NCBI RefSeq assembly: GCF_000744655.1
Contig: NZ_JQMJ01000001.1
Location: forward strand, 248,001-312,000
Direction: 5' to 3'
DNA: 64,000 nt
From: Streptacidiphilus rugosus AM-16
GTDB taxonomy: Bacteria; Actinomycetota; Actinomycetes; Streptomycetales; Streptomycetaceae
In this document: in pieces, positions 1 to 64,000 of the stretch
Position numbering within the stretch: position 1 is the stretch's first letter
Layout: the number at the start of each line of letters is the position of its first letter
Program-made: the position numbers and the translations under genes
Notes under the pieces: model-generated
Databases searched by the model: none
Seen by the model: the letters and a program-made list of their open reading frames with translations, nothing else
Told to the model about the DNA's origin: nothing

Positions 1-262
1 GGTAGAGCTGGATGTAGAGGGTCAGCGAGGTGTGGCCCGGCGACAGCACGAAGCGGTCGCGGCCGACCCACTGCGCGTCGGAGGGGTCGTGGCGCAGGAA
101 GCGCTGGTAGATCAGGTACGCGGCCGGAGCCAGGCTCATCGCCGTACCGGGGTGGCCGTTTCCGACCTTCTGCACTGCGTCCGCCGCCAGGACGCGGACG
201 GTGTCGACCGCCCTCTGGTCAAGCTCGGTCCACTCGAAGGTGTTGCTCGGCGTCGTGCTCAC
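1..262 (-). CDS. tkt: Transketolase, N-terminal part (runs off the left edge)
   Basis: Thiamine-diphosphate enzyme of the non-oxidative pentose phosphate pathway that transfers two-carbon units between sugar phosphates in the cytosol. Only the first 87 codons are present. The translation opens with FEWTELDQRAVDTVRVLAAD and continues with KVGNGHPGTAMSLAPAAY and DRFVLSPGHTSLTLYIQLY, the signature N-terminal blocks of actinobacterial transketolases; the HP of NGHPG belongs to the cofactor site. The start is GTG at 262, with AAGGAG a short distance upstream. Family members are close to 700 residues, so most of the gene lies outside the window. It is probably a housekeeping gene unrelated to the accessory genes that follow. 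Confidence 0.9.
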   Translation of the reverse strand, partial: MSTTPSNTFEWTELDQRAVDTVRVLAADAVQKVGNGHPGTAMSLAPAAYLIYQRFLRHDPSDAQWVGRDRFVLSPGHTSLTLYIQLY

Positions 263-308
263 CCTGAATCAGGGCTCCTTCCGTCGGTTCTCGGTGTCGG
301 CCGGCGTC

Positions 309-1235
309 TCACGGCACCGTGATGATGATCTTTCCTCGGGTGTGTCCACCCATGCTGAGGCGCAAGGCCTGCGCGGCCTGCTCCAGGGGGAATTCGGCTG
401 CTACCTCAACGCGGAGCACCCCCCGCTCGGCGAGGGCCGAAAGTGCGGTCAGGTCGGCGGCGTCGGGCCGCACGAACAGGTAGCTTCCCCCCAGGCCGAG
501 TACTGCGGCATCGGCGATGGAGACAATCCGTTGGTGATCCTTGGTCAGGGCCGGGGAGGCCTGGAGGCCCGCGCCTCCGAAGAGGTCCAGGGTCGCGTCC
601 ACCCCCTCGGGGGACAAGGCGCGCACCTGATCGGCCAACTCGGGTCCGTAGGACACTGGTTCGGCCCCGAGTTCGCGCAGGAAACCGTGGTTCGCCTCGC
701 TGGCGGTCCCGATGACGCGTACTCCGAGGCTGCGCGCGATCTGGACGGCGAACTGTCCGACGCCGCCGGCGGCGGCATGGACCAGGACCGTCTCCCCGGC
801 CTGCAGGCGCAAATGCCTGACCAGTGACTGGTACGCGGTCAGCCCTGCCAGCGGGATGCCTGCGGATTCCTCGAAGGTGAGGTTGGTCGGCTTGTGTGCC
901 AACGTCCGCACGGGCGCCGCGACGAATTCGGCGAAGGTGCCGCGGCCGACCATGTCCTCGCGAACGTAGCCGATGACCTCGTCGCCCGGTTCGAATTCGG
1001 TGGCCCCCACGCCGACGCGCTCCACGATGCCGGCGACGTCCCAACCGGGGATGACGGGGAAGACCGCGTCGAGGAACGAGTCCAGATAGCCGGCCTGGAT
1101 CTTCCAGTCGACCGGGTTCACGGCGGCGGCCTTGACCCGGATGAGGGCGGTGTCGGGGCCGACCTTGGGATCGGAGACCTCCCCGTATTCCAAGGAGTCG
1201 GGTCCCCCGTACGACGCGTAGGTGATGGCTTTCAA
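309..1235 (-). CDS. NADP-dependent zinc-less quinone oxidoreductase (MDR superfamily)
   Basis: 308-residue medium-chain reductase predicted to reduce quinones or enones with NADPH. The GroES-like N-terminal half carries AAAVNPVDWKIQAGY (about 36-50) and the Rossmann half carries AAGGVGQFAVQIA (about 155-167), the nucleotide-binding motif of zeta-crystallin-like reductases. The cysteines of zinc alcohol dehydrogenases are absent. The start is TTG at 1235: AAGGAG lies five bases upstream and the family N-terminus MKAITYASYGG begins exactly there. The open frame extends much further upstream, but that part is antisense to the next gene. The upstream membrane protein gene ends 50 bases away on the same strand, so both may be one TetR-controlled operon. 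Confidence 0.9.
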   Translation of the reverse strand: MKAITYASYGGPDSLEYGEVSDPKVGPDTALIRVKAAAVNPVDWKIQAGYLDSFLDAVFPVIPGWDVAGIVERVGVGATEFEPGDEVIGYVREDMVGRGTFAEFVAAPVRTLAHKPTNLTFEESAGIPLAGLTAYQSLVRHLRLQAGETVLVHAAAGGVGQFAVQIARSLGVRVIGTASEANHGFLRELGAEPVSYGPELADQVRALSPEGVDATLDLFGGAGLQASPALTKDHQRIVSIADAAVLGLGGSYLFVRPDAADLTALSALAERGVLRVEVAAEFPLEQAAQALRLSMGGHTRGKIIITVP

Positions 1236-1285
1236 GTCGTGCTCCTTGCTGGGATGCTGGACGTCGGCGGTCGGCCGGACGGGGC

Positions 1286-2602
1286 TCAGGCGCTGGTCGG
1301 CGCCTCGCTCTCCAGGCCTGGTCGAGGTGCGCCGGGGGCTGCCCTGTGCAGTCCCTTGTGGTCGTAGTAGGAGGTCACCGCGAGACCGAAGGCGGTGGCT
1401 GCGACAGCCGAGAGCGCGATCGCGATCCAGGCGCGGGTGAGTCCGGCGCCTGCCTGGGCGTCGAAGTAGAGGATTGCGCGCGCCCCGTCGGTCAGCTGTC
1501 GCATCGGCTCGAACTGGGCGAGGAACCGGTAGAAGGACGGCAGGGTCTGCAGGGGGATCGTGGCGCCGGAGGAGGGCAGCGAGTAGGCGATGAAGATCAG
1601 CATGGCGATGGGCTGCCCGAGGCCGCCGAATGTGGCGAGCAGCGCCTGGACGCCGACGGAGATCGTTGCCGCCGCGCAGACGGAGTAGGCCCAGAGCAGT
1701 GGCACATGGGAGGCGTCCATGCCGACGAGGTACACCGCCGCCACCAGCACGAGCGTGGCCGCCACCGCGGACAGGGCGGCGGACATGGCGGCGGTGACCA
1801 GGAAGTGGTTCCGTCGGCTGATCCACTGCAGGGGGGCTTGCTGGCGCAACGGACCGATGTCGGCTGCGGCGTAGCCCAGCGCGACGTCCACGCTGTTGCT
1901 GATGATGTTGGCGCCGAGGAAGCCGGCCAGGACGAGCAGCAGGGTGTAGTAGAAGGCCGTAAGGCCAAGTCCGCTGTGGGATCCGAGAGGGTGGCCCACG
2001 GTGACGGTCGGTTTGACTGGATCCTGGAGCAGTAGCCACGTCGCGCCCGGCACTTTGCTCGGCGCGATCTGTGCGGTGAGCTGCTTGCCCAGGTTGGTGG
2101 AGACCGCCTGGACCGTCGCCTGAGCCGTGCTGGACGCGAGGGAGGACGCGAGGCTGCCCGCGGCGGGGTTCGTGTAGATGGTCATGGAGGGACGCACCGG
2201 CGTGCCCGGTGCCGTCGGTTCGGTCAGGTCTGCGACCGTGGCGCTGAAGTTCTGCGGAACCTCCAGTACGGAGTAGAGGTGTCCGTCGCCCAGTTCCTGC
2301 ATCGCCTTGTCGTGGCCGAGCAGCTGCCAGGAGATCTGGTTCTGCGGTGTTTGGGTGATCTGGCCGACGGCCTGCGCGCCCAGGTTCACCTGACGCCCGC
2401 CCAGTTCGGCCCCGGCGTCGGCGTTGACCAGGCCGATGGGCATGTGGTGCATGTCCCCGCGCGGGTTGAGGATGCCGCCCATGTAGGCGACCGTGAGGAG
2501 GACGGACACCACGCTAAGGATCACGGCGGGGAAGACCCAGACTCTGCGGACGCGCAGGACCTGACCGGCCTTGAGCCGTGGCTGCGGTTGCGGTGTCGTC
2601 AT
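1286..2602 (-). CDS. DUF3533/YhgE-like membrane protein
   Basis: 438-residue integral membrane protein. One membrane segment lies near the N-terminus (about 20-42), followed by a large extracytoplasmic region (to about 215) and then five or six hydrophobic segments, the layout of the DUF3533/SNG1/Pip (ABC-2 membrane-like) group linked to drug or solvent resistance. The N-terminus is basic (RLKAGQVLRVRRVWVFPAV). The start ATG at 2602 has GAGGAC upstream; a longer frame to 2752 would cross the operator region. It is divergent from the TetR gene at 2853, and two matching palindromes sit between them, so TetR-repressed efflux is the likely arrangement. The substrate cannot be told from sequence. 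Confidence 0.75.
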   Translation of the reverse strand: MTTPQPQPRLKAGQVLRVRRVWVFPAVILSVVSVLLTVAYMGGILNPRGDMHHMPIGLVNADAGAELGGRQVNLGAQAVGQITQTPQNQISWQLLGHDKAMQELGDGHLYSVLEVPQNFSATVADLTEPTAPGTPVRPSMTIYTNPAAGSLASSLASSTAQATVQAVSTNLGKQLTAQIAPSKVPGATWLLLQDPVKPTVTVGHPLGSHSGLGLTAFYYTLLLVLAGFLGANIISNSVDVALGYAAADIGPLRQQAPLQWISRRNHFLVTAAMSAALSAVAATLVLVAAVYLVGMDASHVPLLWAYSVCAAATISVGVQALLATFGGLGQPIAMLIFIAYSLPSSGATIPLQTLPSFYRFLAQFEPMRQLTDGARAILYFDAQAGAGLTRAWIAIALSAVAATAFGLAVTSYYDHKGLHRAAPGAPRPGLESEAPTSA

Positions 2603-2673
2603 GGTCGGTCCTCGCTTTCCCGGGCCGGCGGCCTCAGGTGGAGTGCCGCGGGAAAGCGATCTAAGCATGTCAT

Positions 2674-2686
2674 GACAAGCATTGTC
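2674..2686. promoter_or_regulatory. Probable TetR operator, copy 1
   Basis: GACAAGCATTGTC is an inverted repeat of type GACAA-N3-TTGTC. It lies 72 bases upstream of the membrane protein start and is matched by a second copy at 2809-2821 in the same divergent intergenic region. Size and symmetry suit a TetR dimer. The assignment to the adjacent regulator is inferred from position. Confidence 0.65.
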
Positions 2687-2808
2687 GAAGCATGAACAGG
2701 CGAGCCTTCGGGCACACCTGGAAGTACCCCGCAGCCAGGATGAGTGTTGCATTCATGACAGGCATGGGAGTGCCGCGGTCTGCATAGGTTTTCGCGGTGT
2801 TACGCTGA

Positions 2809-2821
2809 GACAAGTATTGTC
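2809..2821. promoter_or_regulatory. Probable TetR operator, copy 2
   Basis: GACAAGTATTGTC has perfect five-base arms around GTA. It lies 32 bases upstream of the TetR start codon, where a bound repressor would cover the regulator's own promoter. It differs from copy 1 at one central base. Related sites occur at 26356-26368 and 50507-50534. Confidence 0.7.
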
Positions 2822-2852
2822 ACAGCACACTTCCAGTCAGTTGAGCGGATTC

Positions 2853-3488
2853 ATGTCATCCGACGCCAAAGCGGCAAACGCAATCCCCGAGCAGCAGATC
2901 CTCGACTCGGCCTACCAGCTCCTGCTCGCCCACGGCCCGCTCCGGCTGACCATGGCCGACCTCGCCCGCCGTTCCGGGGTCTCCCGCACCACTCTCTACC
3001 GGCGCTGGGGATCGGTGGACGAGGTGCTGGCCGCCCTGCTCGTCCGCGCGTGTGCGCGGGTGGTCGAAGAGGCCCTTCCCGATGAGGGCCGTGGAGCCCG
3101 GTCCACCGCGCGCCTGGTCGACGGCATCGTCGGCCTCGTCCGCGGCTTCCGTCGCGACCCCCTCCTGCGATCGATCATCGAGATCGACCCCGACTACTTG
3201 ACCCCCTACCTCGTCAGGGAACGCAGCGCGAGCGCGGACTATCAACTGGCCACGCTGGAAGCCGCACTCGACCACGGCATGGCGGCCGGGGTCGTGCGCC
3301 GCGCGGACCCGCAACTCCTCGCGCGTTCGGTACTGCTCGTCATCCGGTCCTTCATCCTCACCGGCCAGGTCTTCGTCGGTGCTGCCGACCTCGACGACCC
3401 GGAAATGGACAGGCTCGACGCCGAACTGCGCCGCATGATCACCGCATACCTGGCACCACCCGCGCTTGACGCCTGGGCTGCCGCATAA
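2853..3488 (+). CDS. TetR/AcrR family transcriptional regulator
   Basis: 211-residue repressor. The N-terminal helix-turn-helix is clear: ILDSAYQLLLAHGPLRLTMA, then LARRSGVSRTTLYRRWGS (about 36-53). The rest is a helical ligand-binding domain without an obvious subfamily. The start ATG at 2853 was chosen because family proteins begin about 15-20 residues before the first helix; the longer frame to 2682 would translate through the second operator. The gene is divergent from the DUF3533 membrane protein with two operators between them, so autoregulation and control of the efflux-type gene are expected. Confidence 0.9.
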   Translation: MSSDAKAANAIPEQQILDSAYQLLLAHGPLRLTMADLARRSGVSRTTLYRRWGSVDEVLAALLVRACARVVEEALPDEGRGARSTARLVDGIVGLVRGFRRDPLLRSIIEIDPDYLTPYLVRERSASADYQLATLEAALDHGMAAGVVRRADPQLLARSVLLVIRSFILTGQVFVGAADLDDPEMDRLDAELRRMITAYLAPPALDAWAAA

Positions 3489-3585
3489 GACCGCACCAGC
3501 CCTCGAGGTCGCCCCGCCAGCCACCCCTGAGCGTCTGCCCGGCCACGCCGAGAGCCTACGGCGGCCAAGGAACCAAGGAACCAAC

Positions 3586-4035
3586 ATGAGCCTGCTGTGC
3601 CTGATCACCAACCGGAAAAATCGTCCCTGCCGGGTGGCCGAGGTCATGCGACCCCATGTGGCCCGCACCACCAGCATCATGGCCGACCTCGAACGCGTCA
3701 TTGGGCCCCGCCAACTGGCCCGCCTGGTCCGCGGCTACCGAAACCGGCTCACATGCCTCGACCTGCTGCACCCCGACGCGGCCGACCGCCTGGCTGCCTA
3801 CGCCTACGGCACGGGGAACGTCTACGTCGTCGCCGCGCCAGGGCAGGTCTGGGAAACGGTTTCGGAGAACGTCTCCCCCGAGCGCATCACCGTCCGGGAG
3901 ATCGACAACTGTCCCGCCAGGGGTCCGGTGGCCATTTACGACCACGGCGCGGCCACGGATGCGAGCATTCCGCTCAACGCCCTCGACACGCTCTATCAAC
4001 TCGTGGCCTGGCCGTCCGACCAGACCCTGCCGTAA
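3586..4035 (+). CDS. Hypothetical protein, paralogue of the gene at 54095-54460
   Basis: 149-residue protein of unrecognised family. Its core matches the 121-residue product at 54095-54460: both have LERVIG, then LVR.Y and DLL, GNVYV.AAPGQVW, an EN..P..IT..EID block, GPVAIY, and a closing LNALDTLY.L..WPS. This copy has about 30 extra N-terminal residues (MSLLCLITNRKNRPCRVAEV). No signal peptide or membrane segment is evident. The start ATG at 3586 has AAGGAA upstream; an internal ATG in front of ADLERVIG would give a product the size of the paralogue. It lies downstream of tetR but 97 bases away, so co-transcription is uncertain. Confidence 0.7.
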   Translation: MSLLCLITNRKNRPCRVAEVMRPHVARTTSIMADLERVIGPRQLARLVRGYRNRLTCLDLLHPDAADRLAAYAYGTGNVYVVAAPGQVWETVSENVSPERITVREIDNCPARGPVAIYDHGAATDASIPLNALDTLYQLVAWPSDQTLP

Positions 4036-4061
4036 CGGCGACCTCGCCGAAGCGCCTCACC

Positions 4062-4553
4062 CTAGGTGAGGGACTCGTCCAGTACGACGTCGGACCGGGC
4101 CGGGTGCACGCTCCCGGGATCGATCACACACGTGAGCAGATGCAGGGTACGGACGTTCTCCCTGGGCAGCCTCGCCAGGAACCCGTCACAGGTGTGGAAC
4201 ATCCCGCCGCCGCGACCGCACGCATGCGGATCATCCGCGGTGCAGGGCCGGGAAGGTGAAGGGAGCCTGTCGCCGACGGTCCACAGGCTGTCCTCGCACG
4301 CCATCACGGCACGGACCTGAGCCAACTCCGTGCCGTTGACACCAGTGAGCGGGGCATTGCAGAGCACGTCCCCGGCCCGCTTGACGGCCACCACGCGCTG
4401 CGGCGAACTGCTGGCGGCCAGCAGCGACCGAGCGACGGACAGGGACAGGTCCGCACCGGGCTGCGCATAGAGCAGCACCTGCAGGCCTCCCGGGACGAAT
4501 GTCGTGGTCTGGGCCCGTCGTGCCCTGTGCCCGACGATGTAGGCGTGCTGCAT
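4062..4553 (-). CDS. Putative adhesin (Stv-like) domain protein
   Basis: 163-residue protein. The N-terminal half, with TTTFVPGGLQVLLYAQPGAD and a following helix, resembles the small putative adhesin (Stv) domain proteins common in Streptomyces. The C-terminal half has several cysteines (ACEDSLW, RPCTADDPHACGRG, MFHTCDGF, HLLTCVID). The start ATG at 4553 is preceded by GGGAG at proper distance; the frame stays open to 4775 but that part has no SD. It is divergent from the NlpC/Nudix gene at 4778, and such genes often sit beside secreted or toxin-like proteins. Function unproven; the family call rests on resemblance only. Confidence 0.55.
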   Translation of the reverse strand: MQHAYIVGHRARRAQTTTFVPGGLQVLLYAQPGADLSLSVARSLLAASSSPQRVVAVKRAGDVLCNAPLTGVNGTELAQVRAVMACEDSLWTVGDRLPSPSRPCTADDPHACGRGGGMFHTCDGFLARLPRENVRTLHLLTCVIDPGSVHPARSDVVLDESLT

Positions 4554-4777
4554 GACTGCTCCCGTTCCTAGCCCTTGGGTGCGCGGGTTCAGCGAAATAT
4601 AGGTTCCGCGGACCGTGCCGTTGCTGCCCGATCGAGCAGGTGCCCAGGCAGCCGTCCGGACGGCGTCGGGGGCACGGATCACGGCACTGCTTGCGACATC
4701 CGACACGGCTGCGACCCTTTGCTGCCCCTGCCCACCCTGACCACCGGTTCGGGAAAGGGGGAGCAGGGAGCACATGC

Positions 4778-5956
4778 ATGAGCGTCGAGGGATCGGGTCA
4801 CCGCAACCATGCCGATGGTCGCCAACGGGACGGTCGCCTGGCCCTGTCTCCCCGGATGGCCGTGCAACGCGTGGCCCGGCCCTCTGCCGGTCGCCACGAC
4901 GGGCCGCTGGTCAAGGATCTCAGCCGCGGTGACTGGAGCACCCATCTGATCAACGGAGCCCTGGACTGGGACGACTGGGACGGATGCACCTACCCGCACC
5001 GGCGCAACGGGGAAGGGCAAGGCACGCTCGTCCGTCCCCGGTTGACCGGCCTCCCCCCGGAACGACGCGCCGTCGTGGAACGGGCACTTGAGCGATCCGA
5101 CCGTCGACTGGGCTACAGCCAGGGAGCGGAGACCAACGGCTACCGGGTCGACTGCTCAGGGCTCGTCTCCTGCGCCTGGGGCCTGCCGAGCCCGGGACTG
5201 ACGACCCGCACTCTGGTCGATCCCGCCGTTTCACGCCCGATCGGCAAGGACGACCTACTGCCGGGAGACGCGCTCGTCGGACCGGGTCACGTCGTGCTGT
5301 TCGCGGGCTGGGCAGACGCCGAACACACGTCGTACGTGGCGATCGAGGACTGCGGGCGGCTGGGGACCGTCACACACATCCTTCCGTACCCCTACCCGCA
5401 GCCGTCCGACGACTATCGGCCCTACCGCCTGAACATCGGGCCCACCGGCGGGCCCACCGCCGTCCCCCAGTTCCAGGAGGGCGCTCCGGCGAGGTACCGG
5501 TCCGCGGCCGGGGCGCTGTTCACCGATGACCGTGACAGAGTTCTCCTGGTCAAACCCTCCTACAAGCCGCTGTGGGAGATCCCGGGCGGGTGCGTGGAAG
5601 AGGGGGAGTCCCCGCTGGACGCATGCGTGCGGGAGGTGTTCGAGGAACTGTCGATCCGGCCGTTCATCGGGTCGGCGCTCGTGGTCGAGTGGGTCGAGGG
5701 GACGGACCGCCAGGGGCACTTCCTCGTCGTCTTCGACGGTGGAACGCTCAGTGCCGCGCACCGGCAGTCCGCCAGACCCGACGGCATGGAGGTCCTGGCC
5801 TTCAGCTGGTTCGCTGTCCCAGAGTTGGACAACGTGCTCGTCCCCGCCCTGGCAGGACGCGTGACCCGGGCCCTTGACGCACGCAGAGCGCGCCGCACCG
5901 CCTACCTCGAACGCGGACGCGCCGACCGCCTGCCGGCCGGCTCGGCGGGGGAGTGA
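4778..5956 (+). CDS. NlpC/P60-like domain fused to a Nudix hydrolase
   Basis: 392-residue two-domain protein. Residues about 110-210 look like an NlpC/P60 cysteine hydrolase: VDCSGLVSCAWG supplies Cys, and GDALVGPGHVVLFAGW supplies His. Residues about 235-370 form a Nudix domain with an intact box, GGCVEEGESPLDACVREVFE followed by ELSI, so GX5EX7REUXEEXGU is present. There is no signal peptide, which is odd for a peptidoglycan-type peptidase and suggests a cytosolic substrate or an intracellular processing role. The start ATG at 4778 has GGGAG upstream; the longer frame would overlap the divergent neighbour's leader. The combination suggests peptide or amide hydrolysis coupled to nucleoside-diphosphate chemistry, but that is inference. 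Confidence 0.75.
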   Translation: MSVEGSGHRNHADGRQRDGRLALSPRMAVQRVARPSAGRHDGPLVKDLSRGDWSTHLINGALDWDDWDGCTYPHRRNGEGQGTLVRPRLTGLPPERRAVVERALERSDRRLGYSQGAETNGYRVDCSGLVSCAWGLPSPGLTTRTLVDPAVSRPIGKDDLLPGDALVGPGHVVLFAGWADAEHTSYVAIEDCGRLGTVTHILPYPYPQPSDDYRPYRLNIGPTGGPTAVPQFQEGAPARYRSAAGALFTDDRDRVLLVKPSYKPLWEIPGGCVEEGESPLDACVREVFEELSIRPFIGSALVVEWVEGTDRQGHFLVVFDGGTLSAAHRQSARPDGMEVLAFSWFAVPELDNVLVPALAGRVTRALDARRARRTAYLERGRADRLPAGSAGE

Positions 5957-6204
5957 CCCGAGGCACTGCGGGGAGGTCGGGACCGGACCGGCCCGCCCAC
6001 CCGAATACCGTTGCTGATTCCGTGGTCAGGTACGTGCCCACTCCGCGAGCTTCACATGATCATCATCCGTGACTGCAAGTGACTACGATTGACTACGCAG
6101 GGTGTAACAGTTCACGACCCTCACCGCGCGACAGCGCCGCGGTCTCCTGGTGAGATGGATATGAGTCCGTACGGAACCGCACACCCACGCGACGAGGAGT
6201 CAGC

Positions 6205-6681
6205 ATGCCGACGGTCGACAGTCCCCTCACGCAGGACGAGCGAGTCGTCACTTCCGAGGTGCTGCAGGGCACCCTCGTAGACCTGCTGGATCTCGCCCTG
6301 GTCGGCAAGCAGATGCACTGGAACGTCTACGGCCCGCGTTTCCGGTCGGTCCATCTGCAGCTCGACGAGCTCGTCGAGCTGGCACGTCTGCACGCGGACG
6401 CGGTCGCCGAACGTGCCGCCACCATCGGGTCCCCGCCTGACGGCAGGGCCGGGACCATCGCGGCGACCAGCGGGATCGCATCCCCGGCGGGCGGCTGGGT
6501 CAAGGACGACGAGGCGGTCGCGACCCTGGTGGCTGCGCTGCGCTCCGTCATCACACGGTTGCGTGAGCGGATCCCACGCGCAGGCGACCACGACCCGGTG
6601 AGCCAGGACCTCCTCATCGGCATCACCGCCGACCTGGAGAAGCAGTCCTGGATGTTCCAGGCCGAGCACTCGTCCGGCTGA
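6205..6681 (+). CDS. dps: Dps family ferritin-like DNA-protection protein
   Basis: 158-residue mini-ferritin that oxidises and stores iron and protects DNA in starved or oxidatively stressed cells. The ferroxidase ligands are visible in KQMHWNVYGPRF (His) and FRSVHLQLDELVELARLHAD (His and Asp). C-terminal helices include LEKQSWMFQAEHS. Length is typical for Dps. GAGGAG sits just upstream of the ATG. The gene stands alone, with about 250 non-coding bases before it and a convergent GlxA-type regulator after it. Confidence 0.9.
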   Translation: MPTVDSPLTQDERVVTSEVLQGTLVDLLDLALVGKQMHWNVYGPRFRSVHLQLDELVELARLHADAVAERAATIGSPPDGRAGTIAATSGIASPAGGWVKDDEAVATLVAALRSVITRLRERIPRAGDHDPVSQDLLIGITADLEKQSWMFQAEHSSG

Positions 6682-6741
6682 TGAGGCTGCTTGGTGCTCC
6701 GGTCTGGAGACGTACGCGGTGGAACAACAAATGATCCGGGG

Positions 6742-7695
6742 TCAGCGACTGGTCCGGAATACGCGTCGATACTGCCGCGGTGATGTTCCGAACTGCTGTT
6801 GGAAGTGCTGGCGCAGCGAGGTGCCGGTGCCGAATCCGCAGCGCCGGGAGACCTCCTCGATCGGTGTATCGCTCGTTTCCAGCAGGCGCCGGGCCGAGTA
6901 GAGGCGTTGATGCAGCAGCCAGCGCGCCGGGCTGGTTCCCGTGGAGTCGTGGAAACGGCGGGCGAAGGTGCGCTCGGTGAGTGACACGATCTTCGCCATG
7001 TCCGCGACCGTCCAGGGGCGCTCCAGCGTGGCCAGGACCTCTTCCCGCACGCGGGCGATGGCGTCGCCCGCGCGGATGGCGGGTATCGGGGCGGCGATGA
7101 ACTGGGCTTGGCCGCCCGCGCGGAAGGGTGCGGTGACCATGGCGCGGGCCACTGCGGTGGCGGTCATGTCGCCGTGGCTCTGACCGATCAGGTGGAGGCA
7201 GAGGTCGATGCCGGCGGCAACGCCTGCTGATGTCCAGACCTGGCCGTCGCCGGTGAACAACACGTTCGGGTCGACGGTCACAGCCGGATGGCGTTGCGCG
7301 AGGTCGTCGGCGAAGGCCCAATGGGTGGTGGCGATCCGCCCGTCCAGGAGGCCGGCGGATGCGAGCACGAACGCCCCCGCACACAGGGACGCCACTGGAG
7401 TACCGCGCTCATACACCCTCTGGAGGGCATGGAGTACCGGGTCCGGCGCCTGCATCGTGTGGTCCTCCAGGCCGGGCACGATGACGAGGTCACATCGCGC
7501 GAGCGCGTCCAGGCCGTGCTCGGGCCTGTGCAACAGGCCCGAGCCGAGCCGCACTGGACGCTTGCTCGGGGCGCACACGATCAGTTCGGCCAGTGGTGAC
7601 TGGGGGAGCGTCTGATGACGTCCCCAGACTTCGTTGACCACCGCGTAGTCGAATGTTCGGACTGCGTCGAAGATGATCAGGCCAACTGTGCCCAA
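6742..7695 (-). CDS. GlxA-like transcriptional regulator (DJ-1/PfpI domain plus AraC HTH)
   Basis: 317-residue regulator. Residues 1-190 form a DJ-1/PfpI (class I glutamine amidotransferase-like) domain with the nucleophile-elbow region SLCAGAFVLASAGLLDGR. Residues about 210-310 form an AraC-type double helix-turn-helix: WTVADMAKIVSLTERTFARR and IEEVSRRCGFGTGTSLRQHF. Such proteins sense small molecules and usually control a nearby oxidoreductase. It lies 22 bases downstream of the nitroreductase gene on the same strand, so they are probably co-transcribed. Confidence 0.9.
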   Translation of the reverse strand: MGTVGLIIFDAVRTFDYAVVNEVWGRHQTLPQSPLAELIVCAPSKRPVRLGSGLLHRPEHGLDALARCDLVIVPGLEDHTMQAPDPVLHALQRVYERGTPVASLCAGAFVLASAGLLDGRIATTHWAFADDLAQRHPAVTVDPNVLFTGDGQVWTSAGVAAGIDLCLHLIGQSHGDMTATAVARAMVTAPFRAGGQAQFIAAPIPAIRAGDAIARVREEVLATLERPWTVADMAKIVSLTERTFARRFHDSTGTSPARWLLHQRLYSARRLLETSDTPIEEVSRRCGFGTGTSLRQHFQQQFGTSPRQYRRVFRTSR

Positions 7696-7717
7696 GGCCG
7701 CGCCCCGCTGTCTGCCG

Positions 7718-8392
7718 TCAGCCGTGGAAGGTCACCGACTCCTCGATCGGCGCCCGTCCGATCCGGGGGTTCTGGTTCGCCCAGTCCTTGTCTGCATACC
7801 CGAGTGATATGCCGAACAGCAGCTTCTGGTCGTCGGAGATGCCAAGCGATTCGCGAACCGTATCGGCGTAGAAGCCCAGTGTAGTCTGCGCGATACTTCC
7901 GATCCCACGAGCGGCGAGCGCGAGCAGAAGAGTCTGGGCGTACATTCCGACGTCGGCCGCGACACGGGCGCCGCCGAAGGCGGGCATGAACAGGAGGATG
8001 ACGTGTGGCGCTCCGTAGAATTCGAGGTTGCGGCGCGTGACCGCGTTGCGTCCCTCAATGTCGTCCCTGGCCACGCCGAGGGCTTCGAATCGCGCCTTTG
8101 CCTGGTCCCGCATACGTTGACCGTAGGCACCGTCATAGACTTTCCCGTCGAACGGGAAATCCAGCGTGAGCCGGGCCTCGTCGTGTGCGCGGATCAGATC
8201 TCCGCTCAGCTTTTCGCGAGCCGTTCCGGTGACGACGTGCGCGATCCACGGCTGGGTGTTGGAGTTTGACGGCGTGGACTGCGCATCGTCGAGTACGCCT
8301 CGCAGGACCTCGTCTGGAACGGTCCTGTCGAGGAACGAGCGAATCGCACGGCGGGTGCGGAGGGTTTCGTCGAACGACATGGTCGGTGTCAC
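7718..8392 (-). CDS. Nitroreductase family protein
   Basis: 224-residue FMN-dependent nitroreductase. The N-terminal TRRAIRSFLDRTVPDEVL and STPSNSNTQPW motifs are typical FMN-phosphate and isoalloxazine contacts; the C-terminal GISLGYADKDWANQNPRIGR matches the family's closing segment. It should reduce nitro compounds or quinones with NAD(P)H. The GTG start at 8392 gives MTPTMSF; an ATG four codons later is possible. It is the first gene of a likely two-gene unit with the GlxA-type regulator. Confidence 0.9.
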   Translation of the reverse strand: MTPTMSFDETLRTRRAIRSFLDRTVPDEVLRGVLDDAQSTPSNSNTQPWIAHVVTGTAREKLSGDLIRAHDEARLTLDFPFDGKVYDGAYGQRMRDQAKARFEALGVARDDIEGRNAVTRRNLEFYGAPHVILLFMPAFGGARVAADVGMYAQTLLLALAARGIGSIAQTTLGFYADTVRESLGISDDQKLLFGISLGYADKDWANQNPRIGRAPIEESVTFHG

Positions 8393-9336
8393 GGTAATTC
8401 CTTGATCCAGTCACATGAGGCGAAGCGGGCCTCGGGGTTGAACTCTGTAGTCGGACCAGCAAGCATCCGATATCCGAATCGGCATCGGAAAGGTGTCGGG
8501 CAGACATTTATCGATGGGAAGCTGCCAGTACAGCGGCTGGCTGGGCCCGTCGGCGGCGCAGCGTCCGGCGCGTCGGCCCGGGCCGTAACCATGGCTGAGG
8601 TTCCCTCGACGGATTTTTATTGTCAAGCAGGGCGGGAATCGCACTGCCTCATGAGGTCGCCCCGGGGTGCAAAATTTTCCCCCGAGGTTGTACTGGTGGC
8701 AGGGCTTCTGCTTGTGACGGCCACCGAGGACCGCTTGAGCGAGTGAAGATCACCACCGGTGTCGCACATGTGGTCCGGAACCGGTTTCCAGGGGTGCCAG
8801 CCTCTCGCGCCCGGCTGTGGTCGCGAGGGCGGCGCCTATTCGTCCTTCGGCAACCGCGCCCCCTGTGCCCATGCGGCCATCAAGGGGTCACTCCGGAGAA
8901 GTGGGACCAGATCGCCGCCCGGGTCGATACCCTGTGGGCATCGGTCCGATATGGCGTGACCGGTAGGTCCCCGGCGCCGACACAATTCGTGCCTGGATTA
9001 CTCGCCGGGGACCGGCCTCTTGCCGATTCCGCGGCCGTCGCAGTGCCGGTGCCCTACGGGTGTGGTCAGGCCGTCGCAGCCGCTCGCGGGATGGCCGGCG
9101 CGCGTGCTCGGCGCAGAGAAGCGGACGGCCTGTCCGTCACTGGTGTTCCCCATTGTTTGCCCGCTCAGCCCTGAGGCCTCTTCTGTCCCCTGGACGACGA
9201 TAGGGCGATCCAGGAACAGCTGAGGAGTGACAGACATGCCGGACGCCCCGCCTTCACGGACTTCTTCCGGCTGGTCGAGTGACGGGTGCGCGGCTTCGGA
9301 AGGTGCTGCGAGCCCGGTCCGGAGAGGAGGCTGGTC
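8393..9336. other. Long region without a convincing gene
   Basis: About 940 bases between the nitroreductase and the MMPL gene. Several short frames exist on both strands, but none has a good ribosome site plus recognisable motifs. The frame across 8620-9174 has poor codon bias and no known domain. A local AT-rich stretch occurs near 8670-8690. It may be a decayed gene or a regulatory region. Confidence 0.5.
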
Positions 9337-11532
9337 ATGTCGGTCCTGCTGAGCCAGGTCGCCCGCTGGATGTTCCGGCGTCGCCGGATGGTGCTCTGTG
9401 TGTGGTTGCTGGTGGCTGTGGGGGCGGTTGTGCTCGCCGTTGCCAGTGGGGGCAAGACCAACGACACCTTCACGATCCCCGGGACGGACTCCCAGAAGGC
9501 AGCCAACCTGCTGATGGCGAAGGTCCCCGAACTGGGGGGCGGACAGAGCCAGGTGGTGTTCGCCACGCACGGCTCGGCGAAGGTCACCGATGCGCCGTAC
9601 CGGACCGGTATCGAGTCGGCGGTCGCCGGGCTGCGCAAAGCGCCGCAGGTTGCCGTGGTGTTCGATCCGTTCCAGACCGGAGGGGTCTCCCGCGACGGGC
9701 ACACGGCTCTGGGGACGGTGCAGTACACCGCGCAGCCTGGCGGGGTGCGTGAGGCGACGCTGACCGCGGTCCAGGAGGCGGTGGTCCCGGCCAGGGACGC
9801 CGGGGTGCAGGTCGACTACTCCGGTAGCGTGTATCCGGGCTGGCGTCTGAAAGTCAGCGAGGGGCCCGAACTGGTCGGCCTCGTCGTCGCCTTCGTGATC
9901 CTCCTGGTGACTTTCGGCGCGTTCGTCGCAGCCGGCCTGCCGATCATCACCGCTGTGGTCGGGGTCGTGACCACGCTGATGGGTGTCACCGCCGTGGCGG
10001 CCGTGACGGACATCGCCTCCGCGTCGACAACCGTCGCGCTCATGCTGGGACTGTCGTGCGGTATCGACTACGGCCTGTTCATCTTCTCCCGACATCGAAA
10101 CAACCTGATCGCCGGAATGGAGCCGGAGGACGCCGTGGCCCTTGCGCTCGGCACTGCGGGCAGTTCCGTGGTCTTTGCGGCGCTGACGGTGATCATCGCG
10201 CTGTGCGGGTTGGCCGTGGTGGGCATTCCGTTCCTGACCGTGATGGGTGTCGCGGCGGCCGCGGGCGTGTTCGTCGCGTTGCTGGTCGCGCTCACCCTGC
10301 TCCCGGCAGGCCTGGGCTTCGCCGGGGACCGGGTGGCGAGGTTCATCAGCACGCCGCTGCGTCCGGGCCACCACGAGCGGGTGGCCCGGATCGCGGCTGT
10401 GGAGCCGGGGCGGACGTGCGGATCCGCATGGGGACGCTTCGTCGTCCGAAGGCGGATCCCGGTCGTCGTCGCCGGGATCGCGATCCTCGGGGCCTTGGCG
10501 CTACCGGCGGCCCGGATGGATCTCGGACTGCCCAGCGGAGCCACCAAGCCGGTGTCCGACACTCAGCGCCGGGCCTACGACCTGACGACTGCCGGTTTCG
10601 GGGCGGGCTACAACGGACCGTTGCTCGTGGTCGCGGATCCGGCCGGTGGCACGGCGGTGCGGGGCATCACCTCGTGGCTGGCGGGGATTCCCGGCACCGC
10701 GTCGGTCACGCCGGTGGCCCAGGCGAACGGGGTGTCGGTGATTCGCGTGATCCCGAAGACCGGACCGGAGGACCCGGCGACCTCGGACGTGGTGCACCGC
10801 ATCCGGGCCGGCAGCGCCGTCACCGCGCGGTTCTACGGGTCGCGCATCCTTGTGGGTGGGACCACCGCGTCCGACATCGACGTGTCCGCGAAACTGTCGG
10901 CCGCCCTGCCGGTCTTCCTGGTCACCGTGATCGGCCTCGCGCTGCTCGCGCTGACCTTCGCGTTCCGCACCGTGCTGGTCCCGCTCAAGTCGGTCGTCGG
11001 GTTCCTGCTGTCGGTGGGCAGCGCCTTCGGGCTGTCGGTCGCGGTGTTCCAATGGGGGTGGGGCGCGAAGCTGTTGGGCATCACTCCCGGACAGACCGTC
11101 AGTTTTCTTCCCATCCTGGTACTCGCGGTTGTCTTCGGACTGTCCAGCGACTACGAGGTGTTCGTTGTCTCACGGATCAAGGAGGAGTTCGGGAGAACGG
11201 GCGACGCCCGACTGGCGGCGGCCAACGGCACCGGGCATGCGGCCCGCGTGGTGACCGCGGCTGCGTTGATCATGTTCTCGATCTTTGTGGCCTTCATGGT
11301 CACAGACGATCCGATCATCAAGGCCATCGCGTTCACCTTCGCAGCGGGCGTGCTGCTCGACGCCTTCGTGGTGCGGCTGACACTGGTGCCGGCGGTCATG
11401 GCCCTGGTCAATTCGAAGATCTGGTACCACCCGCAGTGGTTCGCCAGATATGTGCCGGACCCGGACATCGAGGGTGAACGTCTCCAGGCCCGCTTCGACG
11501 GCGCCGACCAGGACCACGACCCGGCGGGCTAG
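9337..11532 (+). CDS. MMPL/RND family transporter
   Basis: 731-residue membrane protein of the MmpL type, driven by proton flux and exporting lipids or drugs. It has the two-fold RND layout: TM1 near residue 20, a periplasmic loop, five more TM segments (about 170-340), then a second TM (MARRIPVV-like, about 375), loop and TM bundle to the C-terminus. GLSCGIDYGLFIFSRHRNNL and LGLSSDYEVF carry the Asp-Tyr pairs that relay protons. GGAGAGGAGG lies seven bases before the ATG at 9337, so the longer frame from 9286 is rejected. The LtrA-like gene begins three bases after the stop, so the two are probably co-transcribed. Confidence 0.92.
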   Translation: MSVLLSQVARWMFRRRRMVLCVWLLVAVGAVVLAVASGGKTNDTFTIPGTDSQKAANLLMAKVPELGGGQSQVVFATHGSAKVTDAPYRTGIESAVAGLRKAPQVAVVFDPFQTGGVSRDGHTALGTVQYTAQPGGVREATLTAVQEAVVPARDAGVQVDYSGSVYPGWRLKVSEGPELVGLVVAFVILLVTFGAFVAAGLPIITAVVGVVTTLMGVTAVAAVTDIASASTTVALMLGLSCGIDYGLFIFSRHRNNLIAGMEPEDAVALALGTAGSSVVFAALTVIIALCGLAVVGIPFLTVMGVAAAAGVFVALLVALTLLPAGLGFAGDRVARFISTPLRPGHHERVARIAAVEPGRTCGSAWGRFVVRRRIPVVVAGIAILGALALPAARMDLGLPSGATKPVSDTQRRAYDLTTAGFGAGYNGPLLVVADPAGGTAVRGITSWLAGIPGTASVTPVAQANGVSVIRVIPKTGPEDPATSDVVHRIRAGSAVTARFYGSRILVGGTTASDIDVSAKLSAALPVFLVTVIGLALLALTFAFRTVLVPLKSVVGFLLSVGSAFGLSVAVFQWGWGAKLLGITPGQTVSFLPILVLAVVFGLSSDYEVFVVSRIKEEFGRTGDARLAAANGTGHAARVVTAAALIMFSIFVAFMVTDDPIIKAIAFTFAAGVLLDAFVVRLTLVPAVMALVNSKIWYHPQWFARYVPDPDIEGERLQARFDGADQDHDPAG

Positions 11533-11535
11533 ACG

Positions 11536-12774
11536 GTGACCGGATCGGGAACCGGGCGGTGGGCGCGTGCGTGTCCTGCCCGCAGGGCGGAAGCGGCGAC
11601 CTCAGAGGCCCCCACCGGTCGCGCCTGGCTCGGCCCGGGCGAGCAACCGGAGGCACAGCACCGCCGCGTGGACTGGTTCGAACTCTTCTTCGACCTCGGC
11701 TTCGCCGCAGTCGTCGGTTCACTGGCCAGCGGTCTTCGCGGTGATCCCGGACCCGGTGCCTTCGGCGCCTTCCTCGTGCTCTCCTTCCCGGCCTGGTGGG
11801 CCTGGGTCCATCTGACCGTCACTGTCAACCTCCTCGGCGGCCCGGAGCGCCCGTGGGTCCAGCTCGTCCTGCTGGCCGCCATGCCACCACTGGCCCTGAT
11901 GGCCGCGGCCGAACCCAAGGGCCTGGGCGCGAACGCCTGGGCCTACGCCTTCGGAGCAGCAGGCGTGCGACTCGTCCTGTTCGCCCTGTGGTGGCATGCG
12001 GCGACGCGAGAGGGATCACCGCTCCGGCGGTCGCGGCCGGTTCTGCAGGGACTGGTGACGGCGGGACTGTGGGCACTGTCCGCCGCCGTCCCCGGCGCCG
12101 CCCGCTTCGCGCTGTGGGGAGCGGCGATGCTGCTGGAGGTGGTCCTGCTGCACGTGCGCACCCCCGTCTCCGAGAGACTGTACGAAAGCCTGGCTGTCGA
12201 GCACCTGGTGGAGCGGTTCGGCGGGCTGGTCGTCATCGTGCTCGGCGAGAGCGTGCTGACCGTGGTCGGGGCGCTACAACGGCACTTCACCTGGTCGTCC
12301 GCGCTGGCCGCGCTGCTCGCGCTTGCGACCGTCACCCTGCTCGCCTTCGCGTTCTTCGTCTGGGGCACCTCCCGCGCCCTGCTGCGTCTGACCCAGGCGC
12401 AGCAGGCGGGGAACTCCCGTGCCGTGCGGGACACGGTGGTGTACCTGCCCTTCCTGCTGATCAGCGCGATCACCATGATGGCCGCGGGACTGGGAACGGC
12501 GGTCACGGCGCCTGGTCATCCCCTGGCGTCGGGGGCCCGCTGGGCGGTCGGGGCCGGGATTTCCGGTTTCTACCTGGCCCGTTCGGGGACCTCCCTGCGG
12601 CACGGGGAGCCTGTGCCGGTGGTCCTGCGGCGCGCCGCACCTGGCGTGGTGCTGCCGCTGGTGCTGATCCCACTGGGTGCCGTCGTCCCGGCCTGGGTTT
12701 CCGTCGCAGGTGCGGCGTTGGTCGTGGGTGTCATGGATCTCGTGTCGCAGGGTCTGTCGCAACGACGGGGATGA
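11536..12774 (+). CDS. Low temperature requirement protein A (LtrA) family membrane protein
   Basis: 412-residue polytopic membrane protein. The family's opening motif is present, DWFELFFDLGFAAVVGSLAS (about 38-57), followed by about ten hydrophobic segments and the central VEHLVERFGGLVVIVLGES block. LtrA was linked to growth at low temperature in Listeria, but its transport or signalling activity is unknown. It starts at GTG three bases after the MMPL stop, which suggests translational coupling. It may assist the exporter, but this is only positional evidence. Confidence 0.85.
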   Translation: MTGSGTGRWARACPARRAEAATSEAPTGRAWLGPGEQPEAQHRRVDWFELFFDLGFAAVVGSLASGLRGDPGPGAFGAFLVLSFPAWWAWVHLTVTVNLLGGPERPWVQLVLLAAMPPLALMAAAEPKGLGANAWAYAFGAAGVRLVLFALWWHAATREGSPLRRSRPVLQGLVTAGLWALSAAVPGAARFALWGAAMLLEVVLLHVRTPVSERLYESLAVEHLVERFGGLVVIVLGESVLTVVGALQRHFTWSSALAALLALATVTLLAFAFFVWGTSRALLRLTQAQQAGNSRAVRDTVVYLPFLLISAITMMAAGLGTAVTAPGHPLASGARWAVGAGISGFYLARSGTSLRHGEPVPVVLRRAAPGVVLPLVLIPLGAVVPAWVSVAGAALVVGVMDLVSQGLSQRRG

Positions 12775-12981
12775 GCCGTCGCCGGCCCGACCGTGCCGGT
12801 GCCGGACAACCGGGGGCCTTTCAAGGCGGCGCTCGACGGCACACCGTCCTGACGCGGTGCCCGATAGGCGGCCCGGGCCGCCCTGGTGTGTGCCACTCGT
12901 CGCGGTGAGGCTGAGTCTCGAGGCCGGGATCGCACCGGCACTGCTGTGATCTCGAGGTGTCCGACGGCGAGGGGTGGACAG

Positions 12982-13446
12982 GTGCCCTACATGCACGATG
13001 CGCAGCTCCAGGAGGACGAGCGCACGCAGCTCCTTGCGCTGCACCCCTGGCTGCGCCTGGATGGTGAGTTCACCACTGACGCCTTGCGCGGCGTCTTGCG
13101 ATCTCCGTTTCCTCACAGCGTCGAGGGCCTTGTGGGGAGCGGGCACGGACTGTGGATCCGGATGTTCGAGGACTGGGTCGACGCGGAACGGCGCCAGGCC
13201 CAGTACCGGATCGTGCACAGCTACCACACCGACCCCGCACTGACCCCGGCGCTCGCGCGGTTTCCCGGCCCTGAGGTGTACACCGAGGCGTTGGTCGGCC
13301 TGGAGCGGACCTTCGCGCGGTTCCTGAGGGAGGTTCGCCGACTCCGTGCCGCCCTGTGCCCGACCCGCCTCGACCAACTGCGTCGCTTCCTTGGCGCAGG
13401 CCCGCTGCCGAGGCAGTGGCGCGACGGCGGGCGGGGGCCGGCGTGA
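12982..13446 (+). CDS. Hypothetical protein
   Basis: 154 residues, soluble, no recognised domain. It contains HPWLRLDGEFTTDALRGVLR, WIRMFEDWVDAERRQAQYRI and a charged C-terminal helix region (LERTFARFLREVRRLRAAL). Third-position GC is high throughout, which supports coding. The start is GTG at 12982 (GAGGGG upstream) or ATG at 12991. The gene is followed by a STAS-domain gene on the same strand 94 bases later; no functional link is visible. Confidence 0.55.
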   Translation: MPYMHDAQLQEDERTQLLALHPWLRLDGEFTTDALRGVLRSPFPHSVEGLVGSGHGLWIRMFEDWVDAERRQAQYRIVHSYHTDPALTPALARFPGPEVYTEALVGLERTFARFLREVRRLRAALCPTRLDQLRRFLGAGPLPRQWRDGGRGPA

Positions 13447-13540
13447 ATCGGCGAGAACGATGCTCGACGTGTCTGTGTCCACGAGGGGAAATGCCGGGCC
13501 CCGGGCTCGGAGTTGGCGTGTACTCGCATATGCTGGCGGC

Positions 13541-13984
13541 ATGGCTACCAGTGAGTACGATCAAGAAAAAGCCCGCCCGTCTCCGGCCCTGAGCGTCGTG
13601 ACCGTGGTCCTGGGGAAGACCGCCCACGTGCTGCTGGCAGGCGAACTCGACATCTCGATGTCGGCCGGGGTCGTGTCGGCGGTCAAGACGGCCCTCGAAG
13701 ACCGAGCCGTCATCACCATCAGGGTGGACGCGGCGCTGGTCGCATTCTGCGAAAGTTCGGGTCTCGGTGCTCTTCTGCAGGCCAGACGCCTTGCGGCCGC
13801 TCGGGGGGTCCGCCTGTACCTGGCCGGTGCGCGACCGTCGCTTCAACGTCTGCTGGCGATGACGGACACGGGCCATCTGCTGGAACCCACGGCTCGGTGC
13901 GGGTGCGTGGCAAGACTTCGCCCCACAGGCTGCTGCTGGGTCCGCCTGAGAACCTGGCTCGTCCGGATCTCGGCGAAGCATTAG
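13541..13984 (+). CDS. STAS-domain protein (anti-sigma factor antagonist-like)
   Basis: 147 residues. The STAS fold is clear: VTVVLGKTAHVLLAGELDIS, then IRVDAALVAFCESSGLGALL with the Ser that is phosphorylated in anti-anti-sigma factors, then ARRLAAARGVRLYLAGARPS. It would release a sigma factor by binding a partner-switching kinase. No kinase or sigma factor gene is adjacent. The last 25 residues (GCVARLRPTGCCWVRL...) are not typical and may reflect a frameshift near 13890. The start ATG at 13541 was chosen because the domain begins shortly after it. Confidence 0.75.
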   Translation: MATSEYDQEKARPSPALSVVTVVLGKTAHVLLAGELDISMSAGVVSAVKTALEDRAVITIRVDAALVAFCESSGLGALLQARRLAAARGVRLYLAGARPSLQRLLAMTDTGHLLEPTARCGCVARLRPTGCCWVRLRTWLVRISAKH

Positions 13985-14167
13985 AGCCCCACCTCGTCGA
14001 CGAAGCTGCACGGTCGTCTGCCCCATCGTGCAGACAGGCCGTTCCGGCGCCGGGCTATACGTGAGGCAATGCCGCCGCCGGGCCTCCCCGGGGCGGCGGG
14101 CCAAGGACCCGTCGGCTCAGCTGCGCAGAGATTCGCCTCGCCGGGCCGGGAAGGCGAGAGATCACGC

Positions 14168-15529
14168 ATGGACCGTCGCATTATCGGGCTCGAGAACGAG
14201 TACGGCGTCACCTGCACGTTCCGGGGGGCGCGCCGCCTGCCCCCGGAAGAGGTGGTCCGCCACCTCTTCCACGGCTTCGTGACGGGGAAACGTAGCAGCA
14301 ACGTGTTCCTGCACAACGGTGCCCGCCTCTACCTCGATGTCGGCTCGCACCCGGAATACGCCACCCCCGAGTGTGACGACGTGGTTGAACTGGTCACCCA
14401 CGACAAGGCAGGCGAGCGGATCCTCGAAGGCATGACGGAGGAGGCCGAGCAGAAGCTGCGCGGGCAAGGGATCGAGGAGGACGTCTACGTCTTCAAGAAC
14501 AACACCGACTCCGCCGGCAACTCCTACGGCTGCCACGAGAACTACCTGGTCTCGCGGGACCTCGACTACGTCCGGCTCACCAACCAGTTGATCCCCTTCC
14601 TGGTCACCCGGCAGCTGATCTGCGGCGCCGGCAAGGTGCTGCAGACTCCCCGCGGCGCGGTCTACTGCGTCAGCCAGCGGGCCGAGCACATCTGGGAAGG
14701 GCTGAGCTCCTCCAGCACCCGGTCCCGCCCGATCATCAACACCCGTGACGAGCCGCACGCGGACAGCGAGCGCTACCGCAGGCTGCACGTCATCGTCGGC
14801 GACTCCAACATGTCGGAGACCACCACCCTGCTCAAGGTCGGCGCGACCGACCTGGTGCTGCGCATGATCGAGGACGGGGTGCCGCTGCCGGACTTCACCC
14901 TGGACGCGCCGAGCCGGGCCATCCGCGAGGTCTCCCACGACCTGACCGGCTCCCGGCTGGTCCGGCTGGCGAACGGCCGCGAGGCCAGCGCGCTGGAGAT
15001 CCAGCAGGAGTACTTCCAGAAGGCGAGCGACTTCGCCGACGACCGCGGCATCCGCTCCGGTACCGTCGCCCGGGTGCTCGACCTGTGGGGCCGCACCCTG
15101 GAGGCGATCCGCACCGAGGACTACTCCAAGGTGGACCGCGAGATCGACTGGGTCATGAAGTACCGGCTGATCGAGCGCTACCGGGCCAAGAACGGCATGA
15201 GCATGTCGCACCCGCGGGTCGCGCAGATCGACCTCGCGTACCACGACATCCACCGCCGCCGCGGCCTGTACTACCTGCTGCAGAACCGCGGGCAGGCCGA
15301 GCGGGTCAGCGACGACCTGAAGATCTTCGAGGCCAAGTCGGTGCCTCCGCAGACCACCAGGGCGCGGCTGCGCGGTGACTTCATCCGGCGCGCGCAGGAG
15401 CAGCGGCGGGCCGTCACCGTGGACTGGGTCAACCTTCGGATCGTCGGCGACGCGAAGGGCGCCATCGCCTGCGGCGACCCGTTCCTCTCCGCCGACGAGC
15501 GCGTGGCAGACCTCATCGCCGCCATGTGA
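14168..15529 (+). CDS. pafA: Pup--protein ligase PafA
   Basis: 453-residue ligase, the usual length, that attaches the prokaryotic ubiquitin-like protein Pup to lysines of target proteins with ATP. The opening [12 protein letters not shown] carries the catalytic/ATP-binding Glu; [20 protein letters not shown] and GVYC-type [20 protein letters not shown] are family blocks; [14 protein letters not shown] and [20 protein letters not shown] close the protein. These match PafA rather than the deamidase Dop. The ATG at 14168 follows GGAAGGCGAGAG. The gene faces prcA, whereas in most actinobacteria it is co-directional and downstream of prcA. Confidence 0.95.
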
Positions 15530-15684
15530 GGGCGGCGAACCGGCCCGCTGGCACAGGCGGCCAAGAGACCCGCGAGCAGCGGCGCGCCGCCCACGGCAGA
15601 GCCAAGTCCGCCACGCGCCTCAGGGCCGAACCCGCGCTCTGGGCCCTGAAGGACCAGCCCTGTGCCCGAATCGGTTGGCCGGCC

Positions 15685-16458
15685 TCAACTCTTGCCCGCC
15701 GAGGGGGCGCCGGACGGGGGCGGTTCGGTCTCGTCGTTGTCGATGGCGGCGCTGGCGTCGCCCTCCAGCAGCCGGCCGAGCTGGGTGCCCAGCAGCCGCT
15801 TGAACTTGCGCTGCTGCCAGCGGCCGCGGTCGAGCACCGCGACCTCCAGCTGATCCGGGGTCAGCGTGCGCGCGGCGCCGCCGTTCGGATCCCTGGCCAG
15901 GCCGTCGACGGCCAGCTTGAGCGCCTCGGGCAGCGTCATGCCCTCCTGGTGGCGCTGCTCCAGGTAGGTGGCGATGGACTCGGAGCTGCCGCCGACGGCG
16001 ACGGTGCCGTGCTCGTCGACCACCGAGCCGTCCGGGGTGAGCCGGTAGATCTGGTCGTCCCCCGGGGTCCGACCGACCTCGGCCACCACCAGCTCGACCT
16101 CGTAGGGCTTCTCCCCGGTGGAGGAGAAGATGGTGCCCAGCGTCTGCGCGTAGACGTTGGCCAGGCCGCGCGCGTTGACGTCGGCCCGGTCGTAGGAGTA
16201 CCCGCGCAGGTCGGCGTAACGGACGCCGCCGATGCGGAGGTTCTCGAACTCGTTGTAGCGGCCGACGGCGGCGAAGGCGATCCGGTCGTAGATCTCCGAG
16301 ACCTTGTGCAGCGCGCGGGAGGTGTTCTCCGCGACGAAGACGATGCCGTCGGTGTAGGTGAGCACGACCACGCTGCGCCCGCGCGCGATGCCCTTGCGGG
16401 CGTACTCGGCACGGTCGGCCATGGCCTGCTGGGGTGAGACGTAGAACGGCGTCGACAC
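15685..16458 (-). CDS. prcA: Proteasome subunit alpha
   Basis: 257-residue alpha subunit forming the outer rings and gate of the 20S core particle. [20 protein letters not shown] and [20 protein letters not shown] are standard; the gate-forming N-terminus is short as in other actinobacteria. The acidic C-terminal tail ends GAPSAGKS and lacks the usual ATPase-binding end in an obvious form. The GTG start at 16458 lies 47 bases after prcB on the same strand. It converges with pafA. Confidence 0.95.
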
Positions 16459-16505
16459 CGGCGGTCGCCCCTTTTCTGCTTGTCGTTCGGTGAGGTGAGT
16501 GGGGG

Positions 16506-17351
16506 TCAGAGCAGCGGGGCCTGCGGCCCGTCCGGCTGCTCGAGCCGGTGGCCGAGGACCGTCTTGGCCACCTCGCCGACCTCGTCGTCGGCCAGGCGCC
16601 TGAAGCCCTCGTCGGTGATCACGGAGACGATCGGGAAGATCCGGCGCGTCAGGTCGGGCCCACCGGTGGCGGAGTCGTCGTCGGCGGCGTCGTAGAGCGC
16701 CTGGACGACCACGATGGCCGCCTGCTCGGCGGAGAGGTCGTGCCGGTAGAGCTTCTTCATCGAGCCCTTGGCGAAGAGCGAGCCCGAGCCGGTCGCCGCG
16801 AAGCCGGTCTCCTCGGAACGGCCGCCGGTGACGTCGTAGGTGAAGATCCGGCCCTTGCCCTGGTCCAGGTCGTAGCCGGCGAAGAGCGGCACCACGGCCA
16901 GGCCCTGCATCGCCATGCCCAGGTTGCCCCGGATCATCGTGGTGAGGCGGTTGGCCTTGCCCTCCAGGGAGAGCGAGGTGCCCTCGATCTTCTCGTAGTG
17001 CTCCAGCTCCAGCTGGAACAGGCGCACCATCTCGACCGCGAGACCGGCGGTGCCGGCGATGCCGACCGCGGAGTACTCGTCGGCGGGGAAGACCTTCTCG
17101 ATGTCGCGCTGGGCGATGATGTTGCCCATGGTCGCCCGGCGGTCACCTGCGATCACCACGCCGCCGTCGAAGGTGGCGGAGACGATCGTGGTGCCGTGCG
17201 GCGCCTCGATCGGCGCCATGCCCACGGGCAGGGTGCGCCGCCCGGGGAGCAGCTCCGGCTGGTGGTCGGCGAGGAACTCGATGAACGAGGACGACCCCGG
17301 GGTCAAGAAGGCAGCCGGCAGACGCCCGGTGCTGTTGAGAGAGGTTTCCAC
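16506..17351 (-). CDS. prcB: Proteasome subunit beta
   Basis: 281-residue catalytic subunit. A 53-residue propeptide ([20 protein letters not shown]...) ends in EAPHG, and autocleavage would expose Thr54 as the nucleophile of mature TTIVSATF. Mature Asp17 (GDRRATMG) and Lys33 (DIEKVFP) are present. Ala46 and Ala49 are unchanged, so the known substitution giving resistance to proteasome inhibitors is not seen. The GTG start at 17351 gives the usual length. Immediately upstream there is no pup or dop; instead the divergent SLT gene follows after about 510 bases. Confidence 0.95.
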
Positions 17352-17750
17352 GTGCCCTCTTTCTCCTCCGTGTCGGACACGGGGTGCGTCGGTCGATGCT
17401 TTGGACGGTGCCGCCGATGCTGCCGGACGAGCCCGGGCGGCTCCCGGTTCTCCGGGGCCGACGGCGGGGCATGTGCGAAGCGTATGGGGGCAGACTAAAC
17501 GGCCGCACCCAGGTGCGCGATCGGGCAGGACCGAGGGAGCGACCGTGTTGCCTTCCCGTACGGCCGTCGAGTGCCCGACAAGAACTGACGATGAACCAAT
17601 TGTCATTCAAACAGACCGGATTGGTGGTACTTGCCCGCTCGGGTAGCACAGGGGAACTGCTACTTTCCGTGACGGTGTCGGCGCGGATCGCGTCTTGGGC
17701 GGGCGGGTGGGCCCTGCGTACGGTCCAGGCATCGCAAGAACGAAATCTGC

Positions 17751-17818
17751 CGCTGGCACGCCAAGCCCCTGCCGCCAGCGCGCAGGAAGTGAAACCGACA
17801 CATCCCCCGGCAGGGGCT
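17751..17818 (+). promoter_or_regulatory. Structured 5' leader of the SLT gene with two competing hairpins
   Basis: CGCTGG (17751-17756) can pair with CCAGCG (17775-17780). The loop of that hairpin holds AGCCCCTGCCG (17764-17774), which is complementary to CGGCAGGGGCT (17808-17818); with a bulged A the stem extends to 13 pairs. The second hairpin would exclude or knot with the first. It ends about 33 bases before the ribosome site. This looks like an attenuator or riboswitch-like leader, but it matches no class that I recognise. Confidence 0.4.
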
Positions 17819-17865
17819 GGATCTGGACAGCGTCCCGATCCGGCCGGCGTGGGAGAGGAGTCCCT

Positions 17866-18342
17866 ATGTCGTTCAAGAACCTCCGTCACACCAGCCGCAC
17901 TCGTCGTGTCAGTGCCCTTCTCGCCGTCGTGCTCAGCGTCGGTGGGGCCTCGGTCGCCGTCGCTTCCACCGCCGAGGCTGCCCCGATGACGCAGTACACC
18001 ACCACGGCGTATCCCGACAATCTCGACGGCTGGATAGCCCAGGCCCAAGCCATCCTCGCGCAGGACGGGGATCAGGTCCCCTCCGCCGACGCGATCACGG
18101 CGCGGGCGATGACGGAGTCCTCGGGCAACCCGCTCGCGGAGAACCACTGGGACTCGAACCAGGCCCTTTACGGTGGCACCTACGGGCTGCTGCAGCTGAT
18201 CCAGCCCACCTTCGACGAGTACGCACTGCCGGGGCACCAGGACATCATGAACCCGGTCGACTCGATCATCGCCGGCGTCCGCTACGCGAATGCGACCTAC
18301 GGGTCCTTCGAGAGCATCGCCTACTCGTCCGGGGGCTACTGA
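17866..18342 (+). CDS. Secreted transglycosylase SLT domain protein
   Basis: 158-residue secreted peptidoglycan lytic enzyme. Residues 1-40 are a signal peptide with basic start (MSFKNLRHTSRTRRV), hydrophobic core (SALLAVVLSVGGASVAVAS) and AEA-A cleavage site. The SLT domain follows: ITARAMTESSGNPLAENHWD provides the catalytic Glu, then YGGTYGLLQLIQPTFDEYAL and DSIIAGVRYANATYGSF. GGAGAGGAG precedes the ATG at 17866. It is monocistronic, with a strong terminator 42 bases after the stop. It probably remodels the wall during growth or spore germination. Confidence 0.9.
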   Translation: MSFKNLRHTSRTRRVSALLAVVLSVGGASVAVASTAEAAPMTQYTTTAYPDNLDGWIAQAQAILAQDGDQVPSADAITARAMTESSGNPLAENHWDSNQALYGGTYGLLQLIQPTFDEYALPGHQDIMNPVDSIIAGVRYANATYGSFESIAYSSGGY

Positions 18343-18384
18343 CCGGCCGAAGACGCCGCCACTGCTGGTTGACCTTGCGAGGGT

Positions 18385-18419
18385 CTGGCCGCCCCGGCCT
18401 CGGAGGCCGGGGCGGCCAG
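18385..18419. terminator. Bidirectional intrinsic terminator
   Basis: A perfect 16-base stem (CTGGCCGCCCCGGCCT and its complement) around a CGG loop. It lies between the convergent SLT gene and the LAL-like gene ending at 18501. No U-tract follows, which is common in high-GC actinobacteria. Confidence 0.8.
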
Positions 18420-18500
18420 CTCACGCTTGGAGCGCAACCGCCAGGGTGAGCAGGGTTGTCCCCACACCGACCGTGGACGCCCCCGCTTCAATGCCGCAGG

Positions 18501-21110
18501 CTAGACGTCCGGGTGCTCGGACGAGCGGATCAGCGCGATCAGTTCGTCGTGGCAGCGACTCTGGAAGGGTGCGGCCCCGAGCGCCTGGTAACGGCTGTGG
18601 GCGTTGCGCAGGTGGGTGATGGCGAGCTGTTCCGCGCCGCGGGCCGCCTGCAGGTGGCCCAGGGCCTGCTCCAGCCGGGCCCGGTGAAGGGGGATGTCCT
18701 GCGGCGACTTAGGGAGCGCGAGTCCGGCCTCATAGGCGGCGGTCGCGGCGTCGATGTCGCCGCGGTACTCCAGCAACTGCCCGGACAGCCATGCCTCGAT
18801 CGGGCCGAGGCAGGGGGCGTGCCGGGTGAGCTCCCGCAGTTCCTGGACCGCGGCCGTGGCCCTGCCGATGCGACCGGTCCCCAACAGGGCCTCGGCCAGC
18901 AACGGCAGCCACCAGTAACGGTAGGCCCGGATCCAGCCGCCGGAATGGTCCCGGATGGGTCGCAGCGCCGCCGCCATCGCGTGCAGGTCACCTTGAGCCT
19001 GGGCCAGGACCGCACCGGCCATCGCCGGGTACACCTCGAACTGTTGCGGTCCGACGCGCTGAACCCAGTATCGCGAGGCCCGAACGTGCTCGCGTGCCGA
19101 CTCGAACGCCCCCCGGCCCGACGCGGTCAAGGACGCCACCATGTGGGCACGCGCGCAAGCCCAGGGGTGGTCCAGCCCCTCGGCGATCGACAGGCAGTGC
19201 TCGGCGTTGCCGGCCGACTCGTCCCAGACGCCGCGCTGGTACTGGCCCATCGACAGGCAGAAGTAGGCGAGATCCCCCGACCATGCCTCGGCAGAGGTCG
19301 TCGAGGGTTCACTGAGGGCGAGCCGGGCGTGCCGCTCACCCGCTGTCGGCTGCACCAGCGCGACGTGCGCCAGTGCCAAACACGCGTGCCAGTAGGCGTT
19401 GGCCGGGACCGCCGGGCCGCCGGCCTGACTGGTCCACGGCTCCACCGCGGCACCCACATGCGCCAGCGCCGCCTCGGGTCCCTCGACGAGCAGGTGGCCG
19501 ATCAGCATCGCGGTGCGCGCCGGGGCGGCGAGATGCGGCACCGTGCCACTGGTCGCCAGCACCTCCTGGGCGTACTGGAGGCCCACATCACCAAGGCCGT
19601 GCCAGCACGACAGCGCGGCGATGAGGTTGCCCGCCTCGGCCACGACCCATTCCAGCCCGGGTTGCCGGGCAGCCGCCCGCATGGCCGCGGTGAGCCGCTC
19701 GCGCGCTACCGGGTACGCGCCCTGGTAGCCGGCGGCCACACCCAGCGCGCAGTCCTTCAGCGGCGACGGTGAACACGCTTGAACGGCTTCGAGCGCCGGC
19801 TGCGCCCGGTCCATCCGCCGACCGGACAGCAACTGGATGACCGCGGTAAGCAGGCGACGCTCCCGGTCCTCCCGCTTGTCGGACAGGTCGGCGGCCCACA
19901 GCAGCCAGGTGGCCGCCCGGTCGGTGTCGCCGGCGGCGATCTGTTCCCACGCCGCCGTCTCAAGCTCGGCGGCGATCGACTGGGTGTCGGCCTGCTGGGC
20001 CGCAGCGACCCGGTGTGCCCACTTCGAGGGCCCCTCCACCACAGGGACAGCCGCAAGGTGAAGCTCGCGGCGGCGCGTGGGGGCCAGGGCCGAGTACACC
20101 GCTTCGCGCTGCAGCTCGTGTGCCATACCGATGAGCGTCGATCCAACGCCCTGCCACTGCACGAGACCGAGCTGAAGCGGGCGCTGCAGGGCACGCCACG
20201 GGTCGGCGAGATTCGCGACGGCCGCCGCCAAGGTAGGGGGGACGAAAGCATTCAGTACCGCGAGTGCGTCGACCAGGCTGCGGCTTTCCGGGTCCAGGCC
20301 GTCTAGGCGCGCCCGCATCGTTGCCACCAGCGAGCCGGGAACCCGGGACGCGCCTTTGGGGCCCTCGGCGTCGGCGAGCACCATCTGCAGGTACAGAGGA
20401 TGGCCTTCGGTGCGCAGGCACAGCTCCTCCACCGCGCGCCTGCTCCAGGGAACCGCGGTGCGCAAGGCGGTGAGCGCCGCCACGCTGCTCACATCGAGCC
20501 CGGGCAGCGACATCCGCACGAAGTCGCCGACGGTATCCAGGAGTCGGGGGCCGGGGCCGCCCGTCGGCGTGCCGGAGACGGTCTGCACTGTCGCCAGCAC
20601 CAGCAAGGGATCGCTGCGGCGCTCTCGCAACGCCATCCGCAGCGCCTGGCCCGAGGGCCAGTCCGCCCACTGCAGGTCGTCGACCGCCAGCGCGACCGGA
20701 CCCGAATCCAGCAGCTCGTCGACGAGCAGGCGCAGCTGCACGCCGACCGCGGTCAACGACGGCGTGGGAGGGGCCCCCGGTGCCGTCGCGAGCTTCATGA
20801 TCGCCGGATAGCGATCGAGCCGTCCTTTGGGAACTCGCGTTGTCAATTGCCCGACCAGGCCGAATGGCATGTCGCTCTCGGACGGGTCACAGGTGGCGCG
20901 CAGCACCGTGAAGCCACTGAGCCCGGTGAGAAATTGGTTGAGCAGCGCCGTCTTGCCGATACCGGCCTCGCCGTCGATGCAGAAGGCCACCGAGTGCCGG
21001 TCCCGTGCCCGCTCGGCGCTGCCGGCCAGCTGTTCAAGCTCATGACCGCGGCCGACGAACATCTCGTCGGTTCTCGCGGCGCTGCGAGCTTTCTGACCGA
21101 GCTCCTGCAT
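18501..21110 (-). CDS. LAL-type ATPase regulator lacking the LuxR helix-turn-helix
   Basis: 869 residues. The N-terminus has FVGRGHELEQLAG and a good Walker A, GEAGIGKTALLNQF (about 45-58), followed by VALAVDDLQWADW as Walker B. A long helical TPR-like region follows. The protein ends with LGAAPFQSRCHDELIALIRS and a short tail, exactly where its paralogues at 35913-38795 and 50761-53544 continue into a LuxR DNA-binding domain. No HTH remnant is seen in any frame just past the stop. It may act as an ATP-dependent partner or competitor of the full-length regulators. The start ATG at 21110 has a weak ribosome site; a later Met near MFVGR is possible. Confidence 0.8.
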   Translation of the reverse strand: MQELGQKARSAARTDEMFVGRGHELEQLAGSAERARDRHSVAFCIDGEAGIGKTALLNQFLTGLSGFTVLRATCDPSESDMPFGLVGQLTTRVPKGRLDRYPAIMKLATAPGAPPTPSLTAVGVQLRLLVDELLDSGPVALAVDDLQWADWPSGQALRMALRERRSDPLLVLATVQTVSGTPTGGPGPRLLDTVGDFVRMSLPGLDVSSVAALTALRTAVPWSRRAVEELCLRTEGHPLYLQMVLADAEGPKGASRVPGSLVATMRARLDGLDPESRSLVDALAVLNAFVPPTLAAAVANLADPWRALQRPLQLGLVQWQGVGSTLIGMAHELQREAVYSALAPTRRRELHLAAVPVVEGPSKWAHRVAAAQQADTQSIAAELETAAWEQIAAGDTDRAATWLLWAADLSDKREDRERRLLTAVIQLLSGRRMDRAQPALEAVQACSPSPLKDCALGVAAGYQGAYPVARERLTAAMRAAARQPGLEWVVAEAGNLIAALSCWHGLGDVGLQYAQEVLATSGTVPHLAAPARTAMLIGHLLVEGPEAALAHVGAAVEPWTSQAGGPAVPANAYWHACLALAHVALVQPTAGERHARLALSEPSTTSAEAWSGDLAYFCLSMGQYQRGVWDESAGNAEHCLSIAEGLDHPWACARAHMVASLTASGRGAFESAREHVRASRYWVQRVGPQQFEVYPAMAGAVLAQAQGDLHAMAAALRPIRDHSGGWIRAYRYWWLPLLAEALLGTGRIGRATAAVQELRELTRHAPCLGPIEAWLSGQLLEYRGDIDAATAAYEAGLALPKSPQDIPLHRARLEQALGHLQAARGAEQLAITHLRNAHSRYQALGAAPFQSRCHDELIALIRSSEHPDV

Positions 21111-21281
21111 ACCTCGACGGTAACCCTCGGACGGGGGCCTGAGGTAGTCCGGACCCGGCCCGAGCAGCGTGAGAATCCTCAGCAGCGCACTTCGCTACCC
21201 GGAGGGCTTCCCTGGCGGGCCGCGCTGCCGGGTGGACCCACGGGCATCATGGGCCTCCCATCAGCCGTCGAGGAGGCCGCG

Positions 21282-21815
21282 ATGCCAGAACCCGCAAATG
21301 TGTGGCGGCCACTCCCCGCGAGGCCGGGCTGCGGGGGTCGGCCGTGTCGGCGCCGGAGCAGGAGACTGCCTCCCGCGAGGCTTGCGGCGCTGCTGTTGAG
21401 GTGGGGGTTGCGGCGATACCGCCGCCCTGCCCAGGACCAGTCGCCGCCGGAGCCCGAGGCCTGTGCACCGCACAGCGTGCCGCCGGTCACTGCCGCTGCG
21501 CCCGAACCCGCCCGCCGCGCGGGGACGGGCGACTTTGTGCACCACCCGTCCGGGCTTCTGCCCGCCCTGGAGCTGACGACTGCCGCCACTCAGGTTCAGG
21601 ACGACCCCGAGCTGTACGAGGAGGCCTTCCAGCGGGTCCTGCAGGAGGTGGTCGACGACGCCGATCCCCAGCGTTCGGTCGCGGAACTCATCTTTTGGCT
21701 CTCCGCCCTGTCGGCCGGATTCCTGGACCAGCTGGCGAGCATGCTGCACACCGACCGGAGCGTCGTAGTGGCCTCGATCATGGGAGCTTTTCCGGATCCG
21801 GAGCGTGAGGATTGA
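21282..21815 (+). CDS. Hypothetical protein
   Basis: 177 residues. The N-terminal half is Arg/Pro-rich and probably disordered; the C-terminal 80 residues are ordered and acidic (DDPELYEEAFQRVLQEVVDD and AELIFWLSALSAGFLDQLAS), like many small uncharacterised Streptomyces proteins. AGGAGG lies five bases before the ATG at 21282. The gene stops 25 bases before the left end of an IS element, and it may have been transcribed further originally. Confidence 0.55.
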   Translation: MPEPANVWRPLPARPGCGGRPCRRRSRRLPPARLAALLLRWGLRRYRRPAQDQSPPEPEACAPHSVPPVTAAAPEPARRAGTGDFVHHPSGLLPALELTTAATQVQDDPELYEEAFQRVLQEVVDDADPQRSVAELIFWLSALSAGFLDQLASMLHTDRSVVVASIMGAFPDPERED

Positions 21816-21840
21816 GGAGCGGTCGGAAGGGCCGGATCAG

Positions 21841-22734
21841 TGAGCCTTTTCAGAGTGGGCACCGATCGGGTGATGTCTCCCGGCACCGCTGACCGCAGGA
21901 GAACGCCACGCCCGAGGCCCTCGGGGTGTTGAGAGAGGTGCTTGAAGTCTCAACTCATCACCCAGAGGGCCTCGTTGGTCACATATCCTGCCGCACTCGA
22001 CCTGCCCCATGCGATCGTCGAGTGGGTCACCCATGCTGATTGTCACCCGTGAGGGTCACCGCCGGTGCAAGCTCCGCCCGTCCCAGCGCGCCCTGATCGC
22101 TCTGGTGTACCTGCGCAAACACGACACCCTGGCCCAGCTCGCGGCCGGCTTCGGGATCAGCGTCGGCACCGCCCACGCCTACGTGCATCAGGTCACCGAC
22201 CTCCTCGCCCACCGGGCGCCGGGTCTGACCCGGGCACTACGCGAGGCCAATGAGGAGTACGTGCTGGTCGACGGCACCCTCGCACCGCGCGACCGGGTCG
22301 GCGACGGCCGCGCCGACTACAGCGGAAAACACCGCCGCCACGGCGTGAACCTGCAGGTCATCACCGGTCCCGGCGGCAACCTGCTCTGGGTCTCCCGCCC
22401 GCTGCCGGGCCGCACCCACGACCTCACCGCCGCCAGGCGTCACCGCGTCATCGCCACCTGCGCACGGCTGCGGATCCCTGCCCTCGCCGACCTGGCCTAC
22501 ACCGGAGCGGGCCCGGGTGTCGCCGTCCCGGTCCGCCGCCGACCGAAGCGGGAGCTCACCGCGAAGGAGAGGTCGCTGAACAAGGGCCACGCCCGGCTCC
22601 GCTGCCCGGTCGAACGAGGCGTCGCGACCCTCAAGCGCTGGCGGATCTTCCGCCATGCCCGCTGCAGCCCCAGCCGACTCGCGTCAGCAGCCAAGGCGGT
22701 GCTCACCCTGGAGAGGCAACGCTGAAAACGCTCA
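21841..22734 (+). mobile_element. IS5-family (IS1031/IS112-like) insertion sequence
   Basis: About 894 bases bounded by inverted repeats TGAGCCTTTTCAG (21841-21853) and CTGAAAACGCTCA (22722-22734), which match at 12 of 13 positions and partly beyond. One transposase gene fills most of it. I find no convincing target-site duplication. The stop codon of the neighbouring minus-strand gene lies inside the right repeat. Confidence 0.8.
21975..22725 (+). pseudogene. IS5-family DDE transposase, frameshifted near the N-terminus
   Basis: The family N-terminus ([19 protein letters not shown]) is encoded from TTG at 21975, but an extra C near 22031 shifts the frame. The remainder, [20 protein letters not shown] onwards, is intact to 22725. 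The HTH ([18 protein letters not shown]) and the DDE residues ([30 protein letters not shown]) are present. Translation could restart at ATG 22009 or 22033, giving a protein without the first 18 family residues, so activity is doubtful. Confidence 0.8.
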
Positions 22735-23349
22735 GTTGCCGGAGGCGCGGCTGCGTGCGCCCCAGTTCATGTAGGCGCCGGCCGCCGCCGCTGCGGCCGC
22801 CGCCCCGATCGCTGGCGCGCTGCTCCAACCAGGCATGACCGTATCCGTCCTGACGCCGCTTCGGGCGACGTCGTCCGGAGAGCGGCGCTGGTGCACGGCG
22901 GCAGCGAAGGCGGCGAGCACGGGATACAAGTAGACCTGGCTCCTGTCGATGATCGCCCTGGCCCATGCCAGCGGGTCGATCGTAAAGGTCCGCATGGCCC
23001 GGGCCACGGCCTCGGCGTCGCCGGCGTTTCGGCGGACCGTACGGCAGAAGCCGAGGTCGAGTGAGGAAGCCCCGTCAAGGACCGGCCACGGCGGGGTGAG
23101 GTCCGCGCCGCCCCAGGAGCTCTGCAGCATGTCCACGAAATCCTCGGGCGGGTCCTCGGTGGCAGACCACAGCAGCATCTCCCGCTCCTCCAGCAGGGCG
23201 ACGACGCGGGCCGGATCCGAACCGCGTCCGCACGCGTGTGCCCAGGCGTCAAAGGCCGCGATCCGCTCGGCGCTCAGGTTGTCCCCGATGCTCAGCTCGG
23301 CGAGGTCTGCCTGATCCAGACAGGCGCGGTGTTGTTGGTACCAGGGCAT
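22732..23349 (-). CDS. Hypothetical protein, 3' end altered by the adjacent IS
   Basis: 205 residues with no recognised domain. Features: an acidic helical N-terminal half (DQADLAELSIGDNLSAERIA), RVVALLEEREMLLWS, and an Ala-rich hydrophobic stretch near the C-terminus (APAIGAAAAAAAAGAYMNWG) that could span a membrane. The stop codon (22732-22734) is made by the last bases of the IS right inverted repeat, so the original C-terminus may have been longer. The start ATG at 23349 has no strong ribosome site; upstream in-frame starts exist. Confidence 0.5.
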   Translation of the reverse strand: MPWYQQHRACLDQADLAELSIGDNLSAERIAAFDAWAHACGRGSDPARVVALLEEREMLLWSATEDPPEDFVDMLQSSWGGADLTPPWPVLDGASSLDLGFCRTVRRNAGDAEAVARAMRTFTIDPLAWARAIIDRSQVYLYPVLAAFAAAVHQRRSPDDVARSGVRTDTVMPGWSSAPAIGAAAAAAAAGAYMNWGARSRASGN

Positions 23350-23705
23350 GCGGTTCCGATCCGAGTTGAACTGAGGGTGTTCTCCATTCGTGCCATGCGG
23401 CCAGGGGGCGTGCAAGGGATCGCCGTCGCCGGTGCCCTGTGGTCCTTGGGGCCTGCACGTTGGGGCAGCGAGTCGCGGCTGAGCCTTGCCAGGGGAAGCG
23501 GTGACATGGAGCGGGCGGCGCCCGGGAAAGCCCGGGCGTGACCCGCCTGGGTCGATCAGCCGCTCACCATTCGGGCGACGCCCGTCCGCCACCGGCTCCG
23601 GCCTCACTTCAGCCTGCTCCATGTGGAGTACCCGCCGCGCGCCCGGGTGGGCAGCGGCGATACCAGAAGCGACGATGATCGCATGAACGCCAAGGTACTG
23701 AGCTG

Positions 23706-24923
23706 ATGCGTCGCCGTCCCCTGACCTCGGCCGCCTTCTGCTCCGTCGTGCTGATGTCCACCGTCCTGCCCGGGGCGGTGGCGGCGGTCGTGACGGCCGA
23801 CGGGACCGGATCCCTGCCGCCGGCGGACCTGATCGCCGCCCCGAAGGCCGGAGCCGCGGTGAAGACGGTGGCCGAGGCCAAGAGCGGCGACGCCACGCTG
23901 CCGGGCATGCCGCGGCTGCTGGATCCAAAGGACGTCTACGCCGCCGACCGGCCGAACGCGTTCTCCCCGGTGGTGAAGAGCTTCCCCTCCCGGGTCTACG
24001 TGCCGAACACGCTCAGCAACACGGTCACCGTCATCGACCCCGCCACCTACAAGGTGATCGACACCATTCCGGTCGGCGACCAGCCGCAGCACGTGGTGCC
24101 CTCCTGGGACCTGAAGACGCTCTGGGTCAACAACGACCTCGGCAACACCCTCACCCCGATCGACCCGGCCACCGGCAAGGCGGGCGCGACGGTCGACGTG
24201 CACGACCCGTACAACCTCTACTTCACGCCGGACGGCAAGTACGCCGTGGTGATGGCCTCCGCCGACCACCAGCTGGTCTTCCGCGACGCGCACACCATGA
24301 AGGTCGTGAAGGCGATCCCGTCCCAGTGCGCCGGCGTCAACCACGCGGACTTCTCGCCCGACGGCAAGTACTTCATCGTCTCCTGCGAGTTCTCCGGCGA
24401 CCTGCTCAAGGTCGACACCGCGAAGATGGAGATCGTCGCGAAGCAGAAGATCCCGATGAACGGCTCGATGCCGCAGGACGTCAAGATCTCCCCGAACGGC
24501 AAGGTCTGGTACGTCGCCGACATGGTGGCCAACGGCGTCTGGGAACTGAACGGCGACACCTTCTCCAAGCCGCAGCTGCTGCCGACCGGCGCCGGCGCGC
24601 ACGGCCTCTACGTCAGCCGTGACTCGAAGGACCTGTACATCTCCAACCGCGGCGAGGGCTCCGTCTCGGTCCTGGACTTCGCGACCGGGCAGCTCGTCCA
24701 CAAGTGGTGGATCCCCGGCGGCGGCAGCCCGGACATGGGCGGCGTCTCCGCGGACGGCAAGGTGCTCTGGCTCACCGGCCGCTACAACAGCGTCGTCTAC
24801 GCGATGTCGACGGCCGACGGCAAGCTGCTCGCCAAGATCCCGGTCGGCGACGGCCCGCACGGTCTCTGCGTCTACCCGCAGCCCGGCCGCTACTCGCTCG
24901 GGCACACCGGCATCTTGCGCTGA
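23706..24923 (+). CDS. Secreted YVTN/cytochrome-D1-like beta-propeller protein
   Basis: 405 residues. Residues 1-27 are a signal peptide (MRRRPLTSAAFCSVVLMSTV). From about 95 onward there are repeated propeller blades with the YVTN-like signature: RVYVPNTLSNTVTVIDPATY, TLWVNNDLGNTLTPIDPATG, DLYISNRGEGSVSVLDFATG, LWLTGRYNSVVYAMSTADG. The HHG-type GAGAHGLYVS and VGDGPHGLCVYPQPGR ends are typical. Such proteins act outside the cell, often binding ligands or metals; no catalytic site is evident. It is transcribed alone. Confidence 0.85.
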   Translation: MRRRPLTSAAFCSVVLMSTVLPGAVAAVVTADGTGSLPPADLIAAPKAGAAVKTVAEAKSGDATLPGMPRLLDPKDVYAADRPNAFSPVVKSFPSRVYVPNTLSNTVTVIDPATYKVIDTIPVGDQPQHVVPSWDLKTLWVNNDLGNTLTPIDPATGKAGATVDVHDPYNLYFTPDGKYAVVMASADHQLVFRDAHTMKVVKAIPSQCAGVNHADFSPDGKYFIVSCEFSGDLLKVDTAKMEIVAKQKIPMNGSMPQDVKISPNGKVWYVADMVANGVWELNGDTFSKPQLLPTGAGAHGLYVSRDSKDLYISNRGEGSVSVLDFATGQLVHKWWIPGGGSPDMGGVSADGKVLWLTGRYNSVVYAMSTADGKLLAKIPVGDGPHGLCVYPQPGRYSLGHTGILR

Positions 24924-25030
24924 CCCCCGCTGACCAGCTCTTCGCGCCGGCGCCTGTCCTGTCGGCTGCGGTTGCCGCGTGCGACGCCCCCGCTGATAGT
25001 GGGAGGCACCGTGTGGTCGGTTCCCCACGA

Positions 25031-25104
25031 GGGGCGGTAGCTCAGCCGGTCAGAGCAGGGGACTCATAATCCTCCGGTCGCGGGTTCAAGTCCCGCTCGC
25101 CCCA
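25031..25104 (+). tRNA. tRNA with CAT anticodon (tRNA-Met, elongator type, or tRNA-Ile2)
   Basis: A complete 74-base cloverleaf: acceptor GGGGCGG pairs with TCGCCCC, D stem GCTC/GAGC, anticodon stem GGGGA/TCCTC with loop CTCATAA, T stem GCGGG/CCCGC with loop TTCAAGT, discriminator A. The anticodon CAT is at 25065-25067. The first pair G-C excludes initiator tRNA. Whether C34 becomes lysidine (tRNA-Ile2) cannot be read from DNA. CCA is not fully encoded. Confidence 0.92.
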
Positions 25105-25159
25105 CCGGGTCCTCTCGCGCAAGTTCCGCCATGCTCGGCTGCACCACGGCACGGCCGCA

Positions 25160-25450
25160 TCAGAACGTCGCGTGCCGGGTCAGTGTCGGGGCGGTGGTGC
25201 GTACCAGCAGGACGTGGCCAAAATCCACGGTCACCGCGAACGTGCCCTCCACGCCCTCACGGGACGCGGTGAGAGTCACCACTGAGCGGCGCTGCAACCA
25301 GGAGGCCAGGTCCTGCGGGCCGGGTACGGGTCCGTGCAGCGTCAGGATCACCTCCCGGTCCCGGCCCGCGGGCAAGAGGTAGAGCAGACAGCTGGGCTCG
25401 GTCTCACTGTCCGCAGCGCAGGCGTCGACATGGGATCGCTCGTGGTTCAT
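25160..25450 (-). CDS. Hypothetical protein
   Basis: 96 residues, soluble, unrecognised. AAGGAG lies eight bases before the ATG at 25450. The core reads REVILTLHGPVPGPQDLASW and TVDFGHVLLVRTTAPTL, suggesting a small alpha/beta fold. It ends 55 bases from the tRNA on the opposite strand. Confidence 0.5.
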   Translation of the reverse strand: MNHERSHVDACAADSETEPSCLLYLLPAGRDREVILTLHGPVPGPQDLASWLQRRSVVTLTASREGVEGTFAVTVDFGHVLLVRTTAPTLTRHATF

Positions 25451-25866
25451 CGGTCGGCTCCTTCGCCAGTCGCAGTCGCGTTCGACGCGGCAGGGCGCAC
25501 AGCCCGGTTCTATCCTGGCCCCGGGGCCGCTCGCATGCGACCTTGAGCGGCCAAAACGGGCGTGTCGGAGTCGGACGGACGCCCGGATGCGGCTCCGGAT
25601 AACTTCGCCATCTTCGTCGCGTCGCTCGCCGACTGGCTTCCGGCTCATGTTCGCGGCTGCAGTTCATGCCGTGGCGACGCTGGCTTCCCACCTTGCTGAG
25701 ACGTACGCTCAGATCCTTGACTTCCTCCGACAGTCTGTGAAGCTCAACCTGCTGGCCACTGCACGGCGGTCCGCCGAGAAGGCGAATCACCGCACCCTGC
25801 CCTGCCCCGCAGGCGCTTCGCATCCTTCCCCGGCTGAAGCTCGGGGGTACCCACGAAGGACATCGG
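25451..25866. other. Region without a supported gene
   Basis: Short frames occur on both strands, none with a good start and recognisable protein. The frame at about 25645-25790 (MFAAAVHAVATLASHLAETY) has a helical look but lacks a ribosome site. Nothing else is seen. Confidence 0.4.
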
Positions 25867-26217
25867 ATGAACCCTGGGCGTCCGGCACCGAAGCTGCCCC
25901 CTGCGCTCACTGCCTTCGCGGACGTCGTCGCGCCCTATGCGGACCTGCTGAGCACACCGGACCGGCAGGACACGGACTCGGTGACGCCGAAGCACAAGCC
26001 GGTCAGGGGGGTTGCCCGGGTGGCGCTGCAGGCGCGTGCCCGGGCCGCCTATCAGGATGGCGCCACCATCAGGGAGGTGGCGAGCCTGATCGGCCGCAGT
26101 TATGGGGCGACGTACACGCTGCTTGCTGAGGCTGGGGTTCTCCCGAGCAGGCGGACCGGCGCCGTTCGGTCCGGTGTCGAGCGGACGGGTGGCTCGGTGG
26201 AGTCCCCCTGGGGGTAG
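25867..26217 (+). CDS. Small helix-turn-helix protein
   Basis: 116 residues. The segment RARAAYQDGATIREVASLIG then RSYGATYTLLAEAGV is a helix-turn-helix of the type found in many small actinobacterial DNA-binding proteins. The N-terminal 50 residues are Pro-rich and probably flexible. A weak AAGGA precedes the ATG. It lies upstream of the sugar transporter operon on the same strand but is separated from it by about 230 bases and an operator-like palindrome. Confidence 0.65.
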   Translation: MNPGRPAPKLPPALTAFADVVAPYADLLSTPDRQDTDSVTPKHKPVRGVARVALQARARAAYQDGATIREVASLIGRSYGATYTLLAEAGVLPSRRTGAVRSGVERTGGSVESPWG

Positions 26218-26343
26218 GCGGGCCCAGGGCCATTTTGCCCGGTATGGGCAGTGTGTGGGGCGTGTCGAGGTTCTCGAGCCGCCCGCGGTCGGCTGCCTGA
26301 AGGCACTGCCGCCGGTTCATCTCGTCGCCCGAATGCTGCCCGA

Positions 26344-26368
26344 AAGTATTGCGACGGCAATACTTGCC
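26344..26368. promoter_or_regulatory. Operator-like inverted repeat before the sugar ABC operon
   Basis: AAGTATTGC (26344-26352) and GCAATACTT (26357-26365) are perfect nine-base arms around GACG. The right half also forms GGCAATACTTGCC (26356-26368), a GGCAA-N3-TTGCC palindrome sharing the CAAGTATTG core (in reverse complement) with the site at 2809-2821. It lies about 85 bases before the ABC start codon. A ROK- or TetR-family repressor is plausible; no ROK gene is in the window. Confidence 0.6.
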
Positions 26369-26451
26369 TATGCATATCATGGGCCGTCCGCCCGTCGCCG
26401 TACCGGTGCCGCTGGCGGTTGCCCATGCAGCGGGAGAAGGAGTTGGTTCAT

Positions 26452-27231
26452 GTGACAAGCGCGCCCGTACTGGCGTTGCGCGGAGTCTCCAAGCGGTTCG
26501 GCGCCGTCCAGGCGCTGACCGACGTCGAGCTGGAGGTCCACGCCGGAGAGGTGACGGCGCTCGTCGGTGACAACGGAGCCGGTAAGTCCACCCTGGTCAA
26601 AACCATCGCCGGGGTGCACCCCATCGACGAGGGGCAGATCGAGTGGGAGGGGCGTCCGGTCACTGTCAACCGCCCGCAGGACGCCCAGCATCTCGGGATC
26701 GCGACTGTCTACCAGGACCTCGCCCTCGCCGACAACCTCGATGTGGTTGCCAACCTTTTCCTGGGCCGTGAACTGATCAAGAGGGGCACCCTGGACGAGG
26801 TCGCGATGGAGAAGCGCGCCCAGGAGCTGCTGGACACGCTCTCCATTCGCATCCCCTCGGTGCGCATCCCGGTCGCGAGCCTGTCCGGCGGTCAGCGCCA
26901 GGTTGTCGCGATCGCCCGCTCGCTGATCGGTGAGCCGAAGGTCGTCATCTTGGACGAGCCCACCGCGGCCCTTGGCGTCGAGCAGACCGCCCAGGTCCTG
27001 GACCTGGTCGAGCGGCTGCGTCAGCGCAACCTCGGCGTCATCCTGATCAGCCACAACATGGTCGACGTGCGCGCGGTGGCGGACACCGTGGCGGTGCTGC
27101 GGCTGGGGAAGAACAACGGAACCTTCCCGGTGCGGGAGACCACGCAGGAGACCATCGTCGCCGCTATCACCGGGGCCACCGACAATGCGGTGACCCGGCG
27201 CGCGGCGCGTACCGCGGAGGCAGTGAAGTGA
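26452..27231 (+). CDS. Sugar ABC transporter ATP-binding protein (XylG-like)
   Basis: 259-residue single ABC domain. Walker A is GDNGAGKSTLVKTIAG (about 42), the signature is SLSGGQRQVVAIARS, Walker B is KVVILDEPTAALGV and the H-loop is LISHNM. Carbohydrate uptake proteins of the Rbs/Xyl class usually have two fused ABC domains, but single-domain versions paired with this permease type occur in Streptomyces xylose operons. GAAGGAG sits nine bases before GTG 26452. The stop overlaps the permease start (GTGA), so translation is coupled. The substrate (xylose or another pentose) is inferred. Confidence 0.88.
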   Translation: MTSAPVLALRGVSKRFGAVQALTDVELEVHAGEVTALVGDNGAGKSTLVKTIAGVHPIDEGQIEWEGRPVTVNRPQDAQHLGIATVYQDLALADNLDVVANLFLGRELIKRGTLDEVAMEKRAQELLDTLSIRIPSVRIPVASLSGGQRQVVAIARSLIGEPKVVILDEPTAALGVEQTAQVLDLVERLRQRNLGVILISHNMVDVRAVADTVAVLRLGKNNGTFPVRETTQETIVAAITGATDNAVTRRAARTAEAVK

Positions 27232-28496
27232 GCAACGACACCAAGACCACCACCGTGACCACGCCGCCCCCGGCCGTCGACCCCCGCCTGCTGCAGCGCG
27301 GGTCCGGTCTGAGCGGCTACGTCGACGAATTCGTCCGCAAGGTCCGCGGCGGCGACATCGGCTCGCTGCCGGTCATCGTCGGCCTGGCCATCATCTGGCT
27401 GGTGTTCAGCCTCGACGACGGCAAGTACTTCACCGCTTCGACGGCCGAGTTCATCGCCTACTACATGGTCGGTATCGGCCTGTTGTCGATGGGTCTGGTC
27501 TTCGTCCTGCTGCTCGGCGAGATCGACCTGTCGGTCGGCTCGGTCAGTGGTCTGGCCGCGGCCGTCTACGCCGTGCTGTCGGTCAACCACCACGTCAACC
27601 CGTGGTTGTCGGTGCTGCTCACGCTGCTCACCGGTGCCGCGATCGGCTCGCTGCACGGCTGGGTCTTCGCCAAGATCGGCGTGCCCGCCTTCGTGGTCAC
27701 CCTGGCGGGTTTCCTGGCCTGGCAGGGCGTGATGCTGTGGCTGCTGGGCAACTCCGGCACCATCAACCTGGACGACAAGGGCCTGAACCACTTCCTGTCC
27801 GGGAACTCCTACTTCCTCGGCGGGGACATCTCCGGTGGCTACCTGCTGGCCCTGCTGGGAGTGCTGTCGCTGCTGGCCGGCAGCTTCGTCGAGCAGGCGC
27901 GGCGCCGTAAGGCCGGCGTCCCGTTCCGTCCGACGGGCGAGATCGTGCTGCGCGCGGGGCTGCTGGCGATCGGCGCCTTCGGTGCGGCCTACGTGCTGAA
28001 CCGGGCCAGCGGCGTGCCGAACGCGCTGGTGGTCTTCGTGGCGCTGCTGATCACTTGTGACTTCGTGCTGCGCCGTACCCGCTTCGGCCGCAAGATCTTC
28101 GCGGTCGGCGGCAATATCGAGGCCAGCCGTCGCGCCGGTATCTCTGTTCCGGCGATCCGGATCTCGGTCTACGCGATATCGGGCACCTTCGCCGCGCTGG
28201 GCGGCCTGGCCATCGCGGCCACCACCAACGCCGCCGGTCAGGCGGGCGCCGACCCGAACAACCTCATTCTCTCCATCGCCGCGGCCGTTATCGGCGGCAC
28301 CTCGCTCTTCGGCGGCCGCGGCCGGGTCTGGTCCGCGTTCCTGGGAGTCCTGGTCATCGAGTCGATCAACGCCGGCCTCTACATGCTCGGCCTGACCCTC
28401 GACATCCAGTACATGATCACCGGTGGTGTGCTGCTGGCCGCCGTGGTCGTCGACTCGCTGGCCCGGCGCACCCAGAAGTCCTCCGGGCGGGGCTGA
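27228..28496 (+). CDS. Sugar ABC transporter permease (XylH/RbsC-like)
   Basis: 422-residue membrane protein with about ten hydrophobic segments. Family marks are LLLGEIDLSVGSVSGLAAAV (about 96-115), HGWVFAKIGVPAFVVTLAG, and the EAA-like GGNIEASRRAGISVPAIRIS followed by IGGTSLFGGRGRVWSAFLGV. It begins at GTG overlapping the ATPase stop. No periplasmic sugar-binding protein gene follows; the next gene is on the other strand, so the transporter is incomplete here or uses a binding protein encoded elsewhere. Confidence 0.88.
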   Translation: MSNDTKTTTVTTPPPAVDPRLLQRGSGLSGYVDEFVRKVRGGDIGSLPVIVGLAIIWLVFSLDDGKYFTASTAEFIAYYMVGIGLLSMGLVFVLLLGEIDLSVGSVSGLAAAVYAVLSVNHHVNPWLSVLLTLLTGAAIGSLHGWVFAKIGVPAFVVTLAGFLAWQGVMLWLLGNSGTINLDDKGLNHFLSGNSYFLGGDISGGYLLALLGVLSLLAGSFVEQARRRKAGVPFRPTGEIVLRAGLLAIGAFGAAYVLNRASGVPNALVVFVALLITCDFVLRRTRFGRKIFAVGGNIEASRRAGISVPAIRISVYAISGTFAALGGLAIAATTNAAGQAGADPNNLILSIAAAVIGGTSLFGGRGRVWSAFLGVLVIESINAGLYMLGLTLDIQYMITGGVLLAAVVVDSLARRTQKSSGRG

Positions 28497-28537
28497 CGGC
28501 GGGGAGTTCTGCGGGGGCGGGCGCGGTTCCGGGGCCG

Positions 28538-29098
28538 CTACCGTCCGTCGTCGGCCCGGCGCAGGCGCTGGACCTCACGTGCCAGACGTCCCACCGCGCC
28601 GCCGGCTTCGAGGAGGGAACCGAGTGCGGGGGGAGCGGGTTCGGCGTCGTGGACGGCTGCCACCACGTCCGCGATCAGGCTGATCTGCTCCTCGTACCGT
28701 GCCTGGAGCTGCTGCAGCTGGCCTTTGAGGAGAACCGCGTTGACGCGGGAAACGAGCAGGAGCGAGTCCAGGGGCTTGGGGAGGTAGTCCTCGGCCCCCA
28801 GCTCCAGGCAGCGGATGACACTGTCCATCTCGCCGAGCGAGGACATCATGATGACGGGGGTGTCCCTGAGGGCCGGGTCGTCCCGAAGCCGCTCCAGCGT
28901 GGCGTACCCGTCGAGCTCCGGCATGATGATGTCGAGGAGCACCACGTCGAAGTGCCCCTCGCGCAGCTTTTCTAGGCCGATCAGCCCGTTCTCCGCGGAG
29001 TCCGTCTCCAGACCGCCGACCTCCAGTCGGTAAGTGAGCATCATCCGGTTGGTGCGGTCGTCGTCGATGACGAGGATGCGGCCCTCACTTGTGGTCAT
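28538..29098 (-). CDS. Response regulator with a receiver domain and short C-terminal helix
   Basis: 186 residues. A CheY-like receiver (1-125) with acidic pocket DDD (12-14), phosphoacceptor Asp56 in VVLLDIIMPELDGY, Thr/Ser at MMSSLGE and Lys in YLPKPLD. The rest is helical (QLQQLQARYEEQISLIADVV) with no DNA-binding or enzymatic output domain. It overlaps the end of the hybrid kinase gene by 14 bases and is therefore translationally coupled to it. It probably receives phosphate from the kinase's HPt domain. Confidence 0.88.
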   Translation of the reverse strand: MTTSEGRILVIDDDRTNRMMLTYRLEVGGLETDSAENGLIGLEKLREGHFDVVLLDIIMPELDGYATLERLRDDPALRDTPVIMMSSLGEMDSVIRCLELGAEDYLPKPLDSLLLVSRVNAVLLKGQLQQLQARYEEQISLIADVVAAVHDAEPAPPALGSLLEAGGAVGRLAREVQRLRRADDGR

Positions 29099-32000
29099 TT
29101 CTCAGCTCCGTCTGCAGTGTCTCCAGCGCCTGGCGGGCCTTGAGGTACTCCGATTCCAACTGGGCCACCAGTGGCCCGGCCGAGTCCACCGAGCCGGAGG
29201 CGCCGAGGTCTTCCGCGGCCTGGCACAGGGGGACCAGTCTGCGGAAACCGAAGGTGTTGCCGTGCGATTTGAGTGTGTGCGCCGCCCGCCGGAACGTGGC
29301 TGCGTCGTGGTCGGTGAGACTGTCGTGGAGGTCGGTCATGAGGGTGGGGGAGTCCTCGCGAAAGGCTTCGATGAGGTCGACCACGAAACCTCTGTCGAGT
29401 GATTCGACCAACTGCCGGACGGCCTCCTGGTCGAGCGGGCCTTCCCCCGCGGCTTCGCGCCTGTCGGACGCGTCGTGGTGCCTGACATCCCGTGGTGCGA
29501 GCTGCACGCATCGACTGAGCGCGGCCGCCAGTTCCCCGACGTGCAGGGGTTTGCTGAGGTAGTCGTCCATGCCGGCGGCCATGCACTGGTCCCGGTCCTC
29601 GGGCATGGCGTTGGCCGTCAACGCGATGATGCGCGGGCGCTGGCCTGCCGGCCAGTTCTGGTGGATGCGCCGGGATGCCTCCAGGCCGTCCATCAGCGGC
29701 ATCTGCACGTCCATCAGGACCACGTCGTAGCTTTGCCCGGCCAACGCCGCCAGTGCCTGTTCCCCGTCCGCGACTACGTCGGCCGTGTAGCCGATCTTGG
29801 CGAGCATCCGGACGGCCAGTTGGCGGTTGACGTCGTTGTCTTCGGCCAACAGGATGCGCAGCGGTACGAGGGGTGTCCGCTCTGGGGCGGTGTGCCCGTG
29901 CTGCGGCCGGCTCTCCAGTTCCTGCTCCATCTCGTGCTCCAGCTCGCCGGCGCGCAGGGTGTGGCACAGGTCGTTGTAAAGCTGGGAGAATCTGACCGGC
30001 TTGACCTGATATGTCACGAACTCCGCCAGTTGTTCTGAGGGTGCGTCCGGGCGGCCGAGGGACGTGAGCAGGATGAGTGGGAGCTTGCCCCGGTCACGGT
30101 AGCGCCGGATCTCCTGGGACAGCATGATCCCGTCCATTCCTGGCATCTGCATGTCGAGCACGCCCACGTCGAAGGGGTCGCCCCGACGGATCCATTCCAG
30201 GGCCTCCTGCTGGGAGCCCGTCGCGCGGACCACCATGCCCCAAGCGGTGCCCTGGTGGGTGAGGATCATCCGGTTGGTCGGGTTGTCGTCGACCGCGAGC
30301 ATCCGCTTGCCGCTGAGTTCGATGAGCGAGGTGACCTGACGTATCCTCAAGTTCTGGGGAACCTCCGGGACCCGGATCGTGAAGTGGAAGGTCGAGCCGA
30401 CCCCGACCTCGCTCTCCACCCGCATGTCTCCCCCCATGGCCCCGGCGAGCCGATGGCTGATCGCGAGACCGAGGCCGGTGCCGCCGAAGCGGCGCGTCGT
30501 GGAACTGTCCGCCTGCTCGAACGGCTGGAAGAGTGCACCGATGCGGTCGGCGGGGATGCCGATACCGGTGTCGCGCACCGTGAAGTGCAGGAGGAGGAGG
30601 CCCTCGTCGTCGCTGGACGGCTCCCGGTTCACCGTCAGCACGATTTCCCCGCTCTCGGTGAACTTCACCGCGTTGCCCAGGAGGTTGATGATGATCTGGG
30701 ACAGGCGGACGGGGTCGCTCATGATTTCGTCGGGCATCTGGGGGCCGATGAAGTACGCGAGGTCCAGGGTTCCCTTCTCGGTCGCCCTGGGCATGATCAC
30801 ATCGAAGGCCGATTCGATGCATTCGCGCAGATCGATCGGCTTGCTCTCCAGAACGAGCTTGTCGGCCTCGAATTTCGAGAAGTCCAGGATGTCGTTGATG
30901 ATGGCCAGCAGGTTCTCGCCGCTGTTCTGCACGATCTTCGCGAAGTTCCGCTGCTCGCTCGTCAGGTCGGTTTCCAGCAGGAACTCGGTCATCCCGATGA
31001 CGGCGTTCATCGGGGTGCGGATCTCATGGCTCATCGTGGCAAGGAAGATGCTCTTCGCCTGGCTGGCGCTCTCGGCCGCATCCTTGGCCAGCCTGAGCGC
31101 TGAGGCGGCACGCTCGCGCTCCAGCACGCGTCCCAGCTGCGCCCCGAGATTGAGCAGCAGAGTCAAGGTGGCCTCGTCCGGAGCGGGGGCCTTCAGGGTC
31201 AGGAAGTCGAGGACGACGGGGATCTCCACGCCGACCGCCACCGGGAGGGCAAGCCGCCCGGTGACGCCGGCGTGGTGGGCCAGGGCGCTGGTGCCGTCGG
31301 AATCGTCTGCCGCGTCGGCCAGCCATGCCGGGCGGCCGGTCGTCCGTACGGTGGTGGGAAGGCCGTTCGGCGTCCGGCGGACAAGGGCGGCGACGGCCCG
31401 CACCTTCGTGGTGGCTCCGGCGTCGTCGAGATAACGGATGGGGGAGTGGGTCAGGACGTGACCGTCGTCACGGCTGTGGCGCAGTGCCGACGGCACCTGC
31501 CAGGCCTGCCCGACCGGCCAGTCCATGCTGCCGGCGATGAGGGACAGGACCATGCCGAGGGCCTCGTCCCAGTCCGCCGCCTCGTTCGCGGTGGCGGAGA
31601 CCCGCTGGAGCAGGCTGAGGGAGGCGTTGCGTTCGTGCAGCTCGGCGGTCCGGTCCTGAACCTGTTGTTCCACGGCCGCGTAGCTGTCCTGCAAACGGTC
31701 GGCCATGGTGTTGAAGCCCACGGCGAGTTCGCCGATCTCGTCCTGGCTCCGGACTGCCGCGCGCCGGCTGAGGTCGCCGGTCGCCAGCGCGTGGCTGGCG
31801 CCGGCCACGGTGGCGACGTTGCGCGAGATCCGCCGGGCAAGGGCCAGAGTAAGGCCGATGATCATGGCGAAGACGAACGCGAGGCTGGCCAGCACCAGGA
31901 GGTTGCGTTGCTCCAGGCCGTGCTGGCGGGCGTGGAGCATGGTGCTCTCCTGGTCGAACAACGAGCGCCACAGCGCGTTGTTCGCTGTCAGCGCGGCGGT

Positions 32001-32954
32001 GGTCTGCGTGGTGTAGACCCCTGGCGGAAGGGCGATCGTGCCGGCGGCGACGATCTGCTGGTCGGAAGTTGCGACCACGGTGCGAACGGTCTGGGTCGCG
32101 GCGGTCAGGAGCGGGGCGAGGGTTGGCTGCAGGGCGGTGTTGTGGTTGAACGCCGCGGTGTCGGAGAAGGCCCGGTGCAAGGAGTCGTCGAGCTGTGCGA
32201 CGTTCTGGGCGAGCACGCTGCTGGCCTGGGAGACCTCGATCCGGTCGGAGGTCGAGGCGCGGTGCCGGGCGAGGATCGGGGCGGCCGAGTCGCCGATCGC
32301 GTGGAGCTGGTTGACCAGCGCCGGTTCCCACAGCAGCAGCCCGGTCATCGTGTAGTACGTGTCGAGATCGGGGTCGAGGATGAGCTTGGAGGAGTCCCCG
32401 ACGTAGGAGTAGAGCCCGAGAAGGTTGGTGACCAGCTGTCCGTTCTGTGTGTCGCTCGCGCCAGCGGTTCCCGGCGGCGTGGCCTTCAGCTGGGCCCACT
32501 GCGCGGCCAGCCTTGACGGTACGAGGGCGCCTTGCCCCTTGGCGTCCAGTACGTCGGCCGTTGTGCGCAGCGGCTGCTGCAGACGCGCGTCGACGGTCAG
32601 CAGTTGGTTGAACCCGGAATCGAGGGCGGCGGTGTTCGCCTGCAGTTGGCTTGCTGCCACGGAGCTTCCGGCGAGTTGCCCGTGGTCCAGGGTGCGGTGG
32701 ACTGAAGCCTCCTCGACCAGCGCGCTGAGCGGGCGCAGGTAGTCGATCCCCTGCAGCTCGCTCGCCGCGAAGTCGATTCGGACGTTCTGCTGGTTGGCCA
32801 GTGCTGCCGCGGCCAGGCCCACGGGGACGACGAACGCGAGGCAGATCGCCATGAGCTTGTGCCGTAGGCGAAGCCGGAACCTGCGCCCCGGCTTGCGGTG
32901 CGGCCCCACCTCACCAGGGACGTGCCCGGCCCCGGCGCCGGATGCCGTCATCAT
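29085..32954 (-). CDS. Hybrid sensor histidine kinase with two receivers and an HPt domain
   Basis: 1289 residues. Order: TM1 (about 34-54), a long extracytoplasmic helical sensor (55-350), TM2 (about 353-375), HAMP (to about 430), coiled coil, GAF-like region (about 450-620), HisKA with SHEIRTPMNAVIGM (His near 642), HATPase with LLGNAVKFTESGEI and FGGTGLGLAIS, a first receiver (LAVDDNPTNRM, GVLDMQMPGMDG), a second receiver (LLAEDNDVNRQ, VLMDVQMPLMDG), and an HPt domain with AAHTLKSHGNTFG (His near 1225). It is a full phosphorelay in one chain, feeding the overlapping response regulator. The start is one of two adjacent ATGs. The signal is not predictable. Confidence 0.92.
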   Translation of the reverse strand: MMTASGAGAGHVPGEVGPHRKPGRRFRLRLRHKLMAICLAFVVPVGLAAAALANQQNVRIDFAASELQGIDYLRPLSALVEEASVHRTLDHGQLAGSSVAASQLQANTAALDSGFNQLLTVDARLQQPLRTTADVLDAKGQGALVPSRLAAQWAQLKATPPGTAGASDTQNGQLVTNLLGLYSYVGDSSKLILDPDLDTYYTMTGLLLWEPALVNQLHAIGDSAAPILARHRASTSDRIEVSQASSVLAQNVAQLDDSLHRAFSDTAAFNHNTALQPTLAPLLTAATQTVRTVVATSDQQIVAAGTIALPPGVYTTQTTAALTANNALWRSLFDQESTMLHARQHGLEQRNLLVLASLAFVFAMIIGLTLALARRISRNVATVAGASHALATGDLSRRAAVRSQDEIGELAVGFNTMADRLQDSYAAVEQQVQDRTAELHERNASLSLLQRVSATANEAADWDEALGMVLSLIAGSMDWPVGQAWQVPSALRHSRDDGHVLTHSPIRYLDDAGATTKVRAVAALVRRTPNGLPTTVRTTGRPAWLADAADDSDGTSALAHHAGVTGRLALPVAVGVEIPVVLDFLTLKAPAPDEATLTLLLNLGAQLGRVLERERAASALRLAKDAAESASQAKSIFLATMSHEIRTPMNAVIGMTEFLLETDLTSEQRNFAKIVQNSGENLLAIINDILDFSKFEADKLVLESKPIDLRECIESAFDVIMPRATEKGTLDLAYFIGPQMPDEIMSDPVRLSQIIINLLGNAVKFTESGEIVLTVNREPSSDDEGLLLLHFTVRDTGIGIPADRIGALFQPFEQADSSTTRRFGGTGLGLAISHRLAGAMGGDMRVESEVGVGSTFHFTIRVPEVPQNLRIRQVTSLIELSGKRMLAVDDNPTNRMILTHQGTAWGMVVRATGSQQEALEWIRRGDPFDVGVLDMQMPGMDGIMLSQEIRRYRDRGKLPLILLTSLGRPDAPSEQLAEFVTYQVKPVRFSQLYNDLCHTLRAGELEHEMEQELESRPQHGHTAPERTPLVPLRILLAEDNDVNRQLAVRMLAKIGYTADVVADGEQALAALAGQSYDVVLMDVQMPLMDGLEASRRIHQNWPAGQRPRIIALTANAMPEDRDQCMAAGMDDYLSKPLHVGELAAALSRCVQLAPRDVRHHDASDRREAAGEGPLDQEAVRQLVESLDRGFVVDLIEAFREDSPTLMTDLHDSLTDHDAATFRRAAHTLKSHGNTFGFRRLVPLCQAAEDLGASGSVDSAGPLVAQLESEYLKARQALETLQTELRNDHK

Positions 32955-32970
32955 GGCTCGGCCACTTTAC

Positions 32971-35847
32971 TCAGCGTGGCTGCGCGAAGGCCGCGAGCTT
33001 CTCGGCGAGCTGCTGACGACCGTTGATCCCGAGTTTGCGGTAGGCGTCCTGCAAGTGTGCCTCCGTGGCTTTCGTCGTGGTGAAGACTTCCTTGGCGATC
33101 TCGCGGTTGGTACGGCCGGCCGCCGCCAGCTCGCAGACGCGGCGTTGCGTCGGCGTCAGAGCCGCCACACCGGTGCTTTCCAGAGCATGGGCGGGGGCGA
33201 TGCCGGCCGCCGCGAGTTCGGCCCGGATCCTTTCGGCCAGCGGCGATGCGCCGCACTGCAGTGCGGCGCTGAGCGCCTCCTGCAGCACGGGAGCGGCCTC
33301 CTGCACTTGGCCCGTATCGCGCAGCACGGAGCCGTAGTCGCCCAGCGCCTTGGCGTACTCGAGGCGGGCGTTGGAGGGGCGCAGCCGGGTCGCTGCTTCG
33401 CGGAACCTGATGAGGGCCTCCTCGGGGGAGGGCTCCAGCCGGCCCAGCACCCGCAGCGCCCGGCCCCAGGCGCGCGGTGCGCTCCAGTTGCGGGCCAGGC
33501 GCAGCCCCTCGTCGGCCAGGACACGTGCCTCGTCGTTGCGCTGCAGCACGTGCAGACACAGGGCAGCCTCGGACTGCCAGGGCACCAGAGCGGGGTTCTC
33601 ACCGCCGGCGGAGACGAAGGAGCGCCCTGCGGCCAGCGCGGAGTCCAGCGCCTGCTCCGGCTTGCCGGCGCGACGCAGCAACCTGCATCGGCTGAGCAGC
33701 AGGTGGTACATCAGGCCTGTGGAGGGGACAGGGTCCGGAGCGCCCACCCAGACCAGGGCCGCTTCCGCCTCCGCCAGGCGTCCCTGCTCCAGCAGCAGGT
33801 CCGCCAGCAAGGGCCCAAGGACGAGCCGTGGGAGCCGGACCGAGGCCGCGTCCGCTGCCGAGACGGCCTGGCGCGCGTCGGTCTCGGCCTCGGCGAGGTT
33901 GCCTCGGGCCAGCCAGGCCATGGCGCGATAGGTCAAGGCCACGGCCAGGCTGTTCATGGATCCGGCGTGATGGGCGTGGGCGACCGCCTCGTCCAAGCTT
34001 GTCATCACTTCGTCCCGGTCGGCGCTGATCAGCGCCAGCCAGCCGAGGGACAGACCGACGTCGCCGGCGGTCAGCTGCAGGAGATCCGCAGGGTTGTGCA
34101 GGGCGCGCAGCGCCCGGGGGACCGCCCTGGGATCGCCGAGCACGGTGTCGTGGCCTGCGATCACGCAGTCGAGTACGCGACCCCCTGCGGTCGGATACGT
34201 GTCACGGGAACGCAGTTCGGAGACCCGCCGTAGGATGTCGCGCCGCGTCTCGGAGCGGCCGGGCTCGTAGAACGGGATCGACAGGATGCACGCCTGGAGC
34301 TGGTGCAGCAGTTCGGTCTCGTCCTCGGGAACCTCCGCCAGCGCGCCCTGCCAGACCTCCAGCGCCTCCTCGTGGCAGTGAAGCAGCAGCAGGCTGCTTC
34401 CGAGGGCGAGCGCGATCTCGGCCCGGCGCTTCGGGCGGTGGGCCAGCTTGTGGGCTTCGGCCAGGTCTCCGACCGCGGCCTGGGGGTCGATCAGCAGCGA
34501 CGCCAGGCCGAGTTCGTACAGGATGCCCGCTCGCCTGTCCTCCGGCGGGGGCTCGCCCACGCACCGCCGCATGAGCGTCACAGCCGTCTCCGGTGACCCG
34601 CGAGCCATGGCCGAATCCGCGGCGTCCAGCAGCAGCTGAACGGTCTCGGCCCGCTGGCCTGGCGCGGTGTGCAGGAGGTGGAGCGCCGACCGCTCGGGCG
34701 GAGTTCCGGCGGCGTCCAGGAGCTCCGCCGCCTGGAGGTGGGCGGCTCCGCGCTCGTCCACCGGGACGAGGTCGTGGACGGCTGCGTGCACGACGGGATG
34801 GACGAAGACGATGTCCGCGGTCTCCTCGCCCGGAGGGTCTCCCGTGACGCGGCCGGTCGCCTCCAGCGCGGTCAGCGCCTGCCGTGCGGTCTTGAGCGGC
34901 ATCCCGCCCAGCTGTGCGGCCTTCTCCAGGGGGGAGCGCTCGCCAAGGACCGCCGCTGCCCGGGCCAGACGTCCGCATTCGGCCGGCAACCCGGCCAGCT
35001 CCTGCGTCACCCGGTCCGCGACGGTGCGGGCACCGGCTTCCGCCGTGGTGGCGGCCTGCGGGGCGGCAGGCAGAACGCCCTGCCGAGCCAACGACCGTGC
35101 CAGCTCGGTGACCAGCAGTGGGTTCCCGCCCGTGGCCGCATGACAGGCTCGGGCGAACTCCCCGTCGACGGGCTGCGAGGAGTCCGGTGGCAGGAGTTGC
35201 CGGCCGACCACCGCGGCGGTCGCCTCCAGGCCGAGCGGTTCCGGGCGCAGCACGGAGCAGGCCGGGTCGCTCATGACCTGTTCCAGCAGCGCGGCGGGCT
35301 GCTGTTGCCCGGCCGGCTCGCTCACCGCTGCGACCACGAAGCAGCCGAGGTGAGGAAGCCGGGGCACGAGATAAGCGAGGTAGCGCAAGGACGCGGTGTC
35401 CGCCCATTGCGCCTCGTCGATCAGCAGTAGCAGCGGCCGGTCGTCGCACAGGTCCGAGGTCAACCAGAACAGACTGTGCAGGACGGAGAACTCACCCCCG
35501 ACCGAGTCCGCGGGCGCGGTGTCGTCCAGAGCCCGCCTGGCCTGCGCGGTCGCCCCGGACAGCAGCTCCCGCCGTTCGTGCGCGCCCAGCTGCGCAACGA
35601 TCGGGGTGAACAGCTGGCGCACGACTCCGTAGGGGAGGTCCCGTTCCAGCCGTGACGCTCGCGCGGCGGCGATCTGGAAGACGGGCGAGGCCACGCCCTC
35701 TGCCCGGTTCAACAGGCTGGTCGTGCCGATGCCGACTGGGCCTGTGAAGATGAGGGCCCTGCCGCGGCTCTCCTGGGCGCTGGCGAGGCCCGCTTGCAGT
35801 GCACCGAGCTCTGCACCTCGGTCGCAGAGCTCCGCTGCGGGAACCAT
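32971..35847 (-). CDS. LuxR family LAL regulator with a degenerate Walker A
   Basis: 958 residues. AAA-like N-terminal ATPase, TPR-like middle and LuxR helix-turn-helix at the end (LTPTQRRVCELAAAGRTNRE, EVFTTTKATEAHLQDAYRKL). The P-loop reads GPVGIGTTSLLN: the invariant Lys is Thr (codon ACG instead of AAG). Walker B, PLLLLIDEAQWADTASLRYL, is intact. The protein may bind ATP poorly or be regulated differently from its relatives. It diverges from the LAL gene at 35913 with 65 bases between the start codons, which implies a shared promoter region and possible cross-control. Confidence 0.88.
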   Translation of the reverse strand: MVPAAELCDRGAELGALQAGLASAQESRGRALIFTGPVGIGTTSLLNRAEGVASPVFQIAAARASRLERDLPYGVVRQLFTPIVAQLGAHERRELLSGATAQARRALDDTAPADSVGGEFSVLHSLFWLTSDLCDDRPLLLLIDEAQWADTASLRYLAYLVPRLPHLGCFVVAAVSEPAGQQQPAALLEQVMSDPACSVLRPEPLGLEATAAVVGRQLLPPDSSQPVDGEFARACHAATGGNPLLVTELARSLARQGVLPAAPQAATTAEAGARTVADRVTQELAGLPAECGRLARAAAVLGERSPLEKAAQLGGMPLKTARQALTALEATGRVTGDPPGEETADIVFVHPVVHAAVHDLVPVDERGAAHLQAAELLDAAGTPPERSALHLLHTAPGQRAETVQLLLDAADSAMARGSPETAVTLMRRCVGEPPPEDRRAGILYELGLASLLIDPQAAVGDLAEAHKLAHRPKRRAEIALALGSSLLLLHCHEEALEVWQGALAEVPEDETELLHQLQACILSIPFYEPGRSETRRDILRRVSELRSRDTYPTAGGRVLDCVIAGHDTVLGDPRAVPRALRALHNPADLLQLTAGDVGLSLGWLALISADRDEVMTSLDEAVAHAHHAGSMNSLAVALTYRAMAWLARGNLAEAETDARQAVSAADAASVRLPRLVLGPLLADLLLEQGRLAEAEAALVWVGAPDPVPSTGLMYHLLLSRCRLLRRAGKPEQALDSALAAGRSFVSAGGENPALVPWQSEAALCLHVLQRNDEARVLADEGLRLARNWSAPRAWGRALRVLGRLEPSPEEALIRFREAATRLRPSNARLEYAKALGDYGSVLRDTGQVQEAAPVLQEALSAALQCGASPLAERIRAELAAAGIAPAHALESTGVAALTPTQRRVCELAAAGRTNREIAKEVFTTTKATEAHLQDAYRKLGINGRQQLAEKLAAFAQPR

Positions 35848-35912
35848 GGATCAAGTATGCGAGGTTTCCCCCTGGACTGGAAATTCATAAGTTTTTAGGG
35901 CAGAACGGACAC

Positions 35913-38795
35913 ATGACCGAGTCAAGGGAGTTGCTCCCGACACCGACGGGCGGCGACATCGGATTCGTCGGTCGGCAAACCCAGCTGGAGCAACTGCGGG
36001 TGTGCGCCGCCGGAGCGCGCGACGGGGTGCCTTGGATCGTCGCCGTTGAGGGCGAGGCCGGGATCGGCAAGACAGCCCTGGTCCACGCGGCGATGGGCCA
36101 ACTGGAGGACTACGACGTGCTCTGGGCCTCGTGCGACCCGTTCGAGCAGGACTACCCCCTCGGCGTCGTGGAGCAGATCGTCAGGCGCCTTCCTGCCCCG
36201 CTGCTCGCCGACACCGCCCTGGTCAAGGCGGGTGCACTGGCCGGCACATCGCCCGCGCAGGTCGGGGCGGAACTCGTGCGGCTGCTCACCGCCGCCGCGA
36301 AGACCCGTCCGGTCGCGCTCGTCGTCGACGACGTGCAGTGGGCCGACCCCGGCTCGATGGCGGCGCTGGGCTTCGTCACCCGGCGGCTATGGGCCGAACG
36401 GGCGCTGATCCTGCTGACGGCCCGGACCGAGTCCGAGCACGCCAGCGGTTCGCTGATCGGTACGGAAAGCCACTGGCAACGGATGATCAGCGGAGCTGAA
36501 CACGGCCTTCGCATCAACGTTCCAGGGCTCGACGAGACCCAGATCCTCGAACTGGCCCGACGCCTCGGCGCCCCCGCACTCAGCCTGTGGGCCGCCCGGC
36601 GCCTGCGGGAACACACCGGCGGGCAGCCGCTCTACCTCCGCTCGGTGATCACCGAGACCCCGGTCGAACAGCTCAACGACGAGCAGAGCCTCCTCGCGGC
36701 CCCGCAGTCCCTTGCCGCGGCGATCAGGTACACCCTCGACCGGCTCCCCGCCGACAGCCGGTCCCTGGTGGAGTCGCTGGCCGTCCTCGGCACGACGGTC
36801 CCGCTTCCGCTGGCCGCCCAGGTCGCCGGTGTGCAGGACTCGACGACGGCACTCGAACAGGCGCTGGACGCCGGCCTGGTGCAGTGGTGGCCGAGCGACC
36901 CCTCCAGTCCCCTCAGGATCAAGCACCACGTCCAGCAGGAAGCGATCTACCAGACCATCTCCCCCTCGCACCGCCAGGCGCTGCATGCCGCGGCCGCGTC
37001 CCTGGTGGACGTCAACGCGTCCTGGGCGCATCGGGTAGCGGCCACCAGCACAGCAGACTCCACTCTGGCCGCCGAACTGGAAACCGAAGCCGACCGGGTC
37101 GCCACCACCGGACACCTCGCCCGGTCGGCGACGCTGCTCCTGTGGGCGGCGAGCCTGTCCGAGGCACGGCCGCAGCATGAGACGCGGTTGCTGCGTGCCG
37201 TGCTCCGCCTGCTTCTGGCCAAGGACTACACCCGCGCCGCCACCAGACGAAAGGACGTCGAGGCCTGCACCGACTCCGCCGTGCGGACCTGTGTACTCGG
37301 CGGGCTCGCCTACGCGGAGGGAGACCTCAGGACCGCAGAACGCCTCTTCACGGACGCGTTGAACAGTTCCGAGGCGGAGGGCGAGGGGGCGCGGGCCGCG
37401 GCGCTCGCGCGCGTCTGGCTCGGCGCCACCTACACCAGGCAACGGCGCGGCAGCCAGGCCCTGCCCTTGTTGCTGCGTGCCGCCGAGCTGGAACTGCCCG
37501 CCCCCCGGGCCGTCAACTACGCGCGGCACGTACTGGCGGTCGCATCGGCGGACATCGGTGGCCCCCGCACTCACCGGTCGGCGCTCGCCCGCATCGACAA
37601 CGACCCCGAGATCCATGCGCAGGCGGCGCTCGCGGCCAGCCTCCTGCTCAACCCACGCGGGATCCTGCGAGAGATGTCGAACGAACTACACGCTGGCATG
37701 GCCGACCTGCCGACGCTGGTCCGCCGCCAACGAGCCGGCGAGGCGGCCGCCCAGGTGCAAGGAGCCGAGTACTTCGTGCTTGCCGCCTTCCAGTACCTGG
37801 CCGGGGCGTGGGACGACGCCCGCACCACCGCGCGGAACGCACTGACCGTGGCCGCAGCCGGAGGGCAGCTGTTCGGATTCTCGGCCGGCCACGCGGTGGC
37901 CTCGATGTCGGCCGCGGTCGAAGGCCGGTGGGACGCCGCCCAGGCCAGCCTGCGGGCTGCCGAACGCGCCGCCGACCAGCGGCACCTCGCCCTCGACGCC
38001 GTGTATCCGATCCTCGCGGCCGTCGTGCTCCATCAAGCGCACGGCGAAGCGGCCGCCATGGCGGCCGCACTGCAGCGGCTCCCTGCGCCGGGCGACGACA
38101 TCCAAAGCCTCGGATGGCAGGTCTGGTGGCTCCCCCTGCAGGTGGAGGCCGGCGTCGGCACCGGCCGACTGGAGGAAGCCGCCAACGCCCTGGCCCAGCT
38201 TAAGACACTCGCCGAGGACGTCCCCTGCCTACGGCTGACGACCTGCTGGCTGGCCGGCGCGCTGTACGAGGCGCGCCGCGATCCCGGGCGGGCCGAAACC
38301 GCCTACCGGGAGGGGGCCGCCCTGCCGACCGACTCCGACGAGATCCCGCTGCACCGCGCCCGACTGGAACACGCGTACGGAAATCTACTGCCCGACTCCG
38401 AACCCGACGCGCGCAGACTCCACCTCGAACGGGCCCTTGACCGCTACCAGGCGATGGGAGCTCACTGCTTCGCCCTGCAGATCGAACAACAACTGGACGA
38501 GGCCGCACCGGCCACTCCGCCGGCCGATCACGCCGCCTCGGCGCCCGCCGAACCTCCCTCGCCGCCACCGGCCGCCGCGCTGCCCGCCCGCCTGGAGGCT
38601 CAGCTCACCGACCGGGAACTGGCTGTGGCCCGCCTGGTCGCCGAAGGGCTGACCAACAAGGAGGTCGCAGCGAGCCTCCACGTCAGCGCGAAGACGGTGG
38701 AGTACCACCTGGGCCACGTCTACACGAAACTCGACCTCACCTCCCGCCGCCAGCTGCGGGCCGCCGTGCGCAAACCCGACGAAGGCCAGGAGTGA
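35913..38795 (+). CDS. LuxR family LAL regulator
   Basis: 960 residues. Begins with DIGFVGRQTQLEQLR and a normal Walker A GEAGIGKTALVHAA (about 48); Walker B is VALVVDDVQWADPG. A long helical region follows, then a Pro/Ala linker (about 860-895) and a LuxR HTH: LTDRELAVARLVAEGLTNKE and VSAKTVEYHLGHVYTKLDLT. It resembles the proteins at 18501-21110 and 50761-53544 more than its divergent neighbour. The ATG at 35913 has only a weak ribosome site (AGGGCAG). The short upstream region is AT-rich for this genome and probably holds both divergent promoters. Confidence 0.9.
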   Translation: MTESRELLPTPTGGDIGFVGRQTQLEQLRVCAAGARDGVPWIVAVEGEAGIGKTALVHAAMGQLEDYDVLWASCDPFEQDYPLGVVEQIVRRLPAPLLADTALVKAGALAGTSPAQVGAELVRLLTAAAKTRPVALVVDDVQWADPGSMAALGFVTRRLWAERALILLTARTESEHASGSLIGTESHWQRMISGAEHGLRINVPGLDETQILELARRLGAPALSLWAARRLREHTGGQPLYLRSVITETPVEQLNDEQSLLAAPQSLAAAIRYTLDRLPADSRSLVESLAVLGTTVPLPLAAQVAGVQDSTTALEQALDAGLVQWWPSDPSSPLRIKHHVQQEAIYQTISPSHRQALHAAAASLVDVNASWAHRVAATSTADSTLAAELETEADRVATTGHLARSATLLLWAASLSEARPQHETRLLRAVLRLLLAKDYTRAATRRKDVEACTDSAVRTCVLGGLAYAEGDLRTAERLFTDALNSSEAEGEGARAAALARVWLGATYTRQRRGSQALPLLLRAAELELPAPRAVNYARHVLAVASADIGGPRTHRSALARIDNDPEIHAQAALAASLLLNPRGILREMSNELHAGMADLPTLVRRQRAGEAAAQVQGAEYFVLAAFQYLAGAWDDARTTARNALTVAAAGGQLFGFSAGHAVASMSAAVEGRWDAAQASLRAAERAADQRHLALDAVYPILAAVVLHQAHGEAAAMAAALQRLPAPGDDIQSLGWQVWWLPLQVEAGVGTGRLEEAANALAQLKTLAEDVPCLRLTTCWLAGALYEARRDPGRAETAYREGAALPTDSDEIPLHRARLEHAYGNLLPDSEPDARRLHLERALDRYQAMGAHCFALQIEQQLDEAAPATPPADHAASAPAEPPSPPPAAALPARLEAQLTDRELAVARLVAEGLTNKEVAASLHVSAKTVEYHLGHVYTKLDLTSRRQLRAAVRKPDEGQE

Positions 38796-38812
38796 CACCC
38801 CCGCGCGGGCGG

Positions 38813-41233
38813 TCACCCGACCCCGAAAAGGATCTTGTACTTCTTGCCCTGGTTCTCGTTGAAGACCGTCCACGCGCTCACCACCGCGTCCCGGTCCACC
38901 CCCATCTGCACGACATCGGGGATCGCGGACGGATAGGTGACCTCCACGGTCTTGCCGAAGCGGCCCTTCTTGACGGTCCCCTTGGTCAGCAGCCGCCCGA
39001 GGAAAGCGTATTCGGGACGGGCCGCTGCACCGTCGGGGACGAGCTGGAGCTTCCCGTCGAACACCCAGTACTCGGAGCCGGACCTGAGACTCTGCTTCTG
39101 ATTGTCGGTAAAAGCCTTCGGGAGGCTTATGATGAACCCGTTTTCGCCATCCTTCCTGAGTTCGACGGCCTGATCCTTGAGCCATACAGAGCCACCGGTG
39201 CTCAGGCATCGGATGAATTCTTGTGGCAGAGAATCTCGGTCCAATTGGCCGGTGTCGGATTCAATGAAATTGAGGGCGTCGGCAATGGCGACAAAGCCCC
39301 CGCGGTGGATGACCATCGAGCCGGCCCCGGTCTCGATCTTCACATGCACCGCTCCGGCTCCGGGGGAGCGCCGGGAGGAATTCCTGGCAGTGTCCGCCTT
39401 TACCGCGTATTGCCGCCCCCCGATGCGCGCCAGCGTATCCAGGACGGGCTGCCTGTCACCTATGTTCGTCAGATAGGCGCACTTCACTGGCGAATTACTG
39501 CCCCGAGGAGGAGGCTCCTTGTGCTTCCGCAAATATCCATGGGGCCGCACTCCTGTGATGGCCAGCAGTTGGTCGGCCGTCCCCGATGCGCCCTCGAAGA
39601 GGATGTAATCATTGAGCAAGTAGTATCCGACGGACTGATCGTACCTCAGGTTCCTCCAGTACTGCCGGTTGATTTCGCGCATTTCCTCTGCGTCGATTTT
39701 GAATCGGGCACTGCGGCTCTCGAGCCCCGTGCTGAGCTTCACGGTCCCGTGGAAGGGGCGGCAGTTGACCCTCTGGGAATCTCCGGGCCGCATGTCCCGC
39801 ACCTTGCGCGGAAATCTGTCCAGCGGGACATTTGCCCTACGAAGACGCACCCCGCCCGCGTCCGCCAGGCTGACGACCACATCGTCCTCCCCCGGAGGGG
39901 CAGCCGTGCCGACCCGCTCCGCCTTCTCCTTGGCCGCAGAAGGAGTCGAGGCCGGGATCTTCGGCTGTGCCGGGGCGACGGGAGTCTGTTTGGGTTTTTG
40001 GCCCGCCACGATCGGACTCCTCGCAGGGAGAGCCAGTGTCGAAGGAGCCGAAGTAGACTGCTTTAGTCCTGCGGACAGAGGTTGTTTCTGTCTCACGTCC
40101 GCCTGCTCGACGGTGCCCTTGGGAGGCTGCGCCGCGCCCTGGGAAGCCCGCCGGGCCGTCCAACCTGTAGCGTAGGGCTTAAAAATTTCCCGGTCTTCTT
40201 CTTTGGCCGGGCGGCGCTGTATATTTGTTTTCTTTGCCAGCTCGAACGCTATCCGTGCGCTCTTTGTAGTGAGAGCCAGCGGCATTTTTTCGCCGAGTAT
40301 GACAACCTCGGTCGTTTCAGTTCGCCTTCTGAAGGCAGAGCCCGCGTCGCTTTCGTTGAACGTGTAGGTTATTTCCGTCTGAATCTCGCCGTATTTGACC
40401 GAGAATCCCTGGTTCGGCCCCGGATTCCATCCGGACAGAAGGTGCCAAAGATCCTCTACTTTGCATTTTTGCAACAATCGGGCGGCTGCTCCCAAAGTTC
40501 GTAGATCGACATCGTGCTTACCCGCGCCACCTAGGTCGAGCGTGAACTTTGCGGCATGGCTCTCTGACTTTTTTCTCCAGTACTCGTACTCCTTCCAGCC
40601 TTCCTCGCCTTTACCGTCCTTGTCATCGCTGTAGACATAGACGCCTTTGCTGTTCAGTGCATAGTACCTCGTGCCACGCAGCACGGCTCCGTCGTATTCG
40701 TAACCTTGTAGCTTGGATTCTTCGCCAAGCTGGCGTTCAAGGCGATTGGATATCTCTTCCCACGTCCACCATGTCTCCGATCCCTCCTTGTCGGCGTATA
40801 CGTACTGCTTCTTTCCCGGATCCCATTTGTACCATTCAAGCTGCGGATGATCCTTCTTCCTGTCGAACTCAGGATTCACCTTGGCTTTGAGATCAGCAAA
40901 TTCAATACTTTGTTGCCGTTCCCAGATGCTGACCAGCAGGCCCAGCGCCGAGAAACCTTCCTTGGCATCGGTCGCCAGAAAGCACCGAAGGACTTCACCC
41001 CAGTACCATCCGGTTTGCCCGCCTTCTTCAAACCAACTCTTGAGGGTGGGCAGAAGGGCAGCGTCACTGAGGTACATCCAGTTCTCGTCCCCATAGAACA
41101 AGAGATTGGCGAACCTCCGATTTACGTCAGGGCGCTCGTCCTTGTATGCCAAGCGGGGATCATCGGGGTCCCCATCAACGATCGGATGCAGTAGATACTT
41201 GAACGCTTCAAGGTAATCCTGATCATTGACCAT
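38813..41233 (-). CDS. Unrecognised 806-residue protein sharing an N-terminal domain with the eCIS-proximal 291-residue protein
   Basis: No known family recognised. Residues 1-110 align with residues 1-100 of the product at 58603-59478: Lys12, Leu15, Pro17, Asp57, Leu61, Leu64, Trp67 and Phe68 occupy identical positions. Residues 130-230 are rich in Tyr and Trp, with repeats such as WYKWDPGKKQYVYAD and GTRYYALNSKGVYVYSD. Residues 360-450 are a Pro/Ala/Lys linker (IVAGQKPKQTPVAPAQPKIP). The C-terminal 350 residues look globular and contain basic patches, without catalytic motifs I can name. No signal peptide. The first half is clearly AT-richer than the flanking LAL gene, suggesting transfer. 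It converges on the LAL gene with a 17-base gap. Confidence 0.75.
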   Translation of the reverse strand: MVNDQDYLEAFKYLLHPIVDGDPDDPRLAYKDERPDVNRRFANLLFYGDENWMYLSDAALLPTLKSWFEEGGQTGWYWGEVLRCFLATDAKEGFSALGLLVSIWERQQSIEFADLKAKVNPEFDRKKDHPQLEWYKWDPGKKQYVYADKEGSETWWTWEEISNRLERQLGEESKLQGYEYDGAVLRGTRYYALNSKGVYVYSDDKDGKGEEGWKEYEYWRKKSESHAAKFTLDLGGAGKHDVDLRTLGAAARLLQKCKVEDLWHLLSGWNPGPNQGFSVKYGEIQTEITYTFNESDAGSAFRRRTETTEVVILGEKMPLALTTKSARIAFELAKKTNIQRRPAKEEDREIFKPYATGWTARRASQGAAQPPKGTVEQADVRQKQPLSAGLKQSTSAPSTLALPARSPIVAGQKPKQTPVAPAQPKIPASTPSAAKEKAERVGTAAPPGEDDVVVSLADAGGVRLRRANVPLDRFPRKVRDMRPGDSQRVNCRPFHGTVKLSTGLESRSARFKIDAEEMREINRQYWRNLRYDQSVGYYLLNDYILFEGASGTADQLLAITGVRPHGYLRKHKEPPPRGSNSPVKCAYLTNIGDRQPVLDTLARIGGRQYAVKADTARNSSRRSPGAGAVHVKIETGAGSMVIHRGGFVAIADALNFIESDTGQLDRDSLPQEFIRCLSTGGSVWLKDQAVELRKDGENGFIISLPKAFTDNQKQSLRSGSEYWVFDGKLQLVPDGAAARPEYAFLGRLLTKGTVKKGRFGKTVEVTYPSAIPDVVQMGVDRDAVVSAWTVFNENQGKKYKILFGVG

Positions 41234-41467
41234 TGGCTTCTCGGCTTCTATCCCATCCGTAGAAAAAGCTCGCTCCGTCGTCCTTGCCCGGAGGGCAGCG
41301 AGGCCGGTGCCGCTGGAAAGCCCGGCCGGGGCAGGAACGTTTGCTTGGGTGGCAGTCTCGCCCAGTAGGCGACCTGCATGGCAGGTCAGTAGGGCGTCCT
41401 TTCAGGCATTCCTGGATGTTGACTTCCTCTCCCTCCTCATGGAGGGGATTCGCCTCAGCCTCGCGCC
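41234..41467. other. Spacer between the 806-residue gene and the IS nest
   Basis: No supported gene. The presumed promoter of the minus-strand 806-residue gene must lie here. Nothing else is recognisable. Confidence 0.4.
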
Positions 41468-41516
41468 TGAACCCGAATCCACCGGGTGATCTGCACAGTG
41501 GAGGGTTGCCCCAACG

Positions 41517-41586
41517 AAGAGATGCCTTGTGGCCTGCGATGTGAGTTCTCTACGCTCCATCACGCACGATCAGCAAGGCATCTCTT
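41517..41586. repeat. 13-base inverted repeat in the IS1380-like left end
   Basis: AAGAGATGCCTTG (41517-41529) and CAAGGCATCTCTT (41574-41586) are perfect complements separated by 44 bases. It may be part of the IS1380 left end or the terminal repeats of a lost short element. Confidence 0.6.
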
Positions 41587-41626
41587 AAGACCGCGTCCTA
41601 TGTGGTGATGGCTCGTTGGGCTGGTC

Positions 41627-41975
41627 ATGGGGCGGGGTACGTGGAGTTGGATTGTTCCGGACGGGTTGTGGGAGCTGGCGGAGCCGTTGATGCCGCCGGA
41701 TCGGGTGCGGCCGCAGGGCAGCGGGACGGCCAACGCGCCTGATGAGACGCTGTTCGCGGCGATCATCTACGTGCTGGTCAGCGGTTGCGCCTGGCGGTCG
41801 CTACCGCCGTGCTTCGGGGTCTCGAAGTCCACGGTTCACCGCCGGTTCCTGATCTGGTCCAGGGCGGGGTCTGGGGCCGGCTGCACGAGGCCGTGTTGCA
41901 CTTGCTGGACGACGCCGGTCTGGTCGACGTCTCGCGCGTCGTGCTCGACTCCGCCCACGTCCGGGTTAAAAAAGT
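41627..41975 (+). pseudogene. IS5-family transposase N-terminal fragment
   Basis: Encodes SWIVPDGLWELAEPLMPPDR and VLVSGCAWRSLPPCFGVSKS, the DUF4096 N-terminus of IS5-type transposases. A frameshift near 41865 moves the reading to GVWGRLHEAVLHLLDDAGLV and VVLDSAHVRVKK, where the first catalytic Asp lies. The gene is cut at about 41975 by the IS110 sequence, so more than half of the transposase is missing. Confidence 0.8.
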
Positions 41976-41979
41976 GCCC

Positions 41980-43085
41980 CTATCTCCTTCGGCAAGCTGA
42001 TGCGATGGCGGGGGCTTGGTAGAAGGTGCCGTCGCGGAGCATGGCGAACAGGACGTCGACGCGTCGTCGGGCGAGTGCGACGAGGGCTGCGACGTGGTGT
42101 TTCCCTTCCCCGCGTTTCTTGTCGTAGTAGGCGCGCGACTCCGGCTGCGACAGGGAGGCGAACGCGGCGAGGTAGAGCGCGCGTTTGAGCTGCTTGTTGC
42201 CGCGTCGGGCGGGGTGTTCACTGCGGATCGAGGAGCCGGATCGCCGGGTGACTGGAGCCAGGCCGGCGTAGGCGGCCAGGTGTCCGGCGGTGGGGAACGT
42301 GCTTCCGTCGCCGACGTCGATGAGGATGCGGGCGCCGGTCCTGACCCCGATGCCGGGCATGGAGGTCAGGACCTGGGAAAGAGGGTGGGCCTCCAGCAGT
42401 TCCTCGATCCGCGCGGCCAGTGCCCTGCGCTGGTCGAGGACTGCGGCGAGGGAGGCGGCGAGGCTGGGGACGATCAGTGCCGCGGCCTCGGTGCCAGGAA
42501 CGACCACGGTCTGCTCGTCGAGTGTGGTGAAGATGTCCTCCACCAGCCGTTCGGCCATCCGCGGGGCATTCGGCCGCAGCAGCGTGACCAAGCGGCGGCG
42601 TCCGGCCTTGCGGATCTGTCCGGGTGAGCCGAAGCGCTCCAGCAGGGCGAGGACAGCAGGGTGGTCCAGACGCGGGCCCAGGACCTGCTCGAGCGCATCT
42701 GCAGTTCAGCCAGGGTCTCGTCGGCCGCCTCAACAGTTCGGAGGGTGTGCGGCATCATGCGGGCGGCGTCTGCGATGACATGGGCGTCCCTGGCATCGGT
42801 CTTCGCCTCGCCGGGGTAGAGGTCCGCGATCCGGCGCATCGTCAGACCGGGTAAGTAGGCGATGCGGCAGCCGGTGTCCCGGGCCACGGCCAGTGGTAGG
42901 GCCCCGATCGAGGCGGGCTGGTCGACGACGACCAGGACGGTGCCGTGCCTGGCCTGGAGCTTGGTGAACAGCTCGCGCAGCTTCGGTTCGGTGTTGGGCA
43001 GTGGCTTGTCGAAGACGGTCTTTCCGGCCGGAGTCAAGGCCGTGGCCTGGTGCTCGCCCTTGCCGACGTCCAGTTGTTCGCCACC
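41980..43085 (-). pseudogene. IS110-family transposase, internally deleted and frameshifted
   Basis: The N-terminal RuvC-like (DEDD) part is readable from QLDVGKGEHQATALTPAGKT to YPGEAKTDARDAHVIADAAR, then LAELQM. A deletion of some 40 family residues and a frameshift follow near 42670; the other frame resumes LEQVLGPRLDHPAVL and continues through VLTSMPGIGVRTGARIL and SIRSEHPARRGNKQLKRALY, the transposase_20 domain. The native start codon appears lost at the junction with IS1380 at about 43080. The element cannot make its transposase. Confidence 0.8.
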
Positions 43086-43397
43086 TGGCGCTACCACCCG
43101 GTATTCACCGACAGCCCGTTTGAGATGCTCCAGGCCGAGCACCAGCACCGGCAACACGCCACGATCGAGCAGGTCATCGCGGACGGCAAGGGCTCCGCGC
43201 TCGCGAACCTACCCTCGGGATCGTTCCAGGCCAACGCCGCATGGCTGACCCTGTGGGCAATCACCCACAACCTGCTGCGGGCCGCGGGAGCACTCGCCGG
43301 AACCGCCACGATCCGCGCCCACCTCGTCCACGTCCCGGCCCGAATCGCCCGCTCGGCACGGCGGTTGACGCTCCACCTGCCCACACGCTGGCCCTAA
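43072..43397 (+). pseudogene. IS1380-family transposase C-terminal fragment
   Basis: Encodes LFATWRYHPVFTDSPFEMLQ, then HATIEQVIADGKGSALANLP with the catalytic Glu region, SGSFQANAAWLTLWAITHNL and IRAHLVHVPARIARSARRLT, the standard C-terminus of Streptomyces IS1380 transposases. The N-terminal two-thirds are missing because IS110 and IS5 sequences lie in their place. Confidence 0.8.
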
Positions 43398-43720
43398 CAG
43401 CACAACTTCACCGACCTGTTCGACGCCACCTATCCACCACCGGCGCGCTAACCACCCGACCACCGCCCGCGAGGGCCATACCAGAACAGACGTGGAAAAG
43501 CTGGGCAGACCAGCCGGCACTCCACACCCTCCACCCGGGAATCAGCCCCGAGCACCCGAAACGATCACTCCCCGTCACCTCGGTGGATTCGGGCTGAGAC
43601 TCCGGCGGCTGATCCCCGCCGGACGCTGCCGCGCGATCACACAGCGCCTCCGCGGCAGCACGAAGCCGCTTCACCCCGTTTCGGCCTCCAAGGATGGAGC
43701 GGGCTTCGACGTTCCCGTCC

Positions 43721-43915
43721 TCAGAAGCTGTATGCGGGCTCAACCGGCGCCCAGGGGCCGTCGCCCGTCGCGGCCTTCTGGTGGCGCGCCAGCAGGACGC
43801 GGCCGTCGCTGGCCAACGATCCGTTGCCCATGGCGTCTGCCGCGGCGATACCGCGGCGGAAGTGCTCGCAGACGGCGCAGTCGTGCGCCTGTCCCGGCTT
43901 CTGCACGTTGTCCAT
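43721..43915 (-). CDS. Small hypothetical protein beside a GntR regulator
   Basis: 64 residues. Starts MDNVQKPGQAHDCAVCEHFR, with a CxxC pair, and ends in PWAPVEPAYSF. GAAGGGG precedes the ATG at 43915. It diverges from the GntR gene, and a perfect operator lies between them, so it is probably a GntR target. Small CxxC proteins paired with short GntR regulators are common in Streptomyces accessory regions, but the function is unknown. Confidence 0.6.
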   Translation of the reverse strand: MDNVQKPGQAHDCAVCEHFRRGIAAADAMGNGSLASDGRVLLARHQKAATGDGPWAPVEPAYSF

Positions 43916-43990
43916 GTCGTCGCCCCTTCCGGCGTCGGCCACAGCCCCGGACCGTTAGCGCGGTCGCGGGGCGCATTTACTTCAATCGTA

Positions 43991-44020
43991 AAGAGCTATG
44001 CATGGCTCTGTATAGCTCTT
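43991..44020. promoter_or_regulatory. GntR operator
   Basis: AAGAGCTAT (43991-43999) and ATAGCTCTT (44012-44020) are perfect nine-base inverted arms. The spacer contains GGCTCTGT, so overlapping half-sites AGAGCTAT/GGCTCT are also possible. It lies between the divergent 64-residue gene and the GntR gene. Confidence 0.7.
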
Positions 44021-44070
44021 AGGTGCTTTCCGGACGTTCGCGCAGGTCAAGGGAGACGTACGGTGCAACT

Positions 44071-44325
44071 GTGAGCACTGTCCCCGCCTTCGACCCGCCG
44101 CCCGAGCAGCTGCGATACGTCGCATTGGCCGACCACGTGGCTGCGCGGATCGCAGCCGGCGAGCTGCGCCCCGGCGCCCGCCTTCCCTCCGAGCGGGACC
44201 TGGCTGCGGAATACGGTGTCGCCTACCTGACGGTCCGGCGCGCTGCCGAAGTGCTCCGCGAGCGGGGGCTGATCGTCACCGTGCACGGACGCGGCACGTT
44301 CGTGGCCACACCGCCGGAGCAGTAG
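44071..44325 (+). CDS. Short GntR family regulator
   Basis: 84 residues, consisting almost only of the winged helix-turn-helix: RYVALADHVAARIAAGELRP, LPSERDLAAEYGVAYLTVRR, LRERGLIVTVHGRGTFVA. There is no ligand-binding domain, as in the many single-domain GntR proteins of actinobacteria. The GTG at 44071 fits the fold, although the nearest SD (AAGGGAG) is 15 bases away; a longer form from GTG 44023 is possible. It likely represses itself and the divergent small gene through the 43991-44020 site. Confidence 0.8.
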   Translation: MSTVPAFDPPPEQLRYVALADHVAARIAAGELRPGARLPSERDLAAEYGVAYLTVRRAAEVLRERGLIVTVHGRGTFVATPPEQ

Positions 44326-44429
44326 GCCGTCCGACCGCCTACGTGATGCGCCTACGCTGTGGGCCTGGTTTGCGTCGAACCATGAGCGAAGCGACAGACT
44401 TGACGGGTGCGTTTCTCTCTCGAACGACC

Positions 44430-44542
44430 TGGCAATCCTGCTCGGCAACGTCGTGTCCGCCGCAGCGCGCGGGTCCTGGCCGATCTGGCCCACGGACGCC
44501 TGCAGGCCAAGCACGGGGAGCTGATGGAAGCGCTGCTAGGAA
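44430..44542 (+). pseudogene. Possible transposase fragment (IS110-like)
   Basis: One frame reads ARVLADLAHGRLQAKHGELM then EALLGM, resembling a helical segment found in IS110 transposases. Neighbouring frames are open only briefly. It stops exactly at the left end of the IS21-like element, which suggests that it was cut by that insertion. Low certainty. Confidence 0.35.
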
Positions 44543-44812
44543 TGTGATTTCGTCGGGCCATATGAGGACCACGATTCCGCTGGCATTGGGAGCCAGGGTT
44601 GGGCCGTTCGTGGCGGGGATGTACTCGCCCGTGGTCGGTGATCTCCGGTGTGAACGGGAGCCACTCCGCTGAGATTGGGAGCCACTGATCGGGTGACCTG
44701 CCCGATGTCACGGGAGTGTCCGTGGGGCGGGGGGCCGGGGGGCCGATAGCTTGTGGCTGCGGGCCCCGGGGGCCGCCTCCCTGACAAGATGCGGTCAGGG
44801 GCCCGCGCCCAG

Positions 44813-45286
44813 TTATGCCTCGGGCGGGACGCCGAAGAGCCGTTCCAGGACGGGTCGCGCGCTGGAGTGAAGCGGCGGGGGCTCGGCGAAGGTGTGCCAC
44901 CAGCGGAAGTCCCCGGGCCAGGTGAACTGGCCGGCCGCGGGGATCGTGACGTCGAAAGCGATCTGCAGGACCTGGCCGTCGTCCGGGATGTCCCAGACGC
45001 TCGACGCGGCGAACGCGTAGTCCCAGCCCGCCAGGCCCAGGTTGACGGTGCAGAGCCAGTCCAGGGTGTCCGGGACGGTCTCGCCGCGCTGGACCCAGGC
45101 GAGCGGAGGCGACCACTGGCCGTCGGCGGGCTTGAGCAGGAGGACGTGGTCGCGGTCGTCGCTGCGGTGGACCAGGGCCAGGACCTGGAACCGGTTGACG
45201 CCCGCGCGGCGGCTGTCCTTGACCAGTTCGGCCAGGGCGGCGTCGGTCGCGTGGTGGCGGCGCCCGGGGTTGTCGGAGTCGGTCAT
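44813..45286 (-). CDS. IS21 passenger protein with a degenerate Nudix fold
   Basis: 157 residues. The sequence VLLLKPADGQWSPPLAWVQR then GETVPDTLDWLCTVNLGLAG has the length and order of a Nudix hydrolase, but where REVxEE should be it has CTVNL, so the metal-binding glutamates are missing. The start ATG overlaps the istB stop (ATGA), so it is the third gene of the IS21 operon. A catalytically dead Nudix-like protein in a transposon may bind a nucleotide or partner, or regulate transposition; this is inference. Confidence 0.65.
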   Translation of the reverse strand: MTDSDNPGRRHHATDAALAELVKDSRRAGVNRFQVLALVHRSDDRDHVLLLKPADGQWSPPLAWVQRGETVPDTLDWLCTVNLGLAGWDYAFAASSVWDIPDDGQVLQIAFDVTIPAAGQFTWPGDFRWWHTFAEPPPLHSSARPVLERLFGVPPEA

Positions 45287-46125
45287 TTCGGCGCCGGGAA
45301 GAGGGATTCCTGGGTGGCCTGATCGCGGTAGGACTCGGTGCCGGTCTGGATCAGCGTGCAGCGGAACGTGATCCGGTCGGCGATCGCCGCGCAGAGGCGG
45401 GCGTCACCGAAGGTCTTGTCCCACTCGGTGAAGGGCGAGTTCGTCGCGACCGCGGTGGCCTTGCGTTCCTCGCGCTCGGTGAAGATCTGGAACAGCAGCT
45501 TCGCGCCCTTGCGGTCCAGGTTCAAATACCCGAATTCGTCCAAACACAGGAGATCGATCTTGCTGTAGCGGGCGATCACGGAGGAGAGCTTGCGCGACGC
45601 GTCGGCCTCGGCGAGCTCGTTCACCAACGCCGAGGTCGTGGTGTAGCGGACCGACAGGCCGGCCTCGGCGATCGCGGTGCCGATCCCGATCAGGAGATGG
45701 GACTTGCCTGTGCCGCTGTCGCCGATCAGGACCAGCGGGCGGCCCTCGCGGACCCAGGTCGGGGACTTCAGGTCAGCCACGACCTCCGGGGTGACGTTCG
45801 GGTTCTTGGCGAAGTCGAAATCCTCCAGGCGCTTCGGCCGCGGGAACCGCGCCAGCCGCAGGAGCCTCTGCTGGCGGCGGACGTCACGGTCGGCGAGCTC
45901 GACCTGGAGCAGGTCCAGCAGGAACTGCTTGTAGGTGGCCTGCTCGCGCCGCGCGGCCTGGGCCAGGTCGATGAACCGCTCGCGGAACGCGGGCAGGCGA
46001 AGGTCCCGGCAGGCCTCGTCGATCAGCATGTCCTCCGGGTCCCCGGGCAGGGACTGGCGCCGCGGCGGGATCCGGTCGGTGTCGACCTCGTCGTCGTGGT
46101 CGGTGACGGTGATGGTGGGGCTCAT
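45283..46125 (-). CDS. istB: IS21 helper ATPase IstB
   Basis: 280-residue AAA+ ATPase that assembles on target DNA and recruits the transposase. Walker A is GDSGTGKSHLLIGIG, Walker B is IDLLCLDEFGYLNLDRKGA, and sensor-like NSPFTEW follows. The N-terminus RLPAFRERFIDLAQAARREQ is typical. The start overlaps the istA stop, so synthesis is coupled. The frame is intact. Confidence 0.9.
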   Translation of the reverse strand: MSPTITVTDHDDEVDTDRIPPRRQSLPGDPEDMLIDEACRDLRLPAFRERFIDLAQAARREQATYKQFLLDLLQVELADRDVRRQQRLLRLARFPRPKRLEDFDFAKNPNVTPEVVADLKSPTWVREGRPLVLIGDSGTGKSHLLIGIGTAIAEAGLSVRYTTTSALVNELAEADASRKLSSVIARYSKIDLLCLDEFGYLNLDRKGAKLLFQIFTEREERKATAVATNSPFTEWDKTFGDARLCAAIADRITFRCTLIQTGTESYRDQATQESLFPAPK

Positions 46126-47780
46126 GCGCCGTGGCCTTTCTGGGTCTGGCTGGTCGTGACCGGGTTCAGGAGCCGGTCGTACTTGCTCATGTCCGGGAGC
46201 GTCGGGCGCGGGTCGGGCGGCAGCCGGCGCGTGTGCAGGGAGATCACCCGGGCCCCGGTGCCGTCCTCGCCGGCCGGGACCTCGTCCAGGTCGTCGGTCA
46301 GGAGTTCGGCGTCCTCGGCGTCGGTGCCCTCCATCGCCTTGCGGGCCTCGATCGCGACCATGTCGGTGGAGACCGAGCCGATCCGCAGGCAGGTCATCAT
46401 CGCCGCGACCAGCGCGTCGGCCGGGAGCTGACGGTGCAGCAGCAGGACCTCGATCAGCATCCGCGTGCCTTCCCGGTCACCCGCCTTCTGCTTCGCGGCG
46501 GCCCAGAATGCCTCGTGGACCTTCGTGAAGCCGCCCTCCGCGCGGGCCTGCGCGAGCGCGGAGGCGCCGGCGAACGCACCCGGCTTGACCAGCAGGATCT
46601 CCAGGTAGTGGTCCAGGAAGTCGTGGTAGGTGTAACGGCGGGTCAGGCGCGGGTGGCGGGCGACGACCTGGCGACCGTCGAACACCCAGAGCTCGTTCGC
46701 CTTGAGCTTGACGCGGACCTTGCTCCCGATGAACTTCGCCGGGACCGAGTAGTAGCCCTGGCGGACCGTGATCCGCGAGTTCCTGGCGACCGTCGGGGTC
46801 AGGTCGATGCCGCAGTCGTAGTCGTCCGCCGGCAGCGGCCGCAGCCGTTCGCGCTCCTGCTCGAAGTCGAATCCGATCGAGGTCGGCCGGCCGTGGATGT
46901 GGCGGGCGTCCTCCGCGACGTCGATCGCGGCGAGGCGCTCGTTCAGCTCCGCCAGCGAGTCGACCACCGGCGGCGGGACCAGGTGCTTCCTGCGGAACCT
47001 TCCGCCCTCGTGCTCGACGCCGCCCTTCTCATGGGCGCCGTCCTCGCCAGGGGCGCAGTAGAAGGCCGAGAACTGATACCACGACCTGAACGACGCCCAC
47101 CGGTTCGACTCCAGCCGGGACCGGCCGAACAGGACCTGCTTCACCGCCGGCCGCAGGTTGTCATAGCGAATGTGCACCGAGGGGACACCGCCCAGCACGG
47201 TGAACGCGTCCAGGTGGCCTTCGAGGAAGGCCTCCTGCGAAGCGGTCGCGTAGACGCGGTGGACGGCCTTGCCGGAGTAGGACAGCCGCAGCGTGAACAG
47301 CACGCACTTGCGGCGCTGCCCGGCCAGGTCCAGCCAGAAGTCCGCGAAGTCGACCTCGGCCTCCTCACCGGGCCGCTTCGCCTGCGGGACCATGCCGTCC
47401 AGGTGCCGCCGGCCCTCCAGGGCCTCGGCCTTGATCTGCGGGCGGCGCTTGGCGACGTAGTCGTAGACGGTCGTGGTGCGGGCGTGCTCGAAGTCGTGCT
47501 CGGCGGCCAGACGCTCCATGATCCGCGGGATCGTGTGCTTCTGCTTCGCGGGCGCGTCCAGGTCCTCGCGCAGCATCGCGTCGATGAAGCTCTTCACCGG
47601 CTCCAGCACGCTCGGCCGCGGTGCGGGCGGCTTCCGCTTCGGCGGCACCGGACAGTCCAGCGCCCGCTTCACGGTGTTCCGCGACACCTTGAACTGCGCA
47701 GCCAGCTCCCGCCCGGACAGCCCCTGCTCACGCTCGGCCCGGCGGATCCTCTCGAACAGCACTTCACGCGACGTGCCCAC
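46122..47780 (-). CDS. istA: IS21 transposase IstA
   Basis: 552-residue DDE transposase. An N-terminal HTH (GLSGRELAAQFKVSRNTVKR) is followed by the integrase core with Asp in EEAEVDFADFW, Asp in VHIRYDNLRPAVK and Glu in GAHEKGGVEHEGGR. The C-terminal beta-barrel domain contains GYYSVPAKFIGSKVRVKL. The frame is intact, so the element may be mobile. Confidence 0.9.
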   Translation of the reverse strand: MGTSREVLFERIRRAEREQGLSGRELAAQFKVSRNTVKRALDCPVPPKRKPPAPRPSVLEPVKSFIDAMLREDLDAPAKQKHTIPRIMERLAAEHDFEHARTTTVYDYVAKRRPQIKAEALEGRRHLDGMVPQAKRPGEEAEVDFADFWLDLAGQRRKCVLFTLRLSYSGKAVHRVYATASQEAFLEGHLDAFTVLGGVPSVHIRYDNLRPAVKQVLFGRSRLESNRWASFRSWYQFSAFYCAPGEDGAHEKGGVEHEGGRFRRKHLVPPPVVDSLAELNERLAAIDVAEDARHIHGRPTSIGFDFEQERERLRPLPADDYDCGIDLTPTVARNSRITVRQGYYSVPAKFIGSKVRVKLKANELWVFDGRQVVARHPRLTRRYTYHDFLDHYLEILLVKPGAFAGASALAQARAEGGFTKVHEAFWAAAKQKAGDREGTRMLIEVLLLHRQLPADALVAAMMTCLRIGSVSTDMVAIEARKAMEGTDAEDAELLTDDLDEVPAGEDGTGARVISLHTRRLPPDPRPTLPDMSKYDRLLNPVTTSQTQKGHGA

Positions 47781-47964
47781 CAGCGGTCTCCCTGACCCGG
47801 ACCGTGATCAACAAGCACAGCGTGACGGCCAAACGGCCCACCACTCCCGATTACGCCGAAAGCGGCATGTCACACACCATCACACCGGGTGGCTCCCGAT
47901 CTCGCCGGAGAAACACCGGCTCCCGATCAGGGCGGAGTCGTGGCTCCCAACAACCCCGTAGAAA

Positions 47965-49101
47965 TCAGTCTCGGACCGTGGTGCGCAGGGCCTTCAATTC
48001 TCCGGTCTTGAGCCGGTCCTCGATCCGGTCGGCGCCAGTGGCGCGGGCCGTGTCGGCGGCCTTCTTCAAGGCCAGTATCGAGTCGATGGCCCGGTAGGCC
48101 GCGCAGCGCGCCGCCTGGCTGCCGCGTTCGGTGACCGCGATCAGTTCGCGCAGGGCGTGCGCGGCACACAGGGCGTGGGTGGCCTGGGTGTAGGTGTCGT
48201 ATGGGGCCCAGGCGTCATGCATCGCGACCCCGGTGAAGCCGGGCAGGATCCCGGCGGCGTCCGTCCCTTCGGTTCCACGCCGTCGGTGCACGCTCAGGTG
48301 CACGAACATGCCGGTGGAGGCGGAGTGCAGCCAGTGCAGACGCCCGGCCGTGCGGAACCCGGTCTCGTCGAAGAACGCCAACGGCGCGGTGACGACCTTG
48401 TCGGCGACCAGGCGGCCGAAGGCATCCAGCCGGGTGGCGCACGTGCGTATCCAGGAGGCCACCGTGCCCGCGGCGACCGGCGCGTCGAACAGATCGGCCA
48501 GTGCCCGGGCGGTGCGGTCCTTGGACAGGAACTGCCCGTGCATCAGATAGATGCCGGCGGCCGCCAGGCGGGGTCCGTACTGCACCGGGGCGACCGGTAC
48601 CTCTTCGGGCACCAGGGCCTTCTCGGCCCGTCCGCAGGCGCATCGGCAGGTGAGGATCCGGTGCTCGGTCACCTCCAGCCCGATGCGTTCGGGCAGGTCG
48701 AAGACCTGCCGGCGCTCGACGTGGGCCACGCCGGCTTCGGCCAGGTCGCTGCCACAGCCGGCGCAAGGGCCCTGGGGGCGGTACTCGACCTCGTGATCCG
48801 GGTCGCAGACCTGCCGCAGCGTGATGCCCGGCTGGCCCTTGGGGCGGCCCGGACCTCGGCCCGACTTCTCACGCAGCGACTTCGGCGCCGGTTTCGCCAG
48901 CCCGTCCGCTGACGGCGGTTTGGACGAGTTCGTGGAGTTCTGCCCCAGCCGGACCTCCAGGTCCAAGATCCGGGCCTTCGCCTCCACCAGCTCCGTGCGG
49001 ACACCAGCCAGCTCGTCGAGGGCCCTTTCCAACCTGCCGCTGAGCTCGACGACCAGCGAGGACATCTCCTCGTAGGTCGGCAGCGTGGATTCGGCAGGCA
49101 C
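47965..49101 (-). pseudogene. IS66-family transposase, C-terminus cut by IS21
   Basis: 378 codons remain. The N-terminal coiled coil with LGQNSTNSSKPPSADGL, the zinc-finger-like CAGCG and CRCACG pairs, and the DDE core (LAFFDETGFRTAG, VAMHDAWAPYDTY, CAAHALRELIAVTERG) are present. The frame ends ALRTTVRD, with a stop supplied by the right end of the IS21 element at 47965-47967, so the normal IS66 C-terminus is missing. The GTG at 49101 is the likely start. Confidence 0.85.
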
Positions 49102-49177
49102 AGCCCGTGATCTTCGCGGTCAAGCACCAGAAGATCAACTCAGACCCGGTCGGGCACCTATCCAGTCACTCGGGCCG

Positions 49178-49417
49178 ATGGCCGAGCCTTCCGCTGCCTG
49201 TCCTCGGACTCGCGCTCGCCGCACTCGTCACTGCCTGGGGATGTGGCGCCCGGAGCGGATCGCGGGGATCGCCCTGGCCGCTCTGCCCTGCTTCCTCGGC
49301 GGATACCTGCCCACCGTCTCCGGCTATGGCGTCGGGCTCAGCGCCGTCGCACTGATCCTCACCGCCGCGACGATGGCCGCACTTCGGCGGCGTCGCGCGC
49401 CCACCCGGCCCGCCTGA
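49178..49417 (+). CDS. Possible small membrane protein
   Basis: 79 residues with two hydrophobic segments (IAGIALAALPCFLGGYL and GVGLSAVALILTAATMAAL) and a basic end. An alternative frame just upstream also encodes a hydrophobic stretch (LPLPVLGLALAALVTAWGCG), which suggests that a frameshift may have split a slightly longer protein. ATG 49241 is an alternative start. Uncertain. Confidence 0.35.
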   Translation: MAEPSAACPRTRARRTRHCLGMWRPERIAGIALAALPCFLGGYLPTVSGYGVGLSAVALILTAATMAALRRRRAPTRPA

Positions 49418-49457
49418 GACGCAGGCGGGCGACGCCGCCGCGGCGGACCGGTCAGGC

Positions 49458-49500
49458 TCGGACAGGGGGCGGAATCGGTCCCATTCCGCCCCCTGTCCGA
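49458..49500. terminator. Strong bidirectional terminator
   Basis: An 18-base perfect stem (TCGGACAGGGGGCGGAAT and its complement) with loop CGGTCCC. It separates the small plus-strand frame from the convergent hydrolase gene. No T-tract follows. Confidence 0.8.
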
Positions 49501-49596
49501 TGCGCTATGCGGTCCGCGTCACGGCCACCCTGGCGCTGCACCAAGCCGCGTGCGTCCATTACGCCGACCCTGCCCAGAGCCGCAGGGCACCGGCGG

Positions 49597-50427
49597 TCAG
49601 TGGGAGGTGGCGTGGACGGCGTCGAGGATGATGTCGGTGACGGCGTCCGGGTGGGAGACGGCGACGGCGTGCGAGGAGTTGACCGCGCTGGTGTGCGCGT
49701 GGGCCCGCTCGGCCATGAAACGCTCCGCCGCCGGGGGGATCGTCTTGTCCTGATTGGCGACCAGGTACCAGGACGGGATCGTCCCCCAGGCGGGGGTGGT
49801 GCTGGGCGCGCCAAGGCTGGTGGCGTCGATGGGGCGCTGCGTGGCGGCCATGACGGCGGCGGTGGCGGCCGGGACGTCGGCCGCGAAGGCGGCTCGGAAC
49901 TTGTCGGGCTTGATATAGAGGTCGGTGGCCGTCTTGCCGTCCGGGAGCGGGTAGGACACCTGGTTGAGGGCGCTGCCGAGTTCGCTGCCGGGGAACTTGC
50001 CGAGGATGTCGTTGGCGCTCTCGCCCTTGTCCGGGGCGATGGCGGCGATGTAGACGAGCGCCTTGACCTGGGGGTCGCCGGCGGCGGCGTCCGTGATCAC
50101 CTCGCCGCCGTAGGAGTGGCCGACCAGCACGATCGGGCCCTGGATGCTGTGCAGGACGCTGGCGAGGTAGGCCGAGTCGCTCGGCAGGCCGCGCAGCGGG
50201 TTCGCCGGCGCGATCACGGGGTAGCCGTCGCGCTGCAGGCGCTGGATGACGCCGGTCCAGCTGGAGGCGTCGGCGAAGGCCCCGTGGACCAGGACGATCG
50301 TGGGCTTCGCGGCCGTGTGGGCGGGTGCGAGCGTGGGCGCGGCCATGGCCTGCTCTGCGCCGACGAGTCCTCCTGCCGCGAGGAGTAGAGCCAGGCTGAC
50401 GGTCAACGGTCGACGGCTCTGCTTCAT
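49597..50427 (-). CDS. Secreted alpha/beta hydrolase
   Basis: 276 residues. Signal peptide of about 30 residues (MKQSRRPLTVSLALLLAAGG, ending near AMAA). The hydrolase core has the oxyanion motif VLVHGAFADASSW, the nucleophile elbow VLVGHSYGGEV, and a C-terminal SSHAVAVSHPDAV providing His. It resembles the esterase/EstC-like hydrolases of actinobacteria; the substrate is unknown. GGGAGC precedes the ATG at 50427; the longer frame is rejected because it would cover the leader and operator area. Two operator-like palindromes lie 80-107 bases upstream. Confidence 0.88.
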   Translation of the reverse strand: MKQSRRPLTVSLALLLAAGGLVGAEQAMAAPTLAPAHTAAKPTIVLVHGAFADASSWTGVIQRLQRDGYPVIAPANPLRGLPSDSAYLASVLHSIQGPIVLVGHSYGGEVITDAAAGDPQVKALVYIAAIAPDKGESANDILGKFPGSELGSALNQVSYPLPDGKTATDLYIKPDKFRAAFAADVPAATAAVMAATQRPIDATSLGAPSTTPAWGTIPSWYLVANQDKTIPPAAERFMAERAHAHTSAVNSSHAVAVSHPDAVTDIILDAVHATSH

Positions 50428-50506
50428 GTGTGCTCCCAAGTGAAAGGTGGAAGTGGCTGGGCCGTCCGTTGGGACGCCCTGCCGCTTGGGAGAGCATTGA
50501 TCACAA

Positions 50507-50534
50507 GGCAATAGTTGTCAAAGCAATGCTTGCC
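50507..50534. promoter_or_regulatory. Tandem operator-like sites before the hydrolase
   Basis: GGCAATAGTTGTC (50507-50519) and AGCAATGCTTGCC (50522-50534) both approximate GRCAA-N3-TTGYC, the form seen in front of tetR at 2674-2686 and 2809-2821. The second contains CAAGCATTG in reverse complement, identical to the core of the 2674 site. Outer arms AGGCAA/TTGCCT also pair. Confidence 0.55.
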
Positions 50535-50760
50535 TAGGAATGGGTGATGTGCATCACGGCCCGCGGTCGCGGGGCGGAAGCGCCGCAGGCACAGCAAAGG
50601 GCCGCCGATGCCCGCAGTCGGTGGTGCGCTGCCCTCGCGAGGGGGCGGCCCAAGGTTGTTCGACTGCGGCTCGGCGGCCGTGGTCACACTGTGCGTCTCA
50701 CCTGGCGCCCGGCGGATACCCGTTCGGGCGTCCGTTGGTGCCGTGGACCTCCGGGTGCGT

Positions 50761-53544
50761 TCAAGAGACCGTGCGCAACTGTCGGCGGGAAGCCAGCCCC
50801 AGCTTCTGGTAGACGTGGCCCAGGTGGTACTCGACCGTCTTGACGCTCAGGAACAGCTTCTTGGCGATCTCATGGTTGGTCAAACCCTGGGCGGCGAGCC
50901 GGGCCACCAGCTGCTCGCGCTCGGTCAGGCCGGTGAACCCGGTTGCCGCGGTCGGTTCCGATGCCCTGGACCCGTTGCAGGAGGCGAGGCCGGCGGCGGT
51001 CCGGGCGGCGAAGGGTGCGGCGCCCAGCGCGCTGTAGCGCTGGTGCGCCACGCGCAAAGCCTCGAAGGCACGGCGGTGGTCACCCCGGGCGAGCAGCAGC
51101 GCGCCGTAGGCGTGCTCGAGCCGCGCCCGGTGCAGGGGAATGTCGTCGGGGGTGTCACCGAGGGCGATCCCGAGGCGGTACGCCTCCAGGGCTGCCACCG
51201 GGTCACCCTCTCGCTCGGCCAGCTGGCCGCAGGCCCAGGCGGAGATCGGGCCCAGGCACGGCATGCTCTCGGCCAGTTCGCGCAGCGCCGCGCAGCTCTG
51301 CCGGGCCTGGGCGAGCGTACCCGCGTACACGTGCGCTTCCGCGAGGAGGGGGAGCCAGGCGATCCGCCAGGCCGGCCGGATGTCCGAGTCCAGCTGATGC
51401 AGGACCGGACGCAGAGCATTGAGCATGCCCGGGCCGTCCGCTCGGGCCTGGGCGCAGACGGCGGTGGCCAGACAGGCGAAAAGCAGGTCGAAGTCGGGGC
51501 TGATGCTCGCCGCCAGCGCCGTGGCGGTCTGGGCATGCTGCTCGGCCTCGTCCCAGTGGCCGTGTCCTGCGGCCACCGCGGCGGCGACCGCATGGCACGG
51601 GGTCAGCCCGAGGACGTAATCGTCCACGACGGCCTGGGCGAGGAGCTGCTCGGTCAGCACGGCCGCCCGCTCCCAATCGCCGACCAGGTAGAGCAGGAAG
51701 GGCAGGGTCATGCAGGCGCTGTTGAGCCGAAGCTCGGAGACCGGGGAGCTCTCCAGCTGGCGGCTCATGTCGTCGATCCCGGCACGGAGCCGGCCGGCCA
51801 ACCCGCGCAGCAGGCCCCGGGCGAGCAGCTGCGGGCCGTCGCCAGTCCCTACCAGACGGGGGTCGGCCGGTAGCCGCATGAGCGCGGGCATGGACTCCAG
51901 GGTTCGCGCGGGACCGTCGATCTCCATGACGATGCACGCGAGGTAGAAGCGGGCCTCCTGCAGGGCACGGGAGTCCAGCAGAGCCCGGTCCAGGACTTCA
52001 TTGAGCAGGTCACGGGCCGGAGCGCGGCGCATCTGCCACGCGTACATCTGGCCCAGGCCGAGGCGGATCCGGTCCGCGAGCGCCGGATCGCCGTCCGGGC
52101 CGACCGCTTCCAGTGCCTGGAGGTAGTGTTCTTCGGCTTGGCCGAACTTGGCCGCGAAGTGACAGTAGCGCGCCTGGACGTAGGAGCGCAGGGGGCTCGG
52201 TGCACACTGCTCGACCTCGGCCCGCAGCGCGGCGGAGCGACGCGTGTCGTAGGCGAGCCGGTACTGGTAGCGGGCGACCGTCTCCAACAGGCGGCGCTCG
52301 TACTCCGCTCGCGAGTCCGACAGCTCGGCCGCCCACTGCAGCAGGACGGCGGCGTGCGCGATCCGGCCGGATGCGGTGACGCGGGCGGCTTCGTCCTCCA
52401 ACTCGGCGGCGAGGCCCGGGTCGACGTTGTCGGCGGCGGATACCCGGTGACGCCAACTGCTCTCGCGATCGACCAGAGGGATGACCGCGAGATGCAGCGC
52501 CCGGCGCCGGGACGGCTCGATCGCCGAGTAGACGGCATCACGCTGCAGCCGATGCTGGATCCGGATCGGGCTGGAAGGGTCGGATGGCCGCCAGCCGACC
52601 AGGCCGGAATCTATCGCGGGTCCCAGGGCGGCCGACGCGTCACCCAGTTCGGCCAGCTGCCCGACGAAGGCCAGGGGCGCCTCGGCGTCCAGAACCGCCA
52701 ACGCGTCCACGAGGAGCCTGCTGTCCGGCGGCAGTCGTAGGAGAACCTGGCGCACCGCGGCCGAGAGTGAGTCCGGCAGAGGCAGGGGGAAGGTGGGGTC
52801 GGCGAGATCGCGCGCCCCGCCACCCGTCAGAACCGAACGCAGGTAGAGCGGGTGGCCGCCGGTGTGCTCCCACAGGCGCCGAGCGGTATCGGCGGTCGAC
52901 GGTACGCCCCGCACGTCGGCCAGAAGGTTCACGTCCGCGATCGTGAGTTCCGGCAGCCGAAGGACGGTGGCTTTGCGCGCGGCCGAAGGGAGGCGGTCGA
53001 GAGCCTCGGCGGCGGCAGGGTTGAGCGCCTTGGCCCGGCTGTCGGTGCCGGCCGTGACCAGGACCAGGACCCGGTCCGCCCAGAGGCGGCGCAGGACGAA
53101 GCCGAGTACGCGCAGCGACTCCGCATCGGCTGAAAGGATGTCGTCGACCACCAAGGCCAGTGGCCCCTGCGCCTCCGCTGCCCCTATCAGTTCGATCAGA
53201 TCGGTGCCGACCTCGAGGGGAGAGGCGTCCCGGGCCGGCGTCCGGGGCAGGCCCCGGTCCGGCACGGTGAGCGCGGGGCCGACCTGGCGCAGCCACTGGT
53301 CGACGACGCCGAAGGGCAGGTCCTGCTCGTCGGCGTCGCAGCTGGCCCACCAGACGGTGAAGCCGTCCAGAGCGGCAACTGCCTCGCGGACCAGCGCGGT
53401 CTTGCCGATGCCGGTCTCGCCTTCGACGATCACCAGGCAGGGCGTTCCCTGCGCCGCCTCGTCGGCGGACTCGGCCAAGGCCGAGAGTTCCGCTGCCCGG
53501 CCCACGAAGGCCCACGGGTCGGAGGCGGAGTACAGCGAAGTCAT
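50761..53544 (-). CDS. LuxR family LAL regulator
   Basis: 927 residues. N-terminal PWAFVGRAAELSALA, Walker A GETGIGKTALVREA (about 42), Walker B LALVVDDILSADAES, long helical middle, and a LuxR HTH at the end: LTEREQLVARLAAQGLTNHE, LFLSVKTVEYHLGHVYQKLG. The Walker B region has DDILSAD where paralogues have DDVQWAD. Start ATG 53544 fits the family N-terminus, although the ribosome site is weak. It stands alone and could regulate the nearby eCIS; Streptomyces eCIS loci are known to include a LuxR-type regulator, but no direct evidence is present here. Confidence 0.88.
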   Translation of the reverse strand: MTSLYSASDPWAFVGRAAELSALAESADEAAQGTPCLVIVEGETGIGKTALVREAVAALDGFTVWWASCDADEQDLPFGVVDQWLRQVGPALTVPDRGLPRTPARDASPLEVGTDLIELIGAAEAQGPLALVVDDILSADAESLRVLGFVLRRLWADRVLVLVTAGTDSRAKALNPAAAEALDRLPSAARKATVLRLPELTIADVNLLADVRGVPSTADTARRLWEHTGGHPLYLRSVLTGGGARDLADPTFPLPLPDSLSAAVRQVLLRLPPDSRLLVDALAVLDAEAPLAFVGQLAELGDASAALGPAIDSGLVGWRPSDPSSPIRIQHRLQRDAVYSAIEPSRRRALHLAVIPLVDRESSWRHRVSAADNVDPGLAAELEDEAARVTASGRIAHAAVLLQWAAELSDSRAEYERRLLETVARYQYRLAYDTRRSAALRAEVEQCAPSPLRSYVQARYCHFAAKFGQAEEHYLQALEAVGPDGDPALADRIRLGLGQMYAWQMRRAPARDLLNEVLDRALLDSRALQEARFYLACIVMEIDGPARTLESMPALMRLPADPRLVGTGDGPQLLARGLLRGLAGRLRAGIDDMSRQLESSPVSELRLNSACMTLPFLLYLVGDWERAAVLTEQLLAQAVVDDYVLGLTPCHAVAAAVAAGHGHWDEAEQHAQTATALAASISPDFDLLFACLATAVCAQARADGPGMLNALRPVLHQLDSDIRPAWRIAWLPLLAEAHVYAGTLAQARQSCAALRELAESMPCLGPISAWACGQLAEREGDPVAALEAYRLGIALGDTPDDIPLHRARLEHAYGALLLARGDHRRAFEALRVAHQRYSALGAAPFAARTAAGLASCNGSRASEPTAATGFTGLTEREQLVARLAAQGLTNHEIAKKLFLSVKTVEYHLGHVYQKLGLASRRQLRTVS

Positions 53545-54094
53545 GCCGGCGACGATAACCGCCGGTCGCACGCGGTCGAGCTCCGAGCACGGCCACCGGC
53601 CCGCACGCACCCCAGGTCTGACTGTCGGTCAACGACGCCGGGTTCTTGCGCGCACGGGCAGCGGTGTGCCTCGGGTCCCGGGCGGGCGGATAGCCGGGGT
53701 GCGGAAGCCCCGCTACTGCCAATTCCGCAGCTCATGAGGCACGTGCGCGGCGTGCGTCTGGACGCCGGAGCACGCGGCAGGCGGCGACGTCACGACGTAC
53801 GGACTCATCCCGGGCCTCACCAAGGGGAACCGTCCTGCCCGATCGCCGGGCGGCGGCGATGCCTCTACGGGAGCCCGGCACGGAGCGATATCGCGCGCCC
53901 GTGCGGGCCGAGCTGCCCGATGAGCTGCCCGAACCGGGCCGGGCCACTTTCCGGAGCCCCTCGGCGCCGCTGCCCAGCATGCCGCCGGACACGTCAAAGC
54001 GCCCCCAGGCGGGGCGCGCTGGGGGCTTGGCACATCTCGGTCGTGGTCTGCGAAGCGGGTCAGAGCGCCGGGGCGTTCGCCCCGAACCCTGGCG
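53545..54094. other. Region without a supported gene
   Basis: About 550 bases. Frames on both strands overlap one another, none with convincing start signals or domains. It must contain the promoter of the minus-strand LAL gene. GCGCCCCCAGGCGGGGCGC-like complementarity near 53998-54020 could form a hairpin after the minus-strand gene ending at 54095. Confidence 0.4.
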
Positions 54095-54460
54095 TCACTC
54101 CGGTTCGGCGGCCTGGGTCGAGGGCCAATCCTCAAGGCGGTACAGGGTGTCGAGGGCATTGAGTGTGATCGTCCGGAAGGCTCCGGACGCCTGGAGGTAG
54201 ATGGCCACCGGGCCCTCGTTCGAGCTGGTGTCGATCTCCTTGATCGTGATCTCCTGGGGCCGGGTGTTCTCGGTCGTCGACGTCCACACCTGGCCGGGAG
54301 CCGCGAGCACGTACACGTTGCCGCTGGCGAACGCTTGCACCGCGACCCGTAGCGCCGCAGTGTCCTCCAGAAGATCCTGGGCCTTCAGTCGCGCCTGGTA
54401 GTCACGTACGAGCTGTGTCGCCCGGGCGGCGCCGATGACGCGTTCCAGTTCCATCGTCAT
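54095..54460 (-). CDS. Hypothetical protein, paralogue of the gene at 3586-4035
   Basis: 121 residues. Shares with the 149-residue product at 3586 the blocks MELERVIGAARATQLVRDYQ, ASGNVYVLAAPGQVWTSTTE, EITIKEIDTSSNEGPVAIYL and ITLNALDTLYRLEDWPSTQ. No known domain, signal or membrane segment. GGGAAGG precedes the ATG at 54460. The conserved aromatic/charged end (ALDTLY..WPS) is the best family mark. Confidence 0.75.
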   Translation of the reverse strand: MTMELERVIGAARATQLVRDYQARLKAQDLLEDTAALRVAVQAFASGNVYVLAAPGQVWTSTTENTRPQEITIKEIDTSSNEGPVAIYLQASGAFRTITLNALDTLYRLEDWPSTQAAEPE

Positions 54461-54750
54461 GATGCCTTCCCGTGGGGTGCCCGGAGCTCCGGGACTCCTG
54501 CGATCATGATGGCTCCTTCGTACGGGATCTCGGAGCGCCAGGTTCTTGCGCCCGGGGAGGCCCCAGTATGCGAGCGCCGCCCAGCGTGACGGCGGGTCCG
54601 GCGGCGTACGCGCTCGGGCACACCGCGATGCCCGTTCGGCTGCTCATGCGGGGAGTGACGCGGTACCTCCGTGGCAGTGGAATGGCGGGACCGGACAGCC
54701 CCTGTCCGACTAGAAAACGCAGGCGCCACGGAAAGATCAAGGCGGTACCA

Positions 54751-55044
54751 GTGCGCGGAAACGTCAAGTGGTTCAATGACACCAAGGGATACGGCTTCAT
54801 CTCACGGGACGGAGATGGCGTTGATGTATTCGTGCACTTCAGTGCCATCATCGGCCGTGGCCATCGAACGCTCTACGAGGGCAACGTCGTCGAGTTCGAG
54901 GTCGAGCAGGGCAAGAAGGGTCCGGCTGCCAAGAACGTTCAGGTGATCGCGGAGGGCGTCCCTAACCGGCTGCAGCACGCCCGTCCCCAGCAGACCCGGA
55001 AGGAACCGGCTCGGGTCCTCTTCGACGTGGATCACAAGTCCTGA
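54751..55044 (+). CDS. Cold-shock domain protein with a C-terminal extension
   Basis: 97 residues. A single cold-shock domain (1-66) with [20 protein letters not shown] (RNP1) and [10 protein letters not shown] (RNP2), binding single-stranded RNA or DNA. It has a longer and more basic tail ([17 protein letters not shown]) than classical 67-residue Csp proteins. The GTG start at 54751 follows AAGGCGG. A strong terminator lies 44 bases after the stop. It is transcribed alone. Confidence 0.85.
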
Positions 55045-55087
55045 GAGGAGCTGGAGCGAGCGTCAGGGACGCCCGCCTTCTCGCATC

Positions 55088-55130
55088 GGTGTCCGGACCC
55101 CGTTGTTCTGCGGGGTCCGGACACCGCTTT
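55088..55130 (+). terminator. Terminator of the cold-shock gene
   Basis: GGTGTCCGGACCCCG (55088-55102) pairs perfectly with CGGGGTCCGGACACC (55111-55125) around an eight-base loop, followed by GCTTT. Confidence 0.85.
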
Positions 55131-55404
55131 GCGCTGATTTGCATCGGACCGCTGCATCCCACTCGCCGCCGACGTGCGGCACCAGCCGGTTGGCTTGGGA
55201 CCGGGCAGGTCCCCGGCTCTCGCGTCTCCGCAGCGACGCTCTGACCGGCCAGCTCCGGCACGGCGGCCACGTTCAAGAGTTCCAACCCACCGTATAGCGC
55301 ACCGTGCGCCGGGCCGTGTTCAAGGTTTCGAGGTGGTCGGCGGTCGTGTTCGCCCCGACTGGATGCTCACCGTGAACCTCGCCCACGACCTGGACTGAAC
55401 GCGA
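55131..55404. other. Region without a supported gene
   Basis: Short frames only. The stretch before 55400 (LTVNLAHDLD-like) may belong to a decayed gene upstream of the transposase remnant. Nothing firm is seen. Confidence 0.35.
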
Positions 55405-55546
55405 ATTGGAGCGGGCCGAGCCGGACACCATGCGCTACCGGCTCTACCACCTGCCCGCCCGTTTCGCCAGGCGCCAGTGGCTGCTGCGGATCGACCGCCC
55501 GCACCTGGCCCTGGGCCGACCAGGGCGACTCTGCTGCTTTATTCGG

Positions 55547-57288
55547 TCAGGCCGTGAGTCGGTGGCTGAGGCGGGTGAGACGGCTGGTGCGTGACAGGGC
55601 GGGTGGGGTGTTTTCGGTGCTCCAGTGGGCGTCGAGGCGGATGATGTTGAGTGCGGTGGCGGAGAAGGCGTGCTGGAGGCGGACCTTGGGCAGGCCGCGG
55701 TAGCGGGCCCGGCGGATTCCGGTGACGTCCAGAGCCTGGTTGATGGTGCCCTCGACTCCCGCGCGCAGGGCGTACTTGGCCAGCCAGGTCGGTTCCGTTT
55801 GCTCCTTGCGGGCGGTGTCGAGTCGTTCGTGCAGCTCCTGGGGCTTGACGGTGAGGGTCCGGAAGCCGCGTCGTGCACTGGTGCACCTGGACCGGGCTGG
55901 GCAGGGGCGGCTGTCGTAGCGGGAGAACTCGACGACGATCGCCGCGGTGCCGTGTTGGGTGACAGGGGAACCATCCGGTACTGGTCCGGCCTTCGGGGCA
56001 CCTCGCCTGCCGGGCTTTCCAGTCGATGCGGAAGGCGTTCTTGTCGAAGCCCGCGGCGGCCTTGGCCTGTGGGGAGTGGTCGGTCCGCATCGGCGTGACC
56101 ATGGTGATCTCCTGCCCGGCGGCCGCTTGGACCAGCGCGGCCGAGGGGTAGCCGGCGTCCAGGTAGTGTTCGCCCGGGGCCAGGCCCCGGGCGAACAGGT
56201 TCTCCTGGATCGGCGTGGTGGCGTTCACGTCCGGCACGGTCGCGTCGGTGGTGTGCACGTCCGTGATCAGCCGTGGCAAGCCCACCGGCGACGGCCCGCC
56301 ACCGGCTTCGGCTTCGGCTTCGGCTTCGGCTTCGGGAGGGGCGTCGCAGCTTTCCGTCAGATGGATCTTGTATCCGCACCAGAAGAGGTCCTCGCCCTTC
56401 GCCGCCCAGCGCGGGTCCGGGTCGTACGGAGAGGCGAGGCGCAGATGGCCGGGCGGGACGCCCTCCTGCTCGGCCTCCCGCTTGCGGATCACCTCCCGGC
56501 CCCGGGCATCGGTGGTGACCATGTAGGTCTGCACCGTGATCCGCCGCAAACAGCGCGACCGGCTCCAGGGTCCGCAGCACCGGCGGGGCCGTCGGTGCCC
56601 ACACCGCCCGCAGCACAGCGAGAGCGTCCTGCCCGAACACCGTGGCCAGCCGGTCCCGCTTGGTCTCCGAGGCCGGCAGCTTCCAGCCGTCCACCCGCTC
56701 GCCGTAACGCAACGCGAACTCGGGCACGTTCACCACCTGGGCCAGCCAGGTCGGGGCGACGACCGCCAACGCCTCCAACGCGGCGCGCACCGACTCTCCG
56801 GCCAGCTCCAGGCGGTTGAGGTCCCGCACCGCGCTGATCACATGGGTGGAGTCCGTGCGCTGCTTGCCCCCGGACCCGACCAGTCCCTGCACACGGCACC
56901 AGTCCAGCAGCCGGTCGAAGACCAGGCGCTCCATGCCGTGCTCGACCAGCCGGGCCCGGAACCGGGCCAGGACGCTGTCGTCGAAGCCGGTCGCGCCCAG
57001 TTCCATCCCCATCGCGTACTTCCAGTCGATCGCGCGCACCGCCATCACTGCGGCCTGCCGATCGGTCAGGTCCTCGGCGAACTGCAGCACCGTGACCAGC
57101 GACAACAACGCCGGCGACAGCCCCAGGGCACCGCGGACCCCGAACGCCCCCGTGAACGGCGCGTCCGCGAAGACCTCCCCGAGCCGGTCCCGCACGCTCA
57201 TCGCCAGCGAGCCCTTCGGGAACGCCGACCGCGCGACCCGGACCGTCTCCTCCGGAATCTCCGGTAAGCCCTTGACCTGCAGCGACAT
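55547..57288 (-). pseudogene. IS1182 transposase with two frameshifts
   Basis: From ATG 57288: MSLQVKGLPEIPEETVRVAR, FADAPFTGAFGVRGALGLSP, KQRTDSTHVISAVRDLNRLE. Near 56550 the frame shifts to VQTYMVTTDARGREVIRKRE, DLFWCGYKIHLTESCD, LDAGYPSAALVQAAAGQEIT. Near 55960 it shifts again to a third frame encoding ELHERLDTARKEQTEPTWLA and GVEGTINQALDVTGIRRARY, ending RLSHRLTA. All three blocks match the family in order, so the gene was once complete. Confidence 0.85.
56304..56333. repeat. Five copies of GGCTTC
   Basis: Short tandem hexanucleotide encoding an (Ala-Glu)n run on the minus strand inside the broken IS1182 transposase. Copy number could vary by slippage without breaking the frame. Confidence 0.85.
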
Positions 57289-57449
57289 CGCACCACCCCC
57301 TACGGCCCCACGACAGAACACGGCCGCAGAAGCGATCATCCCTCAACCACCATGACCATGCGGCCAATTACGCAGCAGAGTCGCCCTGCTGGGCCGACGC
57401 CTTCGTCCTGGCCAGGGAACGGCTCACCACACTCCCCGCCGTCACCTGA

Positions 57450-57724
57450 CAGCCGGTCCCGAACCCCGACGATCAGGGGGAAACCGCAGGTTCGGGCAAG
57501 TGGAACCCGGCGTCCCCGAAACGACCTTGACGACCCGTCCCGAGCGGCGAAGGGACATTACGGGGAACCAGCCGAGCCGATCAGCGACCACTTACCGCTG
57601 ACGAATCGAGGTCGAAGAGCCGTCCGGGCAGGCCTGCGAGGTTAAATTGCAAGCGAAGTCACCTGTCACGGACCCAGCCTCCGACCTACGCAAATGATGG
57701 AAGTCGTCAATCGAGATTGATTCG
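57450..57724. other. Region without a supported gene
   Basis: No gene seen. GC falls sharply from about 57640 toward the low-GC genes on its right, marking the border between IS debris and the foreign pair. Confidence 0.4.
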
Positions 57725-58603
57725 CTATATATTAACATTGGCTTTTTCCTCGAGTGCTTCCAAATTCAAATTCTCCTTCGAGCGCTTCACTGAATTGCTA
57801 ATGAGCTCAAGGGATTTTTGAGTCTTGCTGGCATCGGTGATGCTCTGATCCAGAATCGGAATAATGCCACGCAGAGGCTCCACGTCTACAATTATTTCCG
57901 ACAAGACATCGAGTGCATTCTCGTGGTCGACAATTCGCTCCTCGATCTCAATCACCGCTTCCGTATTGGAGCGCTTATTCTTCCTTAGCCTCTTTAGAAG
58001 TTGCTTTATTCTTTCATCCCGCTCCGCAAGTTGCCTGCGCAGCTCCGCATTCTCCCTCAGGAGCGCACTATTCCCTCCGAACTGGTTTTGCATCTCTGTC
58101 ACCTGTTGCTTGAGCTCTCGCGTCAGCTCCAGGTTCTTTTGCGCTGCATCTTCCTCGCTGGCGAGCCACTTCAGATACTCATCGTAAATGTCGGATATTT
58201 GACAGGCTCCAGTATATATATTAGTCAAGGCCGCACCTATGCCGGTGGCAACCGCACCCCAGGCTTGTATGGCATAGCCGGTATCGACCCCGGAAAGATC
58301 GCTCACATTCATTGGCGCGGCATCAAGAGGAGCCTGTATTTGCTGGGCCTGTCCGAGCGGTATATTGGTTCCGATCAAGGTGCCGGCGGAAACAATACTG
58401 CTCACCATATTAACGCGTGCATATCGGAGTTTGTTCACAAGTTCGGGGGGGCATCGGGGTGGCGCCCAAAACAGTGAGGCATACCGCCACGCCCCATGAG
58501 GCGGGGGTGCAACGGGAGGCTTCATGCGCGGAGGCGGCGGACCATTGTCCTCACTTTCGGAATTTCCCTCAGAGTCAGAGTCGTAGGCTTGCATAGCTTC
58601 CAT
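57725..58603 (-). CDS. Unrecognised coiled-coil protein, partner of the 291-residue protein
   Basis: 292 residues, low GC. N-terminal acidic/Pro region (residues 1-40, DSDSEGNSESEDNGPPPPRM). Two Gly/Ala-rich hydrophobic stretches follow: SSIVSAGTLIGTNIPLG and YAIQAWGAVATGIGAALTNI. Residues about 150-225 form a strong charged coiled coil (LELTRELKQQVTEMQNQF, LRENAELRRQLAERDERIKQ), then a helical end. No signal peptide. Its start overlaps the stop of the upstream gene by one base (TAATG), so the two are translated together. The mix of hydrophobic hairpin and coiled coil resembles membrane-active or pore-forming proteins, but no family is recognised. Confidence 0.75.
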   Translation of the reverse strand: MEAMQAYDSDSEGNSESEDNGPPPPRMKPPVAPPPHGAWRYASLFWAPPRCPPELVNKLRYARVNMVSSIVSAGTLIGTNIPLGQAQQIQAPLDAAPMNVSDLSGVDTGYAIQAWGAVATGIGAALTNIYTGACQISDIYDEYLKWLASEEDAAQKNLELTRELKQQVTEMQNQFGGNSALLRENAELRRQLAERDERIKQLLKRLRKNKRSNTEAVIEIEERIVDHENALDVLSEIIVDVEPLRGIIPILDQSITDASKTQKSLELISNSVKRSKENLNLEALEEKANVNI

Positions 58604-59478
58604 TATTTTTCTCCTTCTGAATTCTCAAGGGAACCGAGCATGGCGTCGATATCGGCGAGCATACTGTCCACGCTGATACCCAGCCCGCTCTGAAGAAGGT
58701 TGATGGCGACATCAAGAGGAACCTCCTGATTGTCTTTTTCCCCGAGTTCACTACTGACGACCTGCTCGCCTTTGCTGCCGATCACGTACTGCCATTCGCC
58801 GTTGTAAAACCAGGCCTTGGAGGCCTCGTCGTAGGGGAGCCAATCACCCTTGTAAAACCAGCGATTGGAAGCCACGTCGTAGGGGAGTCGGCGCTCGGTC
58901 TCGTGGTCACGCTCCCACAGGCCGGTTTCCCGGTTTTGGTACTCACGCACTCCGTCGGTCGCGGTTCGCTGCCAGTTGTCGTCTGCTTCGACGTAGTGCG
59001 GCCCGGTCTGGTCTTGCGCCGCAATTCGTGCCTTAATGGTCAGCCACTCGCCGCCAGAAGGGGCATCGGAGTACAGGTACTCGCGTCCGACCATCCGATA
59101 GTATTGGGTGCCAGGGATCGGGTCGCGCGCGAACCCAGCATCGTTGCTCAGACTGGTTTCTTTGGTAGCGTCAGCCTCCTGCCGAAACCAGACCGTGATC
59201 GCCGGCTCGAGAAAGACGAGAAAGTCAGCGAGGCTTCCGCTCATCCACATTTCGAATACGGAGGACTCATCGCCAAACCATTGCTGAAGTGCGGCGAGGA
59301 CCTCCACGTCGGTCCAGTTGGTCGTCCAGGTGGTGTCATCGTCGAACCAGAGCCGAGCAAGATCCTCCCTGCACTGATTCTTCGCTCTATTTGTCTCTGC
59401 GTCCAGTTCTGTCTCGTCAGCCGTGACGGGACTGAGCCACTGCTTTAGCAAGATCGCATGGCTGGCGCCAAGTGCCAT
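58603..59478 (-). CDS. Unrecognised protein sharing an N-terminal domain with the 806-residue protein
   Basis: 291 residues. Residues 1-100 align with the 806-residue product at 38813-41233 (Lys12, Leu15, Pro17, Asp57, Leu61, Leu64, Trp67, Phe68 at identical positions, then W..RQ). Next comes GTQYYRMVGREYLYSDAPSG, also similar to GTRYY...YVYSD in that protein. Residues about 187-222 are a tandem repeat, LPYDVASNRWFYKGDW and LPYDEASKAWFYNGEW. The C-terminus is acidic (INLLQSGLGISVDSMLADID). ATG 59478 has GGGAGA five bases upstream; the longer frame to 59580 lacks support. GC is low. It is close to, and divergent from, the eCIS AAA ATPase gene. Confidence 0.78.
   Translation of the reverse strand: MALGASHAILLKQWLSPVTADETELDAETNRAKNQCREDLARLWFDDDTTWTTNWTDVEVLAALQQWFGDESSVFEMWMSGSLADFLVFLEPAITVWFRQEADATKETSLSNDAGFARDPIPGTQYYRMVGREYLYSDAPSGGEWLTIKARIAAQDQTGPHYVEADDNWQRTATDGVREYQNRETGLWERDHETERRLPYDVASNRWFYKGDWLPYDEASKAWFYNGEWQYVIGSKGEQVVSSELGEKDNQEVPLDVAINLLQSGLGISVDSMLADIDAMLGSLENSEGEK
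58802..58887. repeat. Tandem repeat with a 48-base period
   Basis: Two imperfect copies (58802-58839 and 58850-58887) beginning TTGTAAAACCAG and ending GTCGTAGGGGAG. They encode the two LPYD.AS..WFY.G.W repeats of the 291-residue protein. Confidence 0.85.
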
Positions 59479-59959
59479 AGGTTTCTCCCTAGCGAGTTCT
59501 GTCAGCCCAGCGTCACGGTCCATGTGCTCTCTACAAGAGAGACCCTCTACCCGTGGGAGCCGCGGCTGGCTCCACATCATGCTCGGCTCTGATGCCTCTG
59601 TTGTCCTGGCTGATCGTGCGCCCTTCGGGGCAGACAGGACAGGTACTACAACACCGTCGCGTTAGTCTTGATCTGCTATGAAACAGCGTCCCGCTCCAGG
59701 TCACGTGATTTGCTGTGGCGGGAGCGAGACGTCGTGGCCCAGCTGTGTGAGCTGACCTACGAGGCGGCGGGTCTGGCGGGACTTGTGGATCCGGTTGACC
59801 CTGGATATTCAGCGGCCGGCCGGATCTGATTCTGAGTCAGCAAAGATGCCCGTGGCTTACGAGGATGCGATTGCCCGATGGGGAGACGTGCGTGTTCCCG
59901 CGGGCAAGGTGGGCTCCAGGGCCTGGCTCCTGTCCTGCCCGCCCGTCAACACTTGCCGC
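59479..59959. other. Divergent intergenic region, possible old gene remnant
   Basis: Separates the low-GC pair from the AAA ATPase. A frame at about 59695-59830 (LLWRERDVVAQLCELTYEAA) looks coding-like but lacks a start; complementary GTCCCGCTCC / GGGAGCGAGAC segments could form a hairpin near 59685-59735. Promoters for both flanking units should be here. Confidence 0.4.
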
Positions 59960-61114
59960 ATGACTGATGTGACCGACTGCATGCCCGGGCTCGACCAGAC
60001 GCGCACCGATCCAGGACTCGACATCCTGTCGATGTGCGCTCCGCCGATCGAACGCGGCCACCCCCGCTCGGTCCTGGACGCGGCCTTTCTGGTGGCCTAC
60101 ATCAACGGCAGCCAGCCCTACGCGGAGAAACTCCGGGGCAGCAGTGCCGCGGTGGAGGAGGCGCTGCCACCGGGGGGCCGCCTGCTGCGCTGCCACAAGT
60201 CCGAGGCGGAGAGTGTCTACCTGGTGGGCGGCCCGGGCTGGACGATGAAGCTCGTCTACGCGAAGTCGGCGGTCTTCTCCAGCTCCTGCGACGTAATGAT
60301 CACCGCGGTCGACAAGGACCTTGCCCACCGCGTCCTGAAGGACGCCGGTCTGCTCGACGAGACCCAGGCCGGCAGCGAGACAGACGTGCCCATGGGCTTC
60401 TGGCACCTGTCCTCGCATGGCAGCGCCCGCGTCTCCTACCGCGACATCCATGCCCCCAGCTGGGACGACATCCACGACAACTACGCGGGAACCGTCGACC
60501 GGTCTTTCGGGGAACTCACCCGGCTGACCCCGGCCACCATGGCCGGAAAGGGCCGGCTCGTGCTGATGTACGGGCCTCCCGGCACCGGTAAGACCACCGC
60601 CATGCGCAGCCTCGCCCGAGCCTGGAAGGACTGGTGCCACGTCGACTGCGTCCTGGACCCGGACGCACTGTTCAACAACACCGGTTACCTGATGGACCTC
60701 ACCCTGTACAACCACGGCGGCCCCACCGGGGGTTCCCCGGACAAGTGGCGGCTGCTGCTGATCGAGGACTGCGACTCGCTGGTGCGCGACGACTCCCGCC
60801 GCGCCGCCGGCCAGAGCCTGGCCCGGTTGCTCAGCCTCACCGACGGCCTGATCGGCCAGGGCCGCAACATCATCGTTGCGATCACCACCAACGAGGAACT
60901 CTCCCGACTGCACCCGGCCGTCACCCGGCCCGGACGGTGCCTGTCGCGGATCGAGGTGGGCAAGCTTTCAGCGGCCGAGGCCACCAACTGGCTTGCGGAC
61001 ACCGGCGTCACCGCCGACCTCACCGGAGGCGCGAGCCTGGCGGAACTCTTCGCACTGCGCAGCGGTCACCTGCCGTCGCTCGAACCCGCGCCCAGCTTCG
61101 GGATGTACATGTAG
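59960..61114 (+). CDS. AAA ATPase with DUF5925-like N-terminus, eCIS-associated
   Basis: 384 residues. The N-terminal 170 residues (RSVLDAAFLVAYINGSQPYA, then PPGGRLLRC) resemble the DUF5925 domain found in Streptomyces eCIS ATPases. The AAA domain has Walker A YGPPGTGKTTAMRS (about 203), Walker B WRLLLIEDCDSLV (about 267) and sensor 1 AITTNEEL, plus HPAVTRPGRC. It is thought to act in assembly or loading of the contractile injection system. The start is uncertain: ATG 59960 fits the domain, but ATG 59846 would add 38 residues and neither has a strong ribosome site. The other eCIS genes follow in the same neighbourhood. Confidence 0.85.
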   Translation: MTDVTDCMPGLDQTRTDPGLDILSMCAPPIERGHPRSVLDAAFLVAYINGSQPYAEKLRGSSAAVEEALPPGGRLLRCHKSEAESVYLVGGPGWTMKLVYAKSAVFSSSCDVMITAVDKDLAHRVLKDAGLLDETQAGSETDVPMGFWHLSSHGSARVSYRDIHAPSWDDIHDNYAGTVDRSFGELTRLTPATMAGKGRLVLMYGPPGTGKTTAMRSLARAWKDWCHVDCVLDPDALFNNTGYLMDLTLYNHGGPTGGSPDKWRLLLIEDCDSLVRDDSRRAAGQSLARLLSLTDGLIGQGRNIIVAITTNEELSRLHPAVTRPGRCLSRIEVGKLSAAEATNWLADTGVTADLTGGASLAELFALRSGHLPSLEPAPSFGMYM

Positions 61115-61150
61115 CGCGGCCGCAAGGGGGCCACGCGTCGATATCCCCCG

Positions 61151-61519
61151 TCAGGCGTCCCGACTCACCCGCAGCGCCCACGCCACCAGTGGAACCTGCA
61201 GCGGAAGCCTGGCCAGCGCCGCCGCCCGCAGCGGTTTGGGGTGGTGCCGCCAGTCGTACGCCATCTGCACGTTCGCGGGGAACACCGCCACGAACAGACC
61301 TGCGGCGGCCAGGGCACCGGCGCGGCGCGTGCGCGGGGAGGCGACGGCTGCCCCCACGGCCAGTTCGGCGACACCGCTGAGATAGGTCCACGACCGCGCG
61401 GACCCGGGCAGGGCGTCCGGCACCATCGTGTCGAACGGACGCGGCATCGCGAAGTGCGCTATGCCCATTCCCAGGAGCAGGCCGCTGAGCAGCCGGGCGG
61501 AACGGTTCGGCGTGGACAT
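61151..61519 (-). CDS. DoxX-like small membrane protein
   Basis: 122 residues with four hydrophobic segments: LLSGLLLGMGIAHFAMP, YLSGVAELAVGAAVAS, AGALAAAGLFVAVFP and ALARLPLQVPLVAWAL. The GMGIAHF and GVAELAVG pattern is that of DoxX/MauE-type proteins. AAGGAG precedes ATG 61519. It converges with the AAA ATPase and precedes the Pvc16-like gene's stop by 83 bases on the same strand. A role in the eCIS is not indicated; it may simply be intercalated. Confidence 0.75.
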   Translation of the reverse strand: MSTPNRSARLLSGLLLGMGIAHFAMPRPFDTMVPDALPGSARSWTYLSGVAELAVGAAVASPRTRRAGALAAAGLFVAVFPANVQMAYDWRHHPKPLRAAALARLPLQVPLVAWALRVSRDA

Positions 61520-61602
61520 CGGACTCCTTGTGCACCGAAGAGGAAAGCTACCCAACGGTAGCCCACGGTGAGTGCCTCGCGGAACGGTGCGCCCACAGGC
61601 TG

Positions 61603-62322
61603 CTACCGAGCAGTGCCGCCGTCGTGCGGCTCTTCGATGCCGGCTCCCTTGACGGGACGGGGCGGCAGCGGGCTGCGGTTCTCCCGCACACGAACGGTGG
61701 TGAACCGGCGTTCTGTGGCCGTCTCGGCGGGGCCGGGGGCCGGCGGAGGGGTCGCGTCGGTGTTGAAGTCGAAGTGGAGACCCGCGGCAGGAGAGGCCAC
61801 GTCCAAGGTGGCGGGTACCAGCGGGGCGGAGACCGTCAGATCCAGGAATGCTCCCTGTGCAGCGCCGAGCGACGCCCACGCGCCGCGCGCGCTTTCCGTG
61901 CCGGCGGGGGACCCGGCGACCAGTTCGACGGGCAGACGGCATTCGGCCAACGAGCCCGACAGGCAGGTCGCGGGCAGCACGTCGGCGCCGGCGAACGCGG
62001 CCAGGATCTGGCCGAGCGTCTCGTGCTCCACCGCCGCGGTTGCCGCGCGGCAGGTCACCAGATACGACAACTGGTAGCGGCGCGACGAGTCGCGACGCCC
62101 GATGACCGTGCGGGACCCGTCACGGACGTCGGTCCAGCTCGCATTGCGTCGGGTGGGGTCCTCGCACACCTGGTACATGAAGAGGTGCACCACCGGGGCT
62201 TGTCCGGCGCCCCCCGGCGGTCGGGGGTCTCCGTCAGCGGGGCTCTGGAAAGTGAGCGTCGCGTCCTGGGGCAGGTGTGGCGCCAGGAACGCGCGCAGGG
62301 CTTGGTCCACCTCGTGCAGCAT
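61603..62322 (-). CDS. DUF4255 protein, eCIS cap/terminator (Pvc16-like)
   Basis: 239 residues. MLHEVDQALRAFLAPHLPQD opens the DUF4255 domain; VVHLFMYQVCEDPTRRNASW, GRRDSSRRYQLSYLVTCRAA and HETLGQILAAFAG continue it. The C-terminal 60 residues are Pro-rich. In Photorhabdus virulence cassettes and related eCIS the homologue (Pvc16) caps the tube-sheath end distal to the baseplate. ATG 62322 has GGAAGT about nine bases upstream. The frame is open further upstream (to 62529) but would overlap the sheath promoter. Divergent from the sheath gene. Confidence 0.85.
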   Translation of the reverse strand: MLHEVDQALRAFLAPHLPQDATLTFQSPADGDPRPPGGAGQAPVVHLFMYQVCEDPTRRNASWTDVRDGSRTVIGRRDSSRRYQLSYLVTCRAATAAVEHETLGQILAAFAGADVLPATCLSGSLAECRLPVELVAGSPAGTESARGAWASLGAAQGAFLDLTVSAPLVPATLDVASPAAGLHFDFNTDATPPPAPGPAETATERRFTTVRVRENRSPLPPRPVKGAGIEEPHDGGTAR

Positions 62323-62510
62323 GCGGCAAGACTTCCACCGTTCGAGCGCGGCCCGGTAGGCGTGATCGGGTGCCCACGGGGTCGTGACCGGCTGCCCGAT
62401 GGGGCAGCTTTCGAGGTCCATCGGACCGTCCGTCGGCCCATGGGTCTCCTCCGGTGGCACTGCGACTCTCGGCGGCACCAGTCGTTCCGATCTACCCGCG
62501 GGGAGAACGC

Positions 62511-64000
62511 GTGCCCAGCTATCTGTCACCTGGCGTCTATATGGAGGAAGTGTCCTCCGGGTCCCGACCCATCGAAGGAGTGGGCACGGCGGTTGCCGCG
62601 TTCGTCGGCTTCACCGAGAAGGGCCCCTTCAACGAACCGCAGCTCGTCACCAACTGGACCCAGTTCACTCAGACCTTCGGCGGTTTCGTCGAGGGCACGT
62701 ATCTCGCCCAGGCCGTCTACGGCTACTTCCAGAACGGCGGCGGCGTCGCGTACGTCGTGCGCGTCGGCAGTGCGGCGGAACCCGAGGCCAAGCCGGCCCG
62801 GGCGCAGCTGCCTTCCGGTACCAGCCCGACGCGGCCGGCGTTCGCCGTGCGTGCCCTGACGGCCGGACCGGCCACTGCCGGTCTGGCGGTGGAGGTCGCC
62901 GACGCCACCGAGCCGGGTGAGGACAACTTCAAGCTGATCGTCACTCAGGACGGGCAGGTCAAGGAGACCTTCGACAACGTGTCGGTCCGCAAGGGCCCGC
63001 ACAGTGTCATGACGGCCGTGCGAGGCGCCTCCAAGCTGATCACGATCGAGGAGGTCAAGGGCGCGCCGCTGGTGGCACCCGCAAAAGGCAAGGTGGACCT
63101 GGCCGGCGCACCGGCGCCCGCTCCCGCCGCCGTGCCGCAGGTCTCGCCCGACGCCTATGTCGGCAACTCCTCCGACCGCACCGGCTTCGCAGGTCTGGAG
63201 GCCATCGACGAGGTCACCATGCTGTGCGTGCCCGACCTCATGGCCGCCTACCAGAACGGCGGGATCGACCTGGAGGGCCTCAAGGCGGTGCAGCTGGGCA
63301 TGATCGCCCACTGCGAGCTGATGGCCGACCGGGTGGCCGTCCTGGACGCCCCGCCCGGCATGAACGCCCAGCAGGTCAAGACCTGGCGGCAGGAGACGGC
63401 CGGTTACGACTCCAAGTACGCGGCCCTGTACTGGCCCTGGGTCAAGGTCATGGATCCGCAGTCCGGCAAGGCCGTGCACGTGCCGCCCTCGGGCCACATG
63501 GCCGGCATCTGGGCGCGCAACGACGCCAGCCGGGGTGTTCACAAGGCACCAGCGAACGAGATCGTGCGTGGCGCGATCTCGGTGGAGCTGAACATCACCA
63601 AGGGGGAGCACGACCAGCTCAACCCGCTCGGCATCAACTGCATCCGGGCCTTCCCCGGTCAGGGCATCCGGGTCTGGGGCGCGCGGACGCTCTCCAGTGA
63701 CCCCGAGTGGCGCTACCTCAACGTCCGACGGCTGTTCAACTTCGTGGAGGAGTCCATCCTCCAGGGCACCAACTGGGTGGTGTTCGAGCCCAACGACCCC
63801 AAGTTGTGGGACTCGGTCAAGCGCACCATCACCATGTTCCTGCGCACGCAGTGGCGCGCCGGCGCCCTGTTCGGCCGCTCGCCGGACCAGGCGTTCTTCG
63901 TCAAGTGCGACGAGGAGAACAACCCCGGATCCAGCCGGGACCAGGGAATCCTCAACGTCGAGATCGGCATCGCCCCGGTCAAGCCCGCCGAGTTCGTGGT
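62511..64000 (+). CDS. Contractile injection system tail sheath protein (runs off the right edge)
   Basis: At least 496 residues of the sheath that contracts to drive the inner tube. MPSYLSPGVYMEEVSSGSRP is the conserved sheath N-terminus, followed by VGTAVAAFVGFTEKGPFNEP. The C-terminal part has NCIRAFPGQGIRVWGARTLS, WRYLNVRRLFNFVEESI and WVVFEPNDPKLWDSVKRTI, typical of phage-tail-like sheath proteins. GGGGAGA precedes the GTG at 62511. Only a short C-terminal piece is missing. The rest of the eCIS (tube, baseplate, spike) is presumably to the right. Confidence 0.93.
   Translation, partial: MPSYLSPGVYMEEVSSGSRPIEGVGTAVAAFVGFTEKGPFNEPQLVTNWTQFTQTFGGFVEGTYLAQAVYGYFQNGGGVAYVVRVGSAAEPEAKPARAQLPSGTSPTRPAFAVRALTAGPATAGLAVEVADATEPGEDNFKLIVTQDGQVKETFDNVSVRKGPHSVMTAVRGASKLITIEEVKGAPLVAPAKGKVDLAGAPAPAPAAVPQVSPDAYVGNSSDRTGFAGLEAIDEVTMLCVPDLMAAYQNGGIDLEGLKAVQLGMIAHCELMADRVAVLDAPPGMNAQQVKTWRQETAGYDSKYAALYWPWVKVMDPQSGKAVHVPPSGHMAGIWARNDASRGVHKAPANEIVRGAISVELNITKGEHDQLNPLGINCIRAFPGQGIRVWGARTLSSDPEWRYLNVRRLFNFVEESILQGTNWVVFEPNDPKLWDSVKRTITMFLRTQWRAGALFGRSPDQAFFVKCDEENNPGSSRDQGILNVEIGIAPVKPAEFV

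Follow-up and report, generated by a model that had tools for sequence, protein, structure and literature searches.

The window analysed here, a stretch of 64,000 nucleotides from Streptacidiphilus rugosus AM-16, contains two distant genes whose products, P0001 and P0002, share an N-terminal region made of a predicted helical domain of about 105 residues (the N-domain) and an aromatic YxY..W module. We consider that this region is probably a cargo-marker or loading domain of Streptomycetaceae eCIS. In the fused (cis) form the N-domain would be the N-terminus of a larger protein with a variable C-terminus (P0001, its paralogues P0004 and P0005, and a protein of genome G208), and in the separate (trans) form it would be a mostly acidic adaptor encoded just upstream of a variable cargo, as P0002 with P0003. 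Either the eCIS particle itself or one of its loading factors would recognise the N-domain, the modules or the C-terminal part would hold the cargo, and the cargo would be packed into the tube and released upon contraction. More tentatively, and at somewhat less than even odds, we propose that the N-domain serves by itself as a tag for eCIS loading, its fold being unmatched in our searches; it would work fused or as an adaptor, and cargo would be swapped behind it, even at loci far from the cluster.

The shared N-terminal region

The features discussed below are located as follows.

P0001: 38813..41233, minus strand, 806 aa, intact ORF, read as the fused-cargo form
P0001 N-domain: residues ~1-110
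P0001 aromatic modules (two): residues 133-148, and a second from residue 187
P0001 region common to its two paralogues: up to about residue 345
P0001 Pro/Ala/Lys-rich linker: residues ~390-450
P0001 unique basic C-terminal part: residues 341-806, pI 9.8
P0003: 57725..58603, minus strand, 292 aa, putative cargo of P0002
P0002: 58603..59478, minus strand, 291 aa, intact ORF, acidic (pI 4.3), read as the separate-adaptor form
P0002 N-domain: residues 1-104, helical by prediction
P0002 aromatic module (single): residues 123-139, beta-hairpin by prediction
P0002 further aromatic repeats: beyond the module
DUF5925-AAA ATPase gene: 59846..61114, plus strand, divergent from P0002
Pvc16-like tail terminator gene of the eCIS cluster: 61603..62421, minus strand, PF14065, E 1.2e-19
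eCIS sheath gene: 62511..64000, running on past the window, plus strand, PF04984

The initial annotation had placed both ORFs correctly and had described both genes as AT-rich. Their GC contents are 0.586 (P0001) and 0.579 (P0002) against 0.688 +/- 0.034 for 64 other called genes, the fourth and third lowest among 67 genes called by a home-made script that missed or shortened some genes (e.g. 35799-38795); the lowest of the 67 is a shorter call of P0003 (57725-58312; GC 0.495).

Compared directly, P0001 and P0002 show no significant similarity (BLASTP E 0.55), and their ungapped register contains 9 identities in 68 positions (shuffle p 0.029) with a BLOSUM62 score of -5 (shuffle p about 0.001). 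Their homology is nevertheless secure because intermediate sequences, two paralogues from the source genome together with 11 proteins encoded in further genomes, bridge the pair in reciprocal and leave-one-out profiles. A profile built on P0001-type proteins only retrieved P0002 at E 5.6e-9, and one built without them retrieved P0001 at E 3e-10, which confirms the claim of a domain shared by two distant genes. Leave-one-out profiles recovered 15/15 proteins at E <= 5.9e-9, the best non-member standing at 0.12, and all 15 were recovered on the N-domain alone at E <= 2.9e-4. Taken domain by domain, the P0001-type profile reached P0002 at 3.3e-4 with the N-domain only and at 1.5e-4 with the module only, while the reverse N-domain-only profile reached P0001 at just 0.04 and its paralogues at 1.2e-4 and 5.4e-4. 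These sequence comparisons argue that the shared N-domain is real, securely so over the whole region and less firmly for each domain.

The eight residues named in the initial annotation (Lys12, Leu15, Pro17, Asp57, Leu61, Leu64, Trp67 and Phe68) all coincide, but its gapless alignment over the first 68 residues fails in the middle, since the only two residues invariant in the 15-row alignment, F45 and W51 of P0002, correspond to F46 and W52 of P0001, one residue out of that register. The aromatic module is likewise present in both proteins; P0001 has two copies, however, and the one that had been matched is the second.

Searches of Pfam, NCBIfam, PHROGs, PADLOC and PDB gave no significant match to a known family. 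The two N-termini, which might have belonged to different known families, were joined by the profiles, and the domain is unrecognised in these databases, as had been proposed. The PHROGs, PADLOC and PDB sequence searches yielded weak matches only, none below E 0.0046, the value for the P0003 coiled coil. A model of P0002 residues 1-150 is predicted to be helical from residue 2 (mean pLDDT 79.3), and Foldseek with the P0002 model found nothing at E <= 0.001 in BFVD or PDB.

Fused and separate forms and their partners

The fused form is found in P0001, P0004, P0005 and a 688-aa protein of G208. The last is without the aromatic module, and its N-domain, which is not acidic (pI 8.1), was recovered at 6.3e-8 by a profile from which it had been left out. 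Where the N-domain protein is separate it is small and acidic (pI 4.05-4.40 in 10 of 11), and the N-domain gene directly precedes its partner gene, which lies 13-75 nt downstream on the same strand in all eight pairs measured and is AT-richer than the N-domain gene in 10/10 pairs, some of them non-independent. The start of P0003 sits in the stop codon of P0002 (1-nt overlap). Adaptor and downstream partner are probably co-expressed. The initial annotation saw in both window proteins the usual architecture of effectors or polymorphic toxins: P0001 fits a fused cargo, but P0002 looks like an adaptor, and its likely cargo is P0003, a gene that the annotation had left out. The profile matches of P0003 are of coiled-coil type and all sub-threshold (best in Pfam, FliT, E 0.0098).

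Small acidic proteins encoded just before their partners are also what would be seen if the N-domain proteins were dedicated cytosolic chaperones or neutralisers, binding the next-gene product until assembly and neither packed nor delivered. We regard this as unlikely, though it is the strongest of the alternatives, because the domain lies covalently within a large protein in P0001, P0004 and G208 and would therefore travel with it unless cleaved.

The exchange between the two forms is seen in one partner family, fam17: in G314 and G012 its member is a separate gene immediately after the N-domain gene, G002 has a remote relative, and G208 carries it joined to the N-domain in one protein. Members of fam17 occur in at least four of 392 genomes, with the N-domain adjacent or fused in 4/4. 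P0003 was considered as a further remote member and, at E 0.11, was not counted as one.

BLAST shows no similarity between the C-termini of P0001 and P0002, and the 15 cargo sequences, three of which come from one locus (the P0005 tail, P0006 and the gene after P0006), fall into 10 BLAST groups. The data agree with the proposed architecture of a constant N-domain with variable C-termini, here extended to unrelated next-gene partners, as in polymorphic toxins. Some of the partners may be toxic. No partner matched a toxin family at the curated cut-off; one has a sub-threshold Peptidase_C39_2 match (E 0.081) and one sequence a deaminase-like HSE...CxxC motif seen by eye, NCBIfam giving no match for either. 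A CdiI_3 immunity gene (E 7.9e-30) follows one papain-like partner, and no immunity gene was recognised after the orthologue of that partner in L058.

Linkage to eCIS genes and distribution

P0002 lies beside the eCIS genes of the window, and more of them follow past its end (L009), including an eCIS_core (DUF4157) gene (L009:1317-4049). The DUF5925-AAA ATPase is possibly a loading ATPase. P0001 is 22 kb from the sheath gene, with transposase-like ORFs in between, and in the same genome P0004 lies 208 kb and P0005 295 kb away from that gene.

Among 394 Streptomycetaceae genomes, taken whatever their eCIS status, the family was found in at least 16 places in at least seven genomes, and among 396 genomes of the whole phylum the sole match was the source genome. 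These family counts are lower bounds because few first-look candidates were scored per genome (in G000, 9/62 for the family and 2/13 for fam17). A first contig scan with three P0001-type sequences found no relative, a second gave seven loci, none beyond those found before, and tblastn against plasmids gave no match for P0002, for P0003, or for the N-terminal region or the C-terminus of P0001.

Genetic linkage to eCIS structural genes, a mark of eCIS cargo, was found in other genomes too. Of 14 counted family genes, a set that includes a short member (G002 C80, 150 aa), seven have a sheath gene no more than 27.4 kb away, where 0.18 would be expected; the distance was chosen post hoc with the data already seen, and 0 of 1e6 simulations reached a count of seven. 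With the shared slot collapsed, 4/11 are near a sheath gene, which 7 of 1e6 simulations reach. The sheath match closest to the G002 C151 member carries a stop. The other seven genes have no sheath gene within 27.4 kb, so that the association proposed earlier holds for one part of the family. Because G002, G007 and G206 are drafts (about 150, 110 and 850 contigs), no linkage can be seen past a contig end on either side.

Six loci show a common slot with the order He_PIG protein, two ferritin-like genes, family gene, partner (where present) and Pvc16, the gene families being named by profile match on G012. The N-domain itself is present in 5/6, the G007 C99 locus having modules only, and the slots of G206 C36 and G007 C99 hold truncated family copies with no partner. 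These loci are not independent evidence because the slot genes are orthologous.

Orphan loci, transposase-like ORFs seen by eye near P0001 and the paralogues, and the presence on that contig of several large regulators of LuxR type might suggest a mobile conflict or regulatory island as the home of the domain, one that has chromosomal neighbourhoods in common with eCIS and involves no eCIS delivery. The repetition of one slot, from the ferritin-like genes to Pvc16, in six loci argues against this, and the proximity of LuxR genes is non-specific, so we give this explanation a small probability, below that of the chaperones. Even less probable is a role of the N-domain protein in the particle itself, either structural or in its assembly (as plug, cap or length control), with decayed or repurposed orphans. 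The slot adjoining Pvc16 and the long, tape-measure-like helices of the low-confidence G208 fusion model (mean pLDDT 64.0) could suggest such a role, but the partners vary widely and the domain is rare (7/394 genomes), although high conservation of CIS clusters across the class has been described (PMC13277306). The loading or trafficking signal suggested in the initial annotation remains the reading best supported by the slot, the cis/trans exchange and the linkage, with the seven genes away from any sheath gene counting against it.

LuxR (LAL) regulators were tried as a marker of the N-domain and discarded, 15 flanking pieces round other copies holding no further N-domain gene. Identity is about 40% between the copy next to P0001 and those in the vicinity of P0002, P0005 and a G206 member; contig C1 carries eight copies (one in two pieces), and G206 gave 16 matches.

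Comparison with known systems

Many actinobacterial eCIS effectors are without recognisable signatures (PMC13277306). By analogy, the N-domain may best be compared to DUF4157 or RIX. The eCIS_core domain DUF4157 (PF13699) is found at the toxin N-terminus or in the adjoining gene within eCIS clusters (PMC8213781), and in eCIS loci the N-domain too is joined to variable proteins or encoded next to them, these being putative toxins at most. The PF13699 profile matched none of the members searched (P0001, P0002, P0004, the fusion of G208 and one member from G206), and HExxH is present in 0/16 family members. In Vibrio, the RIX domain of the T6SS occurs at the N-terminus of polymorphic effectors and in secreted adaptors for next-gene cargo, also at orphan loci (PMC10435454), the same dual use and orphan loci as for the N-domain. 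RIX serves another machine in another phylum and is described as arginine-rich, its definition being based on the first 55 residues of Tme1 (PMC10435454), whereas the N-domain, compared by description alone, is predicted to be helical, about 105 residues long and mostly acidic.

In the Sle1/Sle2 pair of Streptomyces lividans, which stands next to the actinobacterial eCIS sheath, Sle2 is the adaptor and the neighbouring cargo is a coiled-coil protein whose C-terminus varies (PMC13277306), an arrangement like the one proposed for P0002 and P0003. Sle2 is described as a DUF4157 protein, and the N-domain gave no PF13699 match in the members tested; the account of SLP cargo and distribution in that source describes no fused cis form. 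The eCIS signal peptides of PVC/Afp effectors, which determine loading, are N-terminal, short, hydrophilic and likely unstructured (PMC11297309); the N-domain is alike in position, but it is conserved and folded from residue 2 according to the model. Sco4256-4258 of S. coelicolor have a similar N-terminus in common and one transmembrane segment each, with a ricin-type C-terminus in Sco4257 and Sco4258 (PMC10066040, PMC12237407). Like CisA, they count among the accessory or effector genes of eCIS in this bacterial family, and they are set apart by description only, as the descriptions in these two sources mention nothing similar to the N-domain.

The reading of the N-domain as a loading domain bears on the choice of cargo by eCIS particles, above all actinobacterial ones. 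If the domain marks fused and next-gene cargo, orphan effectors could be found by profile search, and, if true, loading could be tested by one deletion and one fusion in a soil bacterium. A separate family, fam10, was present in 6/6 compared clusters, with HExxH in 5/6 and PF13699 on its G000 member.

The shared N-terminal domain of P0001 and P0002

The two proteins compared are encoded by intact open reading frames of the window:

41233-38813, minus strand: P0001, 806 residues
59478-58603, minus strand: P0002, 291 residues

Neither protein matched a Pfam or NCBIfam model, even at an E-value of 10, and compared directly by BLASTP they showed no significant similarity (E 0.55). The initial annotation had aligned their first 68 residues without gaps. 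This register gives 9/68 identities (shuffle p 0.029) and a fixed-register shuffle p of about 0.001 by score. However, the only residues invariant in the family alignment, a phenylalanine and a tryptophan (F45 and W51 in P0002; F46 and W52 in P0001), lie one residue off it, and the gapless alignment has to be amended.

The shared domain was confirmed through intermediates. The window covers C1:248001-312000 of a 9.0 Mb genome. Two further proteins encoded on that contig, P0005 (526 aa, 41%) and P0004 (808 aa, 36%), are paralogous to P0001 in its N-terminal region; they can be aligned with P0001 up to about residue 345 and diverge beyond. Among 394 Streptomycetaceae genomes, a three-row profile of these proteins found one remote place in each of two more genomes, and the profile enlarged with those two places and P0002 found 16 places in seven genomes. 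When 438 called proteins were searched, a profile restricted to the three P0001-type sequences found P0002 at 5.6e-9, and a profile lacking these sequences found P0001 at 3e-10. An 11-row profile that contained neither them nor P0002 recovered P0002 at 1.7e-11 and P0001 at 2.9e-7, with the next unrelated protein at 0.75; since most of these rows were gathered by a profile already containing both proteins, the P0001-type-only profile is the cleanest test. Leave-one-out runs recovered 15 of 15 rows (E ≤ 5.9e-9), and all 15 again with the N-terminal domain of about 105 residues (N-domain) alone (E ≤ 2.9e-4; best non-member in all runs, 0.12). These bridging profiles join both proteins, neither of which matched a known Pfam or NCBIfam family. 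Between sub-groups the N-domain alone matches weakly (P0001-type profile to P0002, 3.3e-4, and to the protein of genome G208, 1.6; reverse profile to P0001, 0.04), a point against this reading.

An AlphaFold2 model of P0002 residues 1-150 (15 sequences; mean pLDDT 79.3, pTM 0.58) is predicted to be helical to residue 104, with a beta-hairpin at the aromatic module that follows the N-domain, and matched no viral model and no PDB chain at E ≤ 0.001. In the model of the G208 protein, five helices reach residue 103, long ones continue to 515, and the end is beta-rich. Because its alignment holds the same family and its confidence is low (mean pLDDT 64.0, pTM 0.38), this model gives no independent check.

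Fused and separate putative cargo

The proposed architecture, a constant N-terminal domain with variable C-termini, holds across 15 cargo sequences (partners encoded by the next gene, and C-terminal parts), which fall into 10 groups by BLAST at E 0.01, remoter kinship being possible: five fam17-type, two papain-like and eight singles. In G314 and G012, fam17 (710 or 744 aa) is the gene after the N-domain gene, and in G208 a single 688-aa protein begins with the N-domain (roughly 105 residues) and has fam17 as its remainder; this N-domain was recovered at 6.3e-8 by a profile built without it. The fam17 family occurs in 4 of 392 genomes (E ≤ 0.001) and each copy adjoins or is fused to an N-domain, the G002 copy being remote (3.1e-4 in the genome search, 3.9e-13 in a second comparison). 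A more distant relative, joined via the G002 copy only (E 1.9e-7), follows an orphan N-domain gene on contig C132 of G206.

N-domain gene and partner lie on the same strand in all eight pairs measured, with gaps of 13-75 nt, and P0003, the putative cargo after P0002, starts inside the P0002 stop codon. The partner gene is the AT-richer in 10/10 pairs, some of them orthologous, as expected for exchanged cargo. Of the 11 separate N-domain proteins, ten have a pI of 4.05-4.40 and one has 5.52; the pI is 8.07 for the G208 N-domain and 9.45-10.82 for the C-terminal parts of P0001, P0004 and P0005.

Of the papain-like pair, the member tested had only a sub-threshold match to Peptidase_C39_2 (E 0.081). 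An immunity gene lies shortly downstream of one papain-like putative cargo, and none was recognised after the orthologous gene in L058:

L056:7167-7562, minus strand: CdiI_3 immunity gene (E 7.9e-30)

One single, L055:8356-9339, has by eye a Ser-rich linker and an HSE...CxxC motif, which we take to be deaminase-like. In the P0005 locus, a 458-aa gene (L011:6869-8245, minus strand) follows P0006 and shares its first six residues (MTQPPK); it is possibly a second cargo of P0005.

Linkage to eCIS clusters

The eCIS association put forward for the domain holds for half of the genes counted. All seven N-domain genomes carry sheath genes (PF04984), a figure that covers these seven. Seven of the 14 N-domain genes counted lie within 27.4 kb of a sheath gene (expected 0.18; at least seven in 0 of 1e6 simulations) and the other seven are unlinked; with the shared slot collapsed to one locus, 4/11 are near a sheath gene, attained in 7 of 1e6 simulations. 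Two of the 16 places, G206 C36 and G007 C99, were omitted because they are truncated and their contigs have no sheath match; both adjoin a Pvc16 gene.

Six loci (G314, G012, G002 C151, G208, G206 C36 and G007 C99) share one order, with families named on G012: a He_PIG protein, a pair of ferritin-like genes, the family gene, its partner and then Pvc16. Three of these loci encode the partner as its own gene, one encodes it as a fusion, and two have no partner; the G007 C99 family gene has lost the N-domain. The two loci without a partner may hold remnants left by cargo loss:

L059:9194-9721, minus strand: truncated family gene
L060:9753-10274, plus strand: truncated family gene

In the window, 3 kb separate P0002 from the sheath gene, and its position is not exactly this slot: Pvc16, a DUF5925-AAA gene and one small gene intervene. 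The DUF5925-AAA ATPase (59846-61114, plus strand) is encoded divergently from P0002. The sheath match of S. anmyonensis (G002:C151:227524-227802, in L050) contains an internal stop, and that eCIS cluster may be decaying.

The family looks rare and patchy. A phylum-wide sample of 396 genomes, with few candidates scored per genome, gave a match in the genome of the window only. In the GTDB collection, a pattern scan found seven loci, all in Streptacidiphilus melanogenes (G007), S. anmyonensis (G002), both of the genus of the window, and Kitasatospora sp. MBT63 (G206), genomes already among the seven.

Putative role of the N-domain

Because the N-domain occupies a cluster slot, occurs in fused and next-gene forms and carries unrelated AT-rich proteins, the simplest and most likely account is that it is a putative cargo marker. 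It would bind either the eCIS particle or the loader of the particle, and would bring the cargo along covalently in the fused form or by binding in the next-gene form. Cargo marking is one role suggested for DUF4157 (PMC8213781), and Sle2 has been proposed to act so for Sle1 (PMC13277306); RIX in the T6SS is a parallel (PMC10435454). RIX, Sle1/Sle2 and Sco4256-4258 are likened to the N-domain by their published descriptions. By the tests made, the N-domain appears not to be DUF4157: the members tested have no PF13699 match, HExxH occurs in 0/16 family members, and a DUF4157-type family is present separately in 6/6 clusters compared. Loading by the Pvc15 ATPase is the subject of PMC11495950. 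Searches of open-access literature yielded no description of the N-domain, and no paper joining a contractile injection system with Streptacidiphilus or with Kitasatospora effectors.

The window also contains three large regulators of LuxR type (LAL), all from one subfamily, and transposase-like ORFs, recognised by eye, that adjoin P0001 and P0003:

18501-21110, minus strand: LAL regulator
35799-38795, plus strand: LAL regulator
50761-53571, minus strand: LAL regulator
41627-43157: transposase-like, adjoining P0001
55444-57339: transposase-like, adjoining P0003

Further members of the LAL subfamily lie elsewhere on contig C1, and Kitasatospora G206 gave 16 matches; in L082, a 379-aa gene adjoining a LAL gene resembles, by eye, the DUF5925-AAA ATPase.
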